DNA from: Leifsonia sp. SCN 70-46
GTDB lineage: Bacteria; Actinomycetota; Actinomycetes; Actinomycetales; Microbacteriaceae
Reading direction: 5' to 3'
DNA length: 64,000 nt
NCBI GenBank assembly: GCA_001725325.1
Contig: MEFY01000002.1
Location: forward strand, 2,297,559-2,361,558
In this document: one piece after another, positions 1 to 64,000 of the stretch
Layout: each line of letters opens with the position of its first letter
Numbering within the stretch: the first letter of the stretch is position 1
Position numbers and translations under genes: made by a program
Notes under the pieces: generated by a model
The model's input: only the letters and a program-made list of their open reading frames with translations
Told to the model about the DNA's origin: nothing
Databases searched by the model: none

Positions 1-2
1 GC

Positions 3-752
3 GGCGACTTCGTCGCGCGGTCGCAGGCGCTCTCCGACATCCAGGAGGCTCTCGGCATGGACGAGGCGCCCCTGCGCATGGAGTGCTACGACGTGTCGCA
101 CCTGAGCGGCACCAACATCGTCGCCTCGATGGTCGTCTTCGAAGACGGCCTGCCGCGCAAAGACCAGTACCGCCGCTTCAGCATCCCCGAGTCGACGGAC
201 GACACCGAGTCGATCCACCAGGTGCTCACGCGCCGGCTCGCGTACCTGCGCGAGGAGCCCGCCCTCGCGGCCGTCGTCGACGACCCTGGCCAGGCCGACG
301 AGAAGCGCCGCAAGAAGTTCGCCTACCCGCCGCAGCTGCTCATCGTCGACGGCGGGCAGCCGCAGGTCGCGGCGGCGAAGCGCGCGCTCGACGAGGCCGG
401 GGTCACGGGCATCCAGCTCGCGGGGATCGCGAAGCGCCTCGAGGAGATCTGGCTGCCGGACTCCGACTTCCCGGTCATCCTGCCCCGCAACAGCGACGCG
501 CTATTCCTCATCCAGCGTCTGCGCGACGAGGCGCACAGGTTCGCGATCAGCTACCAGCGGCAGAAGCGCAAGAACGACATCCAGTCGGTGCTCGGCGAGA
601 TCCCCGGCCTCGGGCCGTCGCGCGTGCGCGAGCTGCTCAAGCACTTCGGCTCGGTCGCGCGCCTGCGCGGCGCGGACGCGGAGGCCGTCGCCGAGGTGCG
701 GGGGATAGGCCCGCAGCTGGCCAGGGTCATCGTCGAGCGCATCCGGCAGTAG
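3..752 (+). CDS. uvrC: Excinuclease ABC subunit C, C-terminal part (5' truncated by window)
   Basis: Open frame runs in from the window edge; [34 protein letters not shown] and C-terminal (HhH)2 '[25 protein letters not shown]' are UvrC hallmarks; followed by rapZ-whiA as usual in actinobacteria. Confidence 0.96.
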
Positions 753-776
753 CCGCCGCCCGGTAGTCTTGGGGGG

Positions 777-1652
777 ATGACCACCGAGACCCCGCAGCAG
801 GAGATGCTCATCGTCACCGGCATGTCCGGTGCCGGGCGCTCCACGGTGGGCAACGCGCTTGAGGACCTCGGCTGGTACGTCGTCGACAACCTGCCGCCGC
901 AGATGCTCGGCCCGCTCGTCGAGCTCGCGCAGCACGCCGGCAACTCGCTCCCGCGCATCGCCGCGGTGGTCGACGTGCGCGGCGGGGCCCTCTTCCAGGA
1001 CGTGCAGGCGAGCATCGACGCGCTGCGCGACTCCATAGTGCTGCGGCTGCTGTTCCTCGAGGCCACCGACGCCACGCTCGTGCGCCGCTTCGAGAACGTG
1101 CGCCGGCCGCATCCCCTGCAGGGCAACGGCACGACCCTCGACGGCATCGTCGCCGAGCGCGAGCGCCTCGCCGAGATCCGCGCGGCCGCCGACATCGTCG
1201 TCGACACGACCGACCTCAACATCCACCAGCTCGCGACCGACATCCGTGAGCAGTTCTCCACCGACGACGACGCGGGACTGCGCGTGACGATCGAGAGCTT
1301 CGGCTACAAGTACGGGCTGCCCGCCGACGCCGACCTCGTCGCCGACTGCCGGTTCTTGCCGAACCCGTTCTGGAACCCCGATCTCAAGGCGCTCAACGGG
1401 CTCGACGCGCCCGTGCGCGACTTCGTGCTCTCCCGCGAGGGCGCGCGCGAGTTCGTGGCCGACTACGCCCACGCCATGGAGCCCGTGTTCGCGGGCTTCC
1501 AGCGCGAGAACAAGCGCCACGCCACCATCGCGATCGGCTGCACGGGCGGCAAGCACCGCTCCGTCGCGATCGCCGAGGAGCTCGCCACGAGGCTCGGCTC
1601 CCTCCCGGGCGTGGTCGTGAACGTGAAGCACCGCGACCTGGGTCGCGAATAG
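777..1652 (+). CDS. rapZ: RapZ/YvcJ-family nucleotide-binding protein (RNase adapter family)
   Basis: P-loop [28 protein letters not shown]-terminal [19 protein letters not shown]; position between uvrC and whiA. Confidence 0.95.
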
Positions 1653-1693
1653 CCGGCGACGGCACCACAGACAGACGAGAAGGAGGACCGCGC

Positions 1694-2671
1694 GTGGCAC
1701 TCACCGCCGAGGTCAAGGACGAGCTGGCGAGCATCCAGTCGGGCAAGACGACGCTGCGTGCGGCGGAGCTCGCGACGATCCTGAGGTTCTCGGGCGGCCT
1801 GCACGTCATCTCGGGGCGCATCGCCGTCGAGTCGGAGGTCGACACCGAGCAGCTCGCCCGCCGCGTGCGCAAGGACATCGCCGAGCTGTACGGCGTGCGT
1901 GCCGACGTCTCGGTCATCTCCGCGTCGGGCGTGCGCCGCACCCCGCACTACCTCGTGCGCGTGCTCGACGGCGGCGAGACCCTCGCGCGGCAGACGGGGC
2001 TGCTGGATGCCCGCCGCCGCCCGATCCGCGGCCTGCCCAACCGCCTCACGACGGGCAACCGCGACGACCTCGCGGCGGTGTGGCGCGGAGCGTTCCTCGC
2101 CGCGGGAACCCTCACCGACCCCGGCCGCTCGGCGGCCCTCGAGATCACGTGCCCCGGCAACGAGGCCGCCATGGCCCTCGTGGGTGCTGCGGGCCGCCTC
2201 AAGATCGCCGCGAAGGCGCGCGAGGTGCGCGGCGTGCACCGCGTCGTCGTGCGCGACGGCGAGGCTATCGGCGCCATGCTCGTGCTCATGGGCGCCGAGC
2301 GCAGCGTCGAGGCGTGGAACGAGATGCGCCAGCGCCGCGAGGTGCGCGCCACGGCCAACCGCCTCGTGAACTTCGACGACGCCAACCTGCGGCGCTCGGC
2401 CCAGGCCGCGGTCGCGGCGTGCGCGCGTGTCGAGCGCGCCCTCGAGATCCTCGAGGGCGACGTTCCCAAGCACCTGCAGTACGCGGGCGAGCTGCGCCTG
2501 CGCTTCCGCGACTCGAGCCTCGACGAGCTCGGCCACCACGCCGACCCGCCCATGACGAAGGACGCCGTCGCGGGCCGCATCCGCCGCCTCCTCGCGATGG
2601 CCGACAAGCGAGCATCCGACCTCGGCATCCCCGGCACGGACGCGAATCTTCCCCCCGACCTCGACGAATAG
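1694..2671 (+). CDS. whiA: DNA-binding protein WhiA
   Basis: WhiA-like N-terminal LAGLIDADG-like fold and C-terminal '[27 protein letters not shown]' type HTH; synteny. Confidence 0.95.
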
Positions 2672-2738
2672 GAAGCATCCGAGGGCCCCGGGGGTTGCAG
2701 TCATAGACTGGAAAAGTCACTAGAAGCTAGGAGAAACG

Positions 2739-4503
<1,765 letters not shown>

Positions 4504-4505
4504 CG

Positions 4506-5723
4506 ATGGCACTCCGCACCCTCGAGTCGCTCGGCGACCTGCGGGGCAAGCGGGTCGTCGTGCGCTGTGACCTGAACGTCCCCCTGAAGGACGGCCAGAT
4601 CACGGACGACGGGCGCGTCCGCGCGTCCCTGCCGACCCTCAACGCCCTCATCCACGCCGGCGCCCGCGTCGTCGTCGTCTCCCACCTCGGCCGCCCGGAC
4701 GGCGAGCCCGACAGCAAATACAGCCTCGCGCCCGTCGCGCAGCGCCTGTCGGAGCTGCTCGGCAAGCCCGTCGTCTTCGCGACCGACACCGTGGGGTCGG
4801 CGGCGAAGGATGCCGTGGCCGGGCTCGAGGACGGCGATGTCGCCCTGCTCGAGAACCTGCGGTTCAACGCCCACGAGACGGCCAAGGACGACGCCGAGCG
4901 CGCCGACTTCGCGGCCAAGCTCGCGGCGTTCGGCGACGCGTTCGTCTCGGACGGGTTCGGAGTCGTGCACCGCAAGCAGGCGAGCGTCTACGAGCTCGCC
5001 GAGCAGCTGCCGAGCGCGGCCGGGCTCCTCATCGAGCAGGAGCTCGGCGTGCTCGAGCGCCTGACCGTGAACCCCGAGAAGCCGTACACCGTCGTGCTCG
5101 GCGGCTCGAAGGTCTCCGACAAGCTGAGCGTCATCGACGCCCTGCTGCCCAAGGTCGACACGCTCCTCGTGGGCGGCGGCATGCTCTTCACGTTCCTGTA
5201 CGCGCTCGGCCACAAGGTGGGCGCCAGCCTCCTCGAGGCCGACCAGGTCGAGACCGTCAAGGGCTACCTGGCGAAGGCCGAGGAGCTGGGCGTGGAGATC
5301 GTGCTGCCCACCGACATCGTCGTGGCGTCGAAGTTCGGCGCGGACGCCGAGCACGTCGTCACGGCCGCGGACGCCATCGAGGAGACGCCGTTCGGCGCGT
5401 CGGGCCTCGGCCTCGACATCGGCCCCGAGACGGCGCGTGCGTTCGCGACGGCGATCGACGCCTCGGCGACGGTCTTCTGGAACGGCCCCATGGGCGTCTT
5501 CGAGCTCGCGCCGTTCGCGGCCGGCACGAAGGCGGTCGCCGCAGCCCTCGCGGGCATGAGCGGTTTCGGCGTCGTGGGCGGTGGCGACTCCGCCGCCGCC
5601 GTGCGCGCGCTCGGATTCCCGGACGACGCGTTCGGGCACATTTCTACGGGCGGCGGCGCGAGCCTCGAGTTCCTCGAGGGCAAGCGCCTCCCCGGACTGG
5701 AGGTACTCGGATGGCAGGCGTGA
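4506..5723 (+). CDS. pgk: Phosphoglycerate kinase
   Basis: [38 protein letters not shown] at 4506 just after the gap stop, in frame with the longer ORF 3372..5723. Confidence 0.97.
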
Positions 5724-6508
5724 AGCGCGTTCCCCTCATCGCGGGGAACTGGAAGATGAACCTCGACCACCTGCAGGCGATCGCGACCGTGCAGAAGCTC
5801 GCGTGGACCCTCAAGGACGCGAAGCACGAGTACGGCGCGGCCGGCGCGGAGGTCGCGGTGTTCCCGCCCTTCACCGACCTCCGCTCGGTGCAGACGCTCA
5901 TCTCCGCGGACAAGCTCGACATCGTCTTCGGCGGGCAGGATGTCTCGGAGCACGACTCCGGCGCGTACACGGGCGAGATCTCCGGCGCGTTCCTCAAGGC
6001 CCTCGACTGCAGCTACGTGCTCATCGGGCACTCGGAGCGCCGCCAGTACCACGGCGAGACGGACGAGCTGCTCGGCCGCAAGGTCGCGGCCGCGCTCAAG
6101 CACGGCCTCATCCCCGTGCTGTGCGTGGGCGAGACCGCGGACGACCTCGAGCAGCACGGCCCGAGCGCCGTGCCCGTCGCCCAGCTGCGCGCGGCCCTCG
6201 CCGGCATCACGGGAACCCCCGAGCTCGTCATCGCGTACGAGCCCGTGTGGGCGATCGGCTCCGGCCAGGCCGCGACGCCGGAGCAGGCCGAGCAGGTGGC
6301 CGCGAAGCTCCGCGAGACCCTCGCCGAGCTGCTCGGCGCCGAGGTCGCGGATGCCACGCGCATCCTCTACGGCGGCTCCGTGAAGTCGGGCAACATCGCC
6401 GCGTTCATGCGCGAGCCGAACGTCGACGGCGCCCTCGTCGGCGGCGCGAGCCTCGATGTCGCGGAGTTCGCGAGCATCGCGCGCTTCCAGAAGCACGTCG
6501 GGGTGTAA
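5711..6508 (+). CDS. tpiA: Triosephosphate isomerase
   Basis: [52 protein letters not shown]; overlaps the pgk end by 13 bp. Confidence 0.98.
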
Positions 6509-6523
6509 CGGTTTCCGTTACAC
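6503..6523. repeat. Perfect inverted repeat spanning the tpiA stop codon
   Basis: GTGTAACG-GTTTC-CGTTACAC; left arm contains the TAA of tpiA; 30 nt upstream of secG. Confidence 0.7.
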
Positions 6524-6552
6524 TGGCTGAGGCTTTCGAAAGGTAGTTCCCC

Positions 6553-6801
6553 GTGCAAATTCTCCAGGTCATCCTGCAGGTCGTCCTCGGCATCACGAGT
6601 CTCCTGCTGACCCTGCTCATCCTGCTGCACCGTGGACGCGGCGGTGGCCTCTCCGACATGTTCGGCGGCGGCGTCACCTCCAACCTCGGCGCCTCGGGCG
6701 TCGCGGAGCGAAACCTCAACCGCATCACGGTCATCCTCGGTGTCGTCTGGATCAGCAGCATCGTGGTCCTGGGCCTCATCACCAAGTTCGACGGCGCGTA
6801 G
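6553..6801 (+). CDS. secG: Preprotein translocase subunit SecG
   Basis: Small two-TM protein LLILLHRGRGGGLSDMFGGG, downstream of tpiA as usual. Confidence 0.93.
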   Translation: MQILQVILQVVLGITSLLLTLLILLHRGRGGGLSDMFGGGVTSNLGASGVAERNLNRITVILGVVWISSIVVLGLITKFDGA

Positions 6802-6813
6802 GAAAGAGTCCTC

Positions 6814-7173
6814 ATGGCATCAGGCGGCAGTGCAATTCGCGGTTCGCGCGTCGGCGCGGGACCCATGGGCGAGCAGGACCGCGGCTTCCACGCGGAGCGC
6901 ATCCAGGTCTCGTACTGGGACGAGCTCGGCAACGAGACCGTGCGCAACTTCGCTGCCAACCTGCCCGACGAGGAGATCCCCGACATCATCGACTCGCCGT
7001 CGACGGGCCTGCCCGCCGGCCGCGACAAGAACAACCCCCCGTCGGTGACGAAGCTCGAGCCCTACAAGACGCACCTCGCCTACGTGAAGGAGCGTCGCAG
7101 CGAGGAGGAGGCCGCCGGCCTGCTCGAGGAGGCGCTCGAGCAGCTCCGCGCGCGTCGGGGTACCGCTAGCTAG
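6814..7173 (+). CDS. rbpA: RNA polymerase-binding protein RbpA
   Basis: MASGGSAIRGSRVGAGPMGE...RIQVSYWD...LPAGRDKNNPP...KTHLAYVKERRSEEEA matches the actinobacterial RbpA family. Confidence 0.95.
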   Translation: MASGGSAIRGSRVGAGPMGEQDRGFHAERIQVSYWDELGNETVRNFAANLPDEEIPDIIDSPSTGLPAGRDKNNPPSVTKLEPYKTHLAYVKERRSEEEAAGLLEEALEQLRARRGTAS

Positions 7174-7188
7174 CTCGCCGTTCGAACA

Positions 7189-7206
7189 GCGCGCTCCAGG
7201 GCGCGC
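7189..7206. terminator. Possible short bidirectional hairpin between convergent rbpA and pgl
   Basis: GCGCGC-TCCAGG-GCGCGC inverted repeat in the convergent intergenic gap. Confidence 0.4.
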
Positions 7207-7214
7207 GTCCAGAC

Positions 7215-8009
7215 CTACTTGTCGTCCGCGGACGTCCAGAACTGACCGGGGGCGATGAGGTTCTCCGGAACCTCCTGCGCGGCCTCGGCGTCGACGAAGA
7301 ACAGCGTCTTGCGGCGCCCCTCGATGCCCGCGGCCGGCACCTCGTTGATGCTCGCGCCCGCGAGGGTGAGCCCGAGGGCCGAGGCCTTGTCGGCGCCCGC
7401 GACGACGAGCCAGACGCGCGCGGACGAGTTGATCACGGGAAGCGTGAGGCTCAGACGCTCGGGCGGCGGCTTGGGGGAGTTGCGCACGGGGATGACCGTG
7501 AGCTCGCGCTCCCGGATCCCGCTGCGCTCGGGGAACAGCGACGCGATGTGCCCGTCGGGACCGACGCCGAGGAACGTGATGTCGAAGTGCGGCATGCTCG
7601 CGTTCGCGGGCGTGTGCTCGACGAGCTCCCGCGCGTAGGCGACGGCCGCGGCGTCGAGGTCGAGGTCCTCGTCGGACGCCGGGAAGGCGTGCACGCGCGC
7701 GGGGTCGAGCGCGACGTGGTCGAGCAGGGCCGCGCGGGCCTGGGTCTCGTTGCGCTCGGGGTCGCCCTTCGGCAGCCAGCGCTCGTCGCCCCACCACACG
7801 TTGATGCGCGACCAGTCGATGGAGTCGCGCGCGGGGCTGGCGTTGACCGCCTCGAGCACGGCGCTGCCCATTGTGCCGCCCGTGAGCACTATCGTCGCCT
7901 CGTCGAACTCGTCGACGAGGTCGACGACCTTCGTGATGAAGCGCGCCGCAACAGCTGCCGCGAGGGCCGCCTTGTCGGGGTGGACGATGACCCTGCGTTC
8001 GTTGCTCAT
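7215..8009 (-). CDS. pgl: 6-phosphogluconolactonase
   Basis: VVLTGGTMG, WWGDERWLP, FLGVGPDGHIASLFP motifs; pentose-phosphate operon context. Confidence 0.95.
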   Translation of the reverse strand: MSNERRVIVHPDKAALAAAVAARFITKVVDLVDEFDEATIVLTGGTMGSAVLEAVNASPARDSIDWSRINVWWGDERWLPKGDPERNETQARAALLDHVALDPARVHAFPASDEDLDLDAAAVAYARELVEHTPANASMPHFDITFLGVGPDGHIASLFPERSGIRERELTVIPVRNSPKPPPERLSLTLPVINSSARVWLVVAGADKASALGLTLAGASINEVPAAGIEGRRKTLFFVDAEAAQEVPENLIAPGQFWTSADDK

Positions 8010-8014
8010 GGAAC

Positions 8015-8989
8015 CTATGCTTTCGACTTCACCTTCGCCGGCCGCTTGATCCGACCGGGCTTGCCCAGCTTACCCACGCCGTTCACGATGACCTCGCCGA
8101 ACAGGTCGTCGGGGTCGAGACGGCGCAGCTCCTCGGCGAGGCAGTCGCGCAGGCTGCGGCGGGGGAGCGAGATGTCGTGGGTGGGCTGGTTGGGCTGCTT
8201 GAGCTCTGCGATGTTCGCCATCGTGCGCTCGAGCTCGATGGCACCGGAGGCGCGCACGAGCTTGACGCCCTGGATGCCGCTCGAGCCGTGCGACTTGCCC
8301 GACACCCCGAGGGTCACGGGCACCTCGAGCGCCTGCTGCAGCCACGCCGCGAGCAGGACCGTCGAGGGGGAGTCGACGGTGCCGTGCACCTCCACGGCCG
8401 TGACCGGCTCGTAGGGCGGCTGGTCGAGAACCGCGGCGAGCTGCGCACGCCACAGGGTCAGACGGGTCCACGCGAAGTCGCTGTCGCCGGGGCGGTACGA
8501 CGCCGTGATCGTCGCGAGGGCCTTGAGCGGGTTGCCGCTCGCCGCCGCATCCGTGATGCGGCGCTGAGCGATGCGCCCCAGGGGCGACTGCGAGGCGTCC
8601 GAGGGGGCAGCACCCGGCCACCACGTCACGACGGGCGCATCGGGCAGCAGGAGGCCCGTGACGAGGCTCTCCTGGTCGCCTGCCGCGTCGCCGTAGGCCT
8701 TGACCACCACGACCTCGCCGGCGCCGGCGTCGCCGCCCACGCGGATCTGCGCGTCGACGCGGGCCTCGGACTTCTTGCCGTCGGACCCCGTCGAGACGAC
8801 GATGATGCGCATGGGGTGCTCGCGCGAGGCCTCGTTGGCGGCCTCGATGGCCTCCTCCTCCTCGCCGAGCTCCGTCGAGATGATGAGCGTGAGCACGCGC
8901 CCGAGGGCGACGGCACCGCCCTCCTCGCGGATCTTGACGAGCGTCTTCGAGATGGCGCTCGTCGTCGTGTTGGGAAGATCTACGATCAC
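8015..8989 (-). CDS. opcA: Glucose-6-phosphate dehydrogenase assembly protein OpcA
   Basis: VIVDLPNTTTSAISKTLVKIREEGGAVALGRVLTLII; GTG start overlaps the zwf stop (GTGA). Confidence 0.95.
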   Translation of the reverse strand: MIVDLPNTTTSAISKTLVKIREEGGAVALGRVLTLIISTELGEEEEAIEAANEASREHPMRIIVVSTGSDGKKSEARVDAQIRVGGDAGAGEVVVVKAYGDAAGDQESLVTGLLLPDAPVVTWWPGAAPSDASQSPLGRIAQRRITDAAASGNPLKALATITASYRPGDSDFAWTRLTLWRAQLAAVLDQPPYEPVTAVEVHGTVDSPSTVLLAAWLQQALEVPVTLGVSGKSHGSSGIQGVKLVRASGAIELERTMANIAELKQPNQPTHDISLPRRSLRDCLAEELRRLDPDDLFGEVIVNGVGKLGKPGRIKRPAKVKSKA

Positions 8990-10527
8990 GGTCGTCTCCA
9001 GACACGGCCGTCGCGGGCCATGAGTTCGTCTGCGGATGCCGGGCCCCACGTGCCCGGGCGGTACTGCTCCGGCTGGCCCTGGGTCTCCCAGAACTCCTCG
9101 ATCGGGTCGAGGATCTTCCAGCTCAGCTCGACCTCCTCGTGGCGCGGGAAGAGGGGCGGGTCTCCGAGGAGCACGTCGAGGATGAGGCGCTCATAGGCCT
9201 CGGGGCTCGCCTCGGTGAAGGCGTGCCCATAGCCGAAGTCCATCGTCACGTCGCGCACCTGCATGCCCGCTCCCGGCACCTTGGAGCCGAAGCGGATCGT
9301 GACGCCCTCGTCGGGCTGCACGCGGATGACGAGCGCGTTCTGGCCGAGGGCCGAGGTCTGGCTCTCCGCGAACAGGTACTGCGGCGCGCGCTTGAACACG
9401 ACGGCGATCTCCGTCACGCGGCGACCCAGGCGCTTGCCCGTGCGCAGGTAGAACGGCACGCCCGACCAGCGGCGCGTGTTGATGTCGAGGCGCATGGCCG
9501 CGTAGGTCTCGGTGAGCGACTTGGGGTTCATGCCGTCTTCGTCGAGGAAGCCGATGACCTTCTCGCCGCCCTGCCAGCCGCCCGAGTACTGTCCGCGCGC
9601 GGTGTGCTTGCCGAGGTCCTTCGGCAGGCGCACGGCGGAGAGCACCTTCTCCTTCTCGGCGCGCAGGTCGGCGGCGTCGAACGAGACGGGCTCCTCCATG
9701 GCGGTGAGCGCCAGGAGCTGCAGCAGGTGGTTCTGGATGACGTCGCGCGCCGCCCCGATGCCGTCGTAGTAGCCCGCGCGGCCTCCGACGCCGACATCCT
9801 CGGCCATCGTGATCTGCACGTGGTCGACGTAGTTGGCGTTCCAGATGGGCTCGTAGAGCTGGTTGGCGAAGCGGAGCGCCAGGATGTTCTGGACGGTCTC
9901 CTTGCCGAGGTAGTGGTCGATGCGGAACACGCTGTCGGGCGGGAACACCGACTCGACCACCGCGTTGAGCTCGCGCGCGGTCTGCAGGTCGCTGCCGAAG
10001 GGCTTCTCGATGACGACGCGGCTCCACTGGCCGTCGCGCTGCTCCGCGAGGCCAGAGTCGCGCAGGCGCTCGGTGACCTCGGGGAACGACTTCGGCGGGA
10101 TCGACAGGTAGAACGCGTGGTTGCCCATCGTGCCGCGGTCGCGGTCGAGCTCCTCGAGCGTCGCCTTGAGGCGCGTGAACGCCGCCGCGTCGTCGAACTC
10201 GCCCTGCACGAAGCGGATGCCCTGCGCGAGCTGGGTCCACACGTCCTCGTCGAAGGGCGTGCGCGCGTACTGCTTGACGGCGTCGTGCACGACCTGCGCG
10301 AAGTCCTGGTCCTCCCACTCGCGCCGGGCGAAGCCCACGAGCGCGAAGCCGGGCGGCAGCAGCCCGCGGTTGGCGAGGTCGTACACGGCGGGCATGAGCT
10401 TCTTGCGCGAGAGGTCGCCGGTGACGCCGAAGATCACGAGGGCGCTGGGCCCCGCGATGCGGTTCAGGCGACGGTCCGACGGGTCTCTCAGCGGGTTGAA
10501 GTCCGCGGTGATGTCGACGGGCGACAT
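8986..10527 (-). CDS. zwf: Glucose-6-phosphate 1-dehydrogenase
   Basis: VIFGVTGDLSRKKLMPAVYDLANRGLLP; FRIDHYLGKETVQN; the track ORF 8986..12012 over-extends upstream through pgi in another frame. Confidence 0.97.
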   Translation of the reverse strand: MSPVDITADFNPLRDPSDRRLNRIAGPSALVIFGVTGDLSRKKLMPAVYDLANRGLLPPGFALVGFARREWEDQDFAQVVHDAVKQYARTPFDEDVWTQLAQGIRFVQGEFDDAAAFTRLKATLEELDRDRGTMGNHAFYLSIPPKSFPEVTERLRDSGLAEQRDGQWSRVVIEKPFGSDLQTARELNAVVESVFPPDSVFRIDHYLGKETVQNILALRFANQLYEPIWNANYVDHVQITMAEDVGVGGRAGYYDGIGAARDVIQNHLLQLLALTAMEEPVSFDAADLRAEKEKVLSAVRLPKDLGKHTARGQYSGGWQGGEKVIGFLDEDGMNPKSLTETYAAMRLDINTRRWSGVPFYLRTGKRLGRRVTEIAVVFKRAPQYLFAESQTSALGQNALVIRVQPDEGVTIRFGSKVPGAGMQVRDVTMDFGYGHAFTEASPEAYERLILDVLLGDPPLFPRHEEVELSWKILDPIEEFWETQGQPEQYRPGTWGPASADELMARDGRVWRRP

Positions 10528-10538
10528 GGAGCTCCTTG

Positions 10539-12125
10539 CTACTTCAGTGCGTCGATGACGACCGGCAGGGACGCCGCCGGGTTGCGGAGCGTGAGGCTCA
10601 GCACGGGGCGTCCGTGGTCGGCGAGGACGCTCGCGTCGCCCTCGGCCTGCGCACGGATGAGCTGGCCGAAGGTGAAGGGGCGGTCCGGGATCTGCAGGTC
10701 CTCGTCGTCGGCGGTGAGCACCTGGAGGAACACGCCCACAGCGGGCCCGCCCTTGTGGAACTGGCCGGTCGAGTGCAGGAAGCGCGGACCCCAGCCGAAC
10801 GTCACGGGGCGCTTGGCGCGGCGGGCGACCTCGTCGCGCAGGGCCACGAGGCCCGGGTGCGCCACGCGGTCGACATACGCCTGGATCGAGACGTAGCCGT
10901 CCTCCGGCAGCTGCGAGAGCAGCGCGAAGATCGCGCCCTCGAGGTCGGTCGCCTGGGCGACGACGTCCGCGGTGCCACGTACTTCGATGTCGCCCACGAC
11001 GAAGGCCGGCTCCGCGGGCTTCGACGGGTTGTCGATGAGCGCGCGCGTCGCGATCTTCGCCGACTCGACGTCGGGCTGGTCGAACGGGTTGATGCCGAGG
11101 ATGCGTCCGGCCACGGCCGTCGCGTACTCCCAGACGAGGATCTGGCCGCCGAGGCTGCCCGCGATCTCGATCTCGCCGTCCGCGACCTCGCGCGTGTCGT
11201 CCCAGTCGCCGACCAGGCGCACGATCTGCAGGTCGGGCAGGTCCTCGCCGAGCTCGGGGGAGTCGACATCGAGCACGACCGGCAGGATGCCCTTGCCGAG
11301 CTTGCCCGTCGACTCGGCGATGAGCTGCTCGGCCCAGTCGCCGAAGCCCAGGATGTGGGTGCCGTCGGGCACGATGCCGAGCTTGCTCTTGGCGGTCATG
11401 GCTGCGCCGAGCACGAGGCCGGGGTTGGCGGCGTTGTCGACGGCGAGCTCGACCATGACGGCCTCTGCCTCGTCGAGTAGCTCCTCGAGGTCGACGCCCG
11501 CGAGGCCGGACGGCACGAGGCCGAACGCCGTGAGCGCGGAGTAGCGTCCGCCGACCGTCGGGTCGGCGTTGAAGACGCGGTAGCCCGCCGCACGCGCGGA
11601 CACGTCGAGCGGGGAACCCGGGTCGGTGACGATGACGATGCGCTCGAGCGGGTCGATGCCGGCATCCGTGAAGTACTTCTCGTAGATGCGCTTCTGGCTG
11701 TCGGTCTCGACGGTCGAGCCCGACTTCGACGAGATGACGACGGCCGTGGTCGCGAGCCGGTCGCCCAGCGCGGCGAGCACCTGGCCCGGGTCTGTCGAGT
11801 CGAGCACGGTGAGCTCGACGCCGTACGTGCGGGTGATGACCTCCGGGGCGAGGGACGATCCGCCCATGCCGCCCAGCACGAGGTGGTCGACGCCCGCGGC
11901 GCGCAGCTTGTCGCGCAGCGCGTAGATGTCGTCGACCATGGGGCGGCCCACGGCCACCGCCTCGGTCCATCCGAGGCGCTTCGACGACTCCTCCTCGGCG
12001 TCGGGTCCCCACAGCGAGCCGTCGCCCGCCGTGATGCCGCTCGCGACGAGGTCGCTCACGAGCTGCGGGACGATGCGCTCGACGGCCTCGGCTGCGGCGC
12101 CGGAGACCGCGATCTTCACGCTCAC
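10539..12125 (-). CDS. pgi: Glucose-6-phosphate isomerase
   Basis: [33 protein letters not shown] motif, [12 protein letters not shown] start at 12125 overlaps the tal stop. Confidence 0.95.
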
Positions 12126-13228
12126 TTGGCTGCCTCGAGCGCCGCCGACACGGTGTCGAGCAGCTCGTTCCACGACACGATGAACTTCTCGACGCCCTCC
12201 TTCTCGAGCAGCGCGGTCACCTCGTCGTACGAGATGCCGAGCGCGTCGAGCGCGTCGAGCGTCATGTTCGCGGCCGCGTAGGCGCCCGTGACCTTGTCGC
12301 CCTCGAGACGGGCGTGGTCGAAGGTCGCCTCGAGCGTCTTCTCCGGCATGGTGTTGACGGTCTCGCCGACGGCGAGCTCGGTCACGTAGAGCGTGTCGGG
12401 GAGGTTGGGGTCCTTGACGCCCGTCGACGCCCACAGCGGGCGCTGCTTGTTGGCGCCGGCGGCGAGGAGCACCTGCGCGCGCTCCGAGGAGAACTCCTGC
12501 TCGTAGACCTGGTAGGCGAGGCGCGCGTTCGCGATTCCCGCCTTGCTCTTGAGCGCCTTGGCGTCGTCGGTGCCGATGGCCTCGAGGCGCTTGTCGATCT
12601 CGGTGTCGACGCGCGACACGAAGAACGAGGCGACCGAGTGGATGCCCGAGATGTCGTGCCCGGCGGCCTTCGCCTGCTCGAGGCCCTCGAGGTAGGCGTT
12701 GATGACCGCGCGGTGGCGCTCGAGGCTGAAGATGAGCGTGACGTTGACGCTGATGCCCGCGGCGATCGTCGCTGTGATGGCCTCGAGGCCCTCGACGGTC
12801 GCGGGGATCTTGATCATGGCGTTGGGGCGGTTGACCTTGGCCCACAGCTCCTTCGCCTGCGCGATCGTGCCCGCGGCGTCGTGCGCGAGGCCCGGCTCGA
12901 CCTCGATCGACACGCGGCCGTCCTGGCCGTTCGTGGCGTCGTAGACGGGGCGGAAGATGTCGCTCGCGGCGGCGACGTCGTCGGTGGTGATCTCGAACAC
13001 GGCGTCGCTCACGCTCGTGCCGGCCTTCGCGAGCTCCGCGACCTGGGCGTCGTACGCCTCGCCCTTGGCGAGCGCCGTGGCGAAGATCGTGGGGTTCGTG
13101 GTCACGCCGACGACGTTGCGGTCGCCGATGAGCTGCTTGAGGCTGCCGGAGGCGATGCGCTCACGGGAGAGGTCGTCGAGCCAGATGCTGACGCCCAGGG
13201 CGGAGAGTTGCTCGGTGCTGGTGCTCAT
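12122..13228 (-). CDS. tal: Transaldolase
   Basis: [53 protein letters not shown]. Confidence 0.97.
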
Positions 13229-13242
13229 TGCTGTCTTCTTCC

Positions 13243-15348
13243 TTACGCCGAAGCCGTGACGGCTGCGAGAGATTCCTTGGCCGCGGAGACGGCCGCCTCA
13301 GTGGTGATCCCGAACTCGCGGAACAGGGTCTTGTAGTCGGCGGATGCGCCGAAGTGCTCGATGGAGACGCTGCGTCCGGCGTCGCCCACGTAGGGACGCC
13401 ACGTGGACGCGACGCCCGCCTCGATGGAGACGCGCGCCCTGACGGCGGCGGGGAGCACCGACTCGCGGTAGGCCGCGTCCTGCTCCTCGAACCACTCGAG
13501 GCTGGGCACCGACACGACGCGGGCGTTGACGCCCTCGCCCTTGAGCACCTCGCGGGCCTCGACGGCGATCTGCACCTCGGAGCCCGTCGCGAGGAGGATC
13601 ACGTCGGGCGTGCCGCCGGGAGCCTCCGCGAGGATGTACGCGCCCTTGGCGACGTTGCTCGCCGAGGCGAGCGTGTCGCCCGTGGCCGCACCGTCGCCGC
13701 GCTCGAACACGGGGAGGTTCTGGCGGCTGAGCGCGATGCCCGCCGGGCCTTGGCGGCGCTCGAGGATCGTCTTCCACGCCCAAGCCGTCTCGTTGGCGTC
13801 CGCGGGGCGCACGACGTCGAAGCCGGGGATGAGGCGCAGCGACGCGAGCTGCTCGATGGGCTGGTGGGTGGGGCCGTCCTCGCCGAGCGCGACGGAGTCG
13901 TGCGTCCAGACGAAGATCGACGGCGCCTTCATGAGCGCCGCGAGGCGCACCGCGGGGCGCATGTAGTCGCTGAAGATGAGGAAGGTGCCGCCGTACGGGC
14001 GCGTGTTGCCGTGCAGCACGATGCCGTTGAGGATGGCGCCCATGGCGTGCTCGCGGATGCCGAAGTGCAGCACGCGGCCGTACTCGTTGCCCGTCCACTC
14101 GTGCGTCGAGTGCGTGCTCGGGATGAACGACGCCGCGCCCTCGATGGTCGTGAGGTTCGACTCGGCGAGGTCGGCGGAGCCGCCCCACAGCTCGGGGATG
14201 ACGGCGCCCAGGGCGCCCAGCACCTTGCCGCTCGCGGCGCGCGTGGAGACATCCTTGCCCGCCTCGAAGACCGGCAGGGCCTCCTCGACGCCCTCGGGCA
14301 GCGCGCCCGAGAGGATGCGGTCGAGCAGCGTCTTGCGCTCGGGGTTGGCGGCCGCCCACGCGTCGAACTGCACGTTCCACTCGTCGTGGGCCGCCTTGCC
14401 GCGCTCGACGGCCTTGCGCGTGTGCTCGATGACCTCGTCGGCGACCTCGAAGGTCTTCTCGGGGTCGAAGCCGAGGGTGCGCTTGGTGGCGGCGAGCTCG
14501 TCGGCGCCGAGGGCGGAGCCGTGGATCTTGCCGGAGTTCTGCTTGTGCGGGGCCGGCCAGCCGATGATGGTGCGCAGGATGATGAGCGACGGCTTGTCGG
14601 TGACGCCCTGGGCGCGGAGGATCGCGTCGTGGAGCTCGGCGACGTCCTCGTTGTAGACGCCCGTCTTCTTCCAGTCGACGACCTGCACGTCCCAGTGGTA
14701 CGACTCGTAACGCGCCTTCACGTCCTCCGTGAAGGCGATGTTGGTGTCGTCCTCGATCGAGATCTGGTTGGAGTCGTAGATCGCGATGAGGTTGCCGAGC
14801 TGCTGGTGCCCGGCGAGCGACGAGGCCTCGGAGGACACGCCCTCCTGCAGGTCGCCGTCGCCCGCGAGCACGTAGATGAAGTGGTCGAAGGGGCTCTTGC
14901 CCGTCTCCGCCTCGGGGTCGAAGAGGCCGCGCTCGTAGCGCGCCGCGTAGGCGAAGCCGACCGCCGACGAGATGCCCTGGCCGAGCGGGCCCGTCGTGAT
15001 CTCGACACCGTCGGTGTGGCCGTACTCGGGGTGGCCGGGGGTCTTGGAGCCCCACGTGCGCAGCGCCTTGAGGTCGTCGAGCTCGAGGCCGTAGCCGCCG
15101 AAGTAGAGCTGCACGTACTGCGTGAGCGAGGAGTGGCCGATCGAGAGGATGAACCGGTCGCGGCCGATCCACTCGTTGTCGCTGGGGTCACGGCGCATGA
15201 CCTTCTGGAACAGCAGGTAGGCGGCGGGAGCCATGCTCATCGCCGTGCCGGGGTGGCCGTTGCCGACCTTCTCCACGGCGTCCGCCGCGAGGATCCGGGC
15301 GGTGTCTACTGCCTTGTCGTCAATGGGATCCCATTGGAGAGTTGCCAC
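13243..15348 (-). CDS. tkt: Transketolase
   Basis: [58 protein letters not shown]. Confidence 0.98.
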
Positions 15349-15545
15349 GGGGTACTGACCCTTCGTTCACTTGGTGGAAGACCGCCGGCAAGGGGACGCA
15401 AACACCACAGCACGCGAAACACTTTCGTAGGGTTTCTGGGGGAGAGCGAATCATCGGCCAGCAGGCCCCTCAAGCATAGCGAGTGCGGCCGCCGTACTCC
15501 CGACGGCGTAGGGGGCTTGCGCGCGCACCGCATACACTCGATGCC

Positions 15546-16466
15546 ATGGATGTCGCGATCGAGGCCCGCACCGAGCGCCCTCGCATCGGGTTCCGTCGCA
15601 AGGCGCTCGCCTACATCGCGCTCACGAAGCCGCGCGTCATCGAGCTGCTGCTCGTCACGACGGCCCCGGTCATGGTGCTCGCGGCCAACGGCATCCCCGA
15701 CCTGTGGCTCGTGCTCGGCACGCTCGTGGGCGGCTCGCTCAGCGCCGGCTCGGCCAACGCCTTCAACTGCTACATCGACCGCGACATCGACCGTGTCATG
15801 AACCGCACGAAGAAGCGCCCGCTCGTCACGGGGGAGCTCACCGACCGCGAGGCCCTCGTCTTCGCGTGGGTCACGGGGGTCGCCTCGGTGCTGTGGCTCG
15901 GGCTGCTCATCAACTGGCTCTCCGCGGCGCTCTCGCTCGCGGCGATCCTCTTCTACGTGCTCGTCTACACGCTCGTGCTCAAGCGCCGCACCCCGCAGAA
16001 CATCGTGTGGGGCGGCGCCGCGGGCTGCATGCCCGTGCTCATCGGCTGGGCGGCCGTCACGAACTCGCTCACGTGGGCGCCGGTCATCCTCTTCGGCATC
16101 GTCTTCCTGTGGACGCCCCCGCACTACTGGCCCCTCTCGATGAAGTACCGCGCCGACTACCAGTCGGTGGGCGTGCCCATGCTCGCCGTCGTGCGCGGCC
16201 GCACGGTCGTGGGGCTCCAGGTCATCCTCTACGCGTGGGCGACCGTCGCGTGCTCGCTCCTGCTCATCCCCGTCGCGGGCATGGGCGTCGTCTACACGGT
16301 CGTCGCCGTGCTCGCGGGCGCGTGGTTCATCGTCGAGTCGCACGTGCTCTACAGCTCCGCGATCCGCCACGGCGACGTGCGGCCGATGCGCGTCTTCCAC
16401 AGCTCGATCAGCTACCTGACGCTCGTCTTCCTCGCCGTGGGCATCGACCCGCTGCTGCCGTTCTGA
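15546..16466 (+). CDS. ctaB: Protoheme IX farnesyltransferase
   Basis: [52 protein letters not shown]. Confidence 0.96.
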
Positions 16467-16471
16467 GCTAG

Positions 16472-17377
16472 CTAGGCCCGCGGCGCGCGCTGCGAGAGCA
16501 TCGTGGCGGCGAAGGCCGCGAGGAGCGCGCCCGCGAGCACCATGTGGATGCCCACGAGCACCTCCGGCAGGCCGAGGCGCGCCTGCGTGAGGCCCACGGC
16601 GATCTGCGCGAGCTCGACGGCGAGCAGCACGACGGCCCAGCGGCGGGGGAGGCCCTGCCGAAGGGCCACGACCACGAGCAGCACCGTGAGGCCGAACGTC
16701 GCGTAGGCGGGCCACGAGTGCACGTGCTGCAGCAGCTCGGGGTCGAGGCCGTTGCGCGGCGCGGGCCTGTCCGGGTTCGAGTTGTCGCCCGCGTGGGGCC
16801 CCGAGCCGGTCGTGAGGATGCCGACGACCACGGTCACGAGCACGGCGGCGGCCGTCACGTGGGTGACGGCGCGGTACCAGCGCGGCACGAGCAGCTCCGT
16901 GCCCGCGCGGCCGTGGTAGACGCGCCACACGAGCACCGTCGTCACGACGACGAGCACCATCGACACGGCGAAGTGCGCGCCCACGACGTAGGGGTTGAGG
17001 CCCGTGAGCACGGTGATGCCGCCGAGCACGGCCTGGAACGGGATGCTCAGGCCCTGCAGGAGGGTGAGCCGGAACAGGTCGGGCCGCTCCTTGCGGTACC
17101 GGATGACGAAGAGGAAGGCGAGGATCGTGATCGCCGCGAGCACGAAGGTGAGCAGGCGGTTGCCGAACTCGATGACCCCGTGGATTCCCATCTCGGGTGT
17201 CGAGACGAACGACCCCTCGGTGCACTGCGGCCACGTGGGGCAGCCGAGCCCCGACGCGGTGAGGCGCACCGCGCCGCCCGTGCCGATGAGGGCGATCTGG
17301 AAGATGAGCGACAGCCACGCGATCACGCGGACTCGACGGTCGACGGCGGCGGGCAGCCACTGGACAACGGCCTTCAC
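16472..17377 (-). CDS. ctaA: Heme A synthase (COX15/CtaA family)
   Basis: IALIGTGGAVRLTASGLGCPTWPQCTEGSFV; IHGVIEFGNRLLTF; VHSWPAYATFG. Confidence 0.94.
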   Translation of the reverse strand: MKAVVQWLPAAVDRRVRVIAWLSLIFQIALIGTGGAVRLTASGLGCPTWPQCTEGSFVSTPEMGIHGVIEFGNRLLTFVLAAITILAFLFVIRYRKERPDLFRLTLLQGLSIPFQAVLGGITVLTGLNPYVVGAHFAVSMVLVVVTTVLVWRVYHGRAGTELLVPRWYRAVTHVTAAAVLVTVVVGILTTGSGPHAGDNSNPDRPAPRNGLDPELLQHVHSWPAYATFGLTVLLVVVALRQGLPRRWAVVLLAVELAQIAVGLTQARLGLPEVLVGIHMVLAGALLAAFAATMLSQRAPRA

Positions 17378-17621
17378 AGCCGCACCTCCTGTTATTTCCG
17401 GGTACTCCCTGTAGACTTCTGGGGTTCAGGAACACAGCCCATGCCGGGGAGTCAGCGCAGACGCCGGAGAGAGCATCTCCCGTGTCCTGGTTCAGTCTAA
17501 GCAGGCCCGGTACCTCAAAATCCCACGCTGCTGGCTGCCCATCGCAACAACCGGTACGTGCTGTGTGAGGGAATGCCGTGGCGACCACCCCGGTTGCCGA
17601 CGGTAGGAAAGAGGTTCTCTT

Positions 17622-19040
17622 ATGTCAGACGTGCTGATCGACCGCCCCGAGCTCAACAGACTCGGGCAGTACGAGTTCGGCTGGTCCGACTCCGACGAAG
17701 CCGGCGCGTCTGCGCGACGCGGCATCAACGAAGACGTCGTGCGCAACATCTCCGAGCTCAAGAACGAGCCCGAGAGCATGCTCAAGACCCGCCTCTCGGG
17801 TCTCAAGAACTTCTTCCGCAAGCCCATGCCGACGTGGGGCGCCGACCTCTCCGGCATCGACTTCGACAACATCAAGTACTTCGTGCGCTCGACGGAGAAG
17901 CAGGCGCAGACGTGGGAGGACCTCCCGGAGGACATCCGCCTCACGTACGAGAAGCTCGGCATCCCCGAGGCGGAGCGCAAGCGCCTCGTCTCCGGCGTGG
18001 CCGCGCAGTACGAGTCCGAGGTCGTCTTCCACTCCATCAACGCCGAGCTCGAGGCCCAGGGCGTCATCTTCATGGACACCGACACGGCCCTGCGCGAGCA
18101 CCCCGAGTTCTTCGACGAGTACTTCGGCACGGTCATCCCGGCCGGCGACAACAAGTTCGCGGCTCTCAACACGGCCGTGTGGTCGGGCGGGTCGTTCGTG
18201 TACGTGCCCAAGGGCGTGCACGTCGAGATCCCGCTGCAGGCCTACTTCCGCATCAACACCGAGAACATGGGCCAGTTCGAGCGCACCCTCATCATCGCCG
18301 ACGAGGGCTCGTACGTGCACTACATCGAGGGCTGCACGGCGCCGATCTACAAGTCCGACTCCCTGCACTCCGCGGTCGTCGAGATCATCGTGAAGAAGAA
18401 CGCCCGCGTGCGCTACACCACGATCCAGAACTGGTCGAACAACGTCTACAACCTCGTCACCAAGCGCGCGATCGCGCACGAGGGCGCGACGATGGAGTGG
18501 ATCGACGGCAACATCGGCTCGAAGGTGACGATGAAGTACCCGTCGATCTACCTCATGGGCGAGCACGCCAAGGGCGAGACGCTGTCGGTCGCCTTCGCGG
18601 GCCCCGGCCAGCACCAGGACGCGGGCGCCAAGATGATCCACATGGCGCCGTACACGACGTCGTCGATCGTCTCCAAGTCGATCGCCCGCGGCGGCGGCCG
18701 GGCCGGCTACCGCGGCGAGGTGCGCGTGGACGAGAAGGCCCACCACTCCGCGAACACCGTGCGCTGCGACGCCCTGCTCGTCGACACCATCTCGCGGTCG
18801 GACACCTATCCGGCCATCGACATCCGCGTCGACGACGTGCAGCTCGGCCACGAGGCGACCGTGTCGCGGGTCAGCGCCGAACAACTGTTCTACCTGCAGT
18901 CCCGCGGCATGCCCGAGGACGAGGCCATGGCCATGATCGTGCGCGGATTCATCGAACCCATCGCGCGCGAGCTCCCCATGGAGTACGCGCTCGAACTCAA
19001 CAAGCTCATCGAGATGAGCATGGAAGGCAGCGTCGGTTGA
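17622..19040 (+). CDS. sufB: Fe-S cluster assembly protein SufB
   Basis: [82 protein letters not shown]. Confidence 0.97.
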
Positions 19041-20218
19041 GCCTGGCAGCAACGGAACAGCACGGCGCGCGCGCCCACAGCGACGGGGGCTGGGACTCGA
19101 ACGCCCCCGGCTACGTGCCGGTGCAGACGCGCGATGCGCGCTTCACGTCGACCTCGCACGACGACTTCCCCAAGGTCACGGGTGTCGAGGGCGACTGGAA
19201 GCTCACGCCCGTCGCACGCATCGCCCCCCTCCTCGACGGCGAGCTCGACGGCTCGGCCTACGACTACACGGTCACCGACGGCGCCCAGGTCGAATGGATC
19301 GACCGCGAGGATGCACGCATCGGCGCCGCCGGCACCCCGGAGGACCGCGGCTCGGCCAACGCCTGGAGCTCGTTCGACAAGGCCCTCGCGATCACGCTCA
19401 CGTCCGAGGAGCACGTGGACGTCGTCCTCACGCGCTCGGGCCTCGGCACGGCGCCGCGCGCCGCGCACACCGTCATCACCGCGAAGCCGCACAGCGACTC
19501 GACGGTCATCCTGCGCTCGAGCGGCGACGCGCACCTCGCCGAGAACGTCGAGATCGTGGTCGAGGCCGGCGCCAGGCTGACCCTCGTGAGCGTGCAGGAG
19601 TGGACCGACGAGTCCACGCAGCTCGCGAGCCACTTCGCGCAGGTGGGCCGCGACGCCCAGCTGCGCCACATCGTCGTGACGCTCGGCGGGTCCGTCGTGC
19701 GCCTCAACCCCTCGGCCCACCTGTCGGGGGAGGGCGCCCAGGGCGAGCTCTTCGGCCTGTACTTCGCCGACGCGGGCCAGCACTTCGAGCAGCGCGTCTA
19801 CCTGCACCACGAGGGCGAGAACACCGTCGGCCGCGTCAACTACAAGGGCGCCCTGCAGGGCACGGGCGCGCGCACGGTCTGGGTGGGCGACGTGCTCATC
19901 GGCCCGAAGGCCTCGGGCACCGACAGCTACGAGCAGAACCGCAACCTCGTGCTGAGCGAGGGCACGCGCGCCGACTCGATCCCCAACCTCGAGATCGAGA
20001 CGGGCGACATCCTCGGGGCCGGCCACGCGAGCGCGACGGGCCGCTTCGACGACGAGCAGCTCTTCTACCTGCAGGCCCGCGGCATCAGCGAGGCCGAGGC
20101 GCGACGCCTCGTCGTCATCGGCTTCCTTGCCGAGATCGTCCAGAAGATCGGAAACACGGAGCTCGAGGCGCACCTGCACGACGCGATCGAGACCGAGCTC
20201 GCAGGAGGTGCGGCATGA
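19037..20218 (+). CDS. sufD: Fe-S cluster assembly protein SufD
   Basis: SufD beta-helix; [52 protein letters not shown] start overlaps the sufB stop (TTGA). Confidence 0.95.
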
Positions 20219-20544
20219 CCGCGGAACGCATCGGCACCGTCGACGAGCTCGAGCTCAACAAGGCCTACCGGGTCGTGCTCGACGGCATCGCGATCGCGAT
20301 CGTGAAGGATTCGGCCGGCACGGTGCACGCCATCGGCGACACGTGCACGCACGGCGACATCTCCCTCGCCGAGGGCTTCGTCGAGGACGACGCCATCGAG
20401 TGCTGGGCGCACGGATCGCTCTTCGCCCTCGACACCGGCAAGCCCCTGAGCCTGCCCGCCTACGAACCGGTCCCGGTGTTCACCGTGACCGTGGATGACG
20501 ACGGCGTCGTGTACGTCGACCCCCAGAAGACGCTCGCCGTCTAA
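20215..20544 (+). CDS. Rieske-type [2Fe-2S] ferredoxin (non-heme iron oxygenase ferredoxin subunit family)
   Basis: CTHGDISLAEGFVEDDAIECWAHGSLFALDTG: C-x-H...C-x2-H Rieske motif. Confidence 0.93.
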   Translation: MTAERIGTVDELELNKAYRVVLDGIAIAIVKDSAGTVHAIGDTCTHGDISLAEGFVEDDAIECWAHGSLFALDTGKPLSLPAYEPVPVFTVTVDDDGVVYVDPQKTLAV

Positions 20545-20569
20545 CTACCGAGCTTAGGAACACACAGCA

Positions 20570-21346
20570 ATGTCAGTACTCGAGATCAAGGATCTCCACG
20601 TCAGCGTCGAGACCGAGCAGGGGACCAAGCAGATCCTCAAGGGCGTCGACCTCACCATCAGGCAGGGCGAGATCCACGCCGTCATGGGCCCCAACGGCTC
20701 GGGCAAGTCGACCCTCGCCTACTCGATCGCCGGCCACCCGAAGTACCACGTCGAGAGCGGCTCCGTGCTGCTCGACGGCGCCGAGGTGCTCGAGATGAGC
20801 GTCGACGCGCGCGCCCGCGCGGGCATCTTCCTCGCCATGCAGTACCCCGTGGAGATCCCGGGCGTGCGCATGGCCGACTTCCTGCGCACCGCCAAGACCG
20901 CCCTCGACGGGGAGGCGCCCGCGCTCCGCCCGTGGATCAAGGAGGTCAACGAGGCGATGAAGGCCCTGCGCATGGACAAGGCGTTCTCCGAGCGCAATGT
21001 CAACGAGGGCTTCTCGGGCGGCGAGAAGAAGCGCCACGAGATCCTCCAGCTCGAGCTGCTCAAGCCCAAGTTCGCCGTGCTCGACGAGACCGACTCCGGC
21101 CTCGACGTCGACGCGCTCAAGATCGTCTCCGAGGGCGTCAACCGCGCCAAGGAGGCGAACGACCTGGGCGTGCTCCTCATCACGCACTACACGCGCATCC
21201 TGCGCTACATCAAGCCGGACTTCGTGCACGTGTTCGTCGACGGCCGCGTCGCCGAGGAGGGCGGCCCCGAGCTCGCCGAGCGCCTCGAGAACGAGGGCTA
21301 TGACCGCTACGTGCTGGCGGACGGCGCCGATGCGGGCGTAGCGTAG
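20570..21346 (+). CDS. sufC: Fe-S cluster assembly ATPase SufC
   Basis: MGPNGSGKSTLAYSIAGHPKYHVESGSVLLDG; FSGGEKKRHEILQLELLKPKFAVLDETDSGLDVDALK. Confidence 0.97.
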   Translation: MSVLEIKDLHVSVETEQGTKQILKGVDLTIRQGEIHAVMGPNGSGKSTLAYSIAGHPKYHVESGSVLLDGAEVLEMSVDARARAGIFLAMQYPVEIPGVRMADFLRTAKTALDGEAPALRPWIKEVNEAMKALRMDKAFSERNVNEGFSGGEKKRHEILQLELLKPKFAVLDETDSGLDVDALKIVSEGVNRAKEANDLGVLLITHYTRILRYIKPDFVHVFVDGRVAEEGGPELAERLENEGYDRYVLADGADAGVA

Positions 21347-21351
21347 AAGCC

Positions 21352-21681
21352 ATGGCAACCGCGCTCGCACCCGCGCTCTTCGAACAGGTCGAGGAGGCGC
21401 TCAAGGACGTCATGGATCCCGAGCTGGGGGTCAACATCGTCGACCTCGGCCTGATCTACGACCTCAGCTGGGACGACGAGAACGACGCCCTCATCATCAG
21501 CATGACGCTCACGTCGGCGGGATGCCCGCTCACGGACGTCATCGAGGAGCAGACGGCCCAGTCGCTCGACGGCATCGTCGACGCGTTCCGCATCAACTGG
21601 GTGTGGATGCCGCCGTGGGGCCCGGAGAAGATCACCGACGACGGGCGCGACATGATGCGCGCCCTCGGGTTCTCGATCTAG
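21352..21681 (+). CDS. sufT: MIP18/DUF59-family Fe-S assembly factor (SufT-like)
   Basis: VMDPELGVNIVDLGLIYDLSWD; LTSAGCPLTDVIEEQ. Confidence 0.92.
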   Translation: MATALAPALFEQVEEALKDVMDPELGVNIVDLGLIYDLSWDDENDALIISMTLTSAGCPLTDVIEEQTAQSLDGIVDAFRINWVWMPPWGPEKITDDGRDMMRALGFSI

Positions 21682-21690
21682 CCCGAGAGC

Positions 21691-22293
21691 CTAGGGCTGC
21701 GCGATCGCGATCGTGAGCGTGTCGGACGCGGTCTGCTTGGCGTACGACGCCGAGGTCGGGGTCGACTGCAGCAGCAGCTCGTATGTGAGCGAGAGCTGCA
21801 CGTAGGTCGCGTCGGGGTCGATCGCCGGCAGGATGAACGTCTGGCTGTAGCTGTACGGGTCTTTCACGAGGTAGCCGGGCGTGATCGTCGAGCGGTCGGA
21901 GAGCTGCGGGGGGCTCGTGAGCTTGCCGTCGGAGCCGTACACCGCGACGAGCACCGTCATGTTCGAGAGGTAGACGGCCTGCCCCTCGTCTCCCGTGATG
22001 TCGGCGATCATCGAGATGCTCAGCGGCTTGTTGGCGTCGGCGGTCCACTGGTCCATCGAGAGCGTCGAGAAGTAGTCGACCGAGAGACCGATGCTGCCCG
22101 CCGTGAGCAGGTGCTTCGTCGAGCCGTTCGCGAGCTCGTTGACGACGGTCGTGATCTCGGTGCTGGTGGGCTTGGGCGTCGCGGTCGGGGTGGGCGTCGC
22201 GCCCGCCTCCTCCCACGGCGGCGTGCCGCACGCGCTGAGCGCGACGGTCACGAGGGCGGCGAGGGCGACGGCGGCGAGGCGGTTCGGCTTCAT
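21691..22293 (-). CDS. Putative lipoprotein of unknown function
   Basis: Signal peptide with lipobox MKPNRLAAVALAALVTVALSACG; 12 bp downstream of the GT2 gene. Confidence 0.8.
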   Translation of the reverse strand: MKPNRLAAVALAALVTVALSACGTPPWEEAGATPTPTATPKPTSTEITTVVNELANGSTKHLLTAGSIGLSVDYFSTLSMDQWTADANKPLSISMIADITGDEGQAVYLSNMTVLVAVYGSDGKLTSPPQLSDRSTITPGYLVKDPYSYSQTFILPAIDPDATYVQLSLTYELLLQSTPTSASYAKQTASDTLTIAIAQP

Positions 22294-22305
22294 GGTGGTC
22301 TCCGA

Positions 22306-23718
22306 TCAGACGCGGTAGCCGCGGTGGCGGCGCAGGAGGCTGGCGGTCATGGTGAGGGTCTGGATGGCGGTGATGACGCCCAGGATGGGCCAGCCCACCC
22401 ACAGGATCGACGACTGCACGACCACGGGGAGCAGGAACCACCCGATCGACGCGGCGATCATCACGAGGACGACGAGGATGACGGGCGTCAGGTAGGCGTT
22501 GCCCGAGCCGCGCTCGGCCTTCGCCTGCTCGGCCCAGTTGTCGGTCTGCTTGCGGCTCAGGAACTTGCTCCAGGCCCGGAAGAAGTGGCCGAGGCGGATG
22601 ACCATGTAGATCTCCGCGGGGACGAGCGTCGCCGCGAAGACGACGTCCTTCCAGTCGCGGTTCTTCATCGACAGCGCGATGCGCGTGTTGAGCAGGATCG
22701 CGATGGCCGGCGGGATGAGCCAGATCGGGCTGAACACGAACGCGTGGATGGAGAGCGACGCGACGAGCAGCAGCACGAACATGATGCGGGTGAAGCCGTT
22801 GACGAGCATGGAGAGGTTCTCGAGCCAGCGCAGGCGCAGGTTCGGGTGGAGGGGCTGGCCCTTCGTGTCGCCGCGCTGGCCGGGCCACATGAGCTCGATG
22901 GCGCCGAAGTTCCACTTGACCTGCTGGCCGTCGAGGGCGCGCAGGGTGGTCATGCCGCCGACGTCGGCGCGCGCCTGCGCGCTGATCTTGGTGAGGTAGC
23001 CCGCGCTCTTGATCTGCAGCGAGAGCAGCGAGTCCTCGACCTCGGAGTCCTTGACCCACGGCGTCTGCTGGTGGTTGTCGGCCATGACCTGGCGCAGCGC
23101 CCTCATCGAGAAGATCGAGAACTGGCCGCCGAGCACCGCCATGTTGCGCCCGCGCAGCATGTTCTGCATGTTGAACGCGGCGAACTGGGCGCGCTGGCCC
23201 GCGATGAGGAAGGGGGCGACGACGCCCGTGAAGGGCGTGTCGTCGATGCTGTAGATGGCCGAGATGCCGCCGATGCGCGTGTCGGAGGCGATCTCGGCCT
23301 CGAGCGACTCGACGGCGCGCGGCTCGGCGGTCGTGTCGCCGTCGACGCCCAGGAGGTAGTCGCAGCCCTCGACGAGCGAGAAGCCGTAGTTGAGAGCGCC
23401 GACCTTCTTGTCGGGGTTCTTGCCGATGTCGTGCACGTAGACCTCGGTGAACTGCTCCGCCCCGTCGCGCTCGACGGTGTGCGGACCCGCGAACGTGCTC
23501 GCGATGGCGACGGTGTCGTCGGTCGAGTTGTTGACGATGACGTGGATGACGTCGGGCAGCCTGGTCTGGGCGAGCAGCGACTCCAGCACGGCGCCGATCG
23601 AGTCAGCCTCGTTGTAGGCGGGGATGACGCATCCGATGGTGGGGCGGAAGCGCGCCTCGCTCTGTACCGACTCGAAGAACTCGTCGGGATTGGCGGTGAG
23701 GCTGTCGATCGTGGTCAT
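22306..23718 (-). CDS. Membrane glycosyltransferase family 2, processive-type (polysaccharide synthase-like)
   Basis: CVIPAYNEADSIGAVLESLL; GVDGDTTAEP (DxD); VKDSEVEDS; NLRLRW (QxxRW-like) followed by several TM helices. Confidence 0.88.
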   Translation of the reverse strand: MTTIDSLTANPDEFFESVQSEARFRPTIGCVIPAYNEADSIGAVLESLLAQTRLPDVIHVIVNNSTDDTVAIASTFAGPHTVERDGAEQFTEVYVHDIGKNPDKKVGALNYGFSLVEGCDYLLGVDGDTTAEPRAVESLEAEIASDTRIGGISAIYSIDDTPFTGVVAPFLIAGQRAQFAAFNMQNMLRGRNMAVLGGQFSIFSMRALRQVMADNHQQTPWVKDSEVEDSLLSLQIKSAGYLTKISAQARADVGGMTTLRALDGQQVKWNFGAIELMWPGQRGDTKGQPLHPNLRLRWLENLSMLVNGFTRIMFVLLLVASLSIHAFVFSPIWLIPPAIAILLNTRIALSMKNRDWKDVVFAATLVPAEIYMVIRLGHFFRAWSKFLSRKQTDNWAEQAKAERGSGNAYLTPVILVVLVMIAASIGWFLLPVVVQSSILWVGWPILGVITAIQTLTMTASLLRRHRGYRV

Positions 23719-23787
23719 GTGTTCCAGTGTCCGGCAGCGACCTCAGGACGGGCGGCGGTGTTCCCGCAGCTTTGCCTCAAGATCTGC

Positions 23788-24711
23788 TCAGGTCGGGTCG
23801 GCGGCCGTGAGGCGGTAGCCGACACCGCGCACGGTCTCGATCCAGCGCGGCTCCGACGGGTTCTCGCCGAGCTTCTTGCGCAGGTTGGCCATGTGCACCT
23901 CGATCGCGCGCTTGTCGGCGTCGCTCACGAAGTGCGACGTGACGTAGCTCTCGCCGCGCAGCAGCAGCACGAGGTCGGCCTTGGTGCGCACGCGCCGCGT
24001 GGTGCGCATGAGGCCCGCGAGCAGGTCGAACTCGCTGCGCGTGAGGTCGAGCTCCACCCCGTCCTGCTGCACGACGCGCGTGCCCGGGTTCACCCACAGG
24101 CCGTTGTGCTCGAGCCAGCCGTCGTCGTCCTGCTCGGCGACGGGGGCGGGCGCCGGCGGCGCGGCGGCGGCCGGGGGAGCGGTGACGACGGGGGCGGGGG
24201 CCGGGGGCTCCGGCACGGCCGCGGGCGGCACTGTCGCCACGGGCGCCGTGAACACCGCGGGGAAGGGCGCCTCGACGGGCGCGGGGGCCGGCACGGGGGC
24301 GGGAGCCGCGGGCGCGTCGGCCGCCAGGGCGCGCGGGCGGCGCAGCATCGCCTCGACGCGAGCGCGCAGCTCGCGCGGGCGGAACGGCTTGAGGATGTAG
24401 TCGTCGGCCCCGGCGTCGAGGCCCTGCAGGGCGTCGATCTCCTCACCGAGGGCCGTGAGCATGATGAGGTACGTGCTGCTGAAGTCGCGGATGCGGCGCG
24501 CGGTCTCGAACCCGTCCATGCCGGGCATGTTGACGTCGAGGGTGGTCACGAGGGGCTCGTAGTTGCGCACGGCCTGGATGCCGTCGAGTCCGTTGCCGGC
24601 TGTGATGACCTGGAAGCCCGCCTGCGTGAGCACGGTGTCGAGGAGGTGGCGGATGTCGGCGTCATCCTCGATCACGACGGCGACGCGTCGCGTCTCGGTG
24701 TTGTCGGACAT
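23788..24711 (-). CDS. OmpR-family response regulator with long Pro/Ala-rich linker
   Basis: Receiver VVIEDDADIRHLL...LDVNMPGMDGFE...LKPFRPREL; winged helix RSEFDLLAGLM...VHMANLRKKLGENPSEPRWIETVRGVGYRL; likely start MSDNTETRR at 24711. Confidence 0.92.
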   Translation of the reverse strand: MSDNTETRRVAVVIEDDADIRHLLDTVLTQAGFQVITAGNGLDGIQAVRNYEPLVTTLDVNMPGMDGFETARRIRDFSSTYLIMLTALGEEIDALQGLDAGADDYILKPFRPRELRARVEAMLRRPRALAADAPAAPAPVPAPAPVEAPFPAVFTAPVATVPPAAVPEPPAPAPVVTAPPAAAAPPAPAPVAEQDDDGWLEHNGLWVNPGTRVVQQDGVELDLTRSEFDLLAGLMRTTRRVRTKADLVLLLRGESYVTSHFVSDADKRAIEVHMANLRKKLGENPSEPRWIETVRGVGYRLTAADPT

Positions 24712-24740
24712 CTCTTCACTACCCCCAAGAGAGCGTCTGG

Positions 24741-25802
24741 TCAGGACGCTCCGTGCACGAGCTCGAGCGCCTGCTCGGGCCACCACCATCCCGCCGGCGG
24801 CCCGCCGTTGCATGTTCCGTCGCTCTCGCCCGGATTCTTTATCCACAGTCTAGCGTCCTGCGCGGTCCCGTCGTCAACCCCAGTTGGAGTGTCCCCCAGG
24901 GCGCGGCCCGGCGGATTGCACCAGTCGCCCGTCGCCCCGTTGCCGTTGCGGGACGTGTCGACGACGAAGTGCGCGCCGCCCACGAGCTCGCTGAGCGCCT
25001 GGCCGTAGTCGCGCTCGTCCTGCGTCGTGTTGAAGTTCGAGACGTTCGTCGCGAACCCGCGCACCTCGTCGATGCCCGCGGCCTTGAGCAGGGTGGCCAT
25101 CTGCTCGGGTGCGAGCCAGCTCGAGTGCCCGCCGTCGAGGTAAATGGTGGTCTGCTCGTTGGTGTCGAGTCGGGCGACGGCGTCGCGCAGGAGGGCGGCC
25201 GTCGCATCCTCGGTTCCGCACGAGGGGGAGAGGGCGAGGGCGTCGGGCTCGAGGATGACCACCGACGCCTGCCCGGCGAGCCCCTGGGCTATCGCGGACA
25301 CCCACAGCGGGTACTCCTGCGAGCTCGCCCCGCCCGCGGAGAAGTTGCCGCAGTCGCGGCTGGGGATGCCGTAGACGACGAAGACGGGCAGCTGCGACTT
25401 GGCCGCCGCGTCCGCCTCGATCGACGACACGAACTGGGTGATCTCTCCGGTGGGGTGCGCCTCGGGGAGCAGCCAGATCGCCGCGGGCGTGCGGGCGAGC
25501 TCGGCGAACGGCGCCGAGTTCTCCGTGCCGTTGGCGAGCTGCGCCGCGCGCGCCGCCGAGGAGCCGCCGTAGACGTAGAGGCCCTTGTCCGCGAAGGGGT
25601 TGTCCGACGCCGGGGCGCCCTTCGTCGAGAGGAACACGACGCCGATCACCCCCACGAGGAGCACGACACCCACGGCCGCAATCCACGCGCCGCTGCCGCG
25701 GCCCTGTACCCGTGCCAACCCGATCCCCGATCTGCGCCCGTTCCGGCCCCCCTCGGGCGCTACGGCGAATCTACTCCTGCGAGGAGCCGAGGCGCGCGAC
25801 AC
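24741..25802 (-). CDS. Glycoside hydrolase family 6 (endoglucanase/cellobiohydrolase-like), membrane-anchored or secreted
   Basis: N-terminal TM AWIAAVGVVLLVGVIGVVFL; GH6 motifs VYGIPSRDCGNFSAGG, VVILEPDALAL, IYLDGGHSSWLAPE, HFVVDTSRNGNG, WCNPPGRALG, LWIKNPGESDGTCNGGPPAGWWWP. The start may be internal (e.g. TTG at 25718), because the longest ORF overlaps bioY. Confidence 0.9.
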   Translation of the reverse strand: MSRASAPRRSRFAVAPEGGRNGRRSGIGLARVQGRGSGAWIAAVGVVLLVGVIGVVFLSTKGAPASDNPFADKGLYVYGGSSAARAAQLANGTENSAPFAELARTPAAIWLLPEAHPTGEITQFVSSIEADAAAKSQLPVFVVYGIPSRDCGNFSAGGASSQEYPLWVSAIAQGLAGQASVVILEPDALALSPSCGTEDATAALLRDAVARLDTNEQTTIYLDGGHSSWLAPEQMATLLKAAGIDEVRGFATNVSNFNTTQDERDYGQALSELVGGAHFVVDTSRNGNGATGDWCNPPGRALGDTPTGVDDGTAQDARLWIKNPGESDGTCNGGPPAGWWWPEQALELVHGAS

Positions 25803-26409
25803 CGCGCCACGCGAGCGGCAGGAGGGCCGCCGCGAGCACGGCCTTGAGCACGTCGCCCACGAGGAACGGCAGGATGCCCGCGCCGAACGTCGCCGCGGCG
25901 ACGCTGTCGTAGCCGAGGTAGTCGTGCCACACGGCGGGGCCGAGGTTGGAGAGCGAGACGGCGAGCCACGGCAGGCCGACCGCGTAGATCACGACCGTGC
26001 CGGCGAGGAACGAGACGAGGGTGCCGACGACCTTGCGGTCCCACTCGCGCTGGGCGAGCCAGCCCACGAGCGCCGCGGCGAGGATGAAGCCGACGATGAA
26101 GCCGCCCGAGGTGAGCGAGAACAGGCTTCCCGACTTGGCCTCGGCGAAGACCGGGAGCCCGAGCACGCCGACCGCGAGGTAGAGGCCCATGGAGAGCACG
26201 CCGCGCAGCGGACCGAGGGTCGTGCCCACGAGAAGCACCGCGAAGGTCTGCAGCGTCATGGGGACGGGCCACAGGGGCACGACGACCTGGGCCGCGATGG
26301 CCGTGAGCGCCGCGCCCGATGCGATGAGCACGACGTCGATCGCGAGGCGGCGGCTGAAGATCCGGTCGGCGAGCGTCTGGCGGCCGAAGGCGAGGGTCAG
26401 GTTCGTCAT
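25771..26409 (-). CDS. bioY: Biotin transporter BioY (ECF S component)
   Basis: VPLWPVPMTLQTFAVLLVGTTLGPLRGVLSMGLYLAVGVLGLPVFAE..GGFIVGF. Confidence 0.95.
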   Translation of the reverse strand: MTNLTLAFGRQTLADRIFSRRLAIDVVLIASGAALTAIAAQVVVPLWPVPMTLQTFAVLLVGTTLGPLRGVLSMGLYLAVGVLGLPVFAEAKSGSLFSLTSGGFIVGFILAAALVGWLAQREWDRKVVGTLVSFLAGTVVIYAVGLPWLAVSLSNLGPAVWHDYLGYDSVAAATFGAGILPFLVGDVLKAVLAAALLPLAWRGVARLGSSQE

Positions 26410-26479
26410 GGAAGTAGACTAGTGGGCTGGTGCGCCACCGGATCGTGCCCCTCCCCTCCAACAGAAGTGGACATTTGCT

Positions 26480-28078
26480 GTGCTCTCCGTACACGACCTC
26501 GAGCTTCGGGTCGGCGCACGCCTGCTCATGGACGGGGTGAACTTCCGCGTCGACCGCGGGGACAAGATCGGCCTCGTCGGCCGCAACGGGGCGGGCAAGA
26601 CCACTCTCACGAAGGTGCTCGCGGGCGAGCTGCCCCCCACCGCGGGCAAGATCGAGCGCGGCGGCGAGATCGGCTACCTGCCGCAGGACCCGCGCTCCGG
26701 CGACCCGGAGGAGCTCGCGCGCACGCGCATCCTCAACGCCCGCGGCCTGGGCGACCTGCTGCTCGGCATGACCGAGGCGAGCACCGCCATGGCGAGCGAC
26801 GACCCCGCGGTGAGCGCGGCCGCGATGAAGAAGTACGGCTCGCTCACCGACAGGTTCGAGGCGCTCGGCGGCTACGCTGCCGAGGCCGAGGCCGCCTCCA
26901 TCGCGAGCAACCTGAGCCTTCCCGACCGCATCCTCGACCAGCAGCTCAAGACGCTCTCGGGCGGCCAGCGCCGGCGCATCGAGCTCGCGCGCATCCTCTT
27001 CTCGGCCGCCGAGGTCATGATCCTCGACGAGCCGACGAACCACCTCGACGCCGACTCGGTCGTGTGGCTGCGCGAGTTCCTCAAGACCTACTCCGGCGGC
27101 TTCATCGTCATCTCGCACGATGTCGAGCTCGTGGGGGAGACCGTCAACAAGGTCTTCTACCTCGACGCCAACCGCCAGTGCATCGACGTGTACAACATGG
27201 GCTGGAAGAACTACCTGCGCCAGCGCGAGGCCGACGAGGAGCGCCGCAAGAAGGAGCGCGTCAACGTCGAGAAGAAGGCGACCCAGCTGCAGCTGCAGGC
27301 CGCCCGCTTCGGCGCCAAGGCGAGCAAGGCCGCCGCGGCCCATCAGATGGTCGCGCGCGCCGAGAAGATGCTCTCCGGCCTCGAGGAGGTGCGCACGGCC
27401 GACCGGGTCGCCAAGCTGCGCTTCCCGGACCCCGCCCCGTGCGGGCGCACGCCGCTGCTCGGCCACAACCTCTCGAAGAGCTACGGCTCACTCGAGATCT
27501 TCACGGCCGTCGACCTCGCAATCGACCGCGGCTCGAAGGTCGTCGTGCTCGGGCTCAACGGCGCGGGCAAGACGACGCTCCTGCGCATCCTCTCGGGCAC
27601 CGACAAGCCCGACACGGGCGTGATCGAGGCGGGCCACGGCCTGCGCATCGGCTACTACGCCCAAGAGCACGAGACCATCGACGTCAAGCGATCGGTGCTC
27701 GAGAACATGGTCTCGGCGTCGCCGAACATCACCGAGACCGAGGCGCGCCGCGTGCTGGGCTCGTTCCTGTTCACGGGCGACGACACCTCCAAGCCCGCCG
27801 GCGTGCTGTCGGGCGGCGAGAAGACGCGCCTCGCGCTCGCGATGATCGTCGTGAGCGGCGCCAACGTGCTGCTGCTCGACGAGCCGACCAACAACCTCGA
27901 CCCCGCGAGCCGCGAGGAGATCCTCGGGGCCCTCGCGGGCTACACGGGCGCCGTCGTGCTCGTGAGCCACGACGAGGGCGCGGTCGAGGCGCTCAACCCC
28001 GAGCGCGTGCTCATCCTGCCCGACGGCGTCGAGGACCACTGGAACAAGGACTACGCGGACCTCATCTCTCTCGCCTAG
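26480..28078 (+). CDS. ABC-F family ATP-binding protein
   Basis: Two NBDs (GRNGAGKTTLTKVL; GLNGAGKTTLLRIL), LSGGQRRRIELARIL and LSGGEKTRLALAMI signatures, no TM domain. Confidence 0.95.
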   Translation: MLSVHDLELRVGARLLMDGVNFRVDRGDKIGLVGRNGAGKTTLTKVLAGELPPTAGKIERGGEIGYLPQDPRSGDPEELARTRILNARGLGDLLLGMTEASTAMASDDPAVSAAAMKKYGSLTDRFEALGGYAAEAEAASIASNLSLPDRILDQQLKTLSGGQRRRIELARILFSAAEVMILDEPTNHLDADSVVWLREFLKTYSGGFIVISHDVELVGETVNKVFYLDANRQCIDVYNMGWKNYLRQREADEERRKKERVNVEKKATQLQLQAARFGAKASKAAAAHQMVARAEKMLSGLEEVRTADRVAKLRFPDPAPCGRTPLLGHNLSKSYGSLEIFTAVDLAIDRGSKVVVLGLNGAGKTTLLRILSGTDKPDTGVIEAGHGLRIGYYAQEHETIDVKRSVLENMVSASPNITETEARRVLGSFLFTGDDTSKPAGVLSGGEKTRLALAMIVVSGANVLLLDEPTNNLDPASREEILGALAGYTGAVVLVSHDEGAVEALNPERVLILPDGVEDHWNKDYADLISLA

Positions 28079-28821
28079 AGCACGGCGGAGAAGATGAGGG
28101 CGTTCATGCCCAGGTTGAAGCCCGCGTGCGCGGTGATCGCGCCCCAGAGCGAGCCCGAGAGCCGTCGGAACGCGAAGAACATGATCGACACGGCGAACAT
28201 CGCGGCGACCCAGAACAGCGCGGGCGCGGGCAGGAAGGCCCAGACACCCGACACGTAGACGATGCCGAAGTGCGCGAGGTGCACGAGGGCGAAGGCGGCG
28301 GCGTCGATGAGCGCGGCACTCCGGTTGCCCACGCCCGTGGACAGGCCCTCGTGGGCGAGGCCGCGGTACAGGATCTCCTCACCCAGCGGGCTGAAGGTCA
28401 TCCCGATGCCCGCGAAGATGAGGAAGAACATGAGGCGCTCGCCCTCGCCCAGCGGGCTGGGAACCGCGGAGTACGACCGGGCGATGTACACGAACGGATG
28501 CTCGACCGTCGTGCCCCACAGCGCGAACCCGACCAGATGGACTAGGGCGGCGGAACCGAGCCCGGCGAGGGCCGCCGGCACCAGCCACCTGGCGCGCGCG
28601 GGGCGGACCAGCCCGATCCGCCGTCTGCCCTCGCGCGTGAGCAGCACCCACGGCAGCGCGATCATCGCGGCGAACACGACGCCCACGACCTGGTAGCTGC
28701 CGGTCACGTTCGCCTGGAGCACGAGCGCCACGCGGACGACGCCGAACAGCACGAGCAGGATGACCGCCGAGCGGACATCGAGGGCGAAGAAGCGGCGGAA
28801 CGGCGTGCGGATGGGGTTCAC
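28075..28821 (-). CDS. CPBP family intramembrane metalloprotease (CAAX protease-like)
   Basis: SPLGEEILYRGLAHE (EExxxR), multiple TM helices. Confidence 0.9.
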   Translation of the reverse strand: MNPIRTPFRRFFALDVRSAVILLVLFGVVRVALVLQANVTGSYQVVGVVFAAMIALPWVLLTREGRRRIGLVRPARARWLVPAALAGLGSAALVHLVGFALWGTTVEHPFVYIARSYSAVPSPLGEGERLMFFLIFAGIGMTFSPLGEEILYRGLAHEGLSTGVGNRSAALIDAAAFALVHLAHFGIVYVSGVWAFLPAPALFWVAAMFAVSIMFFAFRRLSGSLWGAITAHAGFNLGMNALIFSAVL

Positions 28822-28861
28822 GCCGCGAGCCTAGTGAGCCGCCCGCCCGTGCACAGGTGGG

Positions 28862-29710
28862 CTAACCCCCGGGATGCGCGTCGAGCAGCTCGTCCTCGAT
28901 CTCGGCGTCGGACTTGGGCTTCGCCGCGGCCTTGCGGCGCCGCGCCTCCGCGCGCACGCGCTCCTCGGGATCGTCGGCGTTGCGGATGCGGTACTCCTGC
29001 CGCACCGCCCAGCCCAGCCCGATGAACGCCATGACGCCGAACGCGACCCACTGGAACGCGTACGACAGGTGCGGGCCCTCGTCGGCGACGGGCTTCGTCG
29101 CCGCGGTCGGACGCGCCGCGGTCGCCGGGTCCTCGCTCGCGAGCAGCCCGTAGGCGCCCGTGTAGAGCTCGCCGCCCACGAGCTCGGCGATGGTCGGGAG
29201 GTTGATCGTGGCGACCTGCCCCGCGGGCGCCGAGCGCCCCGCGATGACGGGCTCGCCCGCCTTGAGGCGCGCCACGACGGTCACGGGCCCCTCGGGCGGT
29301 GCGGGGTCGATGTCGGGCAGGTCCTGCTCGTTGCCGGTGGGCAGCCAGCCGCGGTCGACGACGAAGATGCGTCCGTCGTCGAGCTGGAAGGGGACGAGCT
29401 GCTCGAACCCCGGGTTGCCGTCGAGCGGGCGGCCGCGCACGAGCAGCTCCTCGTCGGTGAGGTAGCGGCCCGAGAGCGTGACGGAGACCCACTTGTCGTC
29501 GGCGTCGAAGGAGTCGAGGCGGGGGAGCACGTCGGCGACGGGGCGCGGCGGGGCATCCCAGTTCTGCTCGACGCGGGCGATGTCGGCGCGTGCCTCGTCA
29601 CGGCGCGCGAGCTGCCACAGCGAGAGGAAGACGCACGCGACGGCGAACACCACGACGAGGGCGAGGTAGCCGATCCAACGGCGGGAGAGGGTGAAGCGCC
29701 AGCCGTTCAT
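28862..29710 (-). CDS. SURF1 family cytochrome oxidase biogenesis protein
   Basis: FTLSRRWIGYLALVVVFAVACVFLSLWQLARRDEA; VLVRGRPLDGNPGFEQLVPFQLDDGRIFVVDRGWLPTG; C-terminal TM; start MNGWRF at 29710. Confidence 0.92.
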   Translation of the reverse strand: MNGWRFTLSRRWIGYLALVVVFAVACVFLSLWQLARRDEARADIARVEQNWDAPPRPVADVLPRLDSFDADDKWVSVTLSGRYLTDEELLVRGRPLDGNPGFEQLVPFQLDDGRIFVVDRGWLPTGNEQDLPDIDPAPPEGPVTVVARLKAGEPVIAGRSAPAGQVATINLPTIAELVGGELYTGAYGLLASEDPATAARPTAATKPVADEGPHLSYAFQWVAFGVMAFIGLGWAVRQEYRIRNADDPEERVRAEARRRKAAAKPKSDAEIEDELLDAHPGG

Positions 29711-29931
29711 ACCCGCTCGACCGCCTCGCCCACGGGGGTCACCGTCACGGGGAAGTCGCGCGACGCGAGGTAGTCGCTGAGGAAGCCGACGTGCTCGTCG
29801 CACGCGAGCCAGGTCTTCACGCGGTCCTCCCCGTGGATGCGCGGGTTGCGCCAGTGCACGGCGAACACCGCCTCGGTGCCGCACCCGGCGCGCGAGCAGC
29901 GCTGCGTCGCGGGGCCGTCCGCGCCGATCAT
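29707..29931 (-). CDS. Small conserved hypothetical protein with Cys-rich N-terminus
   Basis: MIGADGPATQRCSRAGCGTEAVFAVHWRNPRIHGEDRVKTWLACDEHVGFLSDYLASRDFPV; ATGA overlaps with both neighbours. Confidence 0.75.
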   Translation of the reverse strand: MIGADGPATQRCSRAGCGTEAVFAVHWRNPRIHGEDRVKTWLACDEHVGFLSDYLASRDFPVTVTPVGEAVERV

Positions 29932-30212
29932 CCCTCGAGCTCGCGGTGCCGGTCGCGCCGCGCGCGCACGAGCCCGCCGGGACGCACGACGGTTCCGCCC
30001 GGGCGCCCTCCGACGTTGGCGAGGACAACGGCGACGTAGGGCAGGAACACCGCGCCGAGGGCCGGGAGCAGGATCCACCAGCCGCGCACGAATATGCACA
30101 GCACGACGCACACGACACGGATGCTCATGGCGATCCCGTAGCGCACCATGCGGCGGTGGCGATCGTCGTCGGGGGACTCCGGGAGGGAGGTTATCGACTG
30201 CGGCTGGTTCAT
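29928..30212 (-). CDS. DUF3099-like small membrane protein
   Basis: PQSITSLPESPDDDRHRRMVRYGIAMSIRVVCVVLCIFVRGWWILLPALGAVFLPYVAVVLAN. Confidence 0.82.
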   Translation of the reverse strand: MNQPQSITSLPESPDDDRHRRMVRYGIAMSIRVVCVVLCIFVRGWWILLPALGAVFLPYVAVVLANVGGRPGGTVVRPGGLVRARRDRHRELEG

Positions 30213-30259
30213 TTGGTCCCAGCCTACGTCGCCTTCCTGCGAACCATAGGATGGTCCGC

Positions 30260-30970
30260 ATGACTACCGCCAGGACCGTTCTGATCACCGGGGGAAACCG
30301 AGGCATCGGCTACGCCATCGCCGAGGAGTTCGTGGCCCAGGGCCACCGCGTCGCGGTCACGGCGCGCTCAGGATCCGGCCCCGAGGGCAGCCTCACCGTC
30401 ATCGCCGACGTCACCGACTCCGCGTCGATCGACGCCGCGTTCACCGAGGTCGAGGAGAAGCTCGGCCCCGTGGAGGTCGTCGTGGCCAACGCGGGCATCA
30501 CGCGCGACCTGCTGCTGCTGAGGATGTCGGAGGACGACTTCACCGACGTCATCGACACCAACCTCAACGGCGCGTTCCGCGTCGTCAAGCGCGCGTCGAA
30601 GGGCATGCTCAAGGCGAAGTTCGGCCGCATCATCCTCGTGTCGAGCGTCGTCGGACTGCTGGGCTCGGCCGGCCAGATCAACTACTCGGCGTCGAAGAGC
30701 GGCCTCATCGGCCTCGCCCGCTCGATCACGCGCGAGCTCGGCTCGCGCAACATCACCGCCAACGTCGTGGCGCCCGGGTTCATCGAGACCGACATGACCG
30801 CCGAGCTCTCGCCCGAGCTGCAGGAGGCTTACATCAAGCAGATCCCGGCGGGCCGCTACGCGAGCCCGCTCGAGGTCGCGAAGGTCATCGCGTGGCTCGC
30901 GGGGGACGACGCCGCGTACATCTCGGGCGCGGTCATCCCCGTCGACGGCGGCCTCGGGATGGGGCACTGA
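30260..30970 (+). CDS. fabG: 3-oxoacyl-ACP reductase (FabG-type SDR)
   Basis: TVLITGGNRGIGYAIAEEF; VANAGITRD; NYSASKSGLIGLARSITRELGSRNITANVVAPGFIETDM; alternative in-frame ATG at 30251. Confidence 0.93.
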   Translation: MTTARTVLITGGNRGIGYAIAEEFVAQGHRVAVTARSGSGPEGSLTVIADVTDSASIDAAFTEVEEKLGPVEVVVANAGITRDLLLLRMSEDDFTDVIDTNLNGAFRVVKRASKGMLKAKFGRIILVSSVVGLLGSAGQINYSASKSGLIGLARSITRELGSRNITANVVAPGFIETDMTAELSPELQEAYIKQIPAGRYASPLEVAKVIAWLAGDDAAYISGAVIPVDGGLGMGH

Positions 30971-30977
30971 CGGTCGT

Positions 30978-31616
30978 CTAGCCGCGCAGCCCCAGGAGGG
31001 GCAGCACCTGCGAGAGGTCGCGCCGGTCGATGAGCACGCCCGCGAGATCGCGCACGGGGGCTTTCGCGTCGAAGCCCACCGCGAGGCCCGCGATGGCCAT
31101 CATCGTGAGGTCGTTGGCGCCGTCGCCCACCGCGACCGTGCGCGAGAGGGGCACGCCGCACTCTCCGGCCCACTCCGTGAGGGTCGTGGCCTTGGCCCTC
31201 GCGTCGATGATGGGCCCCGTGAGCCCGCCCGTGAGCACGCCGTCGGCGACCTCGAGCCGGTTGGCGCGCCAGTAGTCGAGCCCGAGCTGCTCGGCGACGG
31301 GGTCGACCACCTCGTGGAACCCGCCGGAGACGACCCCCACGCACCCGCCGGCGGCGTGGATGCCCGCGACCATGTCCGGCACGCCCGCGGTCACGCGCAC
31401 CTGCGCTCCCACGGCCTCGAACACCGACTGGGGGAGCCCCCGGAGCGTCGCGACGCGCGCGCGCAGGCTCTCCTCGAAGTCGAGCTCGCCATTCATGGCG
31501 CGGAACGTGATGCGCTCGACCTCGGGCAGCGAGCCCGCGTGCGCGGCGAGGAGCTCGATGACCTCGTCCTCGATGAGGGTGGAGTCGACGTCGAGGACGA
31601 CCAGGAAGCGTGCCAC
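30978..31616 (-). CDS. serB: Phosphoserine phosphatase
   Basis: LVVLDVDSTLIEDEVIELLAAHAG (DxDST); GVVSGGFHEV; VAVGDGANDLTMM. Confidence 0.94.
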   Translation of the reverse strand: MARFLVVLDVDSTLIEDEVIELLAAHAGSLPEVERITFRAMNGELDFEESLRARVATLRGLPQSVFEAVGAQVRVTAGVPDMVAGIHAAGGCVGVVSGGFHEVVDPVAEQLGLDYWRANRLEVADGVLTGGLTGPIIDARAKATTLTEWAGECGVPLSRTVAVGDGANDLTMMAIAGLAVGFDAKAPVRDLAGVLIDRRDLSQVLPLLGLRG

Positions 31617-31645
31617 GGGTCCGGTTACTTCCTTCGGGGTCGGGA

Positions 31646-32884
31646 TCAGCTGACGACGGCTCCCTTGCCCACGACGGTGATCCCCGTCTCGGTGACGGTG
31701 AAGCCGCGCGCGCGATCAGCCTCGTGGTCGACGCCCACCGAGGCCCCCTCGGCGACGACGACGTCCTTGTCGAGGATAGCGCGGCGCACGGTAGCGTTCG
31801 CGCCGATGGTCACGCGCTCGAACAGCACCGAGTCGGTCACGTTCGAGCCCGAGTCGACGTTCGACCACGGCCCGATGACGCTGCGCTCGATGTGCGCCCC
31901 CGAGACGACGCAGCCGAGCGACACGATCGAGTCGATCGTCTGGCCCAGGTTGCCCTTGGCGTCGCGCACGAACTTGGCGGGCGGGGAGTTGACCTGCTGG
32001 CTGAAGATCGGCCACTCGTTGTTGTACAGGTTGAAGATCGGCAGCGCCGAGATGAGGTCCTGGTGCGCGTCGAAGAACGACTCGATCGTCCCCACATCGC
32101 GCCAGTAGAACCGGTCGCGGTCGGTCGAGCCCGGGACCTCGTTGCGGTTGAGGTCGTAGACGCCCGCGAGCCCGCGCGACACGAAGTCGGGCACGATGTC
32201 GCCGCCCATGTCGTGGTTGGAGTCGCTGCGGTCGCCGTCGCGCAGCACGGCGTCGATGAGCACGTCCGCGTCGAAGATGTAGTTGCCCATGGACGCGAGC
32301 ACCTCGCCGGGGGAGTCGGAGAGCCCCACGGCGTTCTGCGGCTTCTCGTGGAACGCGGCGATGCGCGTGGGGTCGTCGGCATCCACCTCGATGACACCGA
32401 ACTGGTCGGCGAGCGAGATGGGCTGGCGGATCGCGGCGACCGTGACGCCCAGGCCCGAGGCGATGTGCGCCTCGATCATCTGGCTGAAGTCCATGCGGTA
32501 GACGTGGTCGGCGCCCACGACGACGACGATGTCGGGCTTCTCGTCGCGCAGCAGGTTGAGGCTCTGCAGGATGGCGTCGGCCGATCCGCTGAACCAGCGC
32601 TTGCCGAGCCGCTGCTGCGCGGGCACGGAGGCTACGTAGGCGTTGAGCAGGCCGCTCAGGCGCCACGTCTGCGACACGTGCCGGTCGAGGCTGTGCGACT
32701 TGTACTGCGTGAGCACGACGATCTGCCGCAGGCCCGAGTTGATGAGGTTGCTCAGCGCGAAGTCGATCAGCCGGTACCCGCCCGCGAACGGGACCGCGGG
32801 CTTCGCCCTGTCCGCGGTCAGGGGCATGAGCCGCTTGCCCTCGCCACCAGCGAGGACGATACCGAAAATCTTCTTCGACGCCAT
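31646..32884 (-). CDS. glgC: Glucose-1-phosphate adenylyltransferase
   Basis: [54 protein letters not shown]. Confidence 0.97.
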
Positions 32885-32970
32885 GTGCCAACAGTATGCG
32901 AGCGGCGCGAGCGCGCACTAGCGACAGGCGGTGCCCGAGGTCAGGGAAAAAAGCAGGTAGCGTCTTGTGG

Positions 32971-34152
32971 ATGCGAGTAGACCTGATCAGCCGCGAGTAC
33001 CCGCCGGAGGTGTACGGCGGAGCCGGCGTGCACGTCGCCGAGCTCGTGCGCGCCCTCCGAACCGACCTCGACGTCAAGGTGCGGTGCTTCGGCATGCCGC
33101 GCGACGAGGCAGATGTGTTCTCCTACCTCGTGCCGTCCGACCTGTCGGGCGCCAACCCCGCGCTCGCGACGCTCGGCGTCGACCTCCAGATCGCGCAGGA
33201 TGTGGCCGGGGCCGACCTCGTGCACTCCCACACCTGGTACGCCAACGCCGCCGGCCAGCTCGCGTCGCTCCTGCACGGCATCCCGCACGTCGTGACCGCG
33301 CACAGCCTCGAGCCGCTGCGTCCGTGGAAGGCCGAGCAGCTCGGCGGCGGCTACCGCGTCTCCAGCTGGATCGAGGCCACGGCGTTCACGGGCGCCGCGG
33401 CGATCATCGCCGTGAGCGACGGGATGCGCCGCGACATCCTCCGGTCGTACCCGTGGCTCGACGAGTCGAAGGTCCACACCGTGCACAACGGCATCGACCT
33501 CGAGCGCTGGAAGGCCGTCGACGACAAGGAGCTCGTACGCTCCCTCGGCATCGACCCCGACCGCCCCTCCGTCGTCTTCGTCGGCCGCATCACGCGCCAG
33601 AAGGGACTCCCGTACCTCCTGCACGCCGCATCGATGCTGCCGCCGGACGTGCAGCTCGTGCTGTGCGCGGGCGCGCCCGACACCCCCGAGATCCTCGCCG
33701 AGGTGCAGGAGGGCGTGCGCGAGCTGCAGAAGACGCGCTCGGGCGTCGTGTGGCTCGACCGGCTCCTGAGCCAGAACGAGCTCTCCGCCGTGCTCACGCA
33801 GGCGACGACGTTCGTGTGCCCCTCGGTGTACGAGCCGCTCGGCATCGTGAACCTCGAGGCGATGGCGTGCTCCGCGCCCGTCGTCGGCACGGCCACCGGG
33901 GGCATCCCCGAGGTCGTGCAGGACGGCGTGACCGGCAGGCTCGTGCCCATCGAGCAGGCGCAGGACGGCACGGGAACCCCGGTCGACCCCGAGACGTTCG
34001 TGGGCGACCTGGCGCGCATCCTCACCGAGGTCGTGTCGGACCCCGCGGGGGCGAAGCGCATGGGCGAGGCGGGCCGCCGTCGGGCCGAGACAGACTTCAG
34101 CTGGACGTCGATCGCCGCGCGCACGCGCGAGATCTACGCGAGCCTCGTCTGA
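32971..34152 (+). CDS. glgA: Actinobacterial GlgA/GlgM-type glycogen synthase (GT4)
   Basis: MRVDLISREYPPEVYGGAGVHVAELVRAL; FVGRITRQKGLPYLL; PSVYEPLGIVNLEAMACSAPVVGTATGGIPEVV; divergent from glgC. Confidence 0.93.
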   Translation: MRVDLISREYPPEVYGGAGVHVAELVRALRTDLDVKVRCFGMPRDEADVFSYLVPSDLSGANPALATLGVDLQIAQDVAGADLVHSHTWYANAAGQLASLLHGIPHVVTAHSLEPLRPWKAEQLGGGYRVSSWIEATAFTGAAAIIAVSDGMRRDILRSYPWLDESKVHTVHNGIDLERWKAVDDKELVRSLGIDPDRPSVVFVGRITRQKGLPYLLHAASMLPPDVQLVLCAGAPDTPEILAEVQEGVRELQKTRSGVVWLDRLLSQNELSAVLTQATTFVCPSVYEPLGIVNLEAMACSAPVVGTATGGIPEVVQDGVTGRLVPIEQAQDGTGTPVDPETFVGDLARILTEVVSDPAGAKRMGEAGRRRAETDFSWTSIAARTREIYASLV

Positions 34153-34185
34153 CGGGCTCCCGGTAGCGCCTAGGCTGGAGGCACC

Positions 34186-34968
<783 letters not shown>

Positions 34969-35051
34969 CCATCTGGTAGAGTCGATAGCTGGCCGTGCGC
35001 GGTTCTCGACGCAGGCCCCAGACTTCCTTCATCACATCCAAGGACATCACC

Positions 35052-35306
35052 ATGAAGACCGACATCCACCCCACGTACTCCGAGATCGTCTTCCGCGACC
35101 TCGCGTCGGGCGCCACGTTCCTCACGCGCTCGACCGCGACGAGCGACAAGACCATCGAACTCGACGGTGTCACGTACCCCGTCATCGACGTCGAGATCTC
35201 GTCGGAGTCGCACCCGTTCTACACGGGCAAGCAGCGCATCATGGACTCCGCGGGCCGCGTCGAGAAGTTCAACTCGCGCTACGCGGGCTTCGGCACCAAG
35301 AAGTAG
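35052..35306 (+). CDS. rpmE2: 50S ribosomal protein L31 type B
   Basis: [78 protein letters not shown]; lacks the Zn-binding Cys residues. Confidence 0.95.
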
Positions 35307-35316
35307 AGCCCTCACA

Positions 35317-35344
35317 CGAAAGGCCGCCCTCGGGCGGCCTTTCG
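35317..35344 (+). terminator. Rho-independent-type terminator hairpin after rpmE2
   Basis: Perfect 13-bp stem CGAAAGGCCGCCC-TC-GGGCGGCCTTTCG. Confidence 0.88.
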
Positions 35345-35361
35345 TCGTTAACCGGCTCGGG

Positions 35362-36696
35362 CTAGAACAGCGCGCTGCGCCGCGATACCCACAGCGGGAG
35401 CACGGTGTCGCGCGTGAGGGGCGCGAGCTCGACAGCGACGTCGTCGGTGTCGATCCAGAGCACCTCCTCGATCTCCTCGCTCGGCACGACGATGCGGTCG
35501 ACCGACATCGCGAACACCTCGGCGCGGATGACCGTGTCGGGCTCGTTCGCCGCGTCGGCCCGGAAGCTGCCGAGGTACTCCGTGGTGTCGAGGTCGACCT
35601 CGAGGCCCACCTCCTCCTGCAGCTCGCGCGTGAGGGCCTGGAGGGCGCTCTCGCCGGGCTCGATCTTGCCGCCGGCCTGCATGAACGCGGTCGTGCCGCG
35701 CTTGCGCACGAGGAGCGTGCGGCCCGTGGGATCCGTGATGATGGCGGCCGCCACGCGCAGCACGGTCTGGCGCCTGGGCGGCGGGGCGCTCTCGTACGCG
35801 GAGCCCGTCATGGGCGGCACGTACACCTCGATGGTCTCGGCGGTGTCGGGCTCGGCCGGGCCGATGCGCTCGAGGCCCGGGAGCGCCATGGGCATGCCCT
35901 GCAGCTCCAGCACGCCCGTGTTGAAGTCGAGGCTGGGGACCGTGAGGCTCGGCCGCGGCTCGGGCGCGGGGATGGGCTGGGTGTCGACGATGCTCGTGGG
36001 ATGCTCGCTGCGCCGCAGCGGCCAGCTCTCGTCGGAGACGAACGCCGCGTCGCCCTTCACGTTCCTGATGTAGTCGGCGAAGCTCGCGGCCTGCTCGGCG
36101 AACCAGATCTCCTGGCGGCCGTGCAGGTCGGCTGCGGGGAGGTCGAGCTCCTCGGGGTAGGCACGCGCGAGGGACTGCGCGACGCGGGCGGCGGCTATCG
36201 CGTCGGAGCCCGCGTCGTGGGCGTCGTCGAGCGTGACGCCGTACAGGCCCGCGGTGACCTCGAGGGTGCGCTTGCCCTTGCGGTAGCGGTCGACCGCCTT
36301 GTCGAGCACGAGCGGGTCGATGACGGGGGAGAGCATGGTGAGCGGGGCGCGACCGTAGCGGCGGCACTCCCGGTCGAGCAGGCTCAGGTCGTAGGGCGCG
36401 TTGTAGACGACGAGCGGCATGCCGAGCCCCAGGAGCACCCGCAGCGTCTGCGCGATCTCGCCGACGACGTCGGCCGCGGGCCTGCCGAGGGCCTGGGCGC
36501 GCTCGGTCGTGATGCCGTGCACCGCCGACGCGCCCTCGGGGATCTCGACGCCGGGGTCGGCCATCCAGTCCCAGCGCTCGACGACGGAGCCGTCGGGCTC
36601 GAGCACCGCGACGCAGGCCGTGACGATGCGGGCGGTCTCGACGTCCACTCCCGTGGTCTCGAGATCGAACGCCGCGATGCGGCCCCAGCTACCCAT
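35362..36696 (-). CDS. Bifunctional DnaQ-like (DEDDh) 3'-5' exonuclease-Nudix hydrolase fusion
   Basis: Exo I AAFDLETTGVD, Exo II YNAPYDLSLLDRE, Exo III HDAGSDAIAAARV; Nudix box GGKIEPGESALQALTRELQEEVGLE near the C-terminus; single 444-aa frame. Confidence 0.9.
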   Translation of the reverse strand: MGSWGRIAAFDLETTGVDVETARIVTACVAVLEPDGSVVERWDWMADPGVEIPEGASAVHGITTERAQALGRPAADVVGEIAQTLRVLLGLGMPLVVYNAPYDLSLLDRECRRYGRAPLTMLSPVIDPLVLDKAVDRYRKGKRTLEVTAGLYGVTLDDAHDAGSDAIAAARVAQSLARAYPEELDLPAADLHGRQEIWFAEQAASFADYIRNVKGDAAFVSDESWPLRRSEHPTSIVDTQPIPAPEPRPSLTVPSLDFNTGVLELQGMPMALPGLERIGPAEPDTAETIEVYVPPMTGSAYESAPPPRRQTVLRVAAAIITDPTGRTLLVRKRGTTAFMQAGGKIEPGESALQALTRELQEEVGLEVDLDTTEYLGSFRADAANEPDTVIRAEVFAMSVDRIVVPSEEIEEVLWIDTDDVAVELAPLTRDTVLPLWVSRRSALF

Positions 36697-36755
36697 GCCC
36701 CAAGGCTACGCACCCCACCCGACAGCGCCCCGCAGGCTCGCTGGGGTGTGCAGTC

Positions 36756-38465
<1,710 letters not shown>

Positions 38466-38551
38466 ATTCCGAGTCTAGAGCCGCGGTGCAAGCGCTTGTC
38501 ACCCCCTTGGGCTTGCTCATTCGCGAGCGTGGGCTGCCTAGACTTGCCGTC

Positions 38552-39454
38552 GTGCCTGTCGCCTCCCCGTACGCCGCCCTGCTCGCCGAGACCCCCGTGC
38601 GCGAGCACGCGGTAGACGTGCTCGGCAGCGACACGCGCTACTGGGACTACGGCCCCGAGGATGCCCGCACCACCCTCGTGGTCGTGCACGGCTACCGCGG
38701 CGAGCACCACGGCCTCGAGCCCGTCGTCGCCCATCTGCGCGGCCTGCGCATCGTGAGCCCCGACCTCCCCGGATTCGGCGACTCGTCGCCGCTGCCCGGG
38801 CGCACGCACGACATCGCCGCCTACTCGGAGTGGCTGTCGGCCTTCGTCGACGCCCTCGGGCTGCGCGGCACCGCGGTCATCCTCGGCCACTCCTTCGGCT
38901 CGATCGTGGCGTCGGCGGCCGTCGCCGGGGGGCTCGCCACCCCGAAGCTCATCCTCGTCAACCCCATAGCGGCGCCCGCCCTCGAGGGCCCGAACCGGTT
39001 CGGGAGCCAGCTCACGCTCGGTTTCTACCGCACGGCGCGCGCCCTGCCGGAGGCCGTCGGCAAAGGGCTGCTCTCGTTCCCGCCCATCGTGCGGGGCATG
39101 AGCGCGTTCCTCGTGCAGACCAAGGACGGCGCGCTGCGCCGCTGGATCCACGACCAGCACTCCACGTACTTCAGCCGCTACGCGAACCGCGACACCGTCG
39201 TGCAGGGGTTCGAGGCGTCGATCAGCAACGACGTGAGCCAGGTCGCCGCGCGCATCGCCGTGCCCACCCTGCTCGTCGGGGCCGACCGCGACCCCATCAC
39301 GTCGGTCGAGGCGCAGCGCGACCTCGCGACGGTGTTCCCGGATGCCCGGCTCGTGCTGCTCGAGGGGGTGGGCCATCTCGTGCACTACGAGAAGCCGCGC
39401 GAGGCCGCGACGGCGATCGTGGAGTTCCTGGGCGACGGGGAGGTCGCGGCGTGA
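38552..39454 (+). CDS. Alpha/beta hydrolase
   Basis: VVVHGYRGEHHGLEP; ILGHSFGSIVAS nucleophile elbow; VGADRDPITS; GVGHLVHYEKP; GTG start likely. Confidence 0.88.
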   Translation: MPVASPYAALLAETPVREHAVDVLGSDTRYWDYGPEDARTTLVVVHGYRGEHHGLEPVVAHLRGLRIVSPDLPGFGDSSPLPGRTHDIAAYSEWLSAFVDALGLRGTAVILGHSFGSIVASAAVAGGLATPKLILVNPIAAPALEGPNRFGSQLTLGFYRTARALPEAVGKGLLSFPPIVRGMSAFLVQTKDGALRRWIHDQHSTYFSRYANRDTVVQGFEASISNDVSQVAARIAVPTLLVGADRDPITSVEAQRDLATVFPDARLVLLEGVGHLVHYEKPREAATAIVEFLGDGEVAA

Positions 39455-40545
39455 AGATCATCTTCGACAACCGCTACACGCGCCTCGGGCGCCATGACGG
39501 CATCAGCCGCTACGGCGCGCGGCTCGTGGAGGAGCTCGCCAAGCTCCACCCCGTGACGATGCTCATCTCCGACGAGCGCCAGCTCGAGATGCTGCCCGAC
39601 CTGCCGTGGGTCATGGGCACCGATCCCACGAGCGCGCGCGAGCCGTGGATCTCGCGCATCGTCAACAAGCACGAGCCCGACGTCGTCTTCACGCCCATGC
39701 AGACCATGGGACCGGGCGGGCGCACGTACGGCCTGGTCACGACCGTGCACGACCTCATCTACTACACGCACCGCACGCCGCCGCGCGACCTCAACCCCGC
39801 GCTGCGCCTGCTGTGGCGCGTCTACCACCTCTCGTGGGCGTTCCAGCGGAGCCTGCTCAACCGCGCAGACGCGCACCTCGTCGACTCCGAGACGACGGGC
39901 CGCCTCATGGCGCAGCACCGGCTCACGAAGAACCCCGTGCGCGTGGTGCTGCTCGGCACGGAGCTCCCCGAGAAGACCCCCACGCGCACGAGGGCCGCGT
40001 CGAAGGACCTCGTCTACATGGGCTCGTTCATGCCCTACAAGAACGTCGACCTCATCGTGAACTCGCTGCGCGACCTGCCCGGCTACCGCCTGCTGCTCAT
40101 GAGCCGCATCTCCGACGCGGAGCGCGCGCGGCTCACCGCCCTCGCCCCCGAGGGCTCGGTCGTGTTCTACGACGGCGCGAGCGACGAGGACTACGAGGCC
40201 GCCATGCTCGGCGCCACCGCGCTCGTGACCGCCTCGCGCGACGAGGGATTCGGACTGCCCGTCGTCGAGGCGCAGGCCCTCGGCACCCCCGTTCTGCTGA
40301 GCGACATCCCCATCTTCCGCGAGATCGGGGGGCCCGCGGCGGGCTACTTCGACCCCGACAGCACCGCCTCGTTCGTCGCGGCCGTGCGCGAGCTCGAGGA
40401 TCCCGCGGAGTGGGAGCGCCGCTCGGCCGAGGCCGCCCGCTGGGCCCGGCGGTTCAACTGGCCCGACGCCGCGAAGCAGCTGCTCGAGGTGCTCACCGAA
40501 ACACACGAGCGCCGGACTCACGAGCGCCGGCGAGCCGGCCGGTGA
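39451..40545 (+). CDS. Glycosyltransferase family 4 (GT-B)
   Basis: VKIIFDNRYTRLGRHDGISRYGARLVEEL; TVHDLIYY; YMGSFMPYKNVDLIV; ASRDEGFGLPVVEAQALGTPVLLSDIPIFREIGG; GTGA overlap with the preceding gene. Confidence 0.9.
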   Translation: MKIIFDNRYTRLGRHDGISRYGARLVEELAKLHPVTMLISDERQLEMLPDLPWVMGTDPTSAREPWISRIVNKHEPDVVFTPMQTMGPGGRTYGLVTTVHDLIYYTHRTPPRDLNPALRLLWRVYHLSWAFQRSLLNRADAHLVDSETTGRLMAQHRLTKNPVRVVLLGTELPEKTPTRTRAASKDLVYMGSFMPYKNVDLIVNSLRDLPGYRLLLMSRISDAERARLTALAPEGSVVFYDGASDEDYEAAMLGATALVTASRDEGFGLPVVEAQALGTPVLLSDIPIFREIGGPAAGYFDPDSTASFVAAVRELEDPAEWERRSAEAARWARRFNWPDAAKQLLEVLTETHERRTHERRRAGR

Positions 40546-41774
40546 CGGCCCCTAGCCCGCTCACGAGCGCGGAGGGGACGACGGGCCGAGACGAATGGGT
40601 GCTCGACCCGGCCAAGCGGCACCTGAACCACGGATCGTACGGCGCCGTGCCGCGCCGCACGCTCGAGCACCAGGCCGCGCTCAAGCGGGAGCTCGAGCGC
40701 AACCCGCTGCGGTGGTTCGACTCCCTGCCCGAGCGCCTCGCCGCGGAGCGTGCGGCGCTCGCGCCCTTCCTCGGATCGCCCGCGCACGAGCTGGCCGTGA
40801 TCCCCAACGCGAGCGCGGGCGCCAGCACGGTGCTCGCGAGCACCCGCTTCGAGCCGGGCGACGAGATCCTCGTCACCGACCACGTCTACGGCGCGGTGCT
40901 CATGGCCGCCGAGCGGGCGGCCCGTCGCGACGGCGGGGTCGTGAGGGCCGTCGGCATCCCCCTCGCCGCAGGATCGGAGGAGACGCTCGAGCTCATCACG
41001 GGCGCGGTCGGCCCGCGCACCCGGATGCTCATCGTCGACCATGTCTCGTCGGCGACCGCCCGCGCGTTCCCTGTCGAGGAGCTCGTCGCCGCGCTGGAGG
41101 GATCCGGCGTCACCATCGTCGTGGACGGCGCGCACACGCCCGGCCTCCTCGACTCGCCCGCACGTGTCGCCGGCCGCTCGGACGGCGTCGTGTGGTTCGG
41201 CAACCTGCACAAGTTCGCGTCGGCGCCCCGCGCGGCCGCCGTGCTCGTGGCGCGCGGCGAGACCGCCGCCCGGCTGTACCCGCCCATCGACTCGTGGGGC
41301 GCGACGCTGGACTACCCGGAGCGGTTCGACCAGCAGGGCACGAACGACGTGACGGGCTTCCTGAGCGCCTCGTACGGCATCGCGGAGCTCGAGCGCCTCT
41401 TCGGCTGGCAGCGCATCCGCGACTACGCGGCGGACCTCGCCGCCTACGCGGCGTCGATCATTGCCCCCGCGCTCGAGGCGCTGCAGGATGTGCCGGCGCG
41501 CCCCCACGTGGGCATGGCCCAGCCCGCGCAGCCCCTGCTGCGCCTGCCGGACGGCATCGTCACCGACGGTGCGTCGCAACGTGTGCTCAAGAACCGGCTC
41601 TCGGCCGAGGCCGACGTGGAGGCGGGCATCATGGTCTGGCGCGGGCAGGGGTTCCTGCGTATCTCCGCCCACGCCTACAACGTCGCCGCGGACTACGAGC
41701 AGTTCGTCGAGCGCGGAATCCCGGTCATCGCGTCGATGGCACGTAGCGGCGCATCGCACTCGCCAGCACGCTGA
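40542..41774 (+). CDS. PLP-dependent class V aminotransferase (isopenicillin-N epimerase-like)
   Basis: HLNHGSYGAVPRRTLEHQAALKRELERNPLRWF; VVDGAHTPGLL; WFGNLHKFASAP (PLP Lys); GTG start at 40542 overlaps the GT stop. Confidence 0.9.
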   Translation: MTAPSPLTSAEGTTGRDEWVLDPAKRHLNHGSYGAVPRRTLEHQAALKRELERNPLRWFDSLPERLAAERAALAPFLGSPAHELAVIPNASAGASTVLASTRFEPGDEILVTDHVYGAVLMAAERAARRDGGVVRAVGIPLAAGSEETLELITGAVGPRTRMLIVDHVSSATARAFPVEELVAALEGSGVTIVVDGAHTPGLLDSPARVAGRSDGVVWFGNLHKFASAPRAAAVLVARGETAARLYPPIDSWGATLDYPERFDQQGTNDVTGFLSASYGIAELERLFGWQRIRDYAADLAAYAASIIAPALEALQDVPARPHVGMAQPAQPLLRLPDGIVTDGASQRVLKNRLSAEADVEAGIMVWRGQGFLRISAHAYNVAADYEQFVERGIPVIASMARSGASHSPAR

Positions 41775-44175
41775 ACCCCTCCGCGAGCTGGCCCTCGTAG
41801 CCGCTCGGCGTTCCGTCCCACATGCGCCAGTCGAGGCCCGACCCGAGCCCGCCGAACGAGGAGTCGTCGGCGATCGTCTCCGCGAGCGAGAACAGGAGCT
41901 CGTCCGCAGCGTCCGTGAGGCCCACCCGGTCGAAGGCGTCGACGAGCACGCGCGCACCGTGGTGCGAGCAGCCGCCCTGCTGGTAGCCGCCCATGGGCAG
42001 CCCGAACACGACGCCGCCGAGGTCGGACTCCGGGATGCGCCAGAGGTTGAGCGGGATCCCGTTGCGCAGGTCGTCCACGCCCGCCTCGCGCCAGTGCTCC
42101 CGCAGCCGCAGCATGATCGTGCGGGCCGTGGCCGGGTCGATGAGGTCCGTGCTGCAGGCGGCGCCCGTCACGAGCGAGAAGCCGAAGTCGTGCAGCTCGC
42201 CGTCGACGGAGCGCCAGCCGGCGATGAGGCCCGTCGCGGGGTTGAGGAAGGTCGGCAGGTACGCGGCGCGGATGCCGGCCGCCGCGGCATCGAGCCGGGC
42301 GGCGAGCCCGTGCTCGCCGAACGCGCGCAGGGCGGGCGCGAGCTCGGCCCACGCCTCGTAGAGCACGGCGTTGGCCCACGCGTCCTTCCAGCCGAACGAG
42401 ATGACGTCGGCCCACGCGGTGCTCCACTGGTGCTCGCCGCTCACGCCCCTGCGCAGGGTGGACTCCACGAGCCCGTCGCCGTCGACATCCCGCGCGAGCA
42501 TCGCCTCGACCTCCGCGAGGATCCGCGCACGGTGGCGGTCGAACCAGGCGCGGTCCGCCGTCCCCGTGAGGAAGCGCCCCAGCGCGACGAGCGTGTTGGC
42601 CGCCATGTGGACGTACTCGTCCTCGAGACGGTGGTTGCCGTGGGATGTCGCGCCGCTGCCGTAGCTCGGCGCCCCGTCGAGCCAGCGGCTCAACGACACC
42701 CCCACGAGGGCGAGCGGGCGGATACCGCCCACCTCCGCCGGCATGCCCGCGGCTATCGCCGAGATGTCGTTGAGGGTCGTCGTGCAGTGCATCGAGGCGC
42801 CGTTGTTCGAGTAGGTCGCGGTGTCCGACCGGAACGGGAGTGCCGTGAGGGCGTGGCGGGCGAGCATGCGGGCGACCGAGGGCGGGGCCGACGGCGACGG
42901 GGCGACGACCTGCGGCGTGCCCGCGACGAAGCTGACCGTCGCGGCGAAGTCCCCGGCGGGGAGCAGGTAGTCGCCGAACGCCGTCGGCGCCTCGCCGAGC
43001 TTGACCTCGAAGGTGTTCGTGTCGAGCGCCCGCACGGAGTCGCTGCGGTAGAGCACGTCGGGGGAGTCGCTCGACACCGAGAGGGTGCCGTGGCGCGGGA
43101 AGTGCCACAGCACCGGCCCGCGGAGCAGTCCCGTCTCACCCACGGTGACGAGCGGGCCCATGGCCGTGCTCGGCGTGACGCGGTTGTCGGTGGCGACGTG
43201 CCAGGCCGAGCTCGTCCAGGCCCGGTAGTCGCGGGACGCCGAGCGGCGGGCCTCGAGGAGGATGCGGTCGGGGAGCACCGTGAACCGGTAGCGGTAGCGC
43301 TGCCCCGCCGACGGCACATCCACGTCGTAGGTGACCGTGTTGCCGCGCACCGAGGTGGTGCCCTCGTAGTCGCTCGCAAGGAAGCCGAGGGGGCGGTCGC
43401 CGTCGGCGCGGGTCAGGCGCGGGCCCTGGGCGAGGTACTCCGCGTTCTGGTCGCGGAGCACGGGATAGACCCCCGACGGATAGACGCCGCTGCGCACGAT
43501 GTCCATGGAGCGGGGGAGCTGCAGCAGGTTGCGATCGGTGCGCCCACCGGCATCGTCGTCGATGCCGAGGTGGGACCACGCGGGGGAGCGCAGGCGGAAT
43601 CCCACGGCGAGGCTCGCGGTCGTGAACCGGACCTCGGAGCTGCGGTGCTCAGCCCTCACACCGTCGGGGAGGCCGTCGAGGTCGACGACGGAGACGTCGA
43701 GGTGCCCCTCGCGCCGGGGAGTCCACTCCGCGGGCGCCTCGCCCAGCGCCTCGACGGCCGTGTTGGCGAGGTTCCAGCCGGGCCACCAGCGGTCTGTGGT
43801 CGCCTCGCGCAGCTCGACGACGAGCGCCGTGGTCTGGCGCGCCAGCTCGAGCGCGTCCTGAGTCGCGGCCAGGCTGCCCGCACGCGCCCACCCCTCCTCG
43901 GAACCGGTCCAGCAGGTCGCCCGCGCGACGGAGTCCGACTCCTGGCCGCTAGCGCACTTGTGGTAGCCCGCGCCGGGCACCAGGCGCACGGTGTCGACCG
44001 TCATCGGCGTGTCGGAGAACACGGCCTTGAGGTGGATGATTCGCTCGGAAGGTGCGTCGTGCTCCTCGCTGTCAGGGCGCGCCCACACCGCCCTCGTGTG
44101 CACGCGCACGGTCGAGGCGGGCAGTGATTCCCACTCGGGAGTGGCGAGCGGATGGACGAAGAGATTGCTGGGCAT
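41725..44175 (-). CDS. Large (alpha/alpha)6-barrel-type glycoside hydrolase, substrate unknown
   Basis: 816 aa; C-terminal half with NDISAIAAG, LARDVDGDGLVESTLR, SFGWKDAWANAVLYEAWAEL, YLPTFLNPATGLIAGWRS, GGYQQGGCSHHGARVLVDAF resembles six-hairpin glycosidases; divergent from the sugar ABC operon. Confidence 0.7.
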   Translation of the reverse strand: MPSNLFVHPLATPEWESLPASTVRVHTRAVWARPDSEEHDAPSERIIHLKAVFSDTPMTVDTVRLVPGAGYHKCASGQESDSVARATCWTGSEEGWARAGSLAATQDALELARQTTALVVELREATTDRWWPGWNLANTAVEALGEAPAEWTPRREGHLDVSVVDLDGLPDGVRAEHRSSEVRFTTASLAVGFRLRSPAWSHLGIDDDAGGRTDRNLLQLPRSMDIVRSGVYPSGVYPVLRDQNAEYLAQGPRLTRADGDRPLGFLASDYEGTTSVRGNTVTYDVDVPSAGQRYRYRFTVLPDRILLEARRSASRDYRAWTSSAWHVATDNRVTPSTAMGPLVTVGETGLLRGPVLWHFPRHGTLSVSSDSPDVLYRSDSVRALDTNTFEVKLGEAPTAFGDYLLPAGDFAATVSFVAGTPQVVAPSPSAPPSVARMLARHALTALPFRSDTATYSNNGASMHCTTTLNDISAIAAGMPAEVGGIRPLALVGVSLSRWLDGAPSYGSGATSHGNHRLEDEYVHMAANTLVALGRFLTGTADRAWFDRHRARILAEVEAMLARDVDGDGLVESTLRRGVSGEHQWSTAWADVISFGWKDAWANAVLYEAWAELAPALRAFGEHGLAARLDAAAAGIRAAYLPTFLNPATGLIAGWRSVDGELHDFGFSLVTGAACSTDLIDPATARTIMLRLREHWREAGVDDLRNGIPLNLWRIPESDLGGVVFGLPMGGYQQGGCSHHGARVLVDAFDRVGLTDAADELLFSLAETIADDSSFGGLGSGLDWRMWDGTPSGYEGQLAEGFSVLASAMRRYVPSTR

Positions 44176-44194
44176 GGTTCACCTTTTTCCTCGC

Positions 44195-44224
44195 GTTGAC
44201 TGGTGTTCGAGACCTCACCTACAC
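44195..44224 (+). promoter_or_regulatory. Candidate sigma70-type promoter for the ABC/oxidoreductase operon
   Basis: TTGACT-18 bp-TACACT. Confidence 0.45.
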
Positions 44225-44240
44225 TGACCGAAAGCGTAGT

Positions 44241-44256
44241 GGAAAATCGATTGCGC
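44241..44256 (-). promoter_or_regulatory. Candidate LacI-family operator (site A)
   Basis: Minus-strand GCGCAATCGATTTTCC, 13/16 identical to site B (56094..56109). Confidence 0.6.
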
Positions 44257-44298
44257 AAAATCGCTCTCGGTGCTTGAATGGGTTTCCGCCAGTTCTCG

Positions 44299-44322
44299 AA
44301 TTGGTTAGTCCAAATACCAATT
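44299..44322. repeat. Inverted repeat in the divergent intergenic region
   Basis: AATTGGT-N10-ACCAATT, 46 bp upstream of the ABC substrate-binding protein gene. Confidence 0.5.
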
Positions 44323-44367
44323 GTGCCCCGCAATTGCGTATCTCAATGAGGAGATTAGGAATACACA

Positions 44368-45654
44368 GTGTTCACAGGACATCACATCAGGCGAGTCGCC
44401 TCGATCGGCCTCGCTGCCACCCTCGCCCTCTCGCTCGCCGCCTGCGCCGCCCCGGCCGCGCCTGCTGACGACGAGCCGGTCGAGCTCCGCATCACGTGGT
44501 GGGGCGGCGACTCCCGCCACGAGGTCACCAACGCCGCGATCGACCTCTTCGAGGAGGAGCACCCGAACATCACGGTGGTGCGCGACTTCGGCGGGTTCGA
44601 CGGCTACCTCGACAAGGTGACCACGCAGTATGCGGGCAAGAACTCGCCCGACGTCATCCAGCTGTACAACGACGTGCTCCGCGAGTTCTCGTCGCGCGGC
44701 CAGCTCTTCGACCTCAACGAGGCCGTCGCCGCGGGCAACCTGTCGCTCGACGGGTGGCCGCAGGACGTCATCGACATGAACACGATCGACGGATCCCTCA
44801 ACGCCCTCACCTTCGGCGTGAGCACCCACGCCTTCATCTTCGACGAGACGAAGTCCGCCGAGCTGGGTGTCGCGATCCCCGAGGCCGGGTACACGTGGGA
44901 CGACCTGGCCGACTACGCGACCGCGATCAGCAAGGCCTCGGGCGGCTCCACCTCCGGCGTCACCGACCTGTCGCAGGGCTACCAGGTGTTCGAGGTCTGG
45001 GCCAAGCAGAACGGCGAGGAGTTCCTCGACGCCGACGGCCTCGCCTTCACGCAGGGCACGCTCGAGGACTTCTGGCAGTACTGGGCCGACCTGCGTGCCG
45101 CGGGCGGTGCGACCGCTCCCGACGTGACGACGGAGTACTTCGGCACGCCGTACGACGCCGTCGTCGCCGGGGTCGCCACGTCGACGTTCCTCTTCGCGAA
45201 CCAGTACGCGGGGGTGCAGGCGAACACGCCCAACGCCCTCGCGATCGACCGGATGCCGTCCGAGGCCAAGAACCCCGGGCAGTACCTGCGCGCGGCCATG
45301 AACCTCGCGGTCTCCAGCCAGTCGAAGCACCCGCAGGAGGCTGCGATGCTCATCGACTTCCTGCTCAACAGCGAGGCGGCCAACGAGATCCTCGGCATCG
45401 ACCGCGGCCTGCCGAGCAACGGCAACGTGGTCGCCGCCGCCACCGCCAAGGTGGACGAGGTCACGGCCAAGGCGAACGCCATCATCGAGGCGGTCCGCAA
45501 GGACGGCGCGCCCGCCCCCGTGCCGGCGCCCACCGGTGCTGCGGCCGTCAACACGCTCTTCCAGGAGTTCGCACAGCAGGTGCAGTTCGGCCAGAAGAGC
45601 GTCAAGGATGCGGCGGCTGAGTTCATGGCCCAGGCCGCGTCGGAACTCGGCTAA
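44368..45654 (+). CDS. Sugar ABC transporter substrate-binding lipoprotein
   Basis: Lipobox LAATLALSLAACAAP; ELRITWWGGDSRHEVTNAAIDLFEEEHPNITV. Confidence 0.95.
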   Translation: MFTGHHIRRVASIGLAATLALSLAACAAPAAPADDEPVELRITWWGGDSRHEVTNAAIDLFEEEHPNITVVRDFGGFDGYLDKVTTQYAGKNSPDVIQLYNDVLREFSSRGQLFDLNEAVAAGNLSLDGWPQDVIDMNTIDGSLNALTFGVSTHAFIFDETKSAELGVAIPEAGYTWDDLADYATAISKASGGSTSGVTDLSQGYQVFEVWAKQNGEEFLDADGLAFTQGTLEDFWQYWADLRAAGGATAPDVTTEYFGTPYDAVVAGVATSTFLFANQYAGVQANTPNALAIDRMPSEAKNPGQYLRAAMNLAVSSQSKHPQEAAMLIDFLLNSEAANEILGIDRGLPSNGNVVAAATAKVDEVTAKANAIIEAVRKDGAPAPVPAPTGAAAVNTLFQEFAQQVQFGQKSVKDAAAEFMAQAASELG

Positions 45655-45666
45655 CGAAAGAAGCGC

Positions 45667-46659
45667 ATGTCACTCACGCACGCACGCGACACCCGGGGTG
45701 TCGACGCGGGCAGTGAAGCGCAGAGCGGGCGGGGGGTCGTCACGGCCCCCCGCCCCCGCACTTCACGCTCCCTCAGGAACGCCGTCTGGCGGGACAGGAT
45801 CGCCCCCTACCTGTTCCTCGCCCCGTGGCTCATCGGGTTCTTCGTCATCACGCTCGGCCCGATGCTCTACTCGCTCTACCTGTCGTTCACGAACTTCAGC
45901 CTCCTGGGGGAGCCGAGCTGGGTCGGTCTCGACAACTACGTCAAGATGTTCACGAACGACCCCAAGTACCTCGACTCCGTGCGCGTCACGCTCGTGTACG
46001 TCTTCGTCTCGGTGCCGCTCCAGCTCGCCTTCGCGCTCGCGCTCGCGCTGCTGCTCAACCGCGGGCTGCGCGGGCTGCCGATCTACCGCTCGATCTACTA
46101 CCTGCCGTCGCTCATCGGCGCGAGCGTCGCCGTCGCGGTGCTGTGGCGCCAGATGTTCGGCCGAGGCGGCCTCATCAACCAGGTGCTCGAGGTCTTCGGC
46201 ATCCAGGGCCAGAGCTGGATCGGCAACCCCGACACCGCGCTCGGCACCCTCATCATCCTCAACGTCTGGACCTTCGGCTCGCCCATGGTGATCTTCCTCG
46301 CCGCCCTGCGGCAGATCCCCGGGTACCTCTACGAGGCCGCGGCGGTCGACGGCATCAACCGGCGCCAGGCCTTCCGGCACATCACGCTGCCGATGCTCAC
46401 GCCCGTGGTGCTGTTCAACCTCGTGCTGCAGCTGATCGGCGCCTTCCAGGCGTTCACGCCGGCCTTCGTGGTGTCGGGCGGCACGGGGGGTCCCGTCAAC
46501 TCGACGCTCTTCTACACGCTGTACCTGTACCAGAAGGGCTTCGCGAACTTCCAGATGGGCTACGCGAGCGCGATGGCGTGGGTCCTGTTCATCGGCATCG
46601 CCATCGTGACTGCCATCAATTTCTGGTTCTCGAAGTACTGGGTGCACTATGACGACTGA
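45667..46659 (+). CDS. Sugar ABC transporter permease (MalF-type)
   Basis: APYLFLAPWLIGFFVITLGPMLYSLYLSFTNF; YEAAAVDGINRRQAFRHITLPMLTPV (EAA motif). Confidence 0.95.
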   Translation: MSLTHARDTRGVDAGSEAQSGRGVVTAPRPRTSRSLRNAVWRDRIAPYLFLAPWLIGFFVITLGPMLYSLYLSFTNFSLLGEPSWVGLDNYVKMFTNDPKYLDSVRVTLVYVFVSVPLQLAFALALALLLNRGLRGLPIYRSIYYLPSLIGASVAVAVLWRQMFGRGGLINQVLEVFGIQGQSWIGNPDTALGTLIILNVWTFGSPMVIFLAALRQIPGYLYEAAAVDGINRRQAFRHITLPMLTPVVLFNLVLQLIGAFQAFTPAFVVSGGTGGPVNSTLFYTLYLYQKGFANFQMGYASAMAWVLFIGIAIVTAINFWFSKYWVHYDD

Positions 46660-47542
46660 CACGACGACCATCGATCACGACACCTCGACCGGAGTCCGCT
46701 TCGGCCGCAAGCGCACGGCCAAGCGCAGCGCGCTGAGCCACTTCCTGCTGGTGGGCTTTGGGGTGCTCATGCTCTACCCGCTCATCTGGATGCTGGGCGC
46801 CTCCTTCAAGGAGAGCGAGGACATCTTCACGCAGATCGCGCCCTGGCCCGATCCGGCGACTATCGAGAACTACGTGCGGGGCTGGGCCGGCTCCGGCGTC
46901 GGGTTCGGCACGTACTTCGTCAACTCGACGATCGTCGCCGCGCTGTCGGTGGTGGGCAACCTGCTGTCGTGCTCCCTCGCGGCGTACGCGTTCGCCCGCA
47001 TGAGCTTCCGCTTCCGCACCGTGTTCTTCGCGTGCATGATGGCGACGCTCATGATGCCGCACCACGTGCTGCTCGTGCCCCAGTACATCCTGTTCTCCAA
47101 CCTCGGCTGGGTGAACAGCTTCCTGCCCCTCGTCACGCCCAAGTTCCTCGCGGTCGATGCGTTCTTCATCTTCCTCATGGTCCAGTTCATGCGGGCCCTG
47201 CCCACCGAGCTCGACCAGGCGGCCAAGATCGACGGCGCCGGTCCGTGGCAGACCTATTGGCGGATCATCCTCCCGCTCACGGTCCCCGCTCTCGCCACCT
47301 CCGCGATCTTCACGTTCATCTGGACGTGGAACGACTTCCTCTCACCCATGCTCTACCTGCAGGATCCCGGCAAGTACACGGTTCCCCTCGGCCTCAACGC
47401 GTTCCTCGACGCGAGCGGCGAGAGCGCGTGGGGCCCGATGTTCGCGATGGCCGTGCTCTCGCTCGGCCCGCTGTTCGGGTTCTTCCTCGCGGGGCAGAGA
47501 TACCTCACCACCGGCATCGCCACGACTGGCCTGAAAGGCTGA
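46649..47542 (+). CDS. Sugar ABC transporter permease (MalG-type)
   Basis: LYPLIWMLGASFKESEDIF; ELDQAAKIDGAGPWQTYWRIILPLTVPA (EAA motif). Confidence 0.95.
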   Translation: MTTDTTTIDHDTSTGVRFGRKRTAKRSALSHFLLVGFGVLMLYPLIWMLGASFKESEDIFTQIAPWPDPATIENYVRGWAGSGVGFGTYFVNSTIVAALSVVGNLLSCSLAAYAFARMSFRFRTVFFACMMATLMMPHHVLLVPQYILFSNLGWVNSFLPLVTPKFLAVDAFFIFLMVQFMRALPTELDQAAKIDGAGPWQTYWRIILPLTVPALATSAIFTFIWTWNDFLSPMLYLQDPGKYTVPLGLNAFLDASGESAWGPMFAMAVLSLGPLFGFFLAGQRYLTTGIATTGLKG

Positions 47543-47550
47543 ACACACCC

Positions 47551-48654
47551 ATGAAGAAAGCACGGATCGGCGTCGTCGGCGCCGGTGGAATCGGCGCGGC
47601 TGCGCACCTTCCCGCGGTCACGGGACTGCCCGACATCGCGGAGCTCACGGCGATCGTCGACCTGGACCCCGACCGCCTCGCGACGGCGGGCGCGACCTTC
47701 GGCTGCGAGAACCTCTACTCGGACCTCGCCGTGATGCTCGAGGAGCAGAAGCCCGACATCGTCGTGGTCGCGACCCCGCCCCACCTGCACGAGCCGCTCG
47801 CCATCCAGGCGATGCGCGCGGGCTCGTGGGTGTTCTGCGAGAAGCCCCTCACCGGGTCGCTGGAGTCGGCGGACCGCATCCTCGCGGCGGAGGAGGAGAC
47901 GGGACAGTGGTGCGTGACCGTCTCCCAGTTCCGCTACGCGGGCGGCTCGCGCCAGGTGCGCGACGACCTGGCTTCAGGACGGTGGGGCCGACCCCTCGTG
48001 GGCGTGGCGCACACCTCCTGGTACCGCGGACCCGAGTACTGGGACATCCCGTGGCGCGGCAAGTTCGCCACGGAGTTCGCCGGGGCGACGACGACCCAGG
48101 CCCACCACGCGATCGACCTGCTGCTCTGGCTCATGGGCGGGCAGTGGTTGAGCGTGTCGGGCATCGCCGACACCCTCTCCCGTCCCATCGAGGTCGAGGA
48201 TGCGAGCGTCGCAACCGTGCGGTTCGACGGCGGTGCCGTCGCCACCATGCTGTCGACCGTGCTGAGCCACAACCAGGCGACCACCCTCCAGGTGATGGCC
48301 GAGCGGGCGACCGTGAACCTCGACACCCTGTACATGCCGCTGCTCGAGGAGTGGTCGGTGCGGCAGGTCGATGCCGAGGGCACCACCCAGCTCGTCACCG
48401 ACTGGTCGAAGCCCGAGGAGCCCGTGCAGGCCCACCGCGCGCAGCTCGCGAACATCATCGCCCACTGGAGCGCGGGGGAGCAGCCCGAGCTCACGACGGC
48501 CGAGGCGCGCTCGACCCTCGAGTTTCTCACCGCCCTCTACAAGTCGTCGCACGTCGGCGCCCCCGTGGCACGCGGCGAGATCGTTCCGGGAGACCCCTTC
48601 TACACCGCCCTCGACGCCGGCGGACCGACACGAAAGGCACGCCACCATGGCTGA
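47551..48654 (+). CDS. Gfo/Idh/MocA family oxidoreductase
   Basis: RIGVVGAGGIGAAAHLPAV; FCEKPLTGS; HAIDLLLWLMGG. Confidence 0.94.
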   Translation: MKKARIGVVGAGGIGAAAHLPAVTGLPDIAELTAIVDLDPDRLATAGATFGCENLYSDLAVMLEEQKPDIVVVATPPHLHEPLAIQAMRAGSWVFCEKPLTGSLESADRILAAEEETGQWCVTVSQFRYAGGSRQVRDDLASGRWGRPLVGVAHTSWYRGPEYWDIPWRGKFATEFAGATTTQAHHAIDLLLWLMGGQWLSVSGIADTLSRPIEVEDASVATVRFDGGAVATMLSTVLSHNQATTLQVMAERATVNLDTLYMPLLEEWSVRQVDAEGTTQLVTDWSKPEEPVQAHRAQLANIIAHWSAGEQPELTTAEARSTLEFLTALYKSSHVGAPVARGEIVPGDPFYTALDAGGPTRKARHHG

Positions 48655-49528
48655 CGCGACAATCACCCGTACCGGCGACACCCTGACGGTGAGCGTCGGC
48701 AGCACGGTCGTCGCCGAGTACCACGCGACGAGCGACGTCGAGCGGGTCAACACCCCCAAGCCGTTCTTGCACCCGCTCCGCACGCTCGGCGGCACCGTCG
48801 TGACGGGCTTCGCACCCGACGACCACCCCTGGCACCACGGCCTGCAGTTCGCGTTCCCGCGCGTCGGCGACCACAACCTGTGGGGCGGCGGCACCTATCT
48901 CTCGCCTGACGAGGGCTACCGCGTGCTCGACGATCAGGGCTCGATCCGCCACGACACGTGGGGTGTCGTCGCCGACGACGACGGCACGGCCCGGTTCGAG
49001 CACGAGCTCACCTGGCTGGGCAACGGCGGGGAGGTGCTGCTCACCGAGCACCGTGCATTCGCCCTCTCCGTGCGGCACGGGCTCGGTTGGACCTTGGACA
49101 CGACCTCCACCCTCACCAACGCCACGACCGGACCGCTCGCCCTCGCGACGCCCGCCCAGCGCGGACGGCCCGACGGCGGCTACGGCGGACTGTTCCTGAG
49201 GCTCGGCGAGGACGTGCAGGCCGACCGCCTCATCGGGGCGCACGGGGACATCGCCTCGTCCGGATCCGAGTCGCGCACCCTCGTGGTGCAGGCGCACGAT
49301 GCTGCCGGGCAGCCGCTGACGCTCGGCCTGTCGTTCGTCGAGGGCGCGACGCCCGGGGCGCGGAAGTGGCTCTACCGCTTCGCCCCCGAGCCCTTCTCCG
49401 CCATCGGGTGGGCCGGAGCCTACGACGACGGCTTCGAGCTGGCACCGGGCGAGAGCCTGACCTTCGGCCATCGCCTCGCCGTCATGGACGGCGTCGTGCC
49501 CGCAGAGGCCGTCGAGGCGCTGCTCTAG
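48647..49528 (+). CDS. PmoA-like (DUF6807-type) family protein
   Basis: KPFLHPLRTLGGTVVTGFAPDDHPWHHGLQFAFPRVGDHNLWGGGTY; downstream of and overlapping the Gfo/Idh gene. Confidence 0.85.
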   Translation: MADATITRTGDTLTVSVGSTVVAEYHATSDVERVNTPKPFLHPLRTLGGTVVTGFAPDDHPWHHGLQFAFPRVGDHNLWGGGTYLSPDEGYRVLDDQGSIRHDTWGVVADDDGTARFEHELTWLGNGGEVLLTEHRAFALSVRHGLGWTLDTTSTLTNATTGPLALATPAQRGRPDGGYGGLFLRLGEDVQADRLIGAHGDIASSGSESRTLVVQAHDAAGQPLTLGLSFVEGATPGARKWLYRFAPEPFSAIGWAGAYDDGFELAPGESLTFGHRLAVMDGVVPAEAVEALL

Positions 49529-50538
49529 CGCCGAGGCGGGGCGGTCGAGCCGCGCACGACGAGGTGCGCGCGCGGCTCGGAGACGACCTCGTCGCGCATG
49601 GGGGAGCCGGCGAGGTGGTCGAGCAGCATCGATGCCGCGATGTTCCCCGCGGCGTGCATGGGCATCGCCACCGCCGTGATCGACGGCGTGACGTAGCTCG
49701 CCTGCCAGGTGTCGTGGATGGTGACGATCGACAGCTCGTCGGGAACGCGGACACCCGCGGCGAGGGCGGCGCTCAGCGCGCCGATCGAGGCGTTGACGCT
49801 CGCCACGAGCACCGCGGTGGGACGGCCGGGACGCCCGAGGAGCGTCGTCATGGCCTCGGATCCCGCCGGCGCCTCCCAGCCCGCCGGCACGATCCACTCC
49901 TCGCGCGCGGGCGTTCCACCCTCCGCCATGAGGGAGCGGAAGGCCGTGAGGCGCCGCGACGCCGCATCGTGGCGCGCGGCGCCCGCGATGAAGGCGATGT
50001 CGGCGTGCCCGAGCGACCGGAGGTGCTCGAGCGCGATGCGCACGCTCTCCGCGTCGTCCATCGCGACCGAGCCGACGTGCCCCTCGATGGTGGTGTTGAA
50101 GAGCACCACGGGGATGTCGACCTGGATGGCGCGCAGGAGCGCCTCGTCGCTGTAGTGCTCGCTGCGCTGCAGGATGGCACCGTCGACGCGGCCGTTCCCG
50201 AGCACGCGGGCGAGGGAGGTGGAGTCCTCCTCCGGCGGATCGAGCTGCGCGACGAACACCGCGGTGGCGCTCGGCGAGCACGCCTCCTGGACCCCGGCCT
50301 GCAGGCTTCCGAAGATGGCGTTGTTGACCTCGGGCACGACGAGGGCGATCGCGCCGGCGCGCGCCAGCCGCAGGGCCCGGGCGCGGTGGTCGGGCACGTA
50401 CGCGAGCTGCTCGGCCGCGGCGAAGACACGCGTGCGCGTGTCGGCGTTGATCCGGGCGCCCTCGTCGTGGTTGAGGACGCGCGAGGCGACCGACACCGAC
50501 ACCTTCGCCAGTTCGGCGACATCCTTGAGGCGGGCCAC
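49525..50538 (-). CDS. LacI family transcriptional regulator
   Basis: ARLKDVAELAKVSVSVASRVLNHDEGARINADTRTRVFAAAEQLAYVPDHRARAL; GTG start at 50538 likely, longer ORF to 50592. Confidence 0.94.
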   Translation of the reverse strand: MARLKDVAELAKVSVSVASRVLNHDEGARINADTRTRVFAAAEQLAYVPDHRARALRLARAGAIALVVPEVNNAIFGSLQAGVQEACSPSATAVFVAQLDPPEEDSTSLARVLGNGRVDGAILQRSEHYSDEALLRAIQVDIPVVLFNTTIEGHVGSVAMDDAESVRIALEHLRSLGHADIAFIAGAARHDAASRRLTAFRSLMAEGGTPAREEWIVPAGWEAPAGSEAMTTLLGRPGRPTAVLVASVNASIGALSAALAAGVRVPDELSIVTIHDTWQASYVTPSITAVAMPMHAAGNIAASMLLDHLAGSPMRDEVVSEPRAHLVVRGSTAPPRR

Positions 50539-50572
50539 GACGCCGATGCTACTCGATGACGCGCCCCGCGCC

Positions 50573-51937
50573 TCAGATGGCACTTCCGCCACGCACGAGC
50601 CGGCTCTTCAGGTCCCCGACGTCCAGCGCGCGGTAGGCGACGTCAGACTCGAGCGACATGACGGTCGCGAGCCCGGCCGCGTGGCCGTACTCGAAGCACT
50701 GCGCCGTGACCCGGGCGGAGGCGAGCGCCTCGTGCTCGGCGCCGAGGCAGCGGCCCGCGACGATGATGTTCTCGCCGCGCTCGGGCACGAGCGCCGAGTA
50801 CGGCACCAGGTAGTAGTCGTCGAGGAGCCAGTGGAGCCTGGGTCGGGGCCCGTCGTGCAGCTCGATGGGCCACGGGGAGCGCACGATCCCGTCGTCGGGC
50901 TTCGCGCACGCGACGACCTGGTCGTTCGTGAGGGGCGCGACCGACGCGATGCTCCGGGTCTGGCGGACCCCCGCCTCCACACCCGTGTCGACGACGAAGC
51001 TGCGGTCGAGGCCGTCGACCGCGCGGCGCAGGAAGTCGGCGTAGCCGCGCACCTGCTTGCGGCCGAGCAGCTCGGCGATCGTGAAGTCCTCGGGGTCGAT
51101 CACGTTGAGCATGCGCCCGTCGGTGTCGGCGAGCCGGGTCGCGTTGACGAGCAGCTCGCCCTCGCGCGGCGTCGCGAAGACCCAGATCTTCTCGCGCGGC
51201 AGGTCGTACCCGCGCCCGCGCTCCTCGACGATGCGCTGCGTGAGCTCCGTGCTGCAGATCGTGTCCTCGCCGTAGTCCGCCCAGAACGCCGCGGTGTCGA
51301 CATTGCCGAGGCGGAAGAACATCGTCGGGTTCTGGATGCGGCCGCCGTCGCCGAACGTGCAGCGCCAGCCGGCACGGGCGACGACCGCGGCATCACCCGA
51401 GGCGTCGATGGTGCGGCGCGCGTGGATCGCGATGCTCCCCGCGTTCGACTCGACGACGACGCCGCGGTGCACGTCGCCGTCCATCACGACGCCCGTGATC
51501 ACGCTGTGGAAGAGGATGCGCACCCCCGCGTTGAACATCAGGTCGTCGGCCACCTCCCGCCAGACGAGCGGGTCGTGGGCGACCGTCCAGGTCTTCCCGT
51601 AGCGCTGCGGCGCCGTGAGGCCGCCACGGGCCTCGAGCCCGGCACGGAAGCGCTCGGCGAAGCCGAACACGGCCTGCTCGGGCTCCCGGGAGTCGTCGCT
51701 CGCGAGGTAGAGCCCGCAGATCGTCCCGCTCATCCCCGCGACCGCCGCACCGCCGGCGAAGCCGTAGCGCTCGACGATGATGACGCTGAGGCCGTTCTCG
51801 GCGCACACCGTCGCGGCGGCGACCCCGGCCGCTCCCGCGCCGACCACGACGACGTCCACCTCGGCGAGCACGGGCAGGCCGTGGTCGACGGGGACGGTGT
51901 TCCCGAGCATCCACCGCTCGTGCAGGAGCCCGCTCAT
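50573..51937 (-). CDS. FAD-dependent oxidoreductase
   Basis: VDVVVVGAGAAGVAAATVCAENGLSVIIVERYGFAGGAAVAGMSG; RRTIDASGDAAVVARAG; IIVAGRCLGAEHEALASARV. Confidence 0.9.
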   Translation of the reverse strand: MSGLLHERWMLGNTVPVDHGLPVLAEVDVVVVGAGAAGVAAATVCAENGLSVIIVERYGFAGGAAVAGMSGTICGLYLASDDSREPEQAVFGFAERFRAGLEARGGLTAPQRYGKTWTVAHDPLVWREVADDLMFNAGVRILFHSVITGVVMDGDVHRGVVVESNAGSIAIHARRTIDASGDAAVVARAGWRCTFGDGGRIQNPTMFFRLGNVDTAAFWADYGEDTICSTELTQRIVEERGRGYDLPREKIWVFATPREGELLVNATRLADTDGRMLNVIDPEDFTIAELLGRKQVRGYADFLRRAVDGLDRSFVVDTGVEAGVRQTRSIASVAPLTNDQVVACAKPDDGIVRSPWPIELHDGPRPRLHWLLDDYYLVPYSALVPERGENIIVAGRCLGAEHEALASARVTAQCFEYGHAAGLATVMSLESDVAYRALDVGDLKSRLVRGGSAI

Positions 51938-52704
51938 CGGCCCGTGAAGCGCGGCGCGCGCTTCTCGACGAACGCGCTCACACCCTCGCGCCCGTCCTCG
52001 CTCGCGAACAGGGACATGAGCAGCTCCGTCTCGCGGCCGTAGCCCGACTCGGTGCCGGACGCCGCGACGGCGCTCTTGCCCGCCGCGAGGGCGAGCGGCG
52101 CTCGGGCGAGGAGGTCGGCGACGATGCTCTCGACCTCGTCGTCGAGCTCGTCGGCGGCGACGAGCCGGGAGACGATCCCGAGCTCGTGGGCGCGTCGCGC
52201 GTCGAACCCCGCGCCGGTGAGCACGGCGTGGCGGGCCCGGGCAGCGCCGATGATGCTCGTGAGCCGCTGGGTGCCGCCCCAGCCGGGGATGAGGCCGAGG
52301 GAGATCTCCGGGAGGGCGAACCGGCTGCGGTCGCTCGCGATCACGATGTCGGACGACAGGACGAGCTCGAACCCGCCACCCATCGCGACCCCGTCCACCG
52401 CGGCCACGACGATCGCGGGGGAGGAGGCGAGCGACCGGCACACGGCGTTGGCGCGCTCGGTGAACTCGAGCAGGGTCGCGGTGTCGCCCGCCGACTCCGA
52501 GTAGAGGGCGATGTCGGCGCCGGCGCTGAAGTAGCCGGGCTCGCCCGAGAGCACGATGACGGTCGACCCGGCGCGCTCCGCCTCCTCGACCGCCGAGGCG
52601 ATGCCGTCGAGCATCCCGGCCGTTATCGCGTTGCGCTTGGCCGCGCGCGCCAGCTGCACGCGTGTGACGCGCCCCGCTGTGGAGACGACGAGGTCGTCGC
52701 TCAC
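51934..52704 (-). CDS. Enoyl-CoA hydratase/isomerase family protein
   Basis: LSGEPGYFSAGADI; AAVDGVAMGGGFELVLSSDIVIASDRSRFALPEISLGLIPGWGGTQRL; GTG start at 52704. Confidence 0.93.
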   Translation of the reverse strand: MSDDLVVSTAGRVTRVQLARAAKRNAITAGMLDGIASAVEEAERAGSTVIVLSGEPGYFSAGADIALYSESAGDTATLLEFTERANAVCRSLASSPAIVVAAVDGVAMGGGFELVLSSDIVIASDRSRFALPEISLGLIPGWGGTQRLTSIIGAARARHAVLTGAGFDARRAHELGIVSRLVAADELDDEVESIVADLLARAPLALAAGKSAVAASGTESGYGRETELLMSLFASEDGREGVSAFVEKRAPRFTGR

Positions 52705-53873
52705 GCCATCACCCCCGAGGCGAGCATCGTGTCGATGGCCGCGGAGTCGTATCCGAGCTCGGCGAGCACCTCGCGCGTCTGCTCGCCGAGGGCGGGGGGA
52801 GGGGTCCTGATGCCAGGGCGCCGCCCGTCGTACGTGACGGCGTGTTTGAGCACCCGCACGGTGCCGGCCTGCTCGTGGACGTACTCGTCGAAGCTGTCGT
52901 TGTGGAGCACCTGGGGGTCGGCGATCACCTCGTCGTAGTCCTGCACGGGGGCGAACCAGACCCGCTCGGCGGTGAAGACCTCGCTCCACTCGGCAGTCGT
53001 GCGCGTCGCGAGGTGCTCGACGATGCGGGCGTTGATGAGGTCGCGCGCCCCGAACTCGTCGTCGGGCCCGAACCCCGCGAACCAGTCGTCGCCGAACACG
53101 CGCGCGAGCGTCTCGGGGCTCGTGAGCGAGATGCACAGGTAGCCGTCGGCCGTGGCGAAGACGCCGTAGGGCGCCTTGTAGAAGCCCGACGAGATCCCCG
53201 TGGCGGAGCGCTGCGGCTCGAAGCCGTTGAGCGCGTAGGTGAGGGGCTCGATCTGCAGGTCGAGGGCGGCGCTCAACAGGTTGCTCTCGACCCGCACGCC
53301 CACTCCCGTGCGCTCGCGTCCGTGGAGCGCCGCGAGGATGCCGACGGCGCCGAGCACCGCGCCGTGCTGGTCCACGACGCACGCGCCGACCGGGGTCGGG
53401 GGCACGCCGGCGGGACCCGTGGCCTGCGCGAGGCCCGAGAGCGCCTGGATGAGCACGTCCTGTCCGGGCCGGTCGCGGTAGGGCCCGTCGGAGCCGTAGC
53501 CGGAGAGCGAGGTGTACACGAGCCTCGGGTTGAGCTCGTGCAGGGTGTCCCAGCCAAGCCCGAGCTTCTCCATCACGCCCGGGCGGAAGCTCTCGATGAG
53601 CACGTCCGCGTCTTTGAGGAGCTCGCGCAGCGGCCCCGCGGCGTCGGGGTGCTTGAGGTCGACGACGATGCTCCTCACGTTGCGGTTGCCGAGCGCGAAG
53701 AAGGGGCTCTCGCCGCCGCCCAGGAAGCGCCCGGGTGCCGTCCACCCGCGCTCGAACGCGCCCCCGAAGGGCTCGACCTTGATGACGTCCGCGCCGAGGT
53801 CGGCGAGGATCTGGCTGGCCGAGGGACCCTGGAGGAAGTGGGTGAAGCTGATGACCCTGATGCCGGAGAGCAT
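52701..53873 (-). CDS. CaiB/BaiF family CoA transferase
   Basis: GIRVISFTHFLQGPSASQILADLGADVIKVEPF; NRNVRSIVVDLKHPDA; GYGSDGPYRDRPGQDVLIQALSGL. Confidence 0.94.
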   Translation of the reverse strand: MLSGIRVISFTHFLQGPSASQILADLGADVIKVEPFGGAFERGWTAPGRFLGGGESPFFALGNRNVRSIVVDLKHPDAAGPLRELLKDADVLIESFRPGVMEKLGLGWDTLHELNPRLVYTSLSGYGSDGPYRDRPGQDVLIQALSGLAQATGPAGVPPTPVGACVVDQHGAVLGAVGILAALHGRERTGVGVRVESNLLSAALDLQIEPLTYALNGFEPQRSATGISSGFYKAPYGVFATADGYLCISLTSPETLARVFGDDWFAGFGPDDEFGARDLINARIVEHLATRTTAEWSEVFTAERVWFAPVQDYDEVIADPQVLHNDSFDEYVHEQAGTVRVLKHAVTYDGRRPGIRTPPPALGEQTREVLAELGYDSAAIDTMLASGVMA

Positions 53874-53905
53874 GAGGCGTGCCTTTCGTAGTGGTGGGCG
53901 TCGGC

Positions 53906-54961
53906 CTAGAAGATGCCCGTGCGGACCTGGAACTTGCTCGGCTTGCCGTAGAGCGGCTTGCCCTGCATGACCCAGTCGGCGACCCAGCGCAGCATGGTGT
54001 CGACCGTGACGACGGGGTTGCCGAGCAGTTCGGCCGCGGCATCGCAGTTGACGAAGAGCACGTGATCGCTCTCCTCGCCCTCGAAGACGGGCTCGACGCC
54101 CATGATGCGGCCGAGCTCGACCGCGACGCGCCGCACGCTCACGCACTCCGGCCCGCCGATGTTGATGGCGGTCGCGGGGGTGTCGCAGTGGCGCAGCAGC
54201 CTCGCGAAGTGGTTGAGCGCGTCACCCTGCCACTGGATGTTCACGTTGCCCGTCGCGAGGGGGATGGGGGTGCCGTCCCTGACCCAGGTCGCGATCTCCT
54301 GCAGCACCCCGTAGCGCATGTCGATCGCGTAGACGAAGCGCACGATGCGTCCCGGCGTGCCGTGCTTGCCCGAGAAGTACTGGAACGTCCGTTCGCGGCC
54401 CACCACGGAGTTCGCGTACTCGCCGGGACGGGCGAGGGGCGGCACATCCTCGGTCACGCCCCCGTGGCGCGGGTCGGACCAGGGGTAGACGTGGATCGTG
54501 GAGAGCGCGACGATTCGGCTGTCGCGGAACGTGTCGGCGACATAGGAGGGCACGAGCGTGTTCATGGCCCACAGGAAGTCCTCGCGGCCCCGGAAGTCGA
54601 ACTTCAGCCCCGCCATGTAGATGACGTTGGGGAGGCGGGGGAGCCCCTCGACGGCGTCGCGGTCGAGCAGGTCGGCCTTGATCGCCTCGACGCCGTGGCC
54701 CTCGAGCCACTCCTGCGACCCCTCGTCGGAGAACCGGGCGACGCCCACCACGCGCTTGTCGGGGGCCGCGCGCTTGATGAGGCGTGCGAGGTTCATCCCC
54801 ATCTTGCCCGCGACGCCGAGGATGATGATGTCGCCCTCGATCGCGGCGAGGTCGCGCACGGTCTCCGGGGTCGGACGGCTCATGAACTCGTCGAGTGCGT
54901 CCACGTCGGCGAACGACGCGGGGAGGTCGTCGCGGGTGAGCAGCGCGGTCTGGGTGGTCAT
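53906..54961 (-). CDS. NAD-dependent epimerase/dehydratase family protein (atypical SDR)
   Basis: DIIILGVAGKMGMNLARLI; STIHVYPWSDPRHGGVTEDVPPLARPGEYANSVVGRER; INIGGPECVSVRRVAVELGRIMG. Confidence 0.85.
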   Translation of the reverse strand: MTTQTALLTRDDLPASFADVDALDEFMSRPTPETVRDLAAIEGDIIILGVAGKMGMNLARLIKRAAPDKRVVGVARFSDEGSQEWLEGHGVEAIKADLLDRDAVEGLPRLPNVIYMAGLKFDFRGREDFLWAMNTLVPSYVADTFRDSRIVALSTIHVYPWSDPRHGGVTEDVPPLARPGEYANSVVGRERTFQYFSGKHGTPGRIVRFVYAIDMRYGVLQEIATWVRDGTPIPLATGNVNIQWQGDALNHFARLLRHCDTPATAINIGGPECVSVRRVAVELGRIMGVEPVFEGEESDHVLFVNCDAAAELLGNPVVTVDTMLRWVADWVMQGKPLYGKPSKFQVRTGIF

Positions 54962-54986
54962 TGTGCGGGATTCCTCTTTCGTGGGG

Positions 54987-56042
54987 TCAGGAGAGCCAGG
55001 CCGACAGGCCGGCGGTGACGAACTCGTCGTCGTGGAGGTCGGGGTGCGATCGGTACACGCGCTCGATCTCCTCGAGCTGGCCCGGGGAGAGCGTCTCGGC
55101 CGGATCGAGGCACCACGTGCCCTCGACGAGGCCCTGCCGGCGCAGCACCTCGAGGCATCCGGGGATGCATCCGGCGAAATCGTTGATCGCGTCGTAGATG
55201 GCCTCGTTGCAGTCGGTCACGCGCGAGTCGAGGGCGAGGAGCGCGGCCGGCACGTCGCGGCCCTGGGCCGCGCGGAGCTGGTCGAACTGCGCGACCGCCG
55301 CCGAGGTCCACACGCTCCAGTGCCCCAGCAGGCCGCCGCGCACGTGCACGGTCACGACCTCACCGTCACGCGGGATCGCGAAGGGCTGCAGCAGGTCGAG
55401 CACGATGTGGTCGTCGTTGCCCGTGTAGAGGGCGATGCGCTCCTCGGCGCGGGCGTCGACCACCGCGCGGACGATGTCGAGCGTCCGGTAGCGGTTGAAG
55501 GGGGCCATCTTGATCGCCACGACCTCGGGGATCGTCGCGAACTCCCGCCAGAACTCGTACGAGAGGTGGAATCCGCCGACCTCGGGCAGCAGCGCGAAGC
55601 CGATGAGGGGCATGACCCCGGCGACGGCACGGCAGTGCTCGAGGATCTCGCGCTCGTCGCGCCCCTTCCACCCGGCGACGTTGAGGATGACGGCGTCGTA
55701 GCCCAGCGTCCGCGCCGTCCGGGCCTCCTGCAGCGCCTGCGGGGTGTCGCCGACGACCCCGGCGACGAGCGCGACGGGGCGGTCGGTCCACTCCCGCGCG
55801 GCCTGCGCCGCGATCTCGAGCACCGGCTCGAAGAGCCCGTGCTGCCGGATGGCGAACTGCGTCGTGTGCACGCCCACCGCGAGACCGCCCGCCCCCGCAT
55901 CGAGGTAGTAGCGGCTGAGGGCGCGCTGGCGGACGGGGTCGAGCCGGCGGTCGGCCGTGAGGGCGAGAGGATGCGCCGGGATCACCGTGCCGCTCCGCAG
56001 CACCTCGAGGGCGGTCGAAGGCTGGTCTGACGTCGTCGTCAT
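54987..56042 (-). CDS. Dihydrodipicolinate synthase (DapA)-family aldolase/lyase
   Basis: TVIPAHPLALTADRRLDPVRQRALSRYYLDAGAGGLAVGVHTTQF; VVAIKMAPFNRYRTLDIV; ATG at 56042 has an AAGAGAGG RBS; longest ORF extends to 56075. Confidence 0.85.
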   Translation of the reverse strand: MTTTSDQPSTALEVLRSGTVIPAHPLALTADRRLDPVRQRALSRYYLDAGAGGLAVGVHTTQFAIRQHGLFEPVLEIAAQAAREWTDRPVALVAGVVGDTPQALQEARTARTLGYDAVILNVAGWKGRDEREILEHCRAVAGVMPLIGFALLPEVGGFHLSYEFWREFATIPEVVAIKMAPFNRYRTLDIVRAVVDARAEERIALYTGNDDHIVLDLLQPFAIPRDGEVVTVHVRGGLLGHWSVWTSAAVAQFDQLRAAQGRDVPAALLALDSRVTDCNEAIYDAINDFAGCIPGCLEVLRRQGLVEGTWCLDPAETLSPGQLEEIERVYRSHPDLHDDEFVTAGLSAWLS

Positions 56043-56093
56043 CGGGGCTGTTCCTCTCTTGCTGCTAGCGATCAAAACACAGAAATGTGCTTA

Positions 56094-56109
56094 GCGCAAC
56101 CGATTGTGC
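56094..56109 (+). promoter_or_regulatory. Candidate LacI-family operator (site B)
   Basis: GCGCAACCGATTGTGC, imperfect palindrome GCGCAA-CCGA-TTGTGC, upstream of the minus-strand dapA-like operon. Confidence 0.6.
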
Positions 56110-56139
56110 AAAAGCAGCGGACGCCAGGGGGCCGTGAGG

Positions 56140-56844
56140 TCAGGGGCGGTGGACGGGTCGGTCGACGTGCGCTGCCATGAGTGCCCGGGCGAGCTCGAGA
56201 TCGCCCTGCTGCAGGGCCTCGAGGATGCCGCGGTGCTCGTTCAGCAGGCTCAGCGGATCGCCCGGCGCGATGCCGCAGCTGCCCCACGCGTCGACCCAGA
56301 GCTCGTGCGCGGAGCGCTGCAGCTCGGTGAGCAGCGGGTTGTCGGTCATCCGCCCGAGGAGCGACTCGAAGCGCACGTCGAGGCTGCCGCTCTCGCGCGT
56401 CTCGGCGTCCATGCCGTTCTCGATCGAGTCGAGGAGCGAGACGAGCGGCTGCAGGTCGGCGCCCCCGCGGTGCACGAGCATGAGCACGCGGTCCTCGATC
56501 GAGGCGCGCACCTCGACGAGGTGGTTCAGGAACCGCTCGTCGACGGGCTCGAGCGCCCGCAGCAGGGGCGTGAGGGGGCTCGTGGAGGGATCGAGCACGA
56601 AGCTCCCCGAGTTGCGCCGGATCTCGATGCGGCCCGTGCTCTCGAGCGAGCGCAACGCCGCCCGGAGGGAGACGCGGCTCACGCCCAGGCGCTCGGCGAG
56701 GTCGCGCTCGGCGGGCAGGCGGTCGCCGGGCTCCATGGTCTCGACGAGCGCGCGCAGCTGCGCGAGCACCGCCTCGTAGACGTCGACGTGGGGGATCGGG
56801 ACGATCGGGAACGCCTCCCGCTCGGTGCTGCCGCCCGCGCCCAT
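56140..56844 (-). CDS. FadR-subfamily GntR transcriptional regulator
   Basis: VYEAVLAQLRALVETMEPGDRLPAERDLAERLGVSRVSLRAALRSLESTGRIEIRRNSGSFV; FCD-like C-terminal domain; TGATG overlap with the preceding gene. Confidence 0.92.
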   Translation of the reverse strand: MGAGGSTEREAFPIVPIPHVDVYEAVLAQLRALVETMEPGDRLPAERDLAERLGVSRVSLRAALRSLESTGRIEIRRNSGSFVLDPSTSPLTPLLRALEPVDERFLNHLVEVRASIEDRVLMLVHRGGADLQPLVSLLDSIENGMDAETRESGSLDVRFESLLGRMTDNPLLTELQRSAHELWVDAWGSCGIAPGDPLSLLNEHRGILEALQQGDLELARALMAAHVDRPVHRP

Positions 56845-58256
56845 CACATCCCCCTCGTCGCGGCGGCGACCGTGAGCGGCTCGAGGCCGCCGAGGTCCAG
56901 CTCGCCCGCGAACCCGAAGGGCGCGGCGAGCAACGAGTCGAGAGCGAGGCGGCCGTCGCGCAGCCGCAGGCGGACGTGGCCGTCCTCCTGCCGCTCGTAC
57001 AGGTCGGGGTGGGCCGCGATCGCGACGTCCTCCATGTCCGGCTGCAGCGGCGCGAGCTGGCCGAAGTAGTGGTGGCCGTTGCGCTCGATGTGCGTGAGGC
57101 CCATGGCGTGCGCGACGACGAGATCCTGGGCGGTCGTGAGCGGGGGCACCGTGGAGAGGTCCTCGGCGGTCATGAGCGACCCGGCACGCCGGTGCTGCAC
57201 GAGCGCCGCGTTCGCGAGCCCCCGGAAGACGCCCTTGCAGCCCTTGTACGTGCCGCCCGCGTAGCCGAGGTCGAGCGCGTCGCGCACGGTCGTCACGTCC
57301 GCATCCGATTCGTCGATGATGACGGACACGTCGTCGCCGAGCTCCGCGAGCGCCTCGGCGGCCTGCGGCCCGAGCGCGATCGACCGGTGGAAGGGCTGCT
57401 CCACGGCCACGAGGGCGGTGCGGAGGACGGGTGAGAGCCGGGCATCCGCGAACAGGCCCCGCACCCACTCCACGAGGTGCTGCGCGGAGTGCATCGACTC
57501 GTTTCCGTCGATCGTGAATCGGCCGTCCACGCCCACCGCCGCCAGCACGTCGAGGATGCCGTGCAGGCGGGGGATGTCGTCGTCGAGCCGGCCCGCCGTC
57601 TTGATCTTGAAGTGCGTCACGCCGTAGCGCGCGATCGTCGCGGCCAGGCTCACGGGCAGCCCGTCGCCGGGGGCGTCCACGACCTCGGAGTCCGTGAGGG
57701 GGTCGGAGAGGCCCACCGTGTGGCGCACGGAGATGGCGTTCTCCGCCGGCGGCGGGGCGAGCACGCTGCCCGCGAGCTCGGGGTGGATGCGCGCCGCGTC
57801 GAACCCCAGTGAGCCGTCGTGCAGCGCGACGAGGAACGGACGCCCGACGAGGCGGCAGGAGGCGTCGATGATCGCGCGCTCGACGAGCGCCGAGCCGAGC
57901 CCGGCGAGGAGCCCGGGGACGCCGTGCGCCGACGCCCAGGAGTCCTGCCTGGCCTGGAGGCCCCACCAGAGCTCGAACGCCGTCGCGCCCTCCGCGCCGC
58001 GGGCTGCTCCGACCGCGTGCTCGACCGCCGCGACCATGTCGGCGATGTCATCCACGAAGAGGGAGTCGGGGTCTTTCGTGAACCACTTGGGCGGGAGGTG
58101 CTCCGAGGCCCATCCCCGCGCGGAGGTGCTCCCGTCCGTCAGGGCGACCTCCACGACGACGTGGGGTGCCGCGGTCATCTCGGCGATGCCGTAGCGGAAG
58201 GGGATGCGGGTGCGCACGTGCGTCACATGCGCGCGCACGTCGGTGATCGTCAACAC
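56844..58256 (-). CDS. Mandelate racemase/muconate-lactonizing enzyme family protein (enolase superfamily)
   Basis: HFKIKTAGRLDDD (KxK), FTIDGNES, VAVEQPFH, VIIDESDAD metal-ligand-like positions. Confidence 0.88.
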   Translation of the reverse strand: MLTITDVRAHVTHVRTRIPFRYGIAEMTAAPHVVVEVALTDGSTSARGWASEHLPPKWFTKDPDSLFVDDIADMVAAVEHAVGAARGAEGATAFELWWGLQARQDSWASAHGVPGLLAGLGSALVERAIIDASCRLVGRPFLVALHDGSLGFDAARIHPELAGSVLAPPPAENAISVRHTVGLSDPLTDSEVVDAPGDGLPVSLAATIARYGVTHFKIKTAGRLDDDIPRLHGILDVLAAVGVDGRFTIDGNESMHSAQHLVEWVRGLFADARLSPVLRTALVAVEQPFHRSIALGPQAAEALAELGDDVSVIIDESDADVTTVRDALDLGYAGGTYKGCKGVFRGLANAALVQHRRAGSLMTAEDLSTVPPLTTAQDLVVAHAMGLTHIERNGHHYFGQLAPLQPDMEDVAIAAHPDLYERQEDGHVRLRLRDGRLALDSLLAAPFGFAGELDLGGLEPLTVAAATRGM

Positions 58257-58268
58257 GTCGTAGTCCTC

Positions 58269-58294
58269 GTTTTGGTATGTGGTCCTACCAAAAC
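58269..58294. promoter_or_regulatory. Candidate FadR/GntR operator upstream of the MR/MLE-gntR operon
   Basis: Perfect 9-bp arms GTTTTGGTA-N8-TACCAAAAC; contains the FadR-type core TGGTCCTACCA (TGGT-N3-ACCA) at 58280..58290. Confidence 0.75.
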
Positions 58295-58304
58295 CTATAC
58301 CGCG

Positions 58305-58769
58305 TTAGGACACCCGGGCGACGACCGCCTCCGTGAGCTCGGCGAGCCGCCGCGGCTCGATGTCGAACACGCTCGTCGCCGAGGCCGCCGCCGCCCACAC
58401 GACGGGCAGGGCGAGGAGCGTCTCGTCCATGATCGTGCGCAGCCGCTGAGGATGCCCGAGCGGCGGCACCCCGCCGATCGACGATCCCGTGATGAGCTTG
58501 ACGCGCTTCGCGTCGGCCATCGTGACGGGCACGCCCACGAGCCCGGCGAGCAGGGACGTGTCGACGCGGTTAGGTCCGGACGCGAGCACGAGCAGGGGCT
58601 CGCCGTCCGCCTCGAAGAGCAGGCTCTTGACGATCGCGGCGACGCTGCAGCCGAGGGCGTCCGCCGCCTGCTGGGCGGTGTGGGTGCTCTCGTCCATCTC
58701 GCGCGGCTCGACGACGACGCCGCGCTCGGCGAGGCGGGCCTGGAAGGCGAGCGCCCGCGCGTCGGTCAC
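58305..58769 (-). CDS. YbaK/ProX-like aminoacyl-tRNA deacylase domain protein
   Basis: THTAQQAADALGCSVAAIVKSLLFEADGEPLLVLASGPNRVD; TGSSIGGVPPLGHP. Confidence 0.92.
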   Translation of the reverse strand: MTDARALAFQARLAERGVVVEPREMDESTHTAQQAADALGCSVAAIVKSLLFEADGEPLLVLASGPNRVDTSLLAGLVGVPVTMADAKRVKLITGSSIGGVPPLGHPQRLRTIMDETLLALPVVWAAAASATSVFDIEPRRLAELTEAVVARVS

Positions 58770-59380
58770 CTGCGGGCCTCGACGGGGTTCTGCTGGCGCA
58801 GGTCCTCGCCCTCGACGGACTCCGCCTCGATGGGGTCGTCGAAGGCGATGAGGCTGAGCGCGCCGTCCTCGTAGCGGAAGCTGTGCACCGAGCCGTTGGT
58901 GATCATGCCGTGCTCGCCCTCGGGGTCGACCGCGCGCAGCACGGCGCGGATGAGGCCGCCGTGGGCGACGACGAGCACCGACTCGTCCGGATGGGCCGCG
59001 GCGATGCGCAGGAGGGCGGCCATGGCGCGCTTGCGCACGGCAGAGCGACGCTCCCGGCCCGGCACGGGCGCATCCTCGGGGAACCGGCGGTTGAGCTCGT
59101 CGAAGTCGAGCCCCTCGGCCTCGCCGTAGTTGCGCTCGACGAGCTGGTCGTCGGTCGTGGGGGCGGGCAGGCCGAGCTCGTCGGCGATGATCGTCGCGGT
59201 CTCGAGGGCGCGCTGGAGCGGGCTCGAGACGACGGCGTGCCAGTCGCGGCTCGCGAGCAGGCGGCCCGCGCGACGGGCCTGCTCGCGGCCCGTGTCGTTG
59301 AGCGGGATGTCCGTGAGCCCCTGGATGCGGTGCTGCCGGTTCCAGTCCGTCTCACCGTGGCGAACGAGGTAGAGCAGCAC
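58766..59380 (-). CDS. Histidine phosphatase family protein
   Basis: LYLVRHGETDWNRQHRIQGLTDIPLNDTGREQARRAG; VVAHGGLIRAVL. Confidence 0.95.
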   Translation of the reverse strand: MLLYLVRHGETDWNRQHRIQGLTDIPLNDTGREQARRAGRLLASRDWHAVVSSPLQRALETATIIADELGLPAPTTDDQLVERNYGEAEGLDFDELNRRFPEDAPVPGRERRSAVRKRAMAALLRIAAAHPDESVLVVAHGGLIRAVLRAVDPEGEHGMITNGSVHSFRYEDGALSLIAFDDPIEAESVEGEDLRQQNPVEARR

Positions 59381-59391
59381 AGGGGTCCCTT

Positions 59392-60201
59392 CTAGCCGAG
59401 TCTCTCCAGGAGCGACACGAGGGTCTCGGACGTCCCGGCCTCGATCTTAACCGAGGCCCGCGAGTCGCCCTTCGTCACGCCCCGGTTGACGATGACGATG
59501 GGGATCTTGCGGCGCACCGCCTGGTCGAGCAGGCGGATGCCCGAGTTGACCACGAGCGACGACCCCGCGATGAGCAGCGCGTCTGCGGACTGGAGAAGCG
59601 CCGTGGCCTCCGCGAACTTCTCCTTCGGCACGAACTCGCCGAAGAACACGACGTCGGGCTTGAGGATGCCCCCGCACACCGTGCACTCGGGGATGACGAA
59701 GCCCGAGGCATCCTTGACCTCGACGTCGCCGTCGGGGGAGAGCTCGACGGCCTCGGGCGACTCGATCCACGGGTTGGCCGCGAGGATCTGCTCGGCGACC
59801 CCGCCGCGCGCGTAGTACTGGCCGCACGTGAGGCACACGACGCGGTCCATGCTGCCGTGCAGGTCGACGACGCGGCGCGAGCCCGCGCGCAGGTGCAGCC
59901 CGTCGACGTTCTGGGTGATGACGCCGTCGACGACGCCCGCGAGCTCGAGGTCGGCGAGGGCCACGTGGCCGCGGTTCGGCTCGGCGGCGGAGAAGCGGCG
60001 CCAGCCGAGGTGGCTGCCGGCCCAGTAGCGCTTGCGGTAGTCGGTGTCGGCGAGGAACTGCTGGAACGTCATGGGCGTGCGCACGGGCGCGCCCTCGCCG
60101 CGGTAGTCGGGGATGCCCGAGTCGGTGCTCACGCCGGCGCCCGTGAGCGCCGCGACGGTGCGTCCCGCCAGGAGCTCTACGGCGGATTCGAACGCGGACA
60201 T
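59392..60201 (-). CDS. Sir2-family NAD-dependent protein deacylase
   Basis: AALTGAGVSTDSGIPDYRG; TQNVDGLHLRAG; LHGSMDRVVCLTCGQYY...CTVCGGILKPDVVFFGE. Confidence 0.96.
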   Translation of the reverse strand: MSAFESAVELLAGRTVAALTGAGVSTDSGIPDYRGEGAPVRTPMTFQQFLADTDYRKRYWAGSHLGWRRFSAAEPNRGHVALADLELAGVVDGVITQNVDGLHLRAGSRRVVDLHGSMDRVVCLTCGQYYARGGVAEQILAANPWIESPEAVELSPDGDVEVKDASGFVIPECTVCGGILKPDVVFFGEFVPKEKFAEATALLQSADALLIAGSSLVVNSGIRLLDQAVRRKIPIVIVNRGVTKGDSRASVKIEAGTSETLVSLLERLG

Positions 60202-60218
60202 GATGCAAGACTAAACGC

Positions 60219-61022
60219 GTGCAGGTTGTCCACATTCCCGATCTCTCGGACGAACGCCTCGCCGACTACGCCAACCTCACCGACGTCGCGCTGCGGCGCC
60301 GCACCGAGCCCGAGGGCGGGCTGTACATCGCCGAGTCGGCCAAGGTCATCGCGCGCGCCCTCGCCGCCGGTCACCGCCCGCGGTCGGTGCTCATGCTCGA
60401 GCGCTGGCTCGACGACCTCGCGCCCCTGCTCGAGCCCTACGACGTCCCCGTCTTCGTGGGAGAGGGCGGCCTGCTCGAGTCGCTCACGGGATTCGACCTG
60501 CACCGCGGCGCCCTCGCGTCGATGCACCGACCGGCACTGCTGCCGGTCGCGGACCTCCTCGAGGATGCCCGCCGCGTCGTCGTGCTCGAGGACATCGTCG
60601 ACCACACCAACGTGGGCGCGATCTTCCGCTCCGTCGCGGGGCTCGGCGCCGACGCCGTGCTCGTGACGCCCCGGTGCGCCGACCCGCTCTACCGCCGCAG
60701 CGTGCGCGTGAGCATGGGCACCGTGCTGCAGGTGCCGTGGACGCGCCTCTCGGACTGGCCGCTCGGCGCGGACGAGCTTCGCGCGGCGGGCTTCCACATC
60801 GCGGCGCTCGCGCTCTCCGACGACGCCGTGACGCTCGACGCGTTCGCCGCCGACCCGCCCGAGCGCGTCGCGCTCGTGCTCGGCACCGAGGGCGACGGCC
60901 TGAGCGCCGCGGCCCTGCGCGCCGCCGACACCGTCGTGACGATCCCCATGCTGCACGGCGTGGACTCCCTCAACGTCGCGGCGGCGAGCGCCGTGGGGAT
61001 CTACGCGCTCAGGCTGCGCTGA
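60219..61022 (+). CDS. TrmH/SpoU-family RNA 2'-O-methyltransferase
   Basis: VVLEDIVDHTNVGAIFRSVAGLGADAVLVTPRCADPLYRR; LVLGTEGDGLS; IPMLHGVDSLNVAAASAVG. Confidence 0.94.
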   Translation: MQVVHIPDLSDERLADYANLTDVALRRRTEPEGGLYIAESAKVIARALAAGHRPRSVLMLERWLDDLAPLLEPYDVPVFVGEGGLLESLTGFDLHRGALASMHRPALLPVADLLEDARRVVVLEDIVDHTNVGAIFRSVAGLGADAVLVTPRCADPLYRRSVRVSMGTVLQVPWTRLSDWPLGADELRAAGFHIAALALSDDAVTLDAFAADPPERVALVLGTEGDGLSAAALRAADTVVTIPMLHGVDSLNVAAASAVGIYALRLR

Positions 61023-61923
61023 CCGCCCGCCACGCCGTCGCCTCGCGCAGCGCACCGAGCGCCGCGCGGCCGTCCTGGTCGTCGAGGAACCAGCTCACGT
61101 TGAGGGTCGCGCGCGCGAAGGCCCACCGCGCCGCGCGGTCGAGGTCGACGTCGGTCATGGCGCACACCTGCCGGAGCTGGCGGGCGAGCACCTCCTCGGG
61201 GCGCGGGGCGCCGAAGGGATCGCCGAGCTGCGTCACGAGCGGCCACAGGTCGAACGCGGCATCCCCGCGCATGGGCTTGGGGTCGATGACGCGCCAGCCG
61301 CGGTCGCTCGAGATGATGTTGCCGGGGTTGAAGTCGCCGTGCAGGAACGACTCGCGCGGGCTGATGTCGAGCAGGCGGGAGAACTCCTCGAGCCCCGCCT
61401 CGAGCACGCCGCCGTTCGCGCCGAGGAGCGGCACGTGCTGGCGCAGCCGCGAGACCGCCTTGTCGAGGACGGGCCGCATCGAGTCCTGCAGCGTGGGCAG
61501 GCCGTCGGGGATCCGCCGCGTCGACGTGACCTCGTACAGGCGGCCGGCGGAGCGCAGGGCGTCTTCGGCGGGCACCCGGTAGCGCAGCAGCGGGATGCCC
61601 GGCTGCACATCCTCGAGCAGGAGCGACCACGTCCACGGGTCCTGGTCGAGCACGGCGGGGGCGAGGCGCGCGCCCCAGCCCTCGAGCCCCACGGCCTCCC
61701 AGATCGCCTCGACGTGCGGGAAGCCCACCTTGAGCACCGCGCTCGACCCGTCCGCGCGCGTGACGCGCAGCACGGACGCCGCCTCGCCGCCCACGAACGG
61801 CTGGCCGGCCGTGAGGTGCCAGCGGTCGAGCATGACGCCCACGAGCTCGGCGGCCGCGGAATCCCACGCGGCCCTCGACGGATAGGAGTCGATGGCCGAC
61901 GCCTCGAAGGGAACCGACTGCAT
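61009..61923 (-). CDS. Aminoglycoside/hydroxyurea phosphotransferase family kinase (streptomycin 6-kinase-like)
   Basis: LVGGEAASVLRV-like N-lobe; SFLHGDFNPGNIISSDRGWRVIDPKPMRGDAAFDLWPLV. Confidence 0.85.
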   Translation of the reverse strand: MQSVPFEASAIDSYPSRAAWDSAAAELVGVMLDRWHLTAGQPFVGGEAASVLRVTRADGSSAVLKVGFPHVEAIWEAVGLEGWGARLAPAVLDQDPWTWSLLLEDVQPGIPLLRYRVPAEDALRSAGRLYEVTSTRRIPDGLPTLQDSMRPVLDKAVSRLRQHVPLLGANGGVLEAGLEEFSRLLDISPRESFLHGDFNPGNIISSDRGWRVIDPKPMRGDAAFDLWPLVTQLGDPFGAPRPEEVLARQLRQVCAMTDVDLDRAARWAFARATLNVSWFLDDQDGRAALGALREATAWRAVSAA

Positions 61924-61961
61924 GCACTGACACTAAACCCGCCCGGATGTAGGCTCGCGCC

Positions 61962-63512
61962 ATGGCAGTCAACGACGACACCGCACCCGTGACCGACCTG
62001 GGCGGGAAGGGCCTCGCGAGCGGAACGCTCGGGCTCTTCGGCTCGACCGTGATCGGTCTGGCCTCCACGGCACCCGTCTACTCGCTCGCCGCGACCCTCG
62101 GCTTCGTCGTGCTCGCCGTGGGCGCCCAGGCGCCCATCGCGTTCATCATCGCCTTCATCCCCATGCTGCTCATCGCCTTCGCGTACCGCGAGCTCAACCG
62201 CGCGGTGCCCGACTGCGGCACGACCTTCACGTGGGCGACGAAGGCCTTCGGCCCGCGCGTGGGGTGGATGGGCGGCTGGGGCGTCGCCGTCGCGGGGATC
62301 GTCGTGCTCGCCAACCTCGCCCAGATCGGCGGGAAGTACTTCTGGCTGCTCGTCAACGCCGACCTCGCGTCCGACCCCGTCATCGTGACGGCCACGGGCG
62401 TCGTGTTCATCGCGCTCATGACGTTCATCAGCTACCGCGGCACCGAGATCGGCGAGAAGCTGCAGAACGTGCTGCTGGGCATCCAGTACCTCGCCCTCAT
62501 CATCTTCGTCGTCGCGGCGATCGTCGCCGTCGCGACGGGCACGGCCCCGGAGGGCGCGACGGCGCCCGACCTGTCGTGGTTCAACCCGTTCGCCTTCGAG
62601 TCGGCGTCGAGCTTCGTCGAGGCGATCCTGCTCGCCCTCTTCATCTACTGGGGCTGGGACACGTGCCTCGCCCTCAACGAGGAGACGAAGGACCCGGAGC
62701 GCACGCCCGGGCGCGCGGCGATCCTCTCGACGCTCATCCTGCTCGTCACCTACGTCGGTGTCACCGTGGCGGCCATGGCCTACGCGGGCCTCGGCGCGAG
62801 CGGGCTGGGCCTCGGCAACGAGGACAACGCGGAGGACGTCTTCTTCGCCCTCAAGAACGTGCTGTTCGGGCCGTTCGCCTGGCTGCTCGTCGTCGCCGTG
62901 CTCGTCTCGGCGGTGTCGTCGACGCAGACCACGATCCTGCCGACGGCGCGCGGGACGCTCGCGATGGCCGCCTACAAGGCCCTGCCGCGGCGCTTCGGCG
63001 TCGTGCACCCGAAGTACCACACGCCCGCCTTCTCGACGATCGTCATGGGCGTGGTCGCGACGGTGTTCTACGTGGGGCTCACGATCGTGAGCGAGGACTT
63101 CCTCTCCGACACGATCCTCTCGCTCGGCCTCGCGATCGCCTTCTACTACGCGATAACAGGGTTCGCGTGCGTGTGGTTCTTCCGCCGGGAGCTCTTCGCG
63201 TCGGCCCACAACGTGTTCTTCAAGTTCCTGTTCCCGCTCCTGGGGGCGCTCATGCTCACCGCCGCCTTCATCTTCTCGGCGATCGACATGTTCAACCCCG
63301 ACTACGGCTACACGGTGCTGTTCGGGGTCGGCGGGGTCTTCGTCGTCGGGGTCGGCTCGCTCGCCGTGGGCGTCGTGCTCATGATCGTGTGGTCGTTCTT
63401 CCGGGCGTCGAAGCCGTTCTTCCGCGGCGAGTCGCTCAACGAGTCGACCGAGGTGCTCGTGCCCGAGGAGTCGGTGCCGACGCGGCGCTCGGTCGACGGG
63501 GGCCTCGCTTAA
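61962..63512 (+). CDS. APC family amino acid permease
   Basis: ~12 TM helices; VIGLASTAPVYSLAATLG; YRELNRAVPDCGTTFTWATKAFGPRVGWMGGWGV; WGWDTCLALNEETKDPERTPGRA. Confidence 0.94.
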   Translation: MAVNDDTAPVTDLGGKGLASGTLGLFGSTVIGLASTAPVYSLAATLGFVVLAVGAQAPIAFIIAFIPMLLIAFAYRELNRAVPDCGTTFTWATKAFGPRVGWMGGWGVAVAGIVVLANLAQIGGKYFWLLVNADLASDPVIVTATGVVFIALMTFISYRGTEIGEKLQNVLLGIQYLALIIFVVAAIVAVATGTAPEGATAPDLSWFNPFAFESASSFVEAILLALFIYWGWDTCLALNEETKDPERTPGRAAILSTLILLVTYVGVTVAAMAYAGLGASGLGLGNEDNAEDVFFALKNVLFGPFAWLLVVAVLVSAVSSTQTTILPTARGTLAMAAYKALPRRFGVVHPKYHTPAFSTIVMGVVATVFYVGLTIVSEDFLSDTILSLGLAIAFYYAITGFACVWFFRRELFASAHNVFFKFLFPLLGALMLTAAFIFSAIDMFNPDYGYTVLFGVGGVFVVGVGSLAVGVVLMIVWSFFRASKPFFRGESLNESTEVLVPEESVPTRRSVDGGLA

Positions 63513-63521
63513 GATCGAGGG

Positions 63522-64000
63522 GTGCCGCTGACTCGACGCCAGATCTACCGACGTCGCCGCATCGCCGTCTTCGGGGGCGGGCTCGTCGTGCTCGCCACGG
63601 CGTTCTACCTGCCGCTCACGCTCCTCGCGCCGCTGCGCTCCGTCGCGCCCGTCGTGGAGACGTACACGCCGCCCGCCGCCGTGCAGCCCGCCGTCACGTT
63701 CCCCTCGTACGGCGCCTCGGGCGTGGGCGCCGTCGGATACCCGGGCGTGCTCGCGAGCGCGGGGTCGACGGATGCCCTCCCGATCGCCTCGATCTCGAAG
63801 ATCATCACCGCCCTCGTCGTGCTCGACCAGCACCCGATCACCCTCGACGACCCGGGGCCCGACATCACCTTCGGCGACGTCGACCAGGGCTTCTACGACG
63901 CGCAGCTCGCCGACGGGGGATCGGTAGGGGAGATGTACGTGGGTCTCACCCTCTCGCAGCGCGACGTCATGAACGTCATGCTCATCGAGTCGGCGAACAA
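63522..64000 (+). CDS. D-alanyl-D-alanine carboxypeptidase-like protein, N-terminal part (truncated by window)
   Basis: N-terminal TM, then LPIASISKIITALVVLD (SxxK) and IESANN (SxN). Confidence 0.82.
   Translation, partial: MPLTRRQIYRRRRIAVFGGGLVVLATAFYLPLTLLAPLRSVAPVVETYTPPAAVQPAVTFPSYGASGVGAVGYPGVLASAGSTDALPIASISKIITALVVLDQHPITLDDPGPDITFGDVDQGFYDAQLADGGSVGEMYVGLTLSQRDVMNVMLIESAN

Follow-up and report, generated by a model that had tools for sequence, protein, structure and literature searches.

Do genes for the uptake and cleavage of a glycoside, standing beside genes for a CoA-dependent catabolism, serve one pathway or two, and what would be its substrate? This question is raised by a locus in the window (the whole stretch of 64,000 nucleotides that was analysed), the host of which is a soil or water actinobacterium. 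The gene types named in a preliminary description of this DNA all lie within 41725-58256, where 13 genes, and not the 12 originally counted, form a single block.

Gene content, conservation and control of the locus

By Pfam, the plus strand encodes a solute-binding protein (SBP_bac_1), two BPD_transp_1 permeases, a Gfo/Idh/MocA oxidoreductase and a DUF6807 ('PmoA-like') protein, and the minus strand FAD_oxidored (PF12831), ECH_1, CoA_transf_3, Epimerase-type SDR, GntR-FCD and LacI proteins, together with a weak DHDPS (DapA-like) match. The Pfam search gave no match for an 816-aa protein (41725-44175) or a 470-aa protein (56844-58256), and the locus contains no gene for the ATPase of the ABC importer. 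Pfam matches and predicted folds nevertheless back the names given to the three blocks described before (glycosidase with ABC, Gfo and PmoA genes; CoA set; enolase with GntR). The minus-strand genes run in the order enolase, GntR, DapA, SDR, CaiB, ECH, FAD and LacI; the enolase and gntR genes, joined by a start/stop overlap, lie upstream of dapA on the same strand. The LacI-family regulator (49525-50538, minus strand), which had been placed first in its operon, is thus the last gene, after that of the FAD oxidoreductase and convergent with that of DUF6807.

The gene set is colinear in five Microbacteriaceae lineages (the host and four others) and, without the gene for the 816-aa protein, in genome G679, from another family of the order, where the DUF6807-Gfo/Idh pair is still attached despite the loss of the ABC and glycosidase genes. 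Since this colinearity extends to other genera, the set is not a chance grouping. The earlier reading was to be abandoned if the halves proved independent, with no co-occurrence; on checking, they were found together in five Microbacteriaceae. Other bacteria do have the modules apart from one another, so that the locus is modular and not obligate: elsewhere the CoA half is accompanied by MFS or NMT1-type ABC transporters instead, Gfo/Idh-DUF6807 also occurs alone, and Paenarthrobacter pTC2 has Gfo/Idh-DUF6807-ABC genes without CoA genes. These cases would suit two unrelated neighbouring pathways, one (41725-49528) for the uptake of a sugar glycoside and one (49525-58256) for an organic acid. 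This explanation, already disfavoured, is in our judgement very improbable, given the colinearity in five lineages, the gene content of G679 and the fact that the halves are bridged by two different operators, each of them unique in the genome.

These predicted operators were recognised by comparing intergenic regions; a free palindrome scan with central symmetry returned no site in the window. The palindrome that we assign to LacI has exactly two matches in the 3.12-Mb genome at ≤2 mismatches, one in the divergent glycosidase/SBP promoter region (TGGAAAATCGATTGCGCA, 44240-44257, plus strand) and the other upstream of dapA (TGCACAATCGGTTGCGCT, 56093-56110, minus strand). The palindrome that we assign to the GntR/FCD regulator (56140-56844, minus strand; Pfam), a protein with weak NCBIfam matches to NanR and UxuR, among others, likewise has exactly two genome-wide matches at ≤3 mismatches, before the glycosidase/ABC genes (TTGGTATTTGGACTAACCAA, 44301-44320, minus strand) and upstream of enolase-gntR (TTGGTATGTGGTCCTACCAA, 58272-58291, plus strand). 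Which regulator would bind which site is suggested by the relatives, where the presence or absence of each operator tracks that of its regulator: the LacI-assigned sites are absent in PHSC20C1, which has no orthologous LacI, and the GntR-assigned sites are absent in G058, Homoserinibacter and G679, from whose loci GntR is missing. Taken together, co-occurrence and common genome-unique operators bear out the proposal of one catabolic unit, with a front end for a glycoside and a back end that depends on CoA. The locus is genuine and behaves as a single jointly controlled unit, a stronger case than the preliminary description had made, and both halves very probably form one regulon.

In each of the five lineages a class-V aminotransferase gene (40542-41774 in the window) adjoins either the locus or, where that gene has moved, the glycosidase gene. 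We left it out of the locus because genomes of the same genus that lack the locus also have it, and because in G679 it lies on another contig.

Enzymes of the two halves

The 816-aa protein (41725-44175, minus strand) is encoded in only five genomes, all with the complete locus, and adjoins the locus in four of them; its orthologues, 59-75% identical, are confined to genomes with the full locus. Its sequence matched no known glycosidase or CAZy-type family in Pfam, NCBIfam or the PDB (the last searched with the single sequence and with a profile), and no DUF2264 domain was found in it. The AlphaFold model (pLDDT 70.9) is closest to (alpha/alpha)6 glycosidases, with a TM score of only about 0.3-0.4; at this low TM, Foldseek E-values against glycosidase and phosphorylase structures go down to 2e-12. 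The fold match, low in TM as it is, suggests that the protein is a glycosidase. A glycosyl hydrolase of R. etli, considered as a homologue, shows no homology to it and is a GH39 protein. The 816-aa enzyme lacks a signal peptide, whereas the solute-binding protein (44368-45654, plus strand) has one of lipoprotein type at its N-terminus; import should therefore precede cleavage, and not follow it as had been proposed. The remaining front-end genes, all on the plus strand and assigned by Pfam, encode two ABC sugar permeases (45667-46659 and 46649-47542), the Gfo/Idh/MocA oxidoreductase (47551-48654), which scores far under the cut-offs of the NCBIfam models for IolG, levoglucosan dehydrogenase and UDP-GlcNAc dehydrogenase, and the DUF6807 protein (48647-49528). 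In the open-access literature searched, DUF6807 receives only a passing mention.

All the back-end genes are on the minus strand. The 470-aa protein (56844-58256) is predicted to fold as an enolase-superfamily TIM-barrel (pLDDT 88, TM up to 0.75; two plasmid-derived rows were left out of the alignment used for structure prediction). The metal ligands and catalytic lysines (K217 and K219 of the KxK motif, D250, E286, D315/E316 and K338) are invariant in 14/14 sequences. Residue spacing would place the enzyme in the MLE-like subgroup, and no close relative was found among solved structures. The DapA-like enzyme of the class I aldolase superfamily (54987-56042) keeps the Schiff-base lysine (K178, 90/90 aligned sequences) and the Thr-Thr pyruvate-binding motif (T61, 90/90; T60, 89/90). 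The position of the catalytic tyrosine (Tyr133 of DHDPS) is occupied by Ala or Ser in all 11 enzymes from CoA-type loci, whereas the other 79 all have Tyr. These 11 form a sub-clade (SH-aLRT 99), with the motif GFALLPEVGGFH, that matches the presence of CoA-transferase, crotonase and FAD genes in 11/11 cases. The atypical extended SDR (53906-54961) retains the catalytic Tyr, as do 86/86 relatives, none of which has the Lys of YxxxK (Cys in 75, Val in 11); in the locus it is Val.

The class III (CaiB/BaiF) CoA transferase (52701-53873) scores 329 bits with the Pfam CoA_transf_3 model, and its catalytic Asp motif, PGQD, is found in 9/9 aligned CaiB sequences. The crotonase-fold enoyl-CoA hydratase (51934-52704) has both catalytic Glu positions (GGGFEL and LPE), as do the actinobacterial members, and the first is missing from members L036 and L099; the FAD-dependent oxidoreductase (50573-51937) was assigned to PF12831 by Pfam. 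In two alphaproteobacterial loci CaiB is swapped for an unrelated class I CoA transferase. Because two loci use this unrelated class, and because the DapA clade matches the CoA-gene loci in 11/11 cases, the CoA step is integral. Attempts to name the locus enzymes by NCBIfam gave matches that were all far under cut-off, and no locus enzyme scored near the cut-off of a characterised uronate enzyme model in that collection.

Substrate and proposed pathway

Udh (uronate dehydrogenase), Gci (galactarolactone cycloisomerase) and KdgD belong to the extended SDR, MLE-type enolase and DapA-like superfamilies, respectively, all three of which occur in the locus. In the oxidative hexuronate pathway of Agrobacterium, Udh, Gci and KdgD act in series on a sugar acid (PMC6353982). 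The locus trio, in contrast, are remote homologues, the SDR lacking Lys and the DapA sub-clade lacking Tyr, and the locus adds a CoA transferase, a crotonase and an FAD oxidoreductase, for which that pathway has no place. Membership in it is extremely improbable and was rejected: the KdgD model TIGR03249 gave 17.3 bits against a cut-off of 374, the catalytic Lys is missing from the SDR in 86/86 relatives, and the locus enolase is without a close solved relative.

An indication of the substrate comes from the front ends, the sugar-cleaving enzymes, which are interchangeable between loci. In Glaciihabitans and Streptomyces endocoffeicus the CoA locus includes DUF2264 enzymes, which are homologues of structurally solved beta-D-glucuronic acid dehydratases, the former GH154 enzymes of glycosaminoglycan/uronate utilisation loci (PMC12269599); other relatives have a heparinase-II/III-like lyase. 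The locus studied here differs from those utilisation loci in its unclassified (alpha/alpha)6 enzyme, its lack of GH88 and its CoA-dependent back end. Since in relatives a homologue of the uronate dehydratases or such a lyase takes the place of the glycosidase, a uronic-acid-type substrate is indicated, and a hexuronic-acid-type (sugar-acid) unit is most likely part of it. That the substrate is an acidic sugar, either an acidic glycoside or a short oligosaccharide, we consider an evenly balanced proposition. The best explanation of the locus, which we hold with middling confidence, is one regulon for the uptake and degradation of such a compound via CoA.

In such a pathway, whose order of steps is our suggestion, the CUT1-type ABC importer would take up the intact conjugate, and the Gfo/Idh, DUF6807 and cytoplasmic (alpha/alpha)6 enzymes would oxidise and/or cleave it, freeing a carboxylic acid. 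The enolase-superfamily enzyme may isomerise this carboxylate or act on it by beta-elimination, the SDR/DapA pair and the FAD oxidoreductase may reshape and cleave the carbon skeleton, and the CoA transferase and crotonase would convert a carboxylate intermediate into a CoA thioester that enters central metabolism. LacI and GntR would hold both halves repressed until a pathway intermediate is present. More tentatively, and with less than even confidence, we propose a CoA-thioester route for sugar acids, in which the MLE-like enolase, the Lys-less SDR and the Tyr-less DapA process an intracellular hexuronate-type unit and a CoA-ester intermediate passes through the crotonase and the FAD oxidoreductase. 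If true, Actinobacteria and Alphaproteobacteria would share a type of pathway that has been described neither for uronates nor for glycosides.

Against an acidic sugar count the source of the substrate evidence, which is the relatives and not the window, the lack of a GH88/GH105 unsaturated-uronyl hydrolase in the genome, the lack of any near-cut-off score with the NCBIfam models of characterised uronate enzymes, the low TM of the fold match behind the glycosidase assignment, the CoA thioester step, unusual for uronates, and the MFS transporters that accompany the CoA half in Rhodococcus and Pseudonocardia, which best match, below cut-off, the aromatic acid/H+ symport subfamily. These transporters, like the NMT1-type binding proteins that accompany the alphaproteobacterial CoA loci, would fit a substrate in which a sugar is joined, as a glycoside or glycosyl ester, to an aromatic or alicyclic acid that is not a sugar acid. 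The front end would remove the sugar, and CaiB would activate the aglycone acid for degradation via the crotonase, FAD oxidoreductase, enolase-type isomerase, SDR and DapA-like lyase. The same substrate is favoured by the pairing of a CoA transferase with a crotonase, typically seen where acyl and alicyclic acids are degraded. We nevertheless regard it as rather unlikely: the DUF2264 and heparinase-II/III-like partners, and a GH39 protein adjoining an enolase relative, indicate uronates, relatives of the FAD oxidoreductase adjoin sugar-acid-type (IlvD-type) dehydratases, and no ring-cleaving oxygenase or aromatic-CoA enzyme is among the annotated locus genes.

Searches of the open-access literature, on DUF993 and DUF2264 as well, returned no described pathway made up of these genes, in agreement with the preliminary description; of its overall interpretation, the single unit and the lack of a described pathway stand, and the cleavage-first route and the LacI-first order do not. 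As a compact candidate for a catabolic pathway not yet described, the locus offers two predicted operators and a rare unannotated glycosidase-like family, and gives a context to DUF6807, the 470-aa enolase group and the DapA-SDR pair, all uncharacterised. Should its substrate prove to be a sugar acid, the locus would show that the bacterial degradation of some sugar acids proceeds via CoA esters, a route that annotation pipelines in present use would overlook.

Two further systems are comparable in part. Carnitine-type CaiB/crotonase pathways share the CoA transferase and crotonase, but the locus CaiB resembles the glutarate/HMG and formyl/oxalate types more closely, and the other locus genes are unrelated. 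The uncharacterised DapA-SDR-GNAT-NMT1 ABC(-enolase) operons of Bradyrhizobium, Xenophilus and Hydrogenophaga have the same DapA-like, SDR and often enolase families, but are without the CoA transferase/crotonase/FAD set. They have Cys at the SDR Lys position, where CoA-type loci have Val, and GFYLQPAVGG as DapA motif, where CoA-type loci have GFALLPEVGGFH, a marker by which such loci are recognisable in any genome.

Gene content and conservation of the locus

Gene calling and Pfam searches place 13 genes within 41725-58256, among them every type listed in the preliminary description of a hybrid glycoside and CoA catabolic locus. On the minus strand lie, from upstream to downstream, a 470-aa enolase-like protein (58256-56844), a GntR-FCD regulator (56844-56140), a DapA-like protein (56042-54987), an atypical SDR (54961-53906), a CaiB-type CoA transferase (53873-52701), an enoyl-CoA hydratase (52704-51934), a PF12831 FAD oxidoreductase (51937-50573) and LacI (50538-49525), which ends the operon rather than starting it as had been described; the few-base overlaps between the last catabolic genes fit the expectation for an operon. 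The five plus-strand genes (44368-49528) encode a binding protein, two permeases, Gfo/Idh and DUF6807, and divergent from these is the gene of an 816-aa protein (44175-41725). With N-termini read by eye, a lipoprotein-type signal is present on the binding protein and absent from the 816-aa, Gfo/Idh and DUF6807 proteins, suggesting that import of the conjugate probably precedes its cleavage. Gene calling and Pfam revealed no ABC ATPase gene in 41725-58256, and we assume that the importer uses a shared one. A class-V aminotransferase gene (40542-41774, plus strand) adjoins the 816-aa gene; its orthologues sit beside the locus or a relocated 816-aa gene in 5/5 lineages, and occur also in locus-free genomes.

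Using the DapA-like protein as query and homology mapping for gene order, we found a common arrangement in Salinibacterium soli, the marine actinobacterium PHSC20C1 (where LacI is missing), Homoserinibacter gongjuensis and the compared genome G058: enolase comes first, followed in some by GntR and then by DapA-SDR-CaiB-ECH-FAD-LacI, and this set faces DUF6807-Gfo/Idh-permeases-binding protein. The neighbourhood is thus colinear in four other genomes, and partly so in G679, which belongs to a different family of the same order and retains enolase-to-LacI and DUF6807-Gfo/Idh, with a heparinase-II/III-like lyase and others standing in for the ABC and 816-aa genes. The 816-aa gene was present in 3/3 other full-locus genomes examined, lying in PHSC20C1 ~0.9 Mb from the locus; among 200 family genomes only this genome and G058 carry it, and among 397 of the phylum only this one. 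The distribution of the locus is patchy, since the DapA, enolase and 816-aa genes are absent from three same-genus genomes. In the Homoserinibacter assembly several genes of the locus are broken across frames, for which sequencing error is more likely than decay because many neighbouring genes are affected too. On plasmid pTC2 of Paenarthrobacter aurescens TC1, Gfo/Idh, DUF6807, an ABC importer and LacI occur without the CoA half, so the front end exists as a separate module.

Two palindromes shared by both halves

The strongest evidence that both halves form one regulon comes from predicted operators, derived by comparing intergenic regions. The palindrome TGSAMAAWCGRTTGCGCW occurs exactly twice in the 3.12-Mb genome at <=2 mismatches, between the 816-aa and binding-protein genes and upstream of dapA; TTGGTATKTGGWCYWACCAA has just two occurrences in the genome as well, one upstream of enolase-gntR and the other in the interval that separates the 816-aa and binding-protein genes. 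The patterns were built partly from this stretch, Salinibacterium and G679, the remaining genomes serving as an independent test. TGSAMAAWCGRTTGCGCW stands at the corresponding promoters in G058, Homoserinibacter and Salinibacterium, and in Rhodococcus, Pseudonocardia, Streptomyces and Glaciihabitans it precedes dapA or caiB; 1.28 Mb of control loci contain one match. It is missing around the locus of PHSC20C1, a genome without a LacI orthologue (closest relative 39% identical). In Salinibacterium TTGGTATKTGGWCYWACCAA occupies both positions; the loci of G058, Homoserinibacter and G679, all without GntR, do not carry it. Because the presence of each site tracks that of its regulator, we predict that TGSAMAAWCGRTTGCGCW is the LacI operator and TTGGTATKTGGWCYWACCAA that of GntR.

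Putative chemistry and relation to known pathways

The CoA step is integral to the locus. Eleven of 90 DapA-like relatives (the best 80 among the matches listed; CoA-type loci number at least 11) adjoin a CoA transferase, a crotonase and an FAD oxidoreductase, and form one clade (SH-aLRT 99, in a 61-row subset tree with motif columns included). These 11 have Ala/Ser, Leu and Glu where the other 79/79 have Tyr, Gln and a small residue, giving GFALLPEVGGFH versus GFYLQPAVGG. In the SDR family the Tyr of YxxxK is kept and the Lys is never present, being replaced by Val in the CoA-type sequences (n=11) and Cys in the others (n=75). Such changes would make textbook SDR oxidation and a DHDPS-type aldol reaction unlikely for this pair. 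In two alphaproteobacteria a class I CoA transferase takes the position of the class III enzyme, and their crotonase has lost its first catalytic Glu. A Rhodococcus koreensis plasmid has the CoA module rewired another way: CaiB, crotonase, FAD oxidoreductase, LacI and MFS genes occur with an IlvD-type dehydratase, DapA and SDR not being among the nearby annotated genes.

The 816-aa protein has zero sequence relatives in Pfam, NCBIfam and PDB; its model (pLDDT 71) lies nearest, at low TM-scores, to (alpha/alpha)6 glycosidases and phosphorylases, including GH15-, GH63-, GH94-, GH78- and GH116-type structures, so that glycosidase is a putative, fold-level name. The 470-aa model (pLDDT 88, TM up to 0.75) places that protein in the enolase superfamily; KxK, three metal-ligand positions and a later Lys are invariant in its alignment, a pattern whose residue spacing suggests the MLE-like subgroup.

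The oxidative hexuronate pathway employs an SDR, an MLE-type enolase and a DapA-like enzyme. The locus shares these three classes and may, by analogy, work in a similar way. Membership of that pathway, described in PMC6353982, fails on the features compared: the KdgD score, the SDR without catalytic Lys and the extra CoA genes. A search of the open-access literature found no paper linking these genes, in agreement with the preliminary statement that no described pathway is known to join them all. We rate the locus as a sugar-acid/glycoside catabolic kind of regulon; a new pathway type is plausible but unproven.

Partners in relatives favour a sugar acid as the substrate: (i) DUF2264 proteins in the CoA-type loci of Glaciihabitans and S. 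endocoffeicus (46% identical to one another) match solved beta-D-glucuronic acid dehydratases, and a study of a B. caccae enzyme proposed that the whole family are uronate dehydratases (PMC12269599); (ii) a heparinase-II/III-like lyase lies in the G679 locus, and on a haloarchaeal Halomontanus rarus plasmid SDR and enolase relatives have a weak heparinase-II/III match and sulfatases nearby; (iii) in R. etli an enolase relative adjoins GH39 and an IolB-like isomerase; (iv) FAD-oxidoreductase relatives adjoin IlvD-type or enolase-type dehydratases. The Rhodococcus and Pseudonocardia MFS proteins, most like aromatic-acid symporters, speak against a sugar acid, and a glycoside of a non-sugar acid is the less likely alternative. 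The Halomontanus plasmid also holds an AMP-binding protein of acyl-CoA ligase type.

Related neighbourhoods recur elsewhere. DUF993, of which we found no mention in the open-access literature, recurs in three compared loci (L043:463-5080, L131:9664-14208, L032:2743-6085) together with genes for Gfo/Idh and xylose-isomerase-like TIM-barrel proteins, adjoining relatives of the 470-aa enolase in L043 and L131. A widespread operon (L015, L043-L112 and others; Bradyrhizobium, Xenophilus, Hydrogenophaga and other hosts) combines SDR, GNAT, DapA-like and NMT1-type ABC importer genes, often with a long enolase homologue, an amidase or an Fe-S serine dehydratase.
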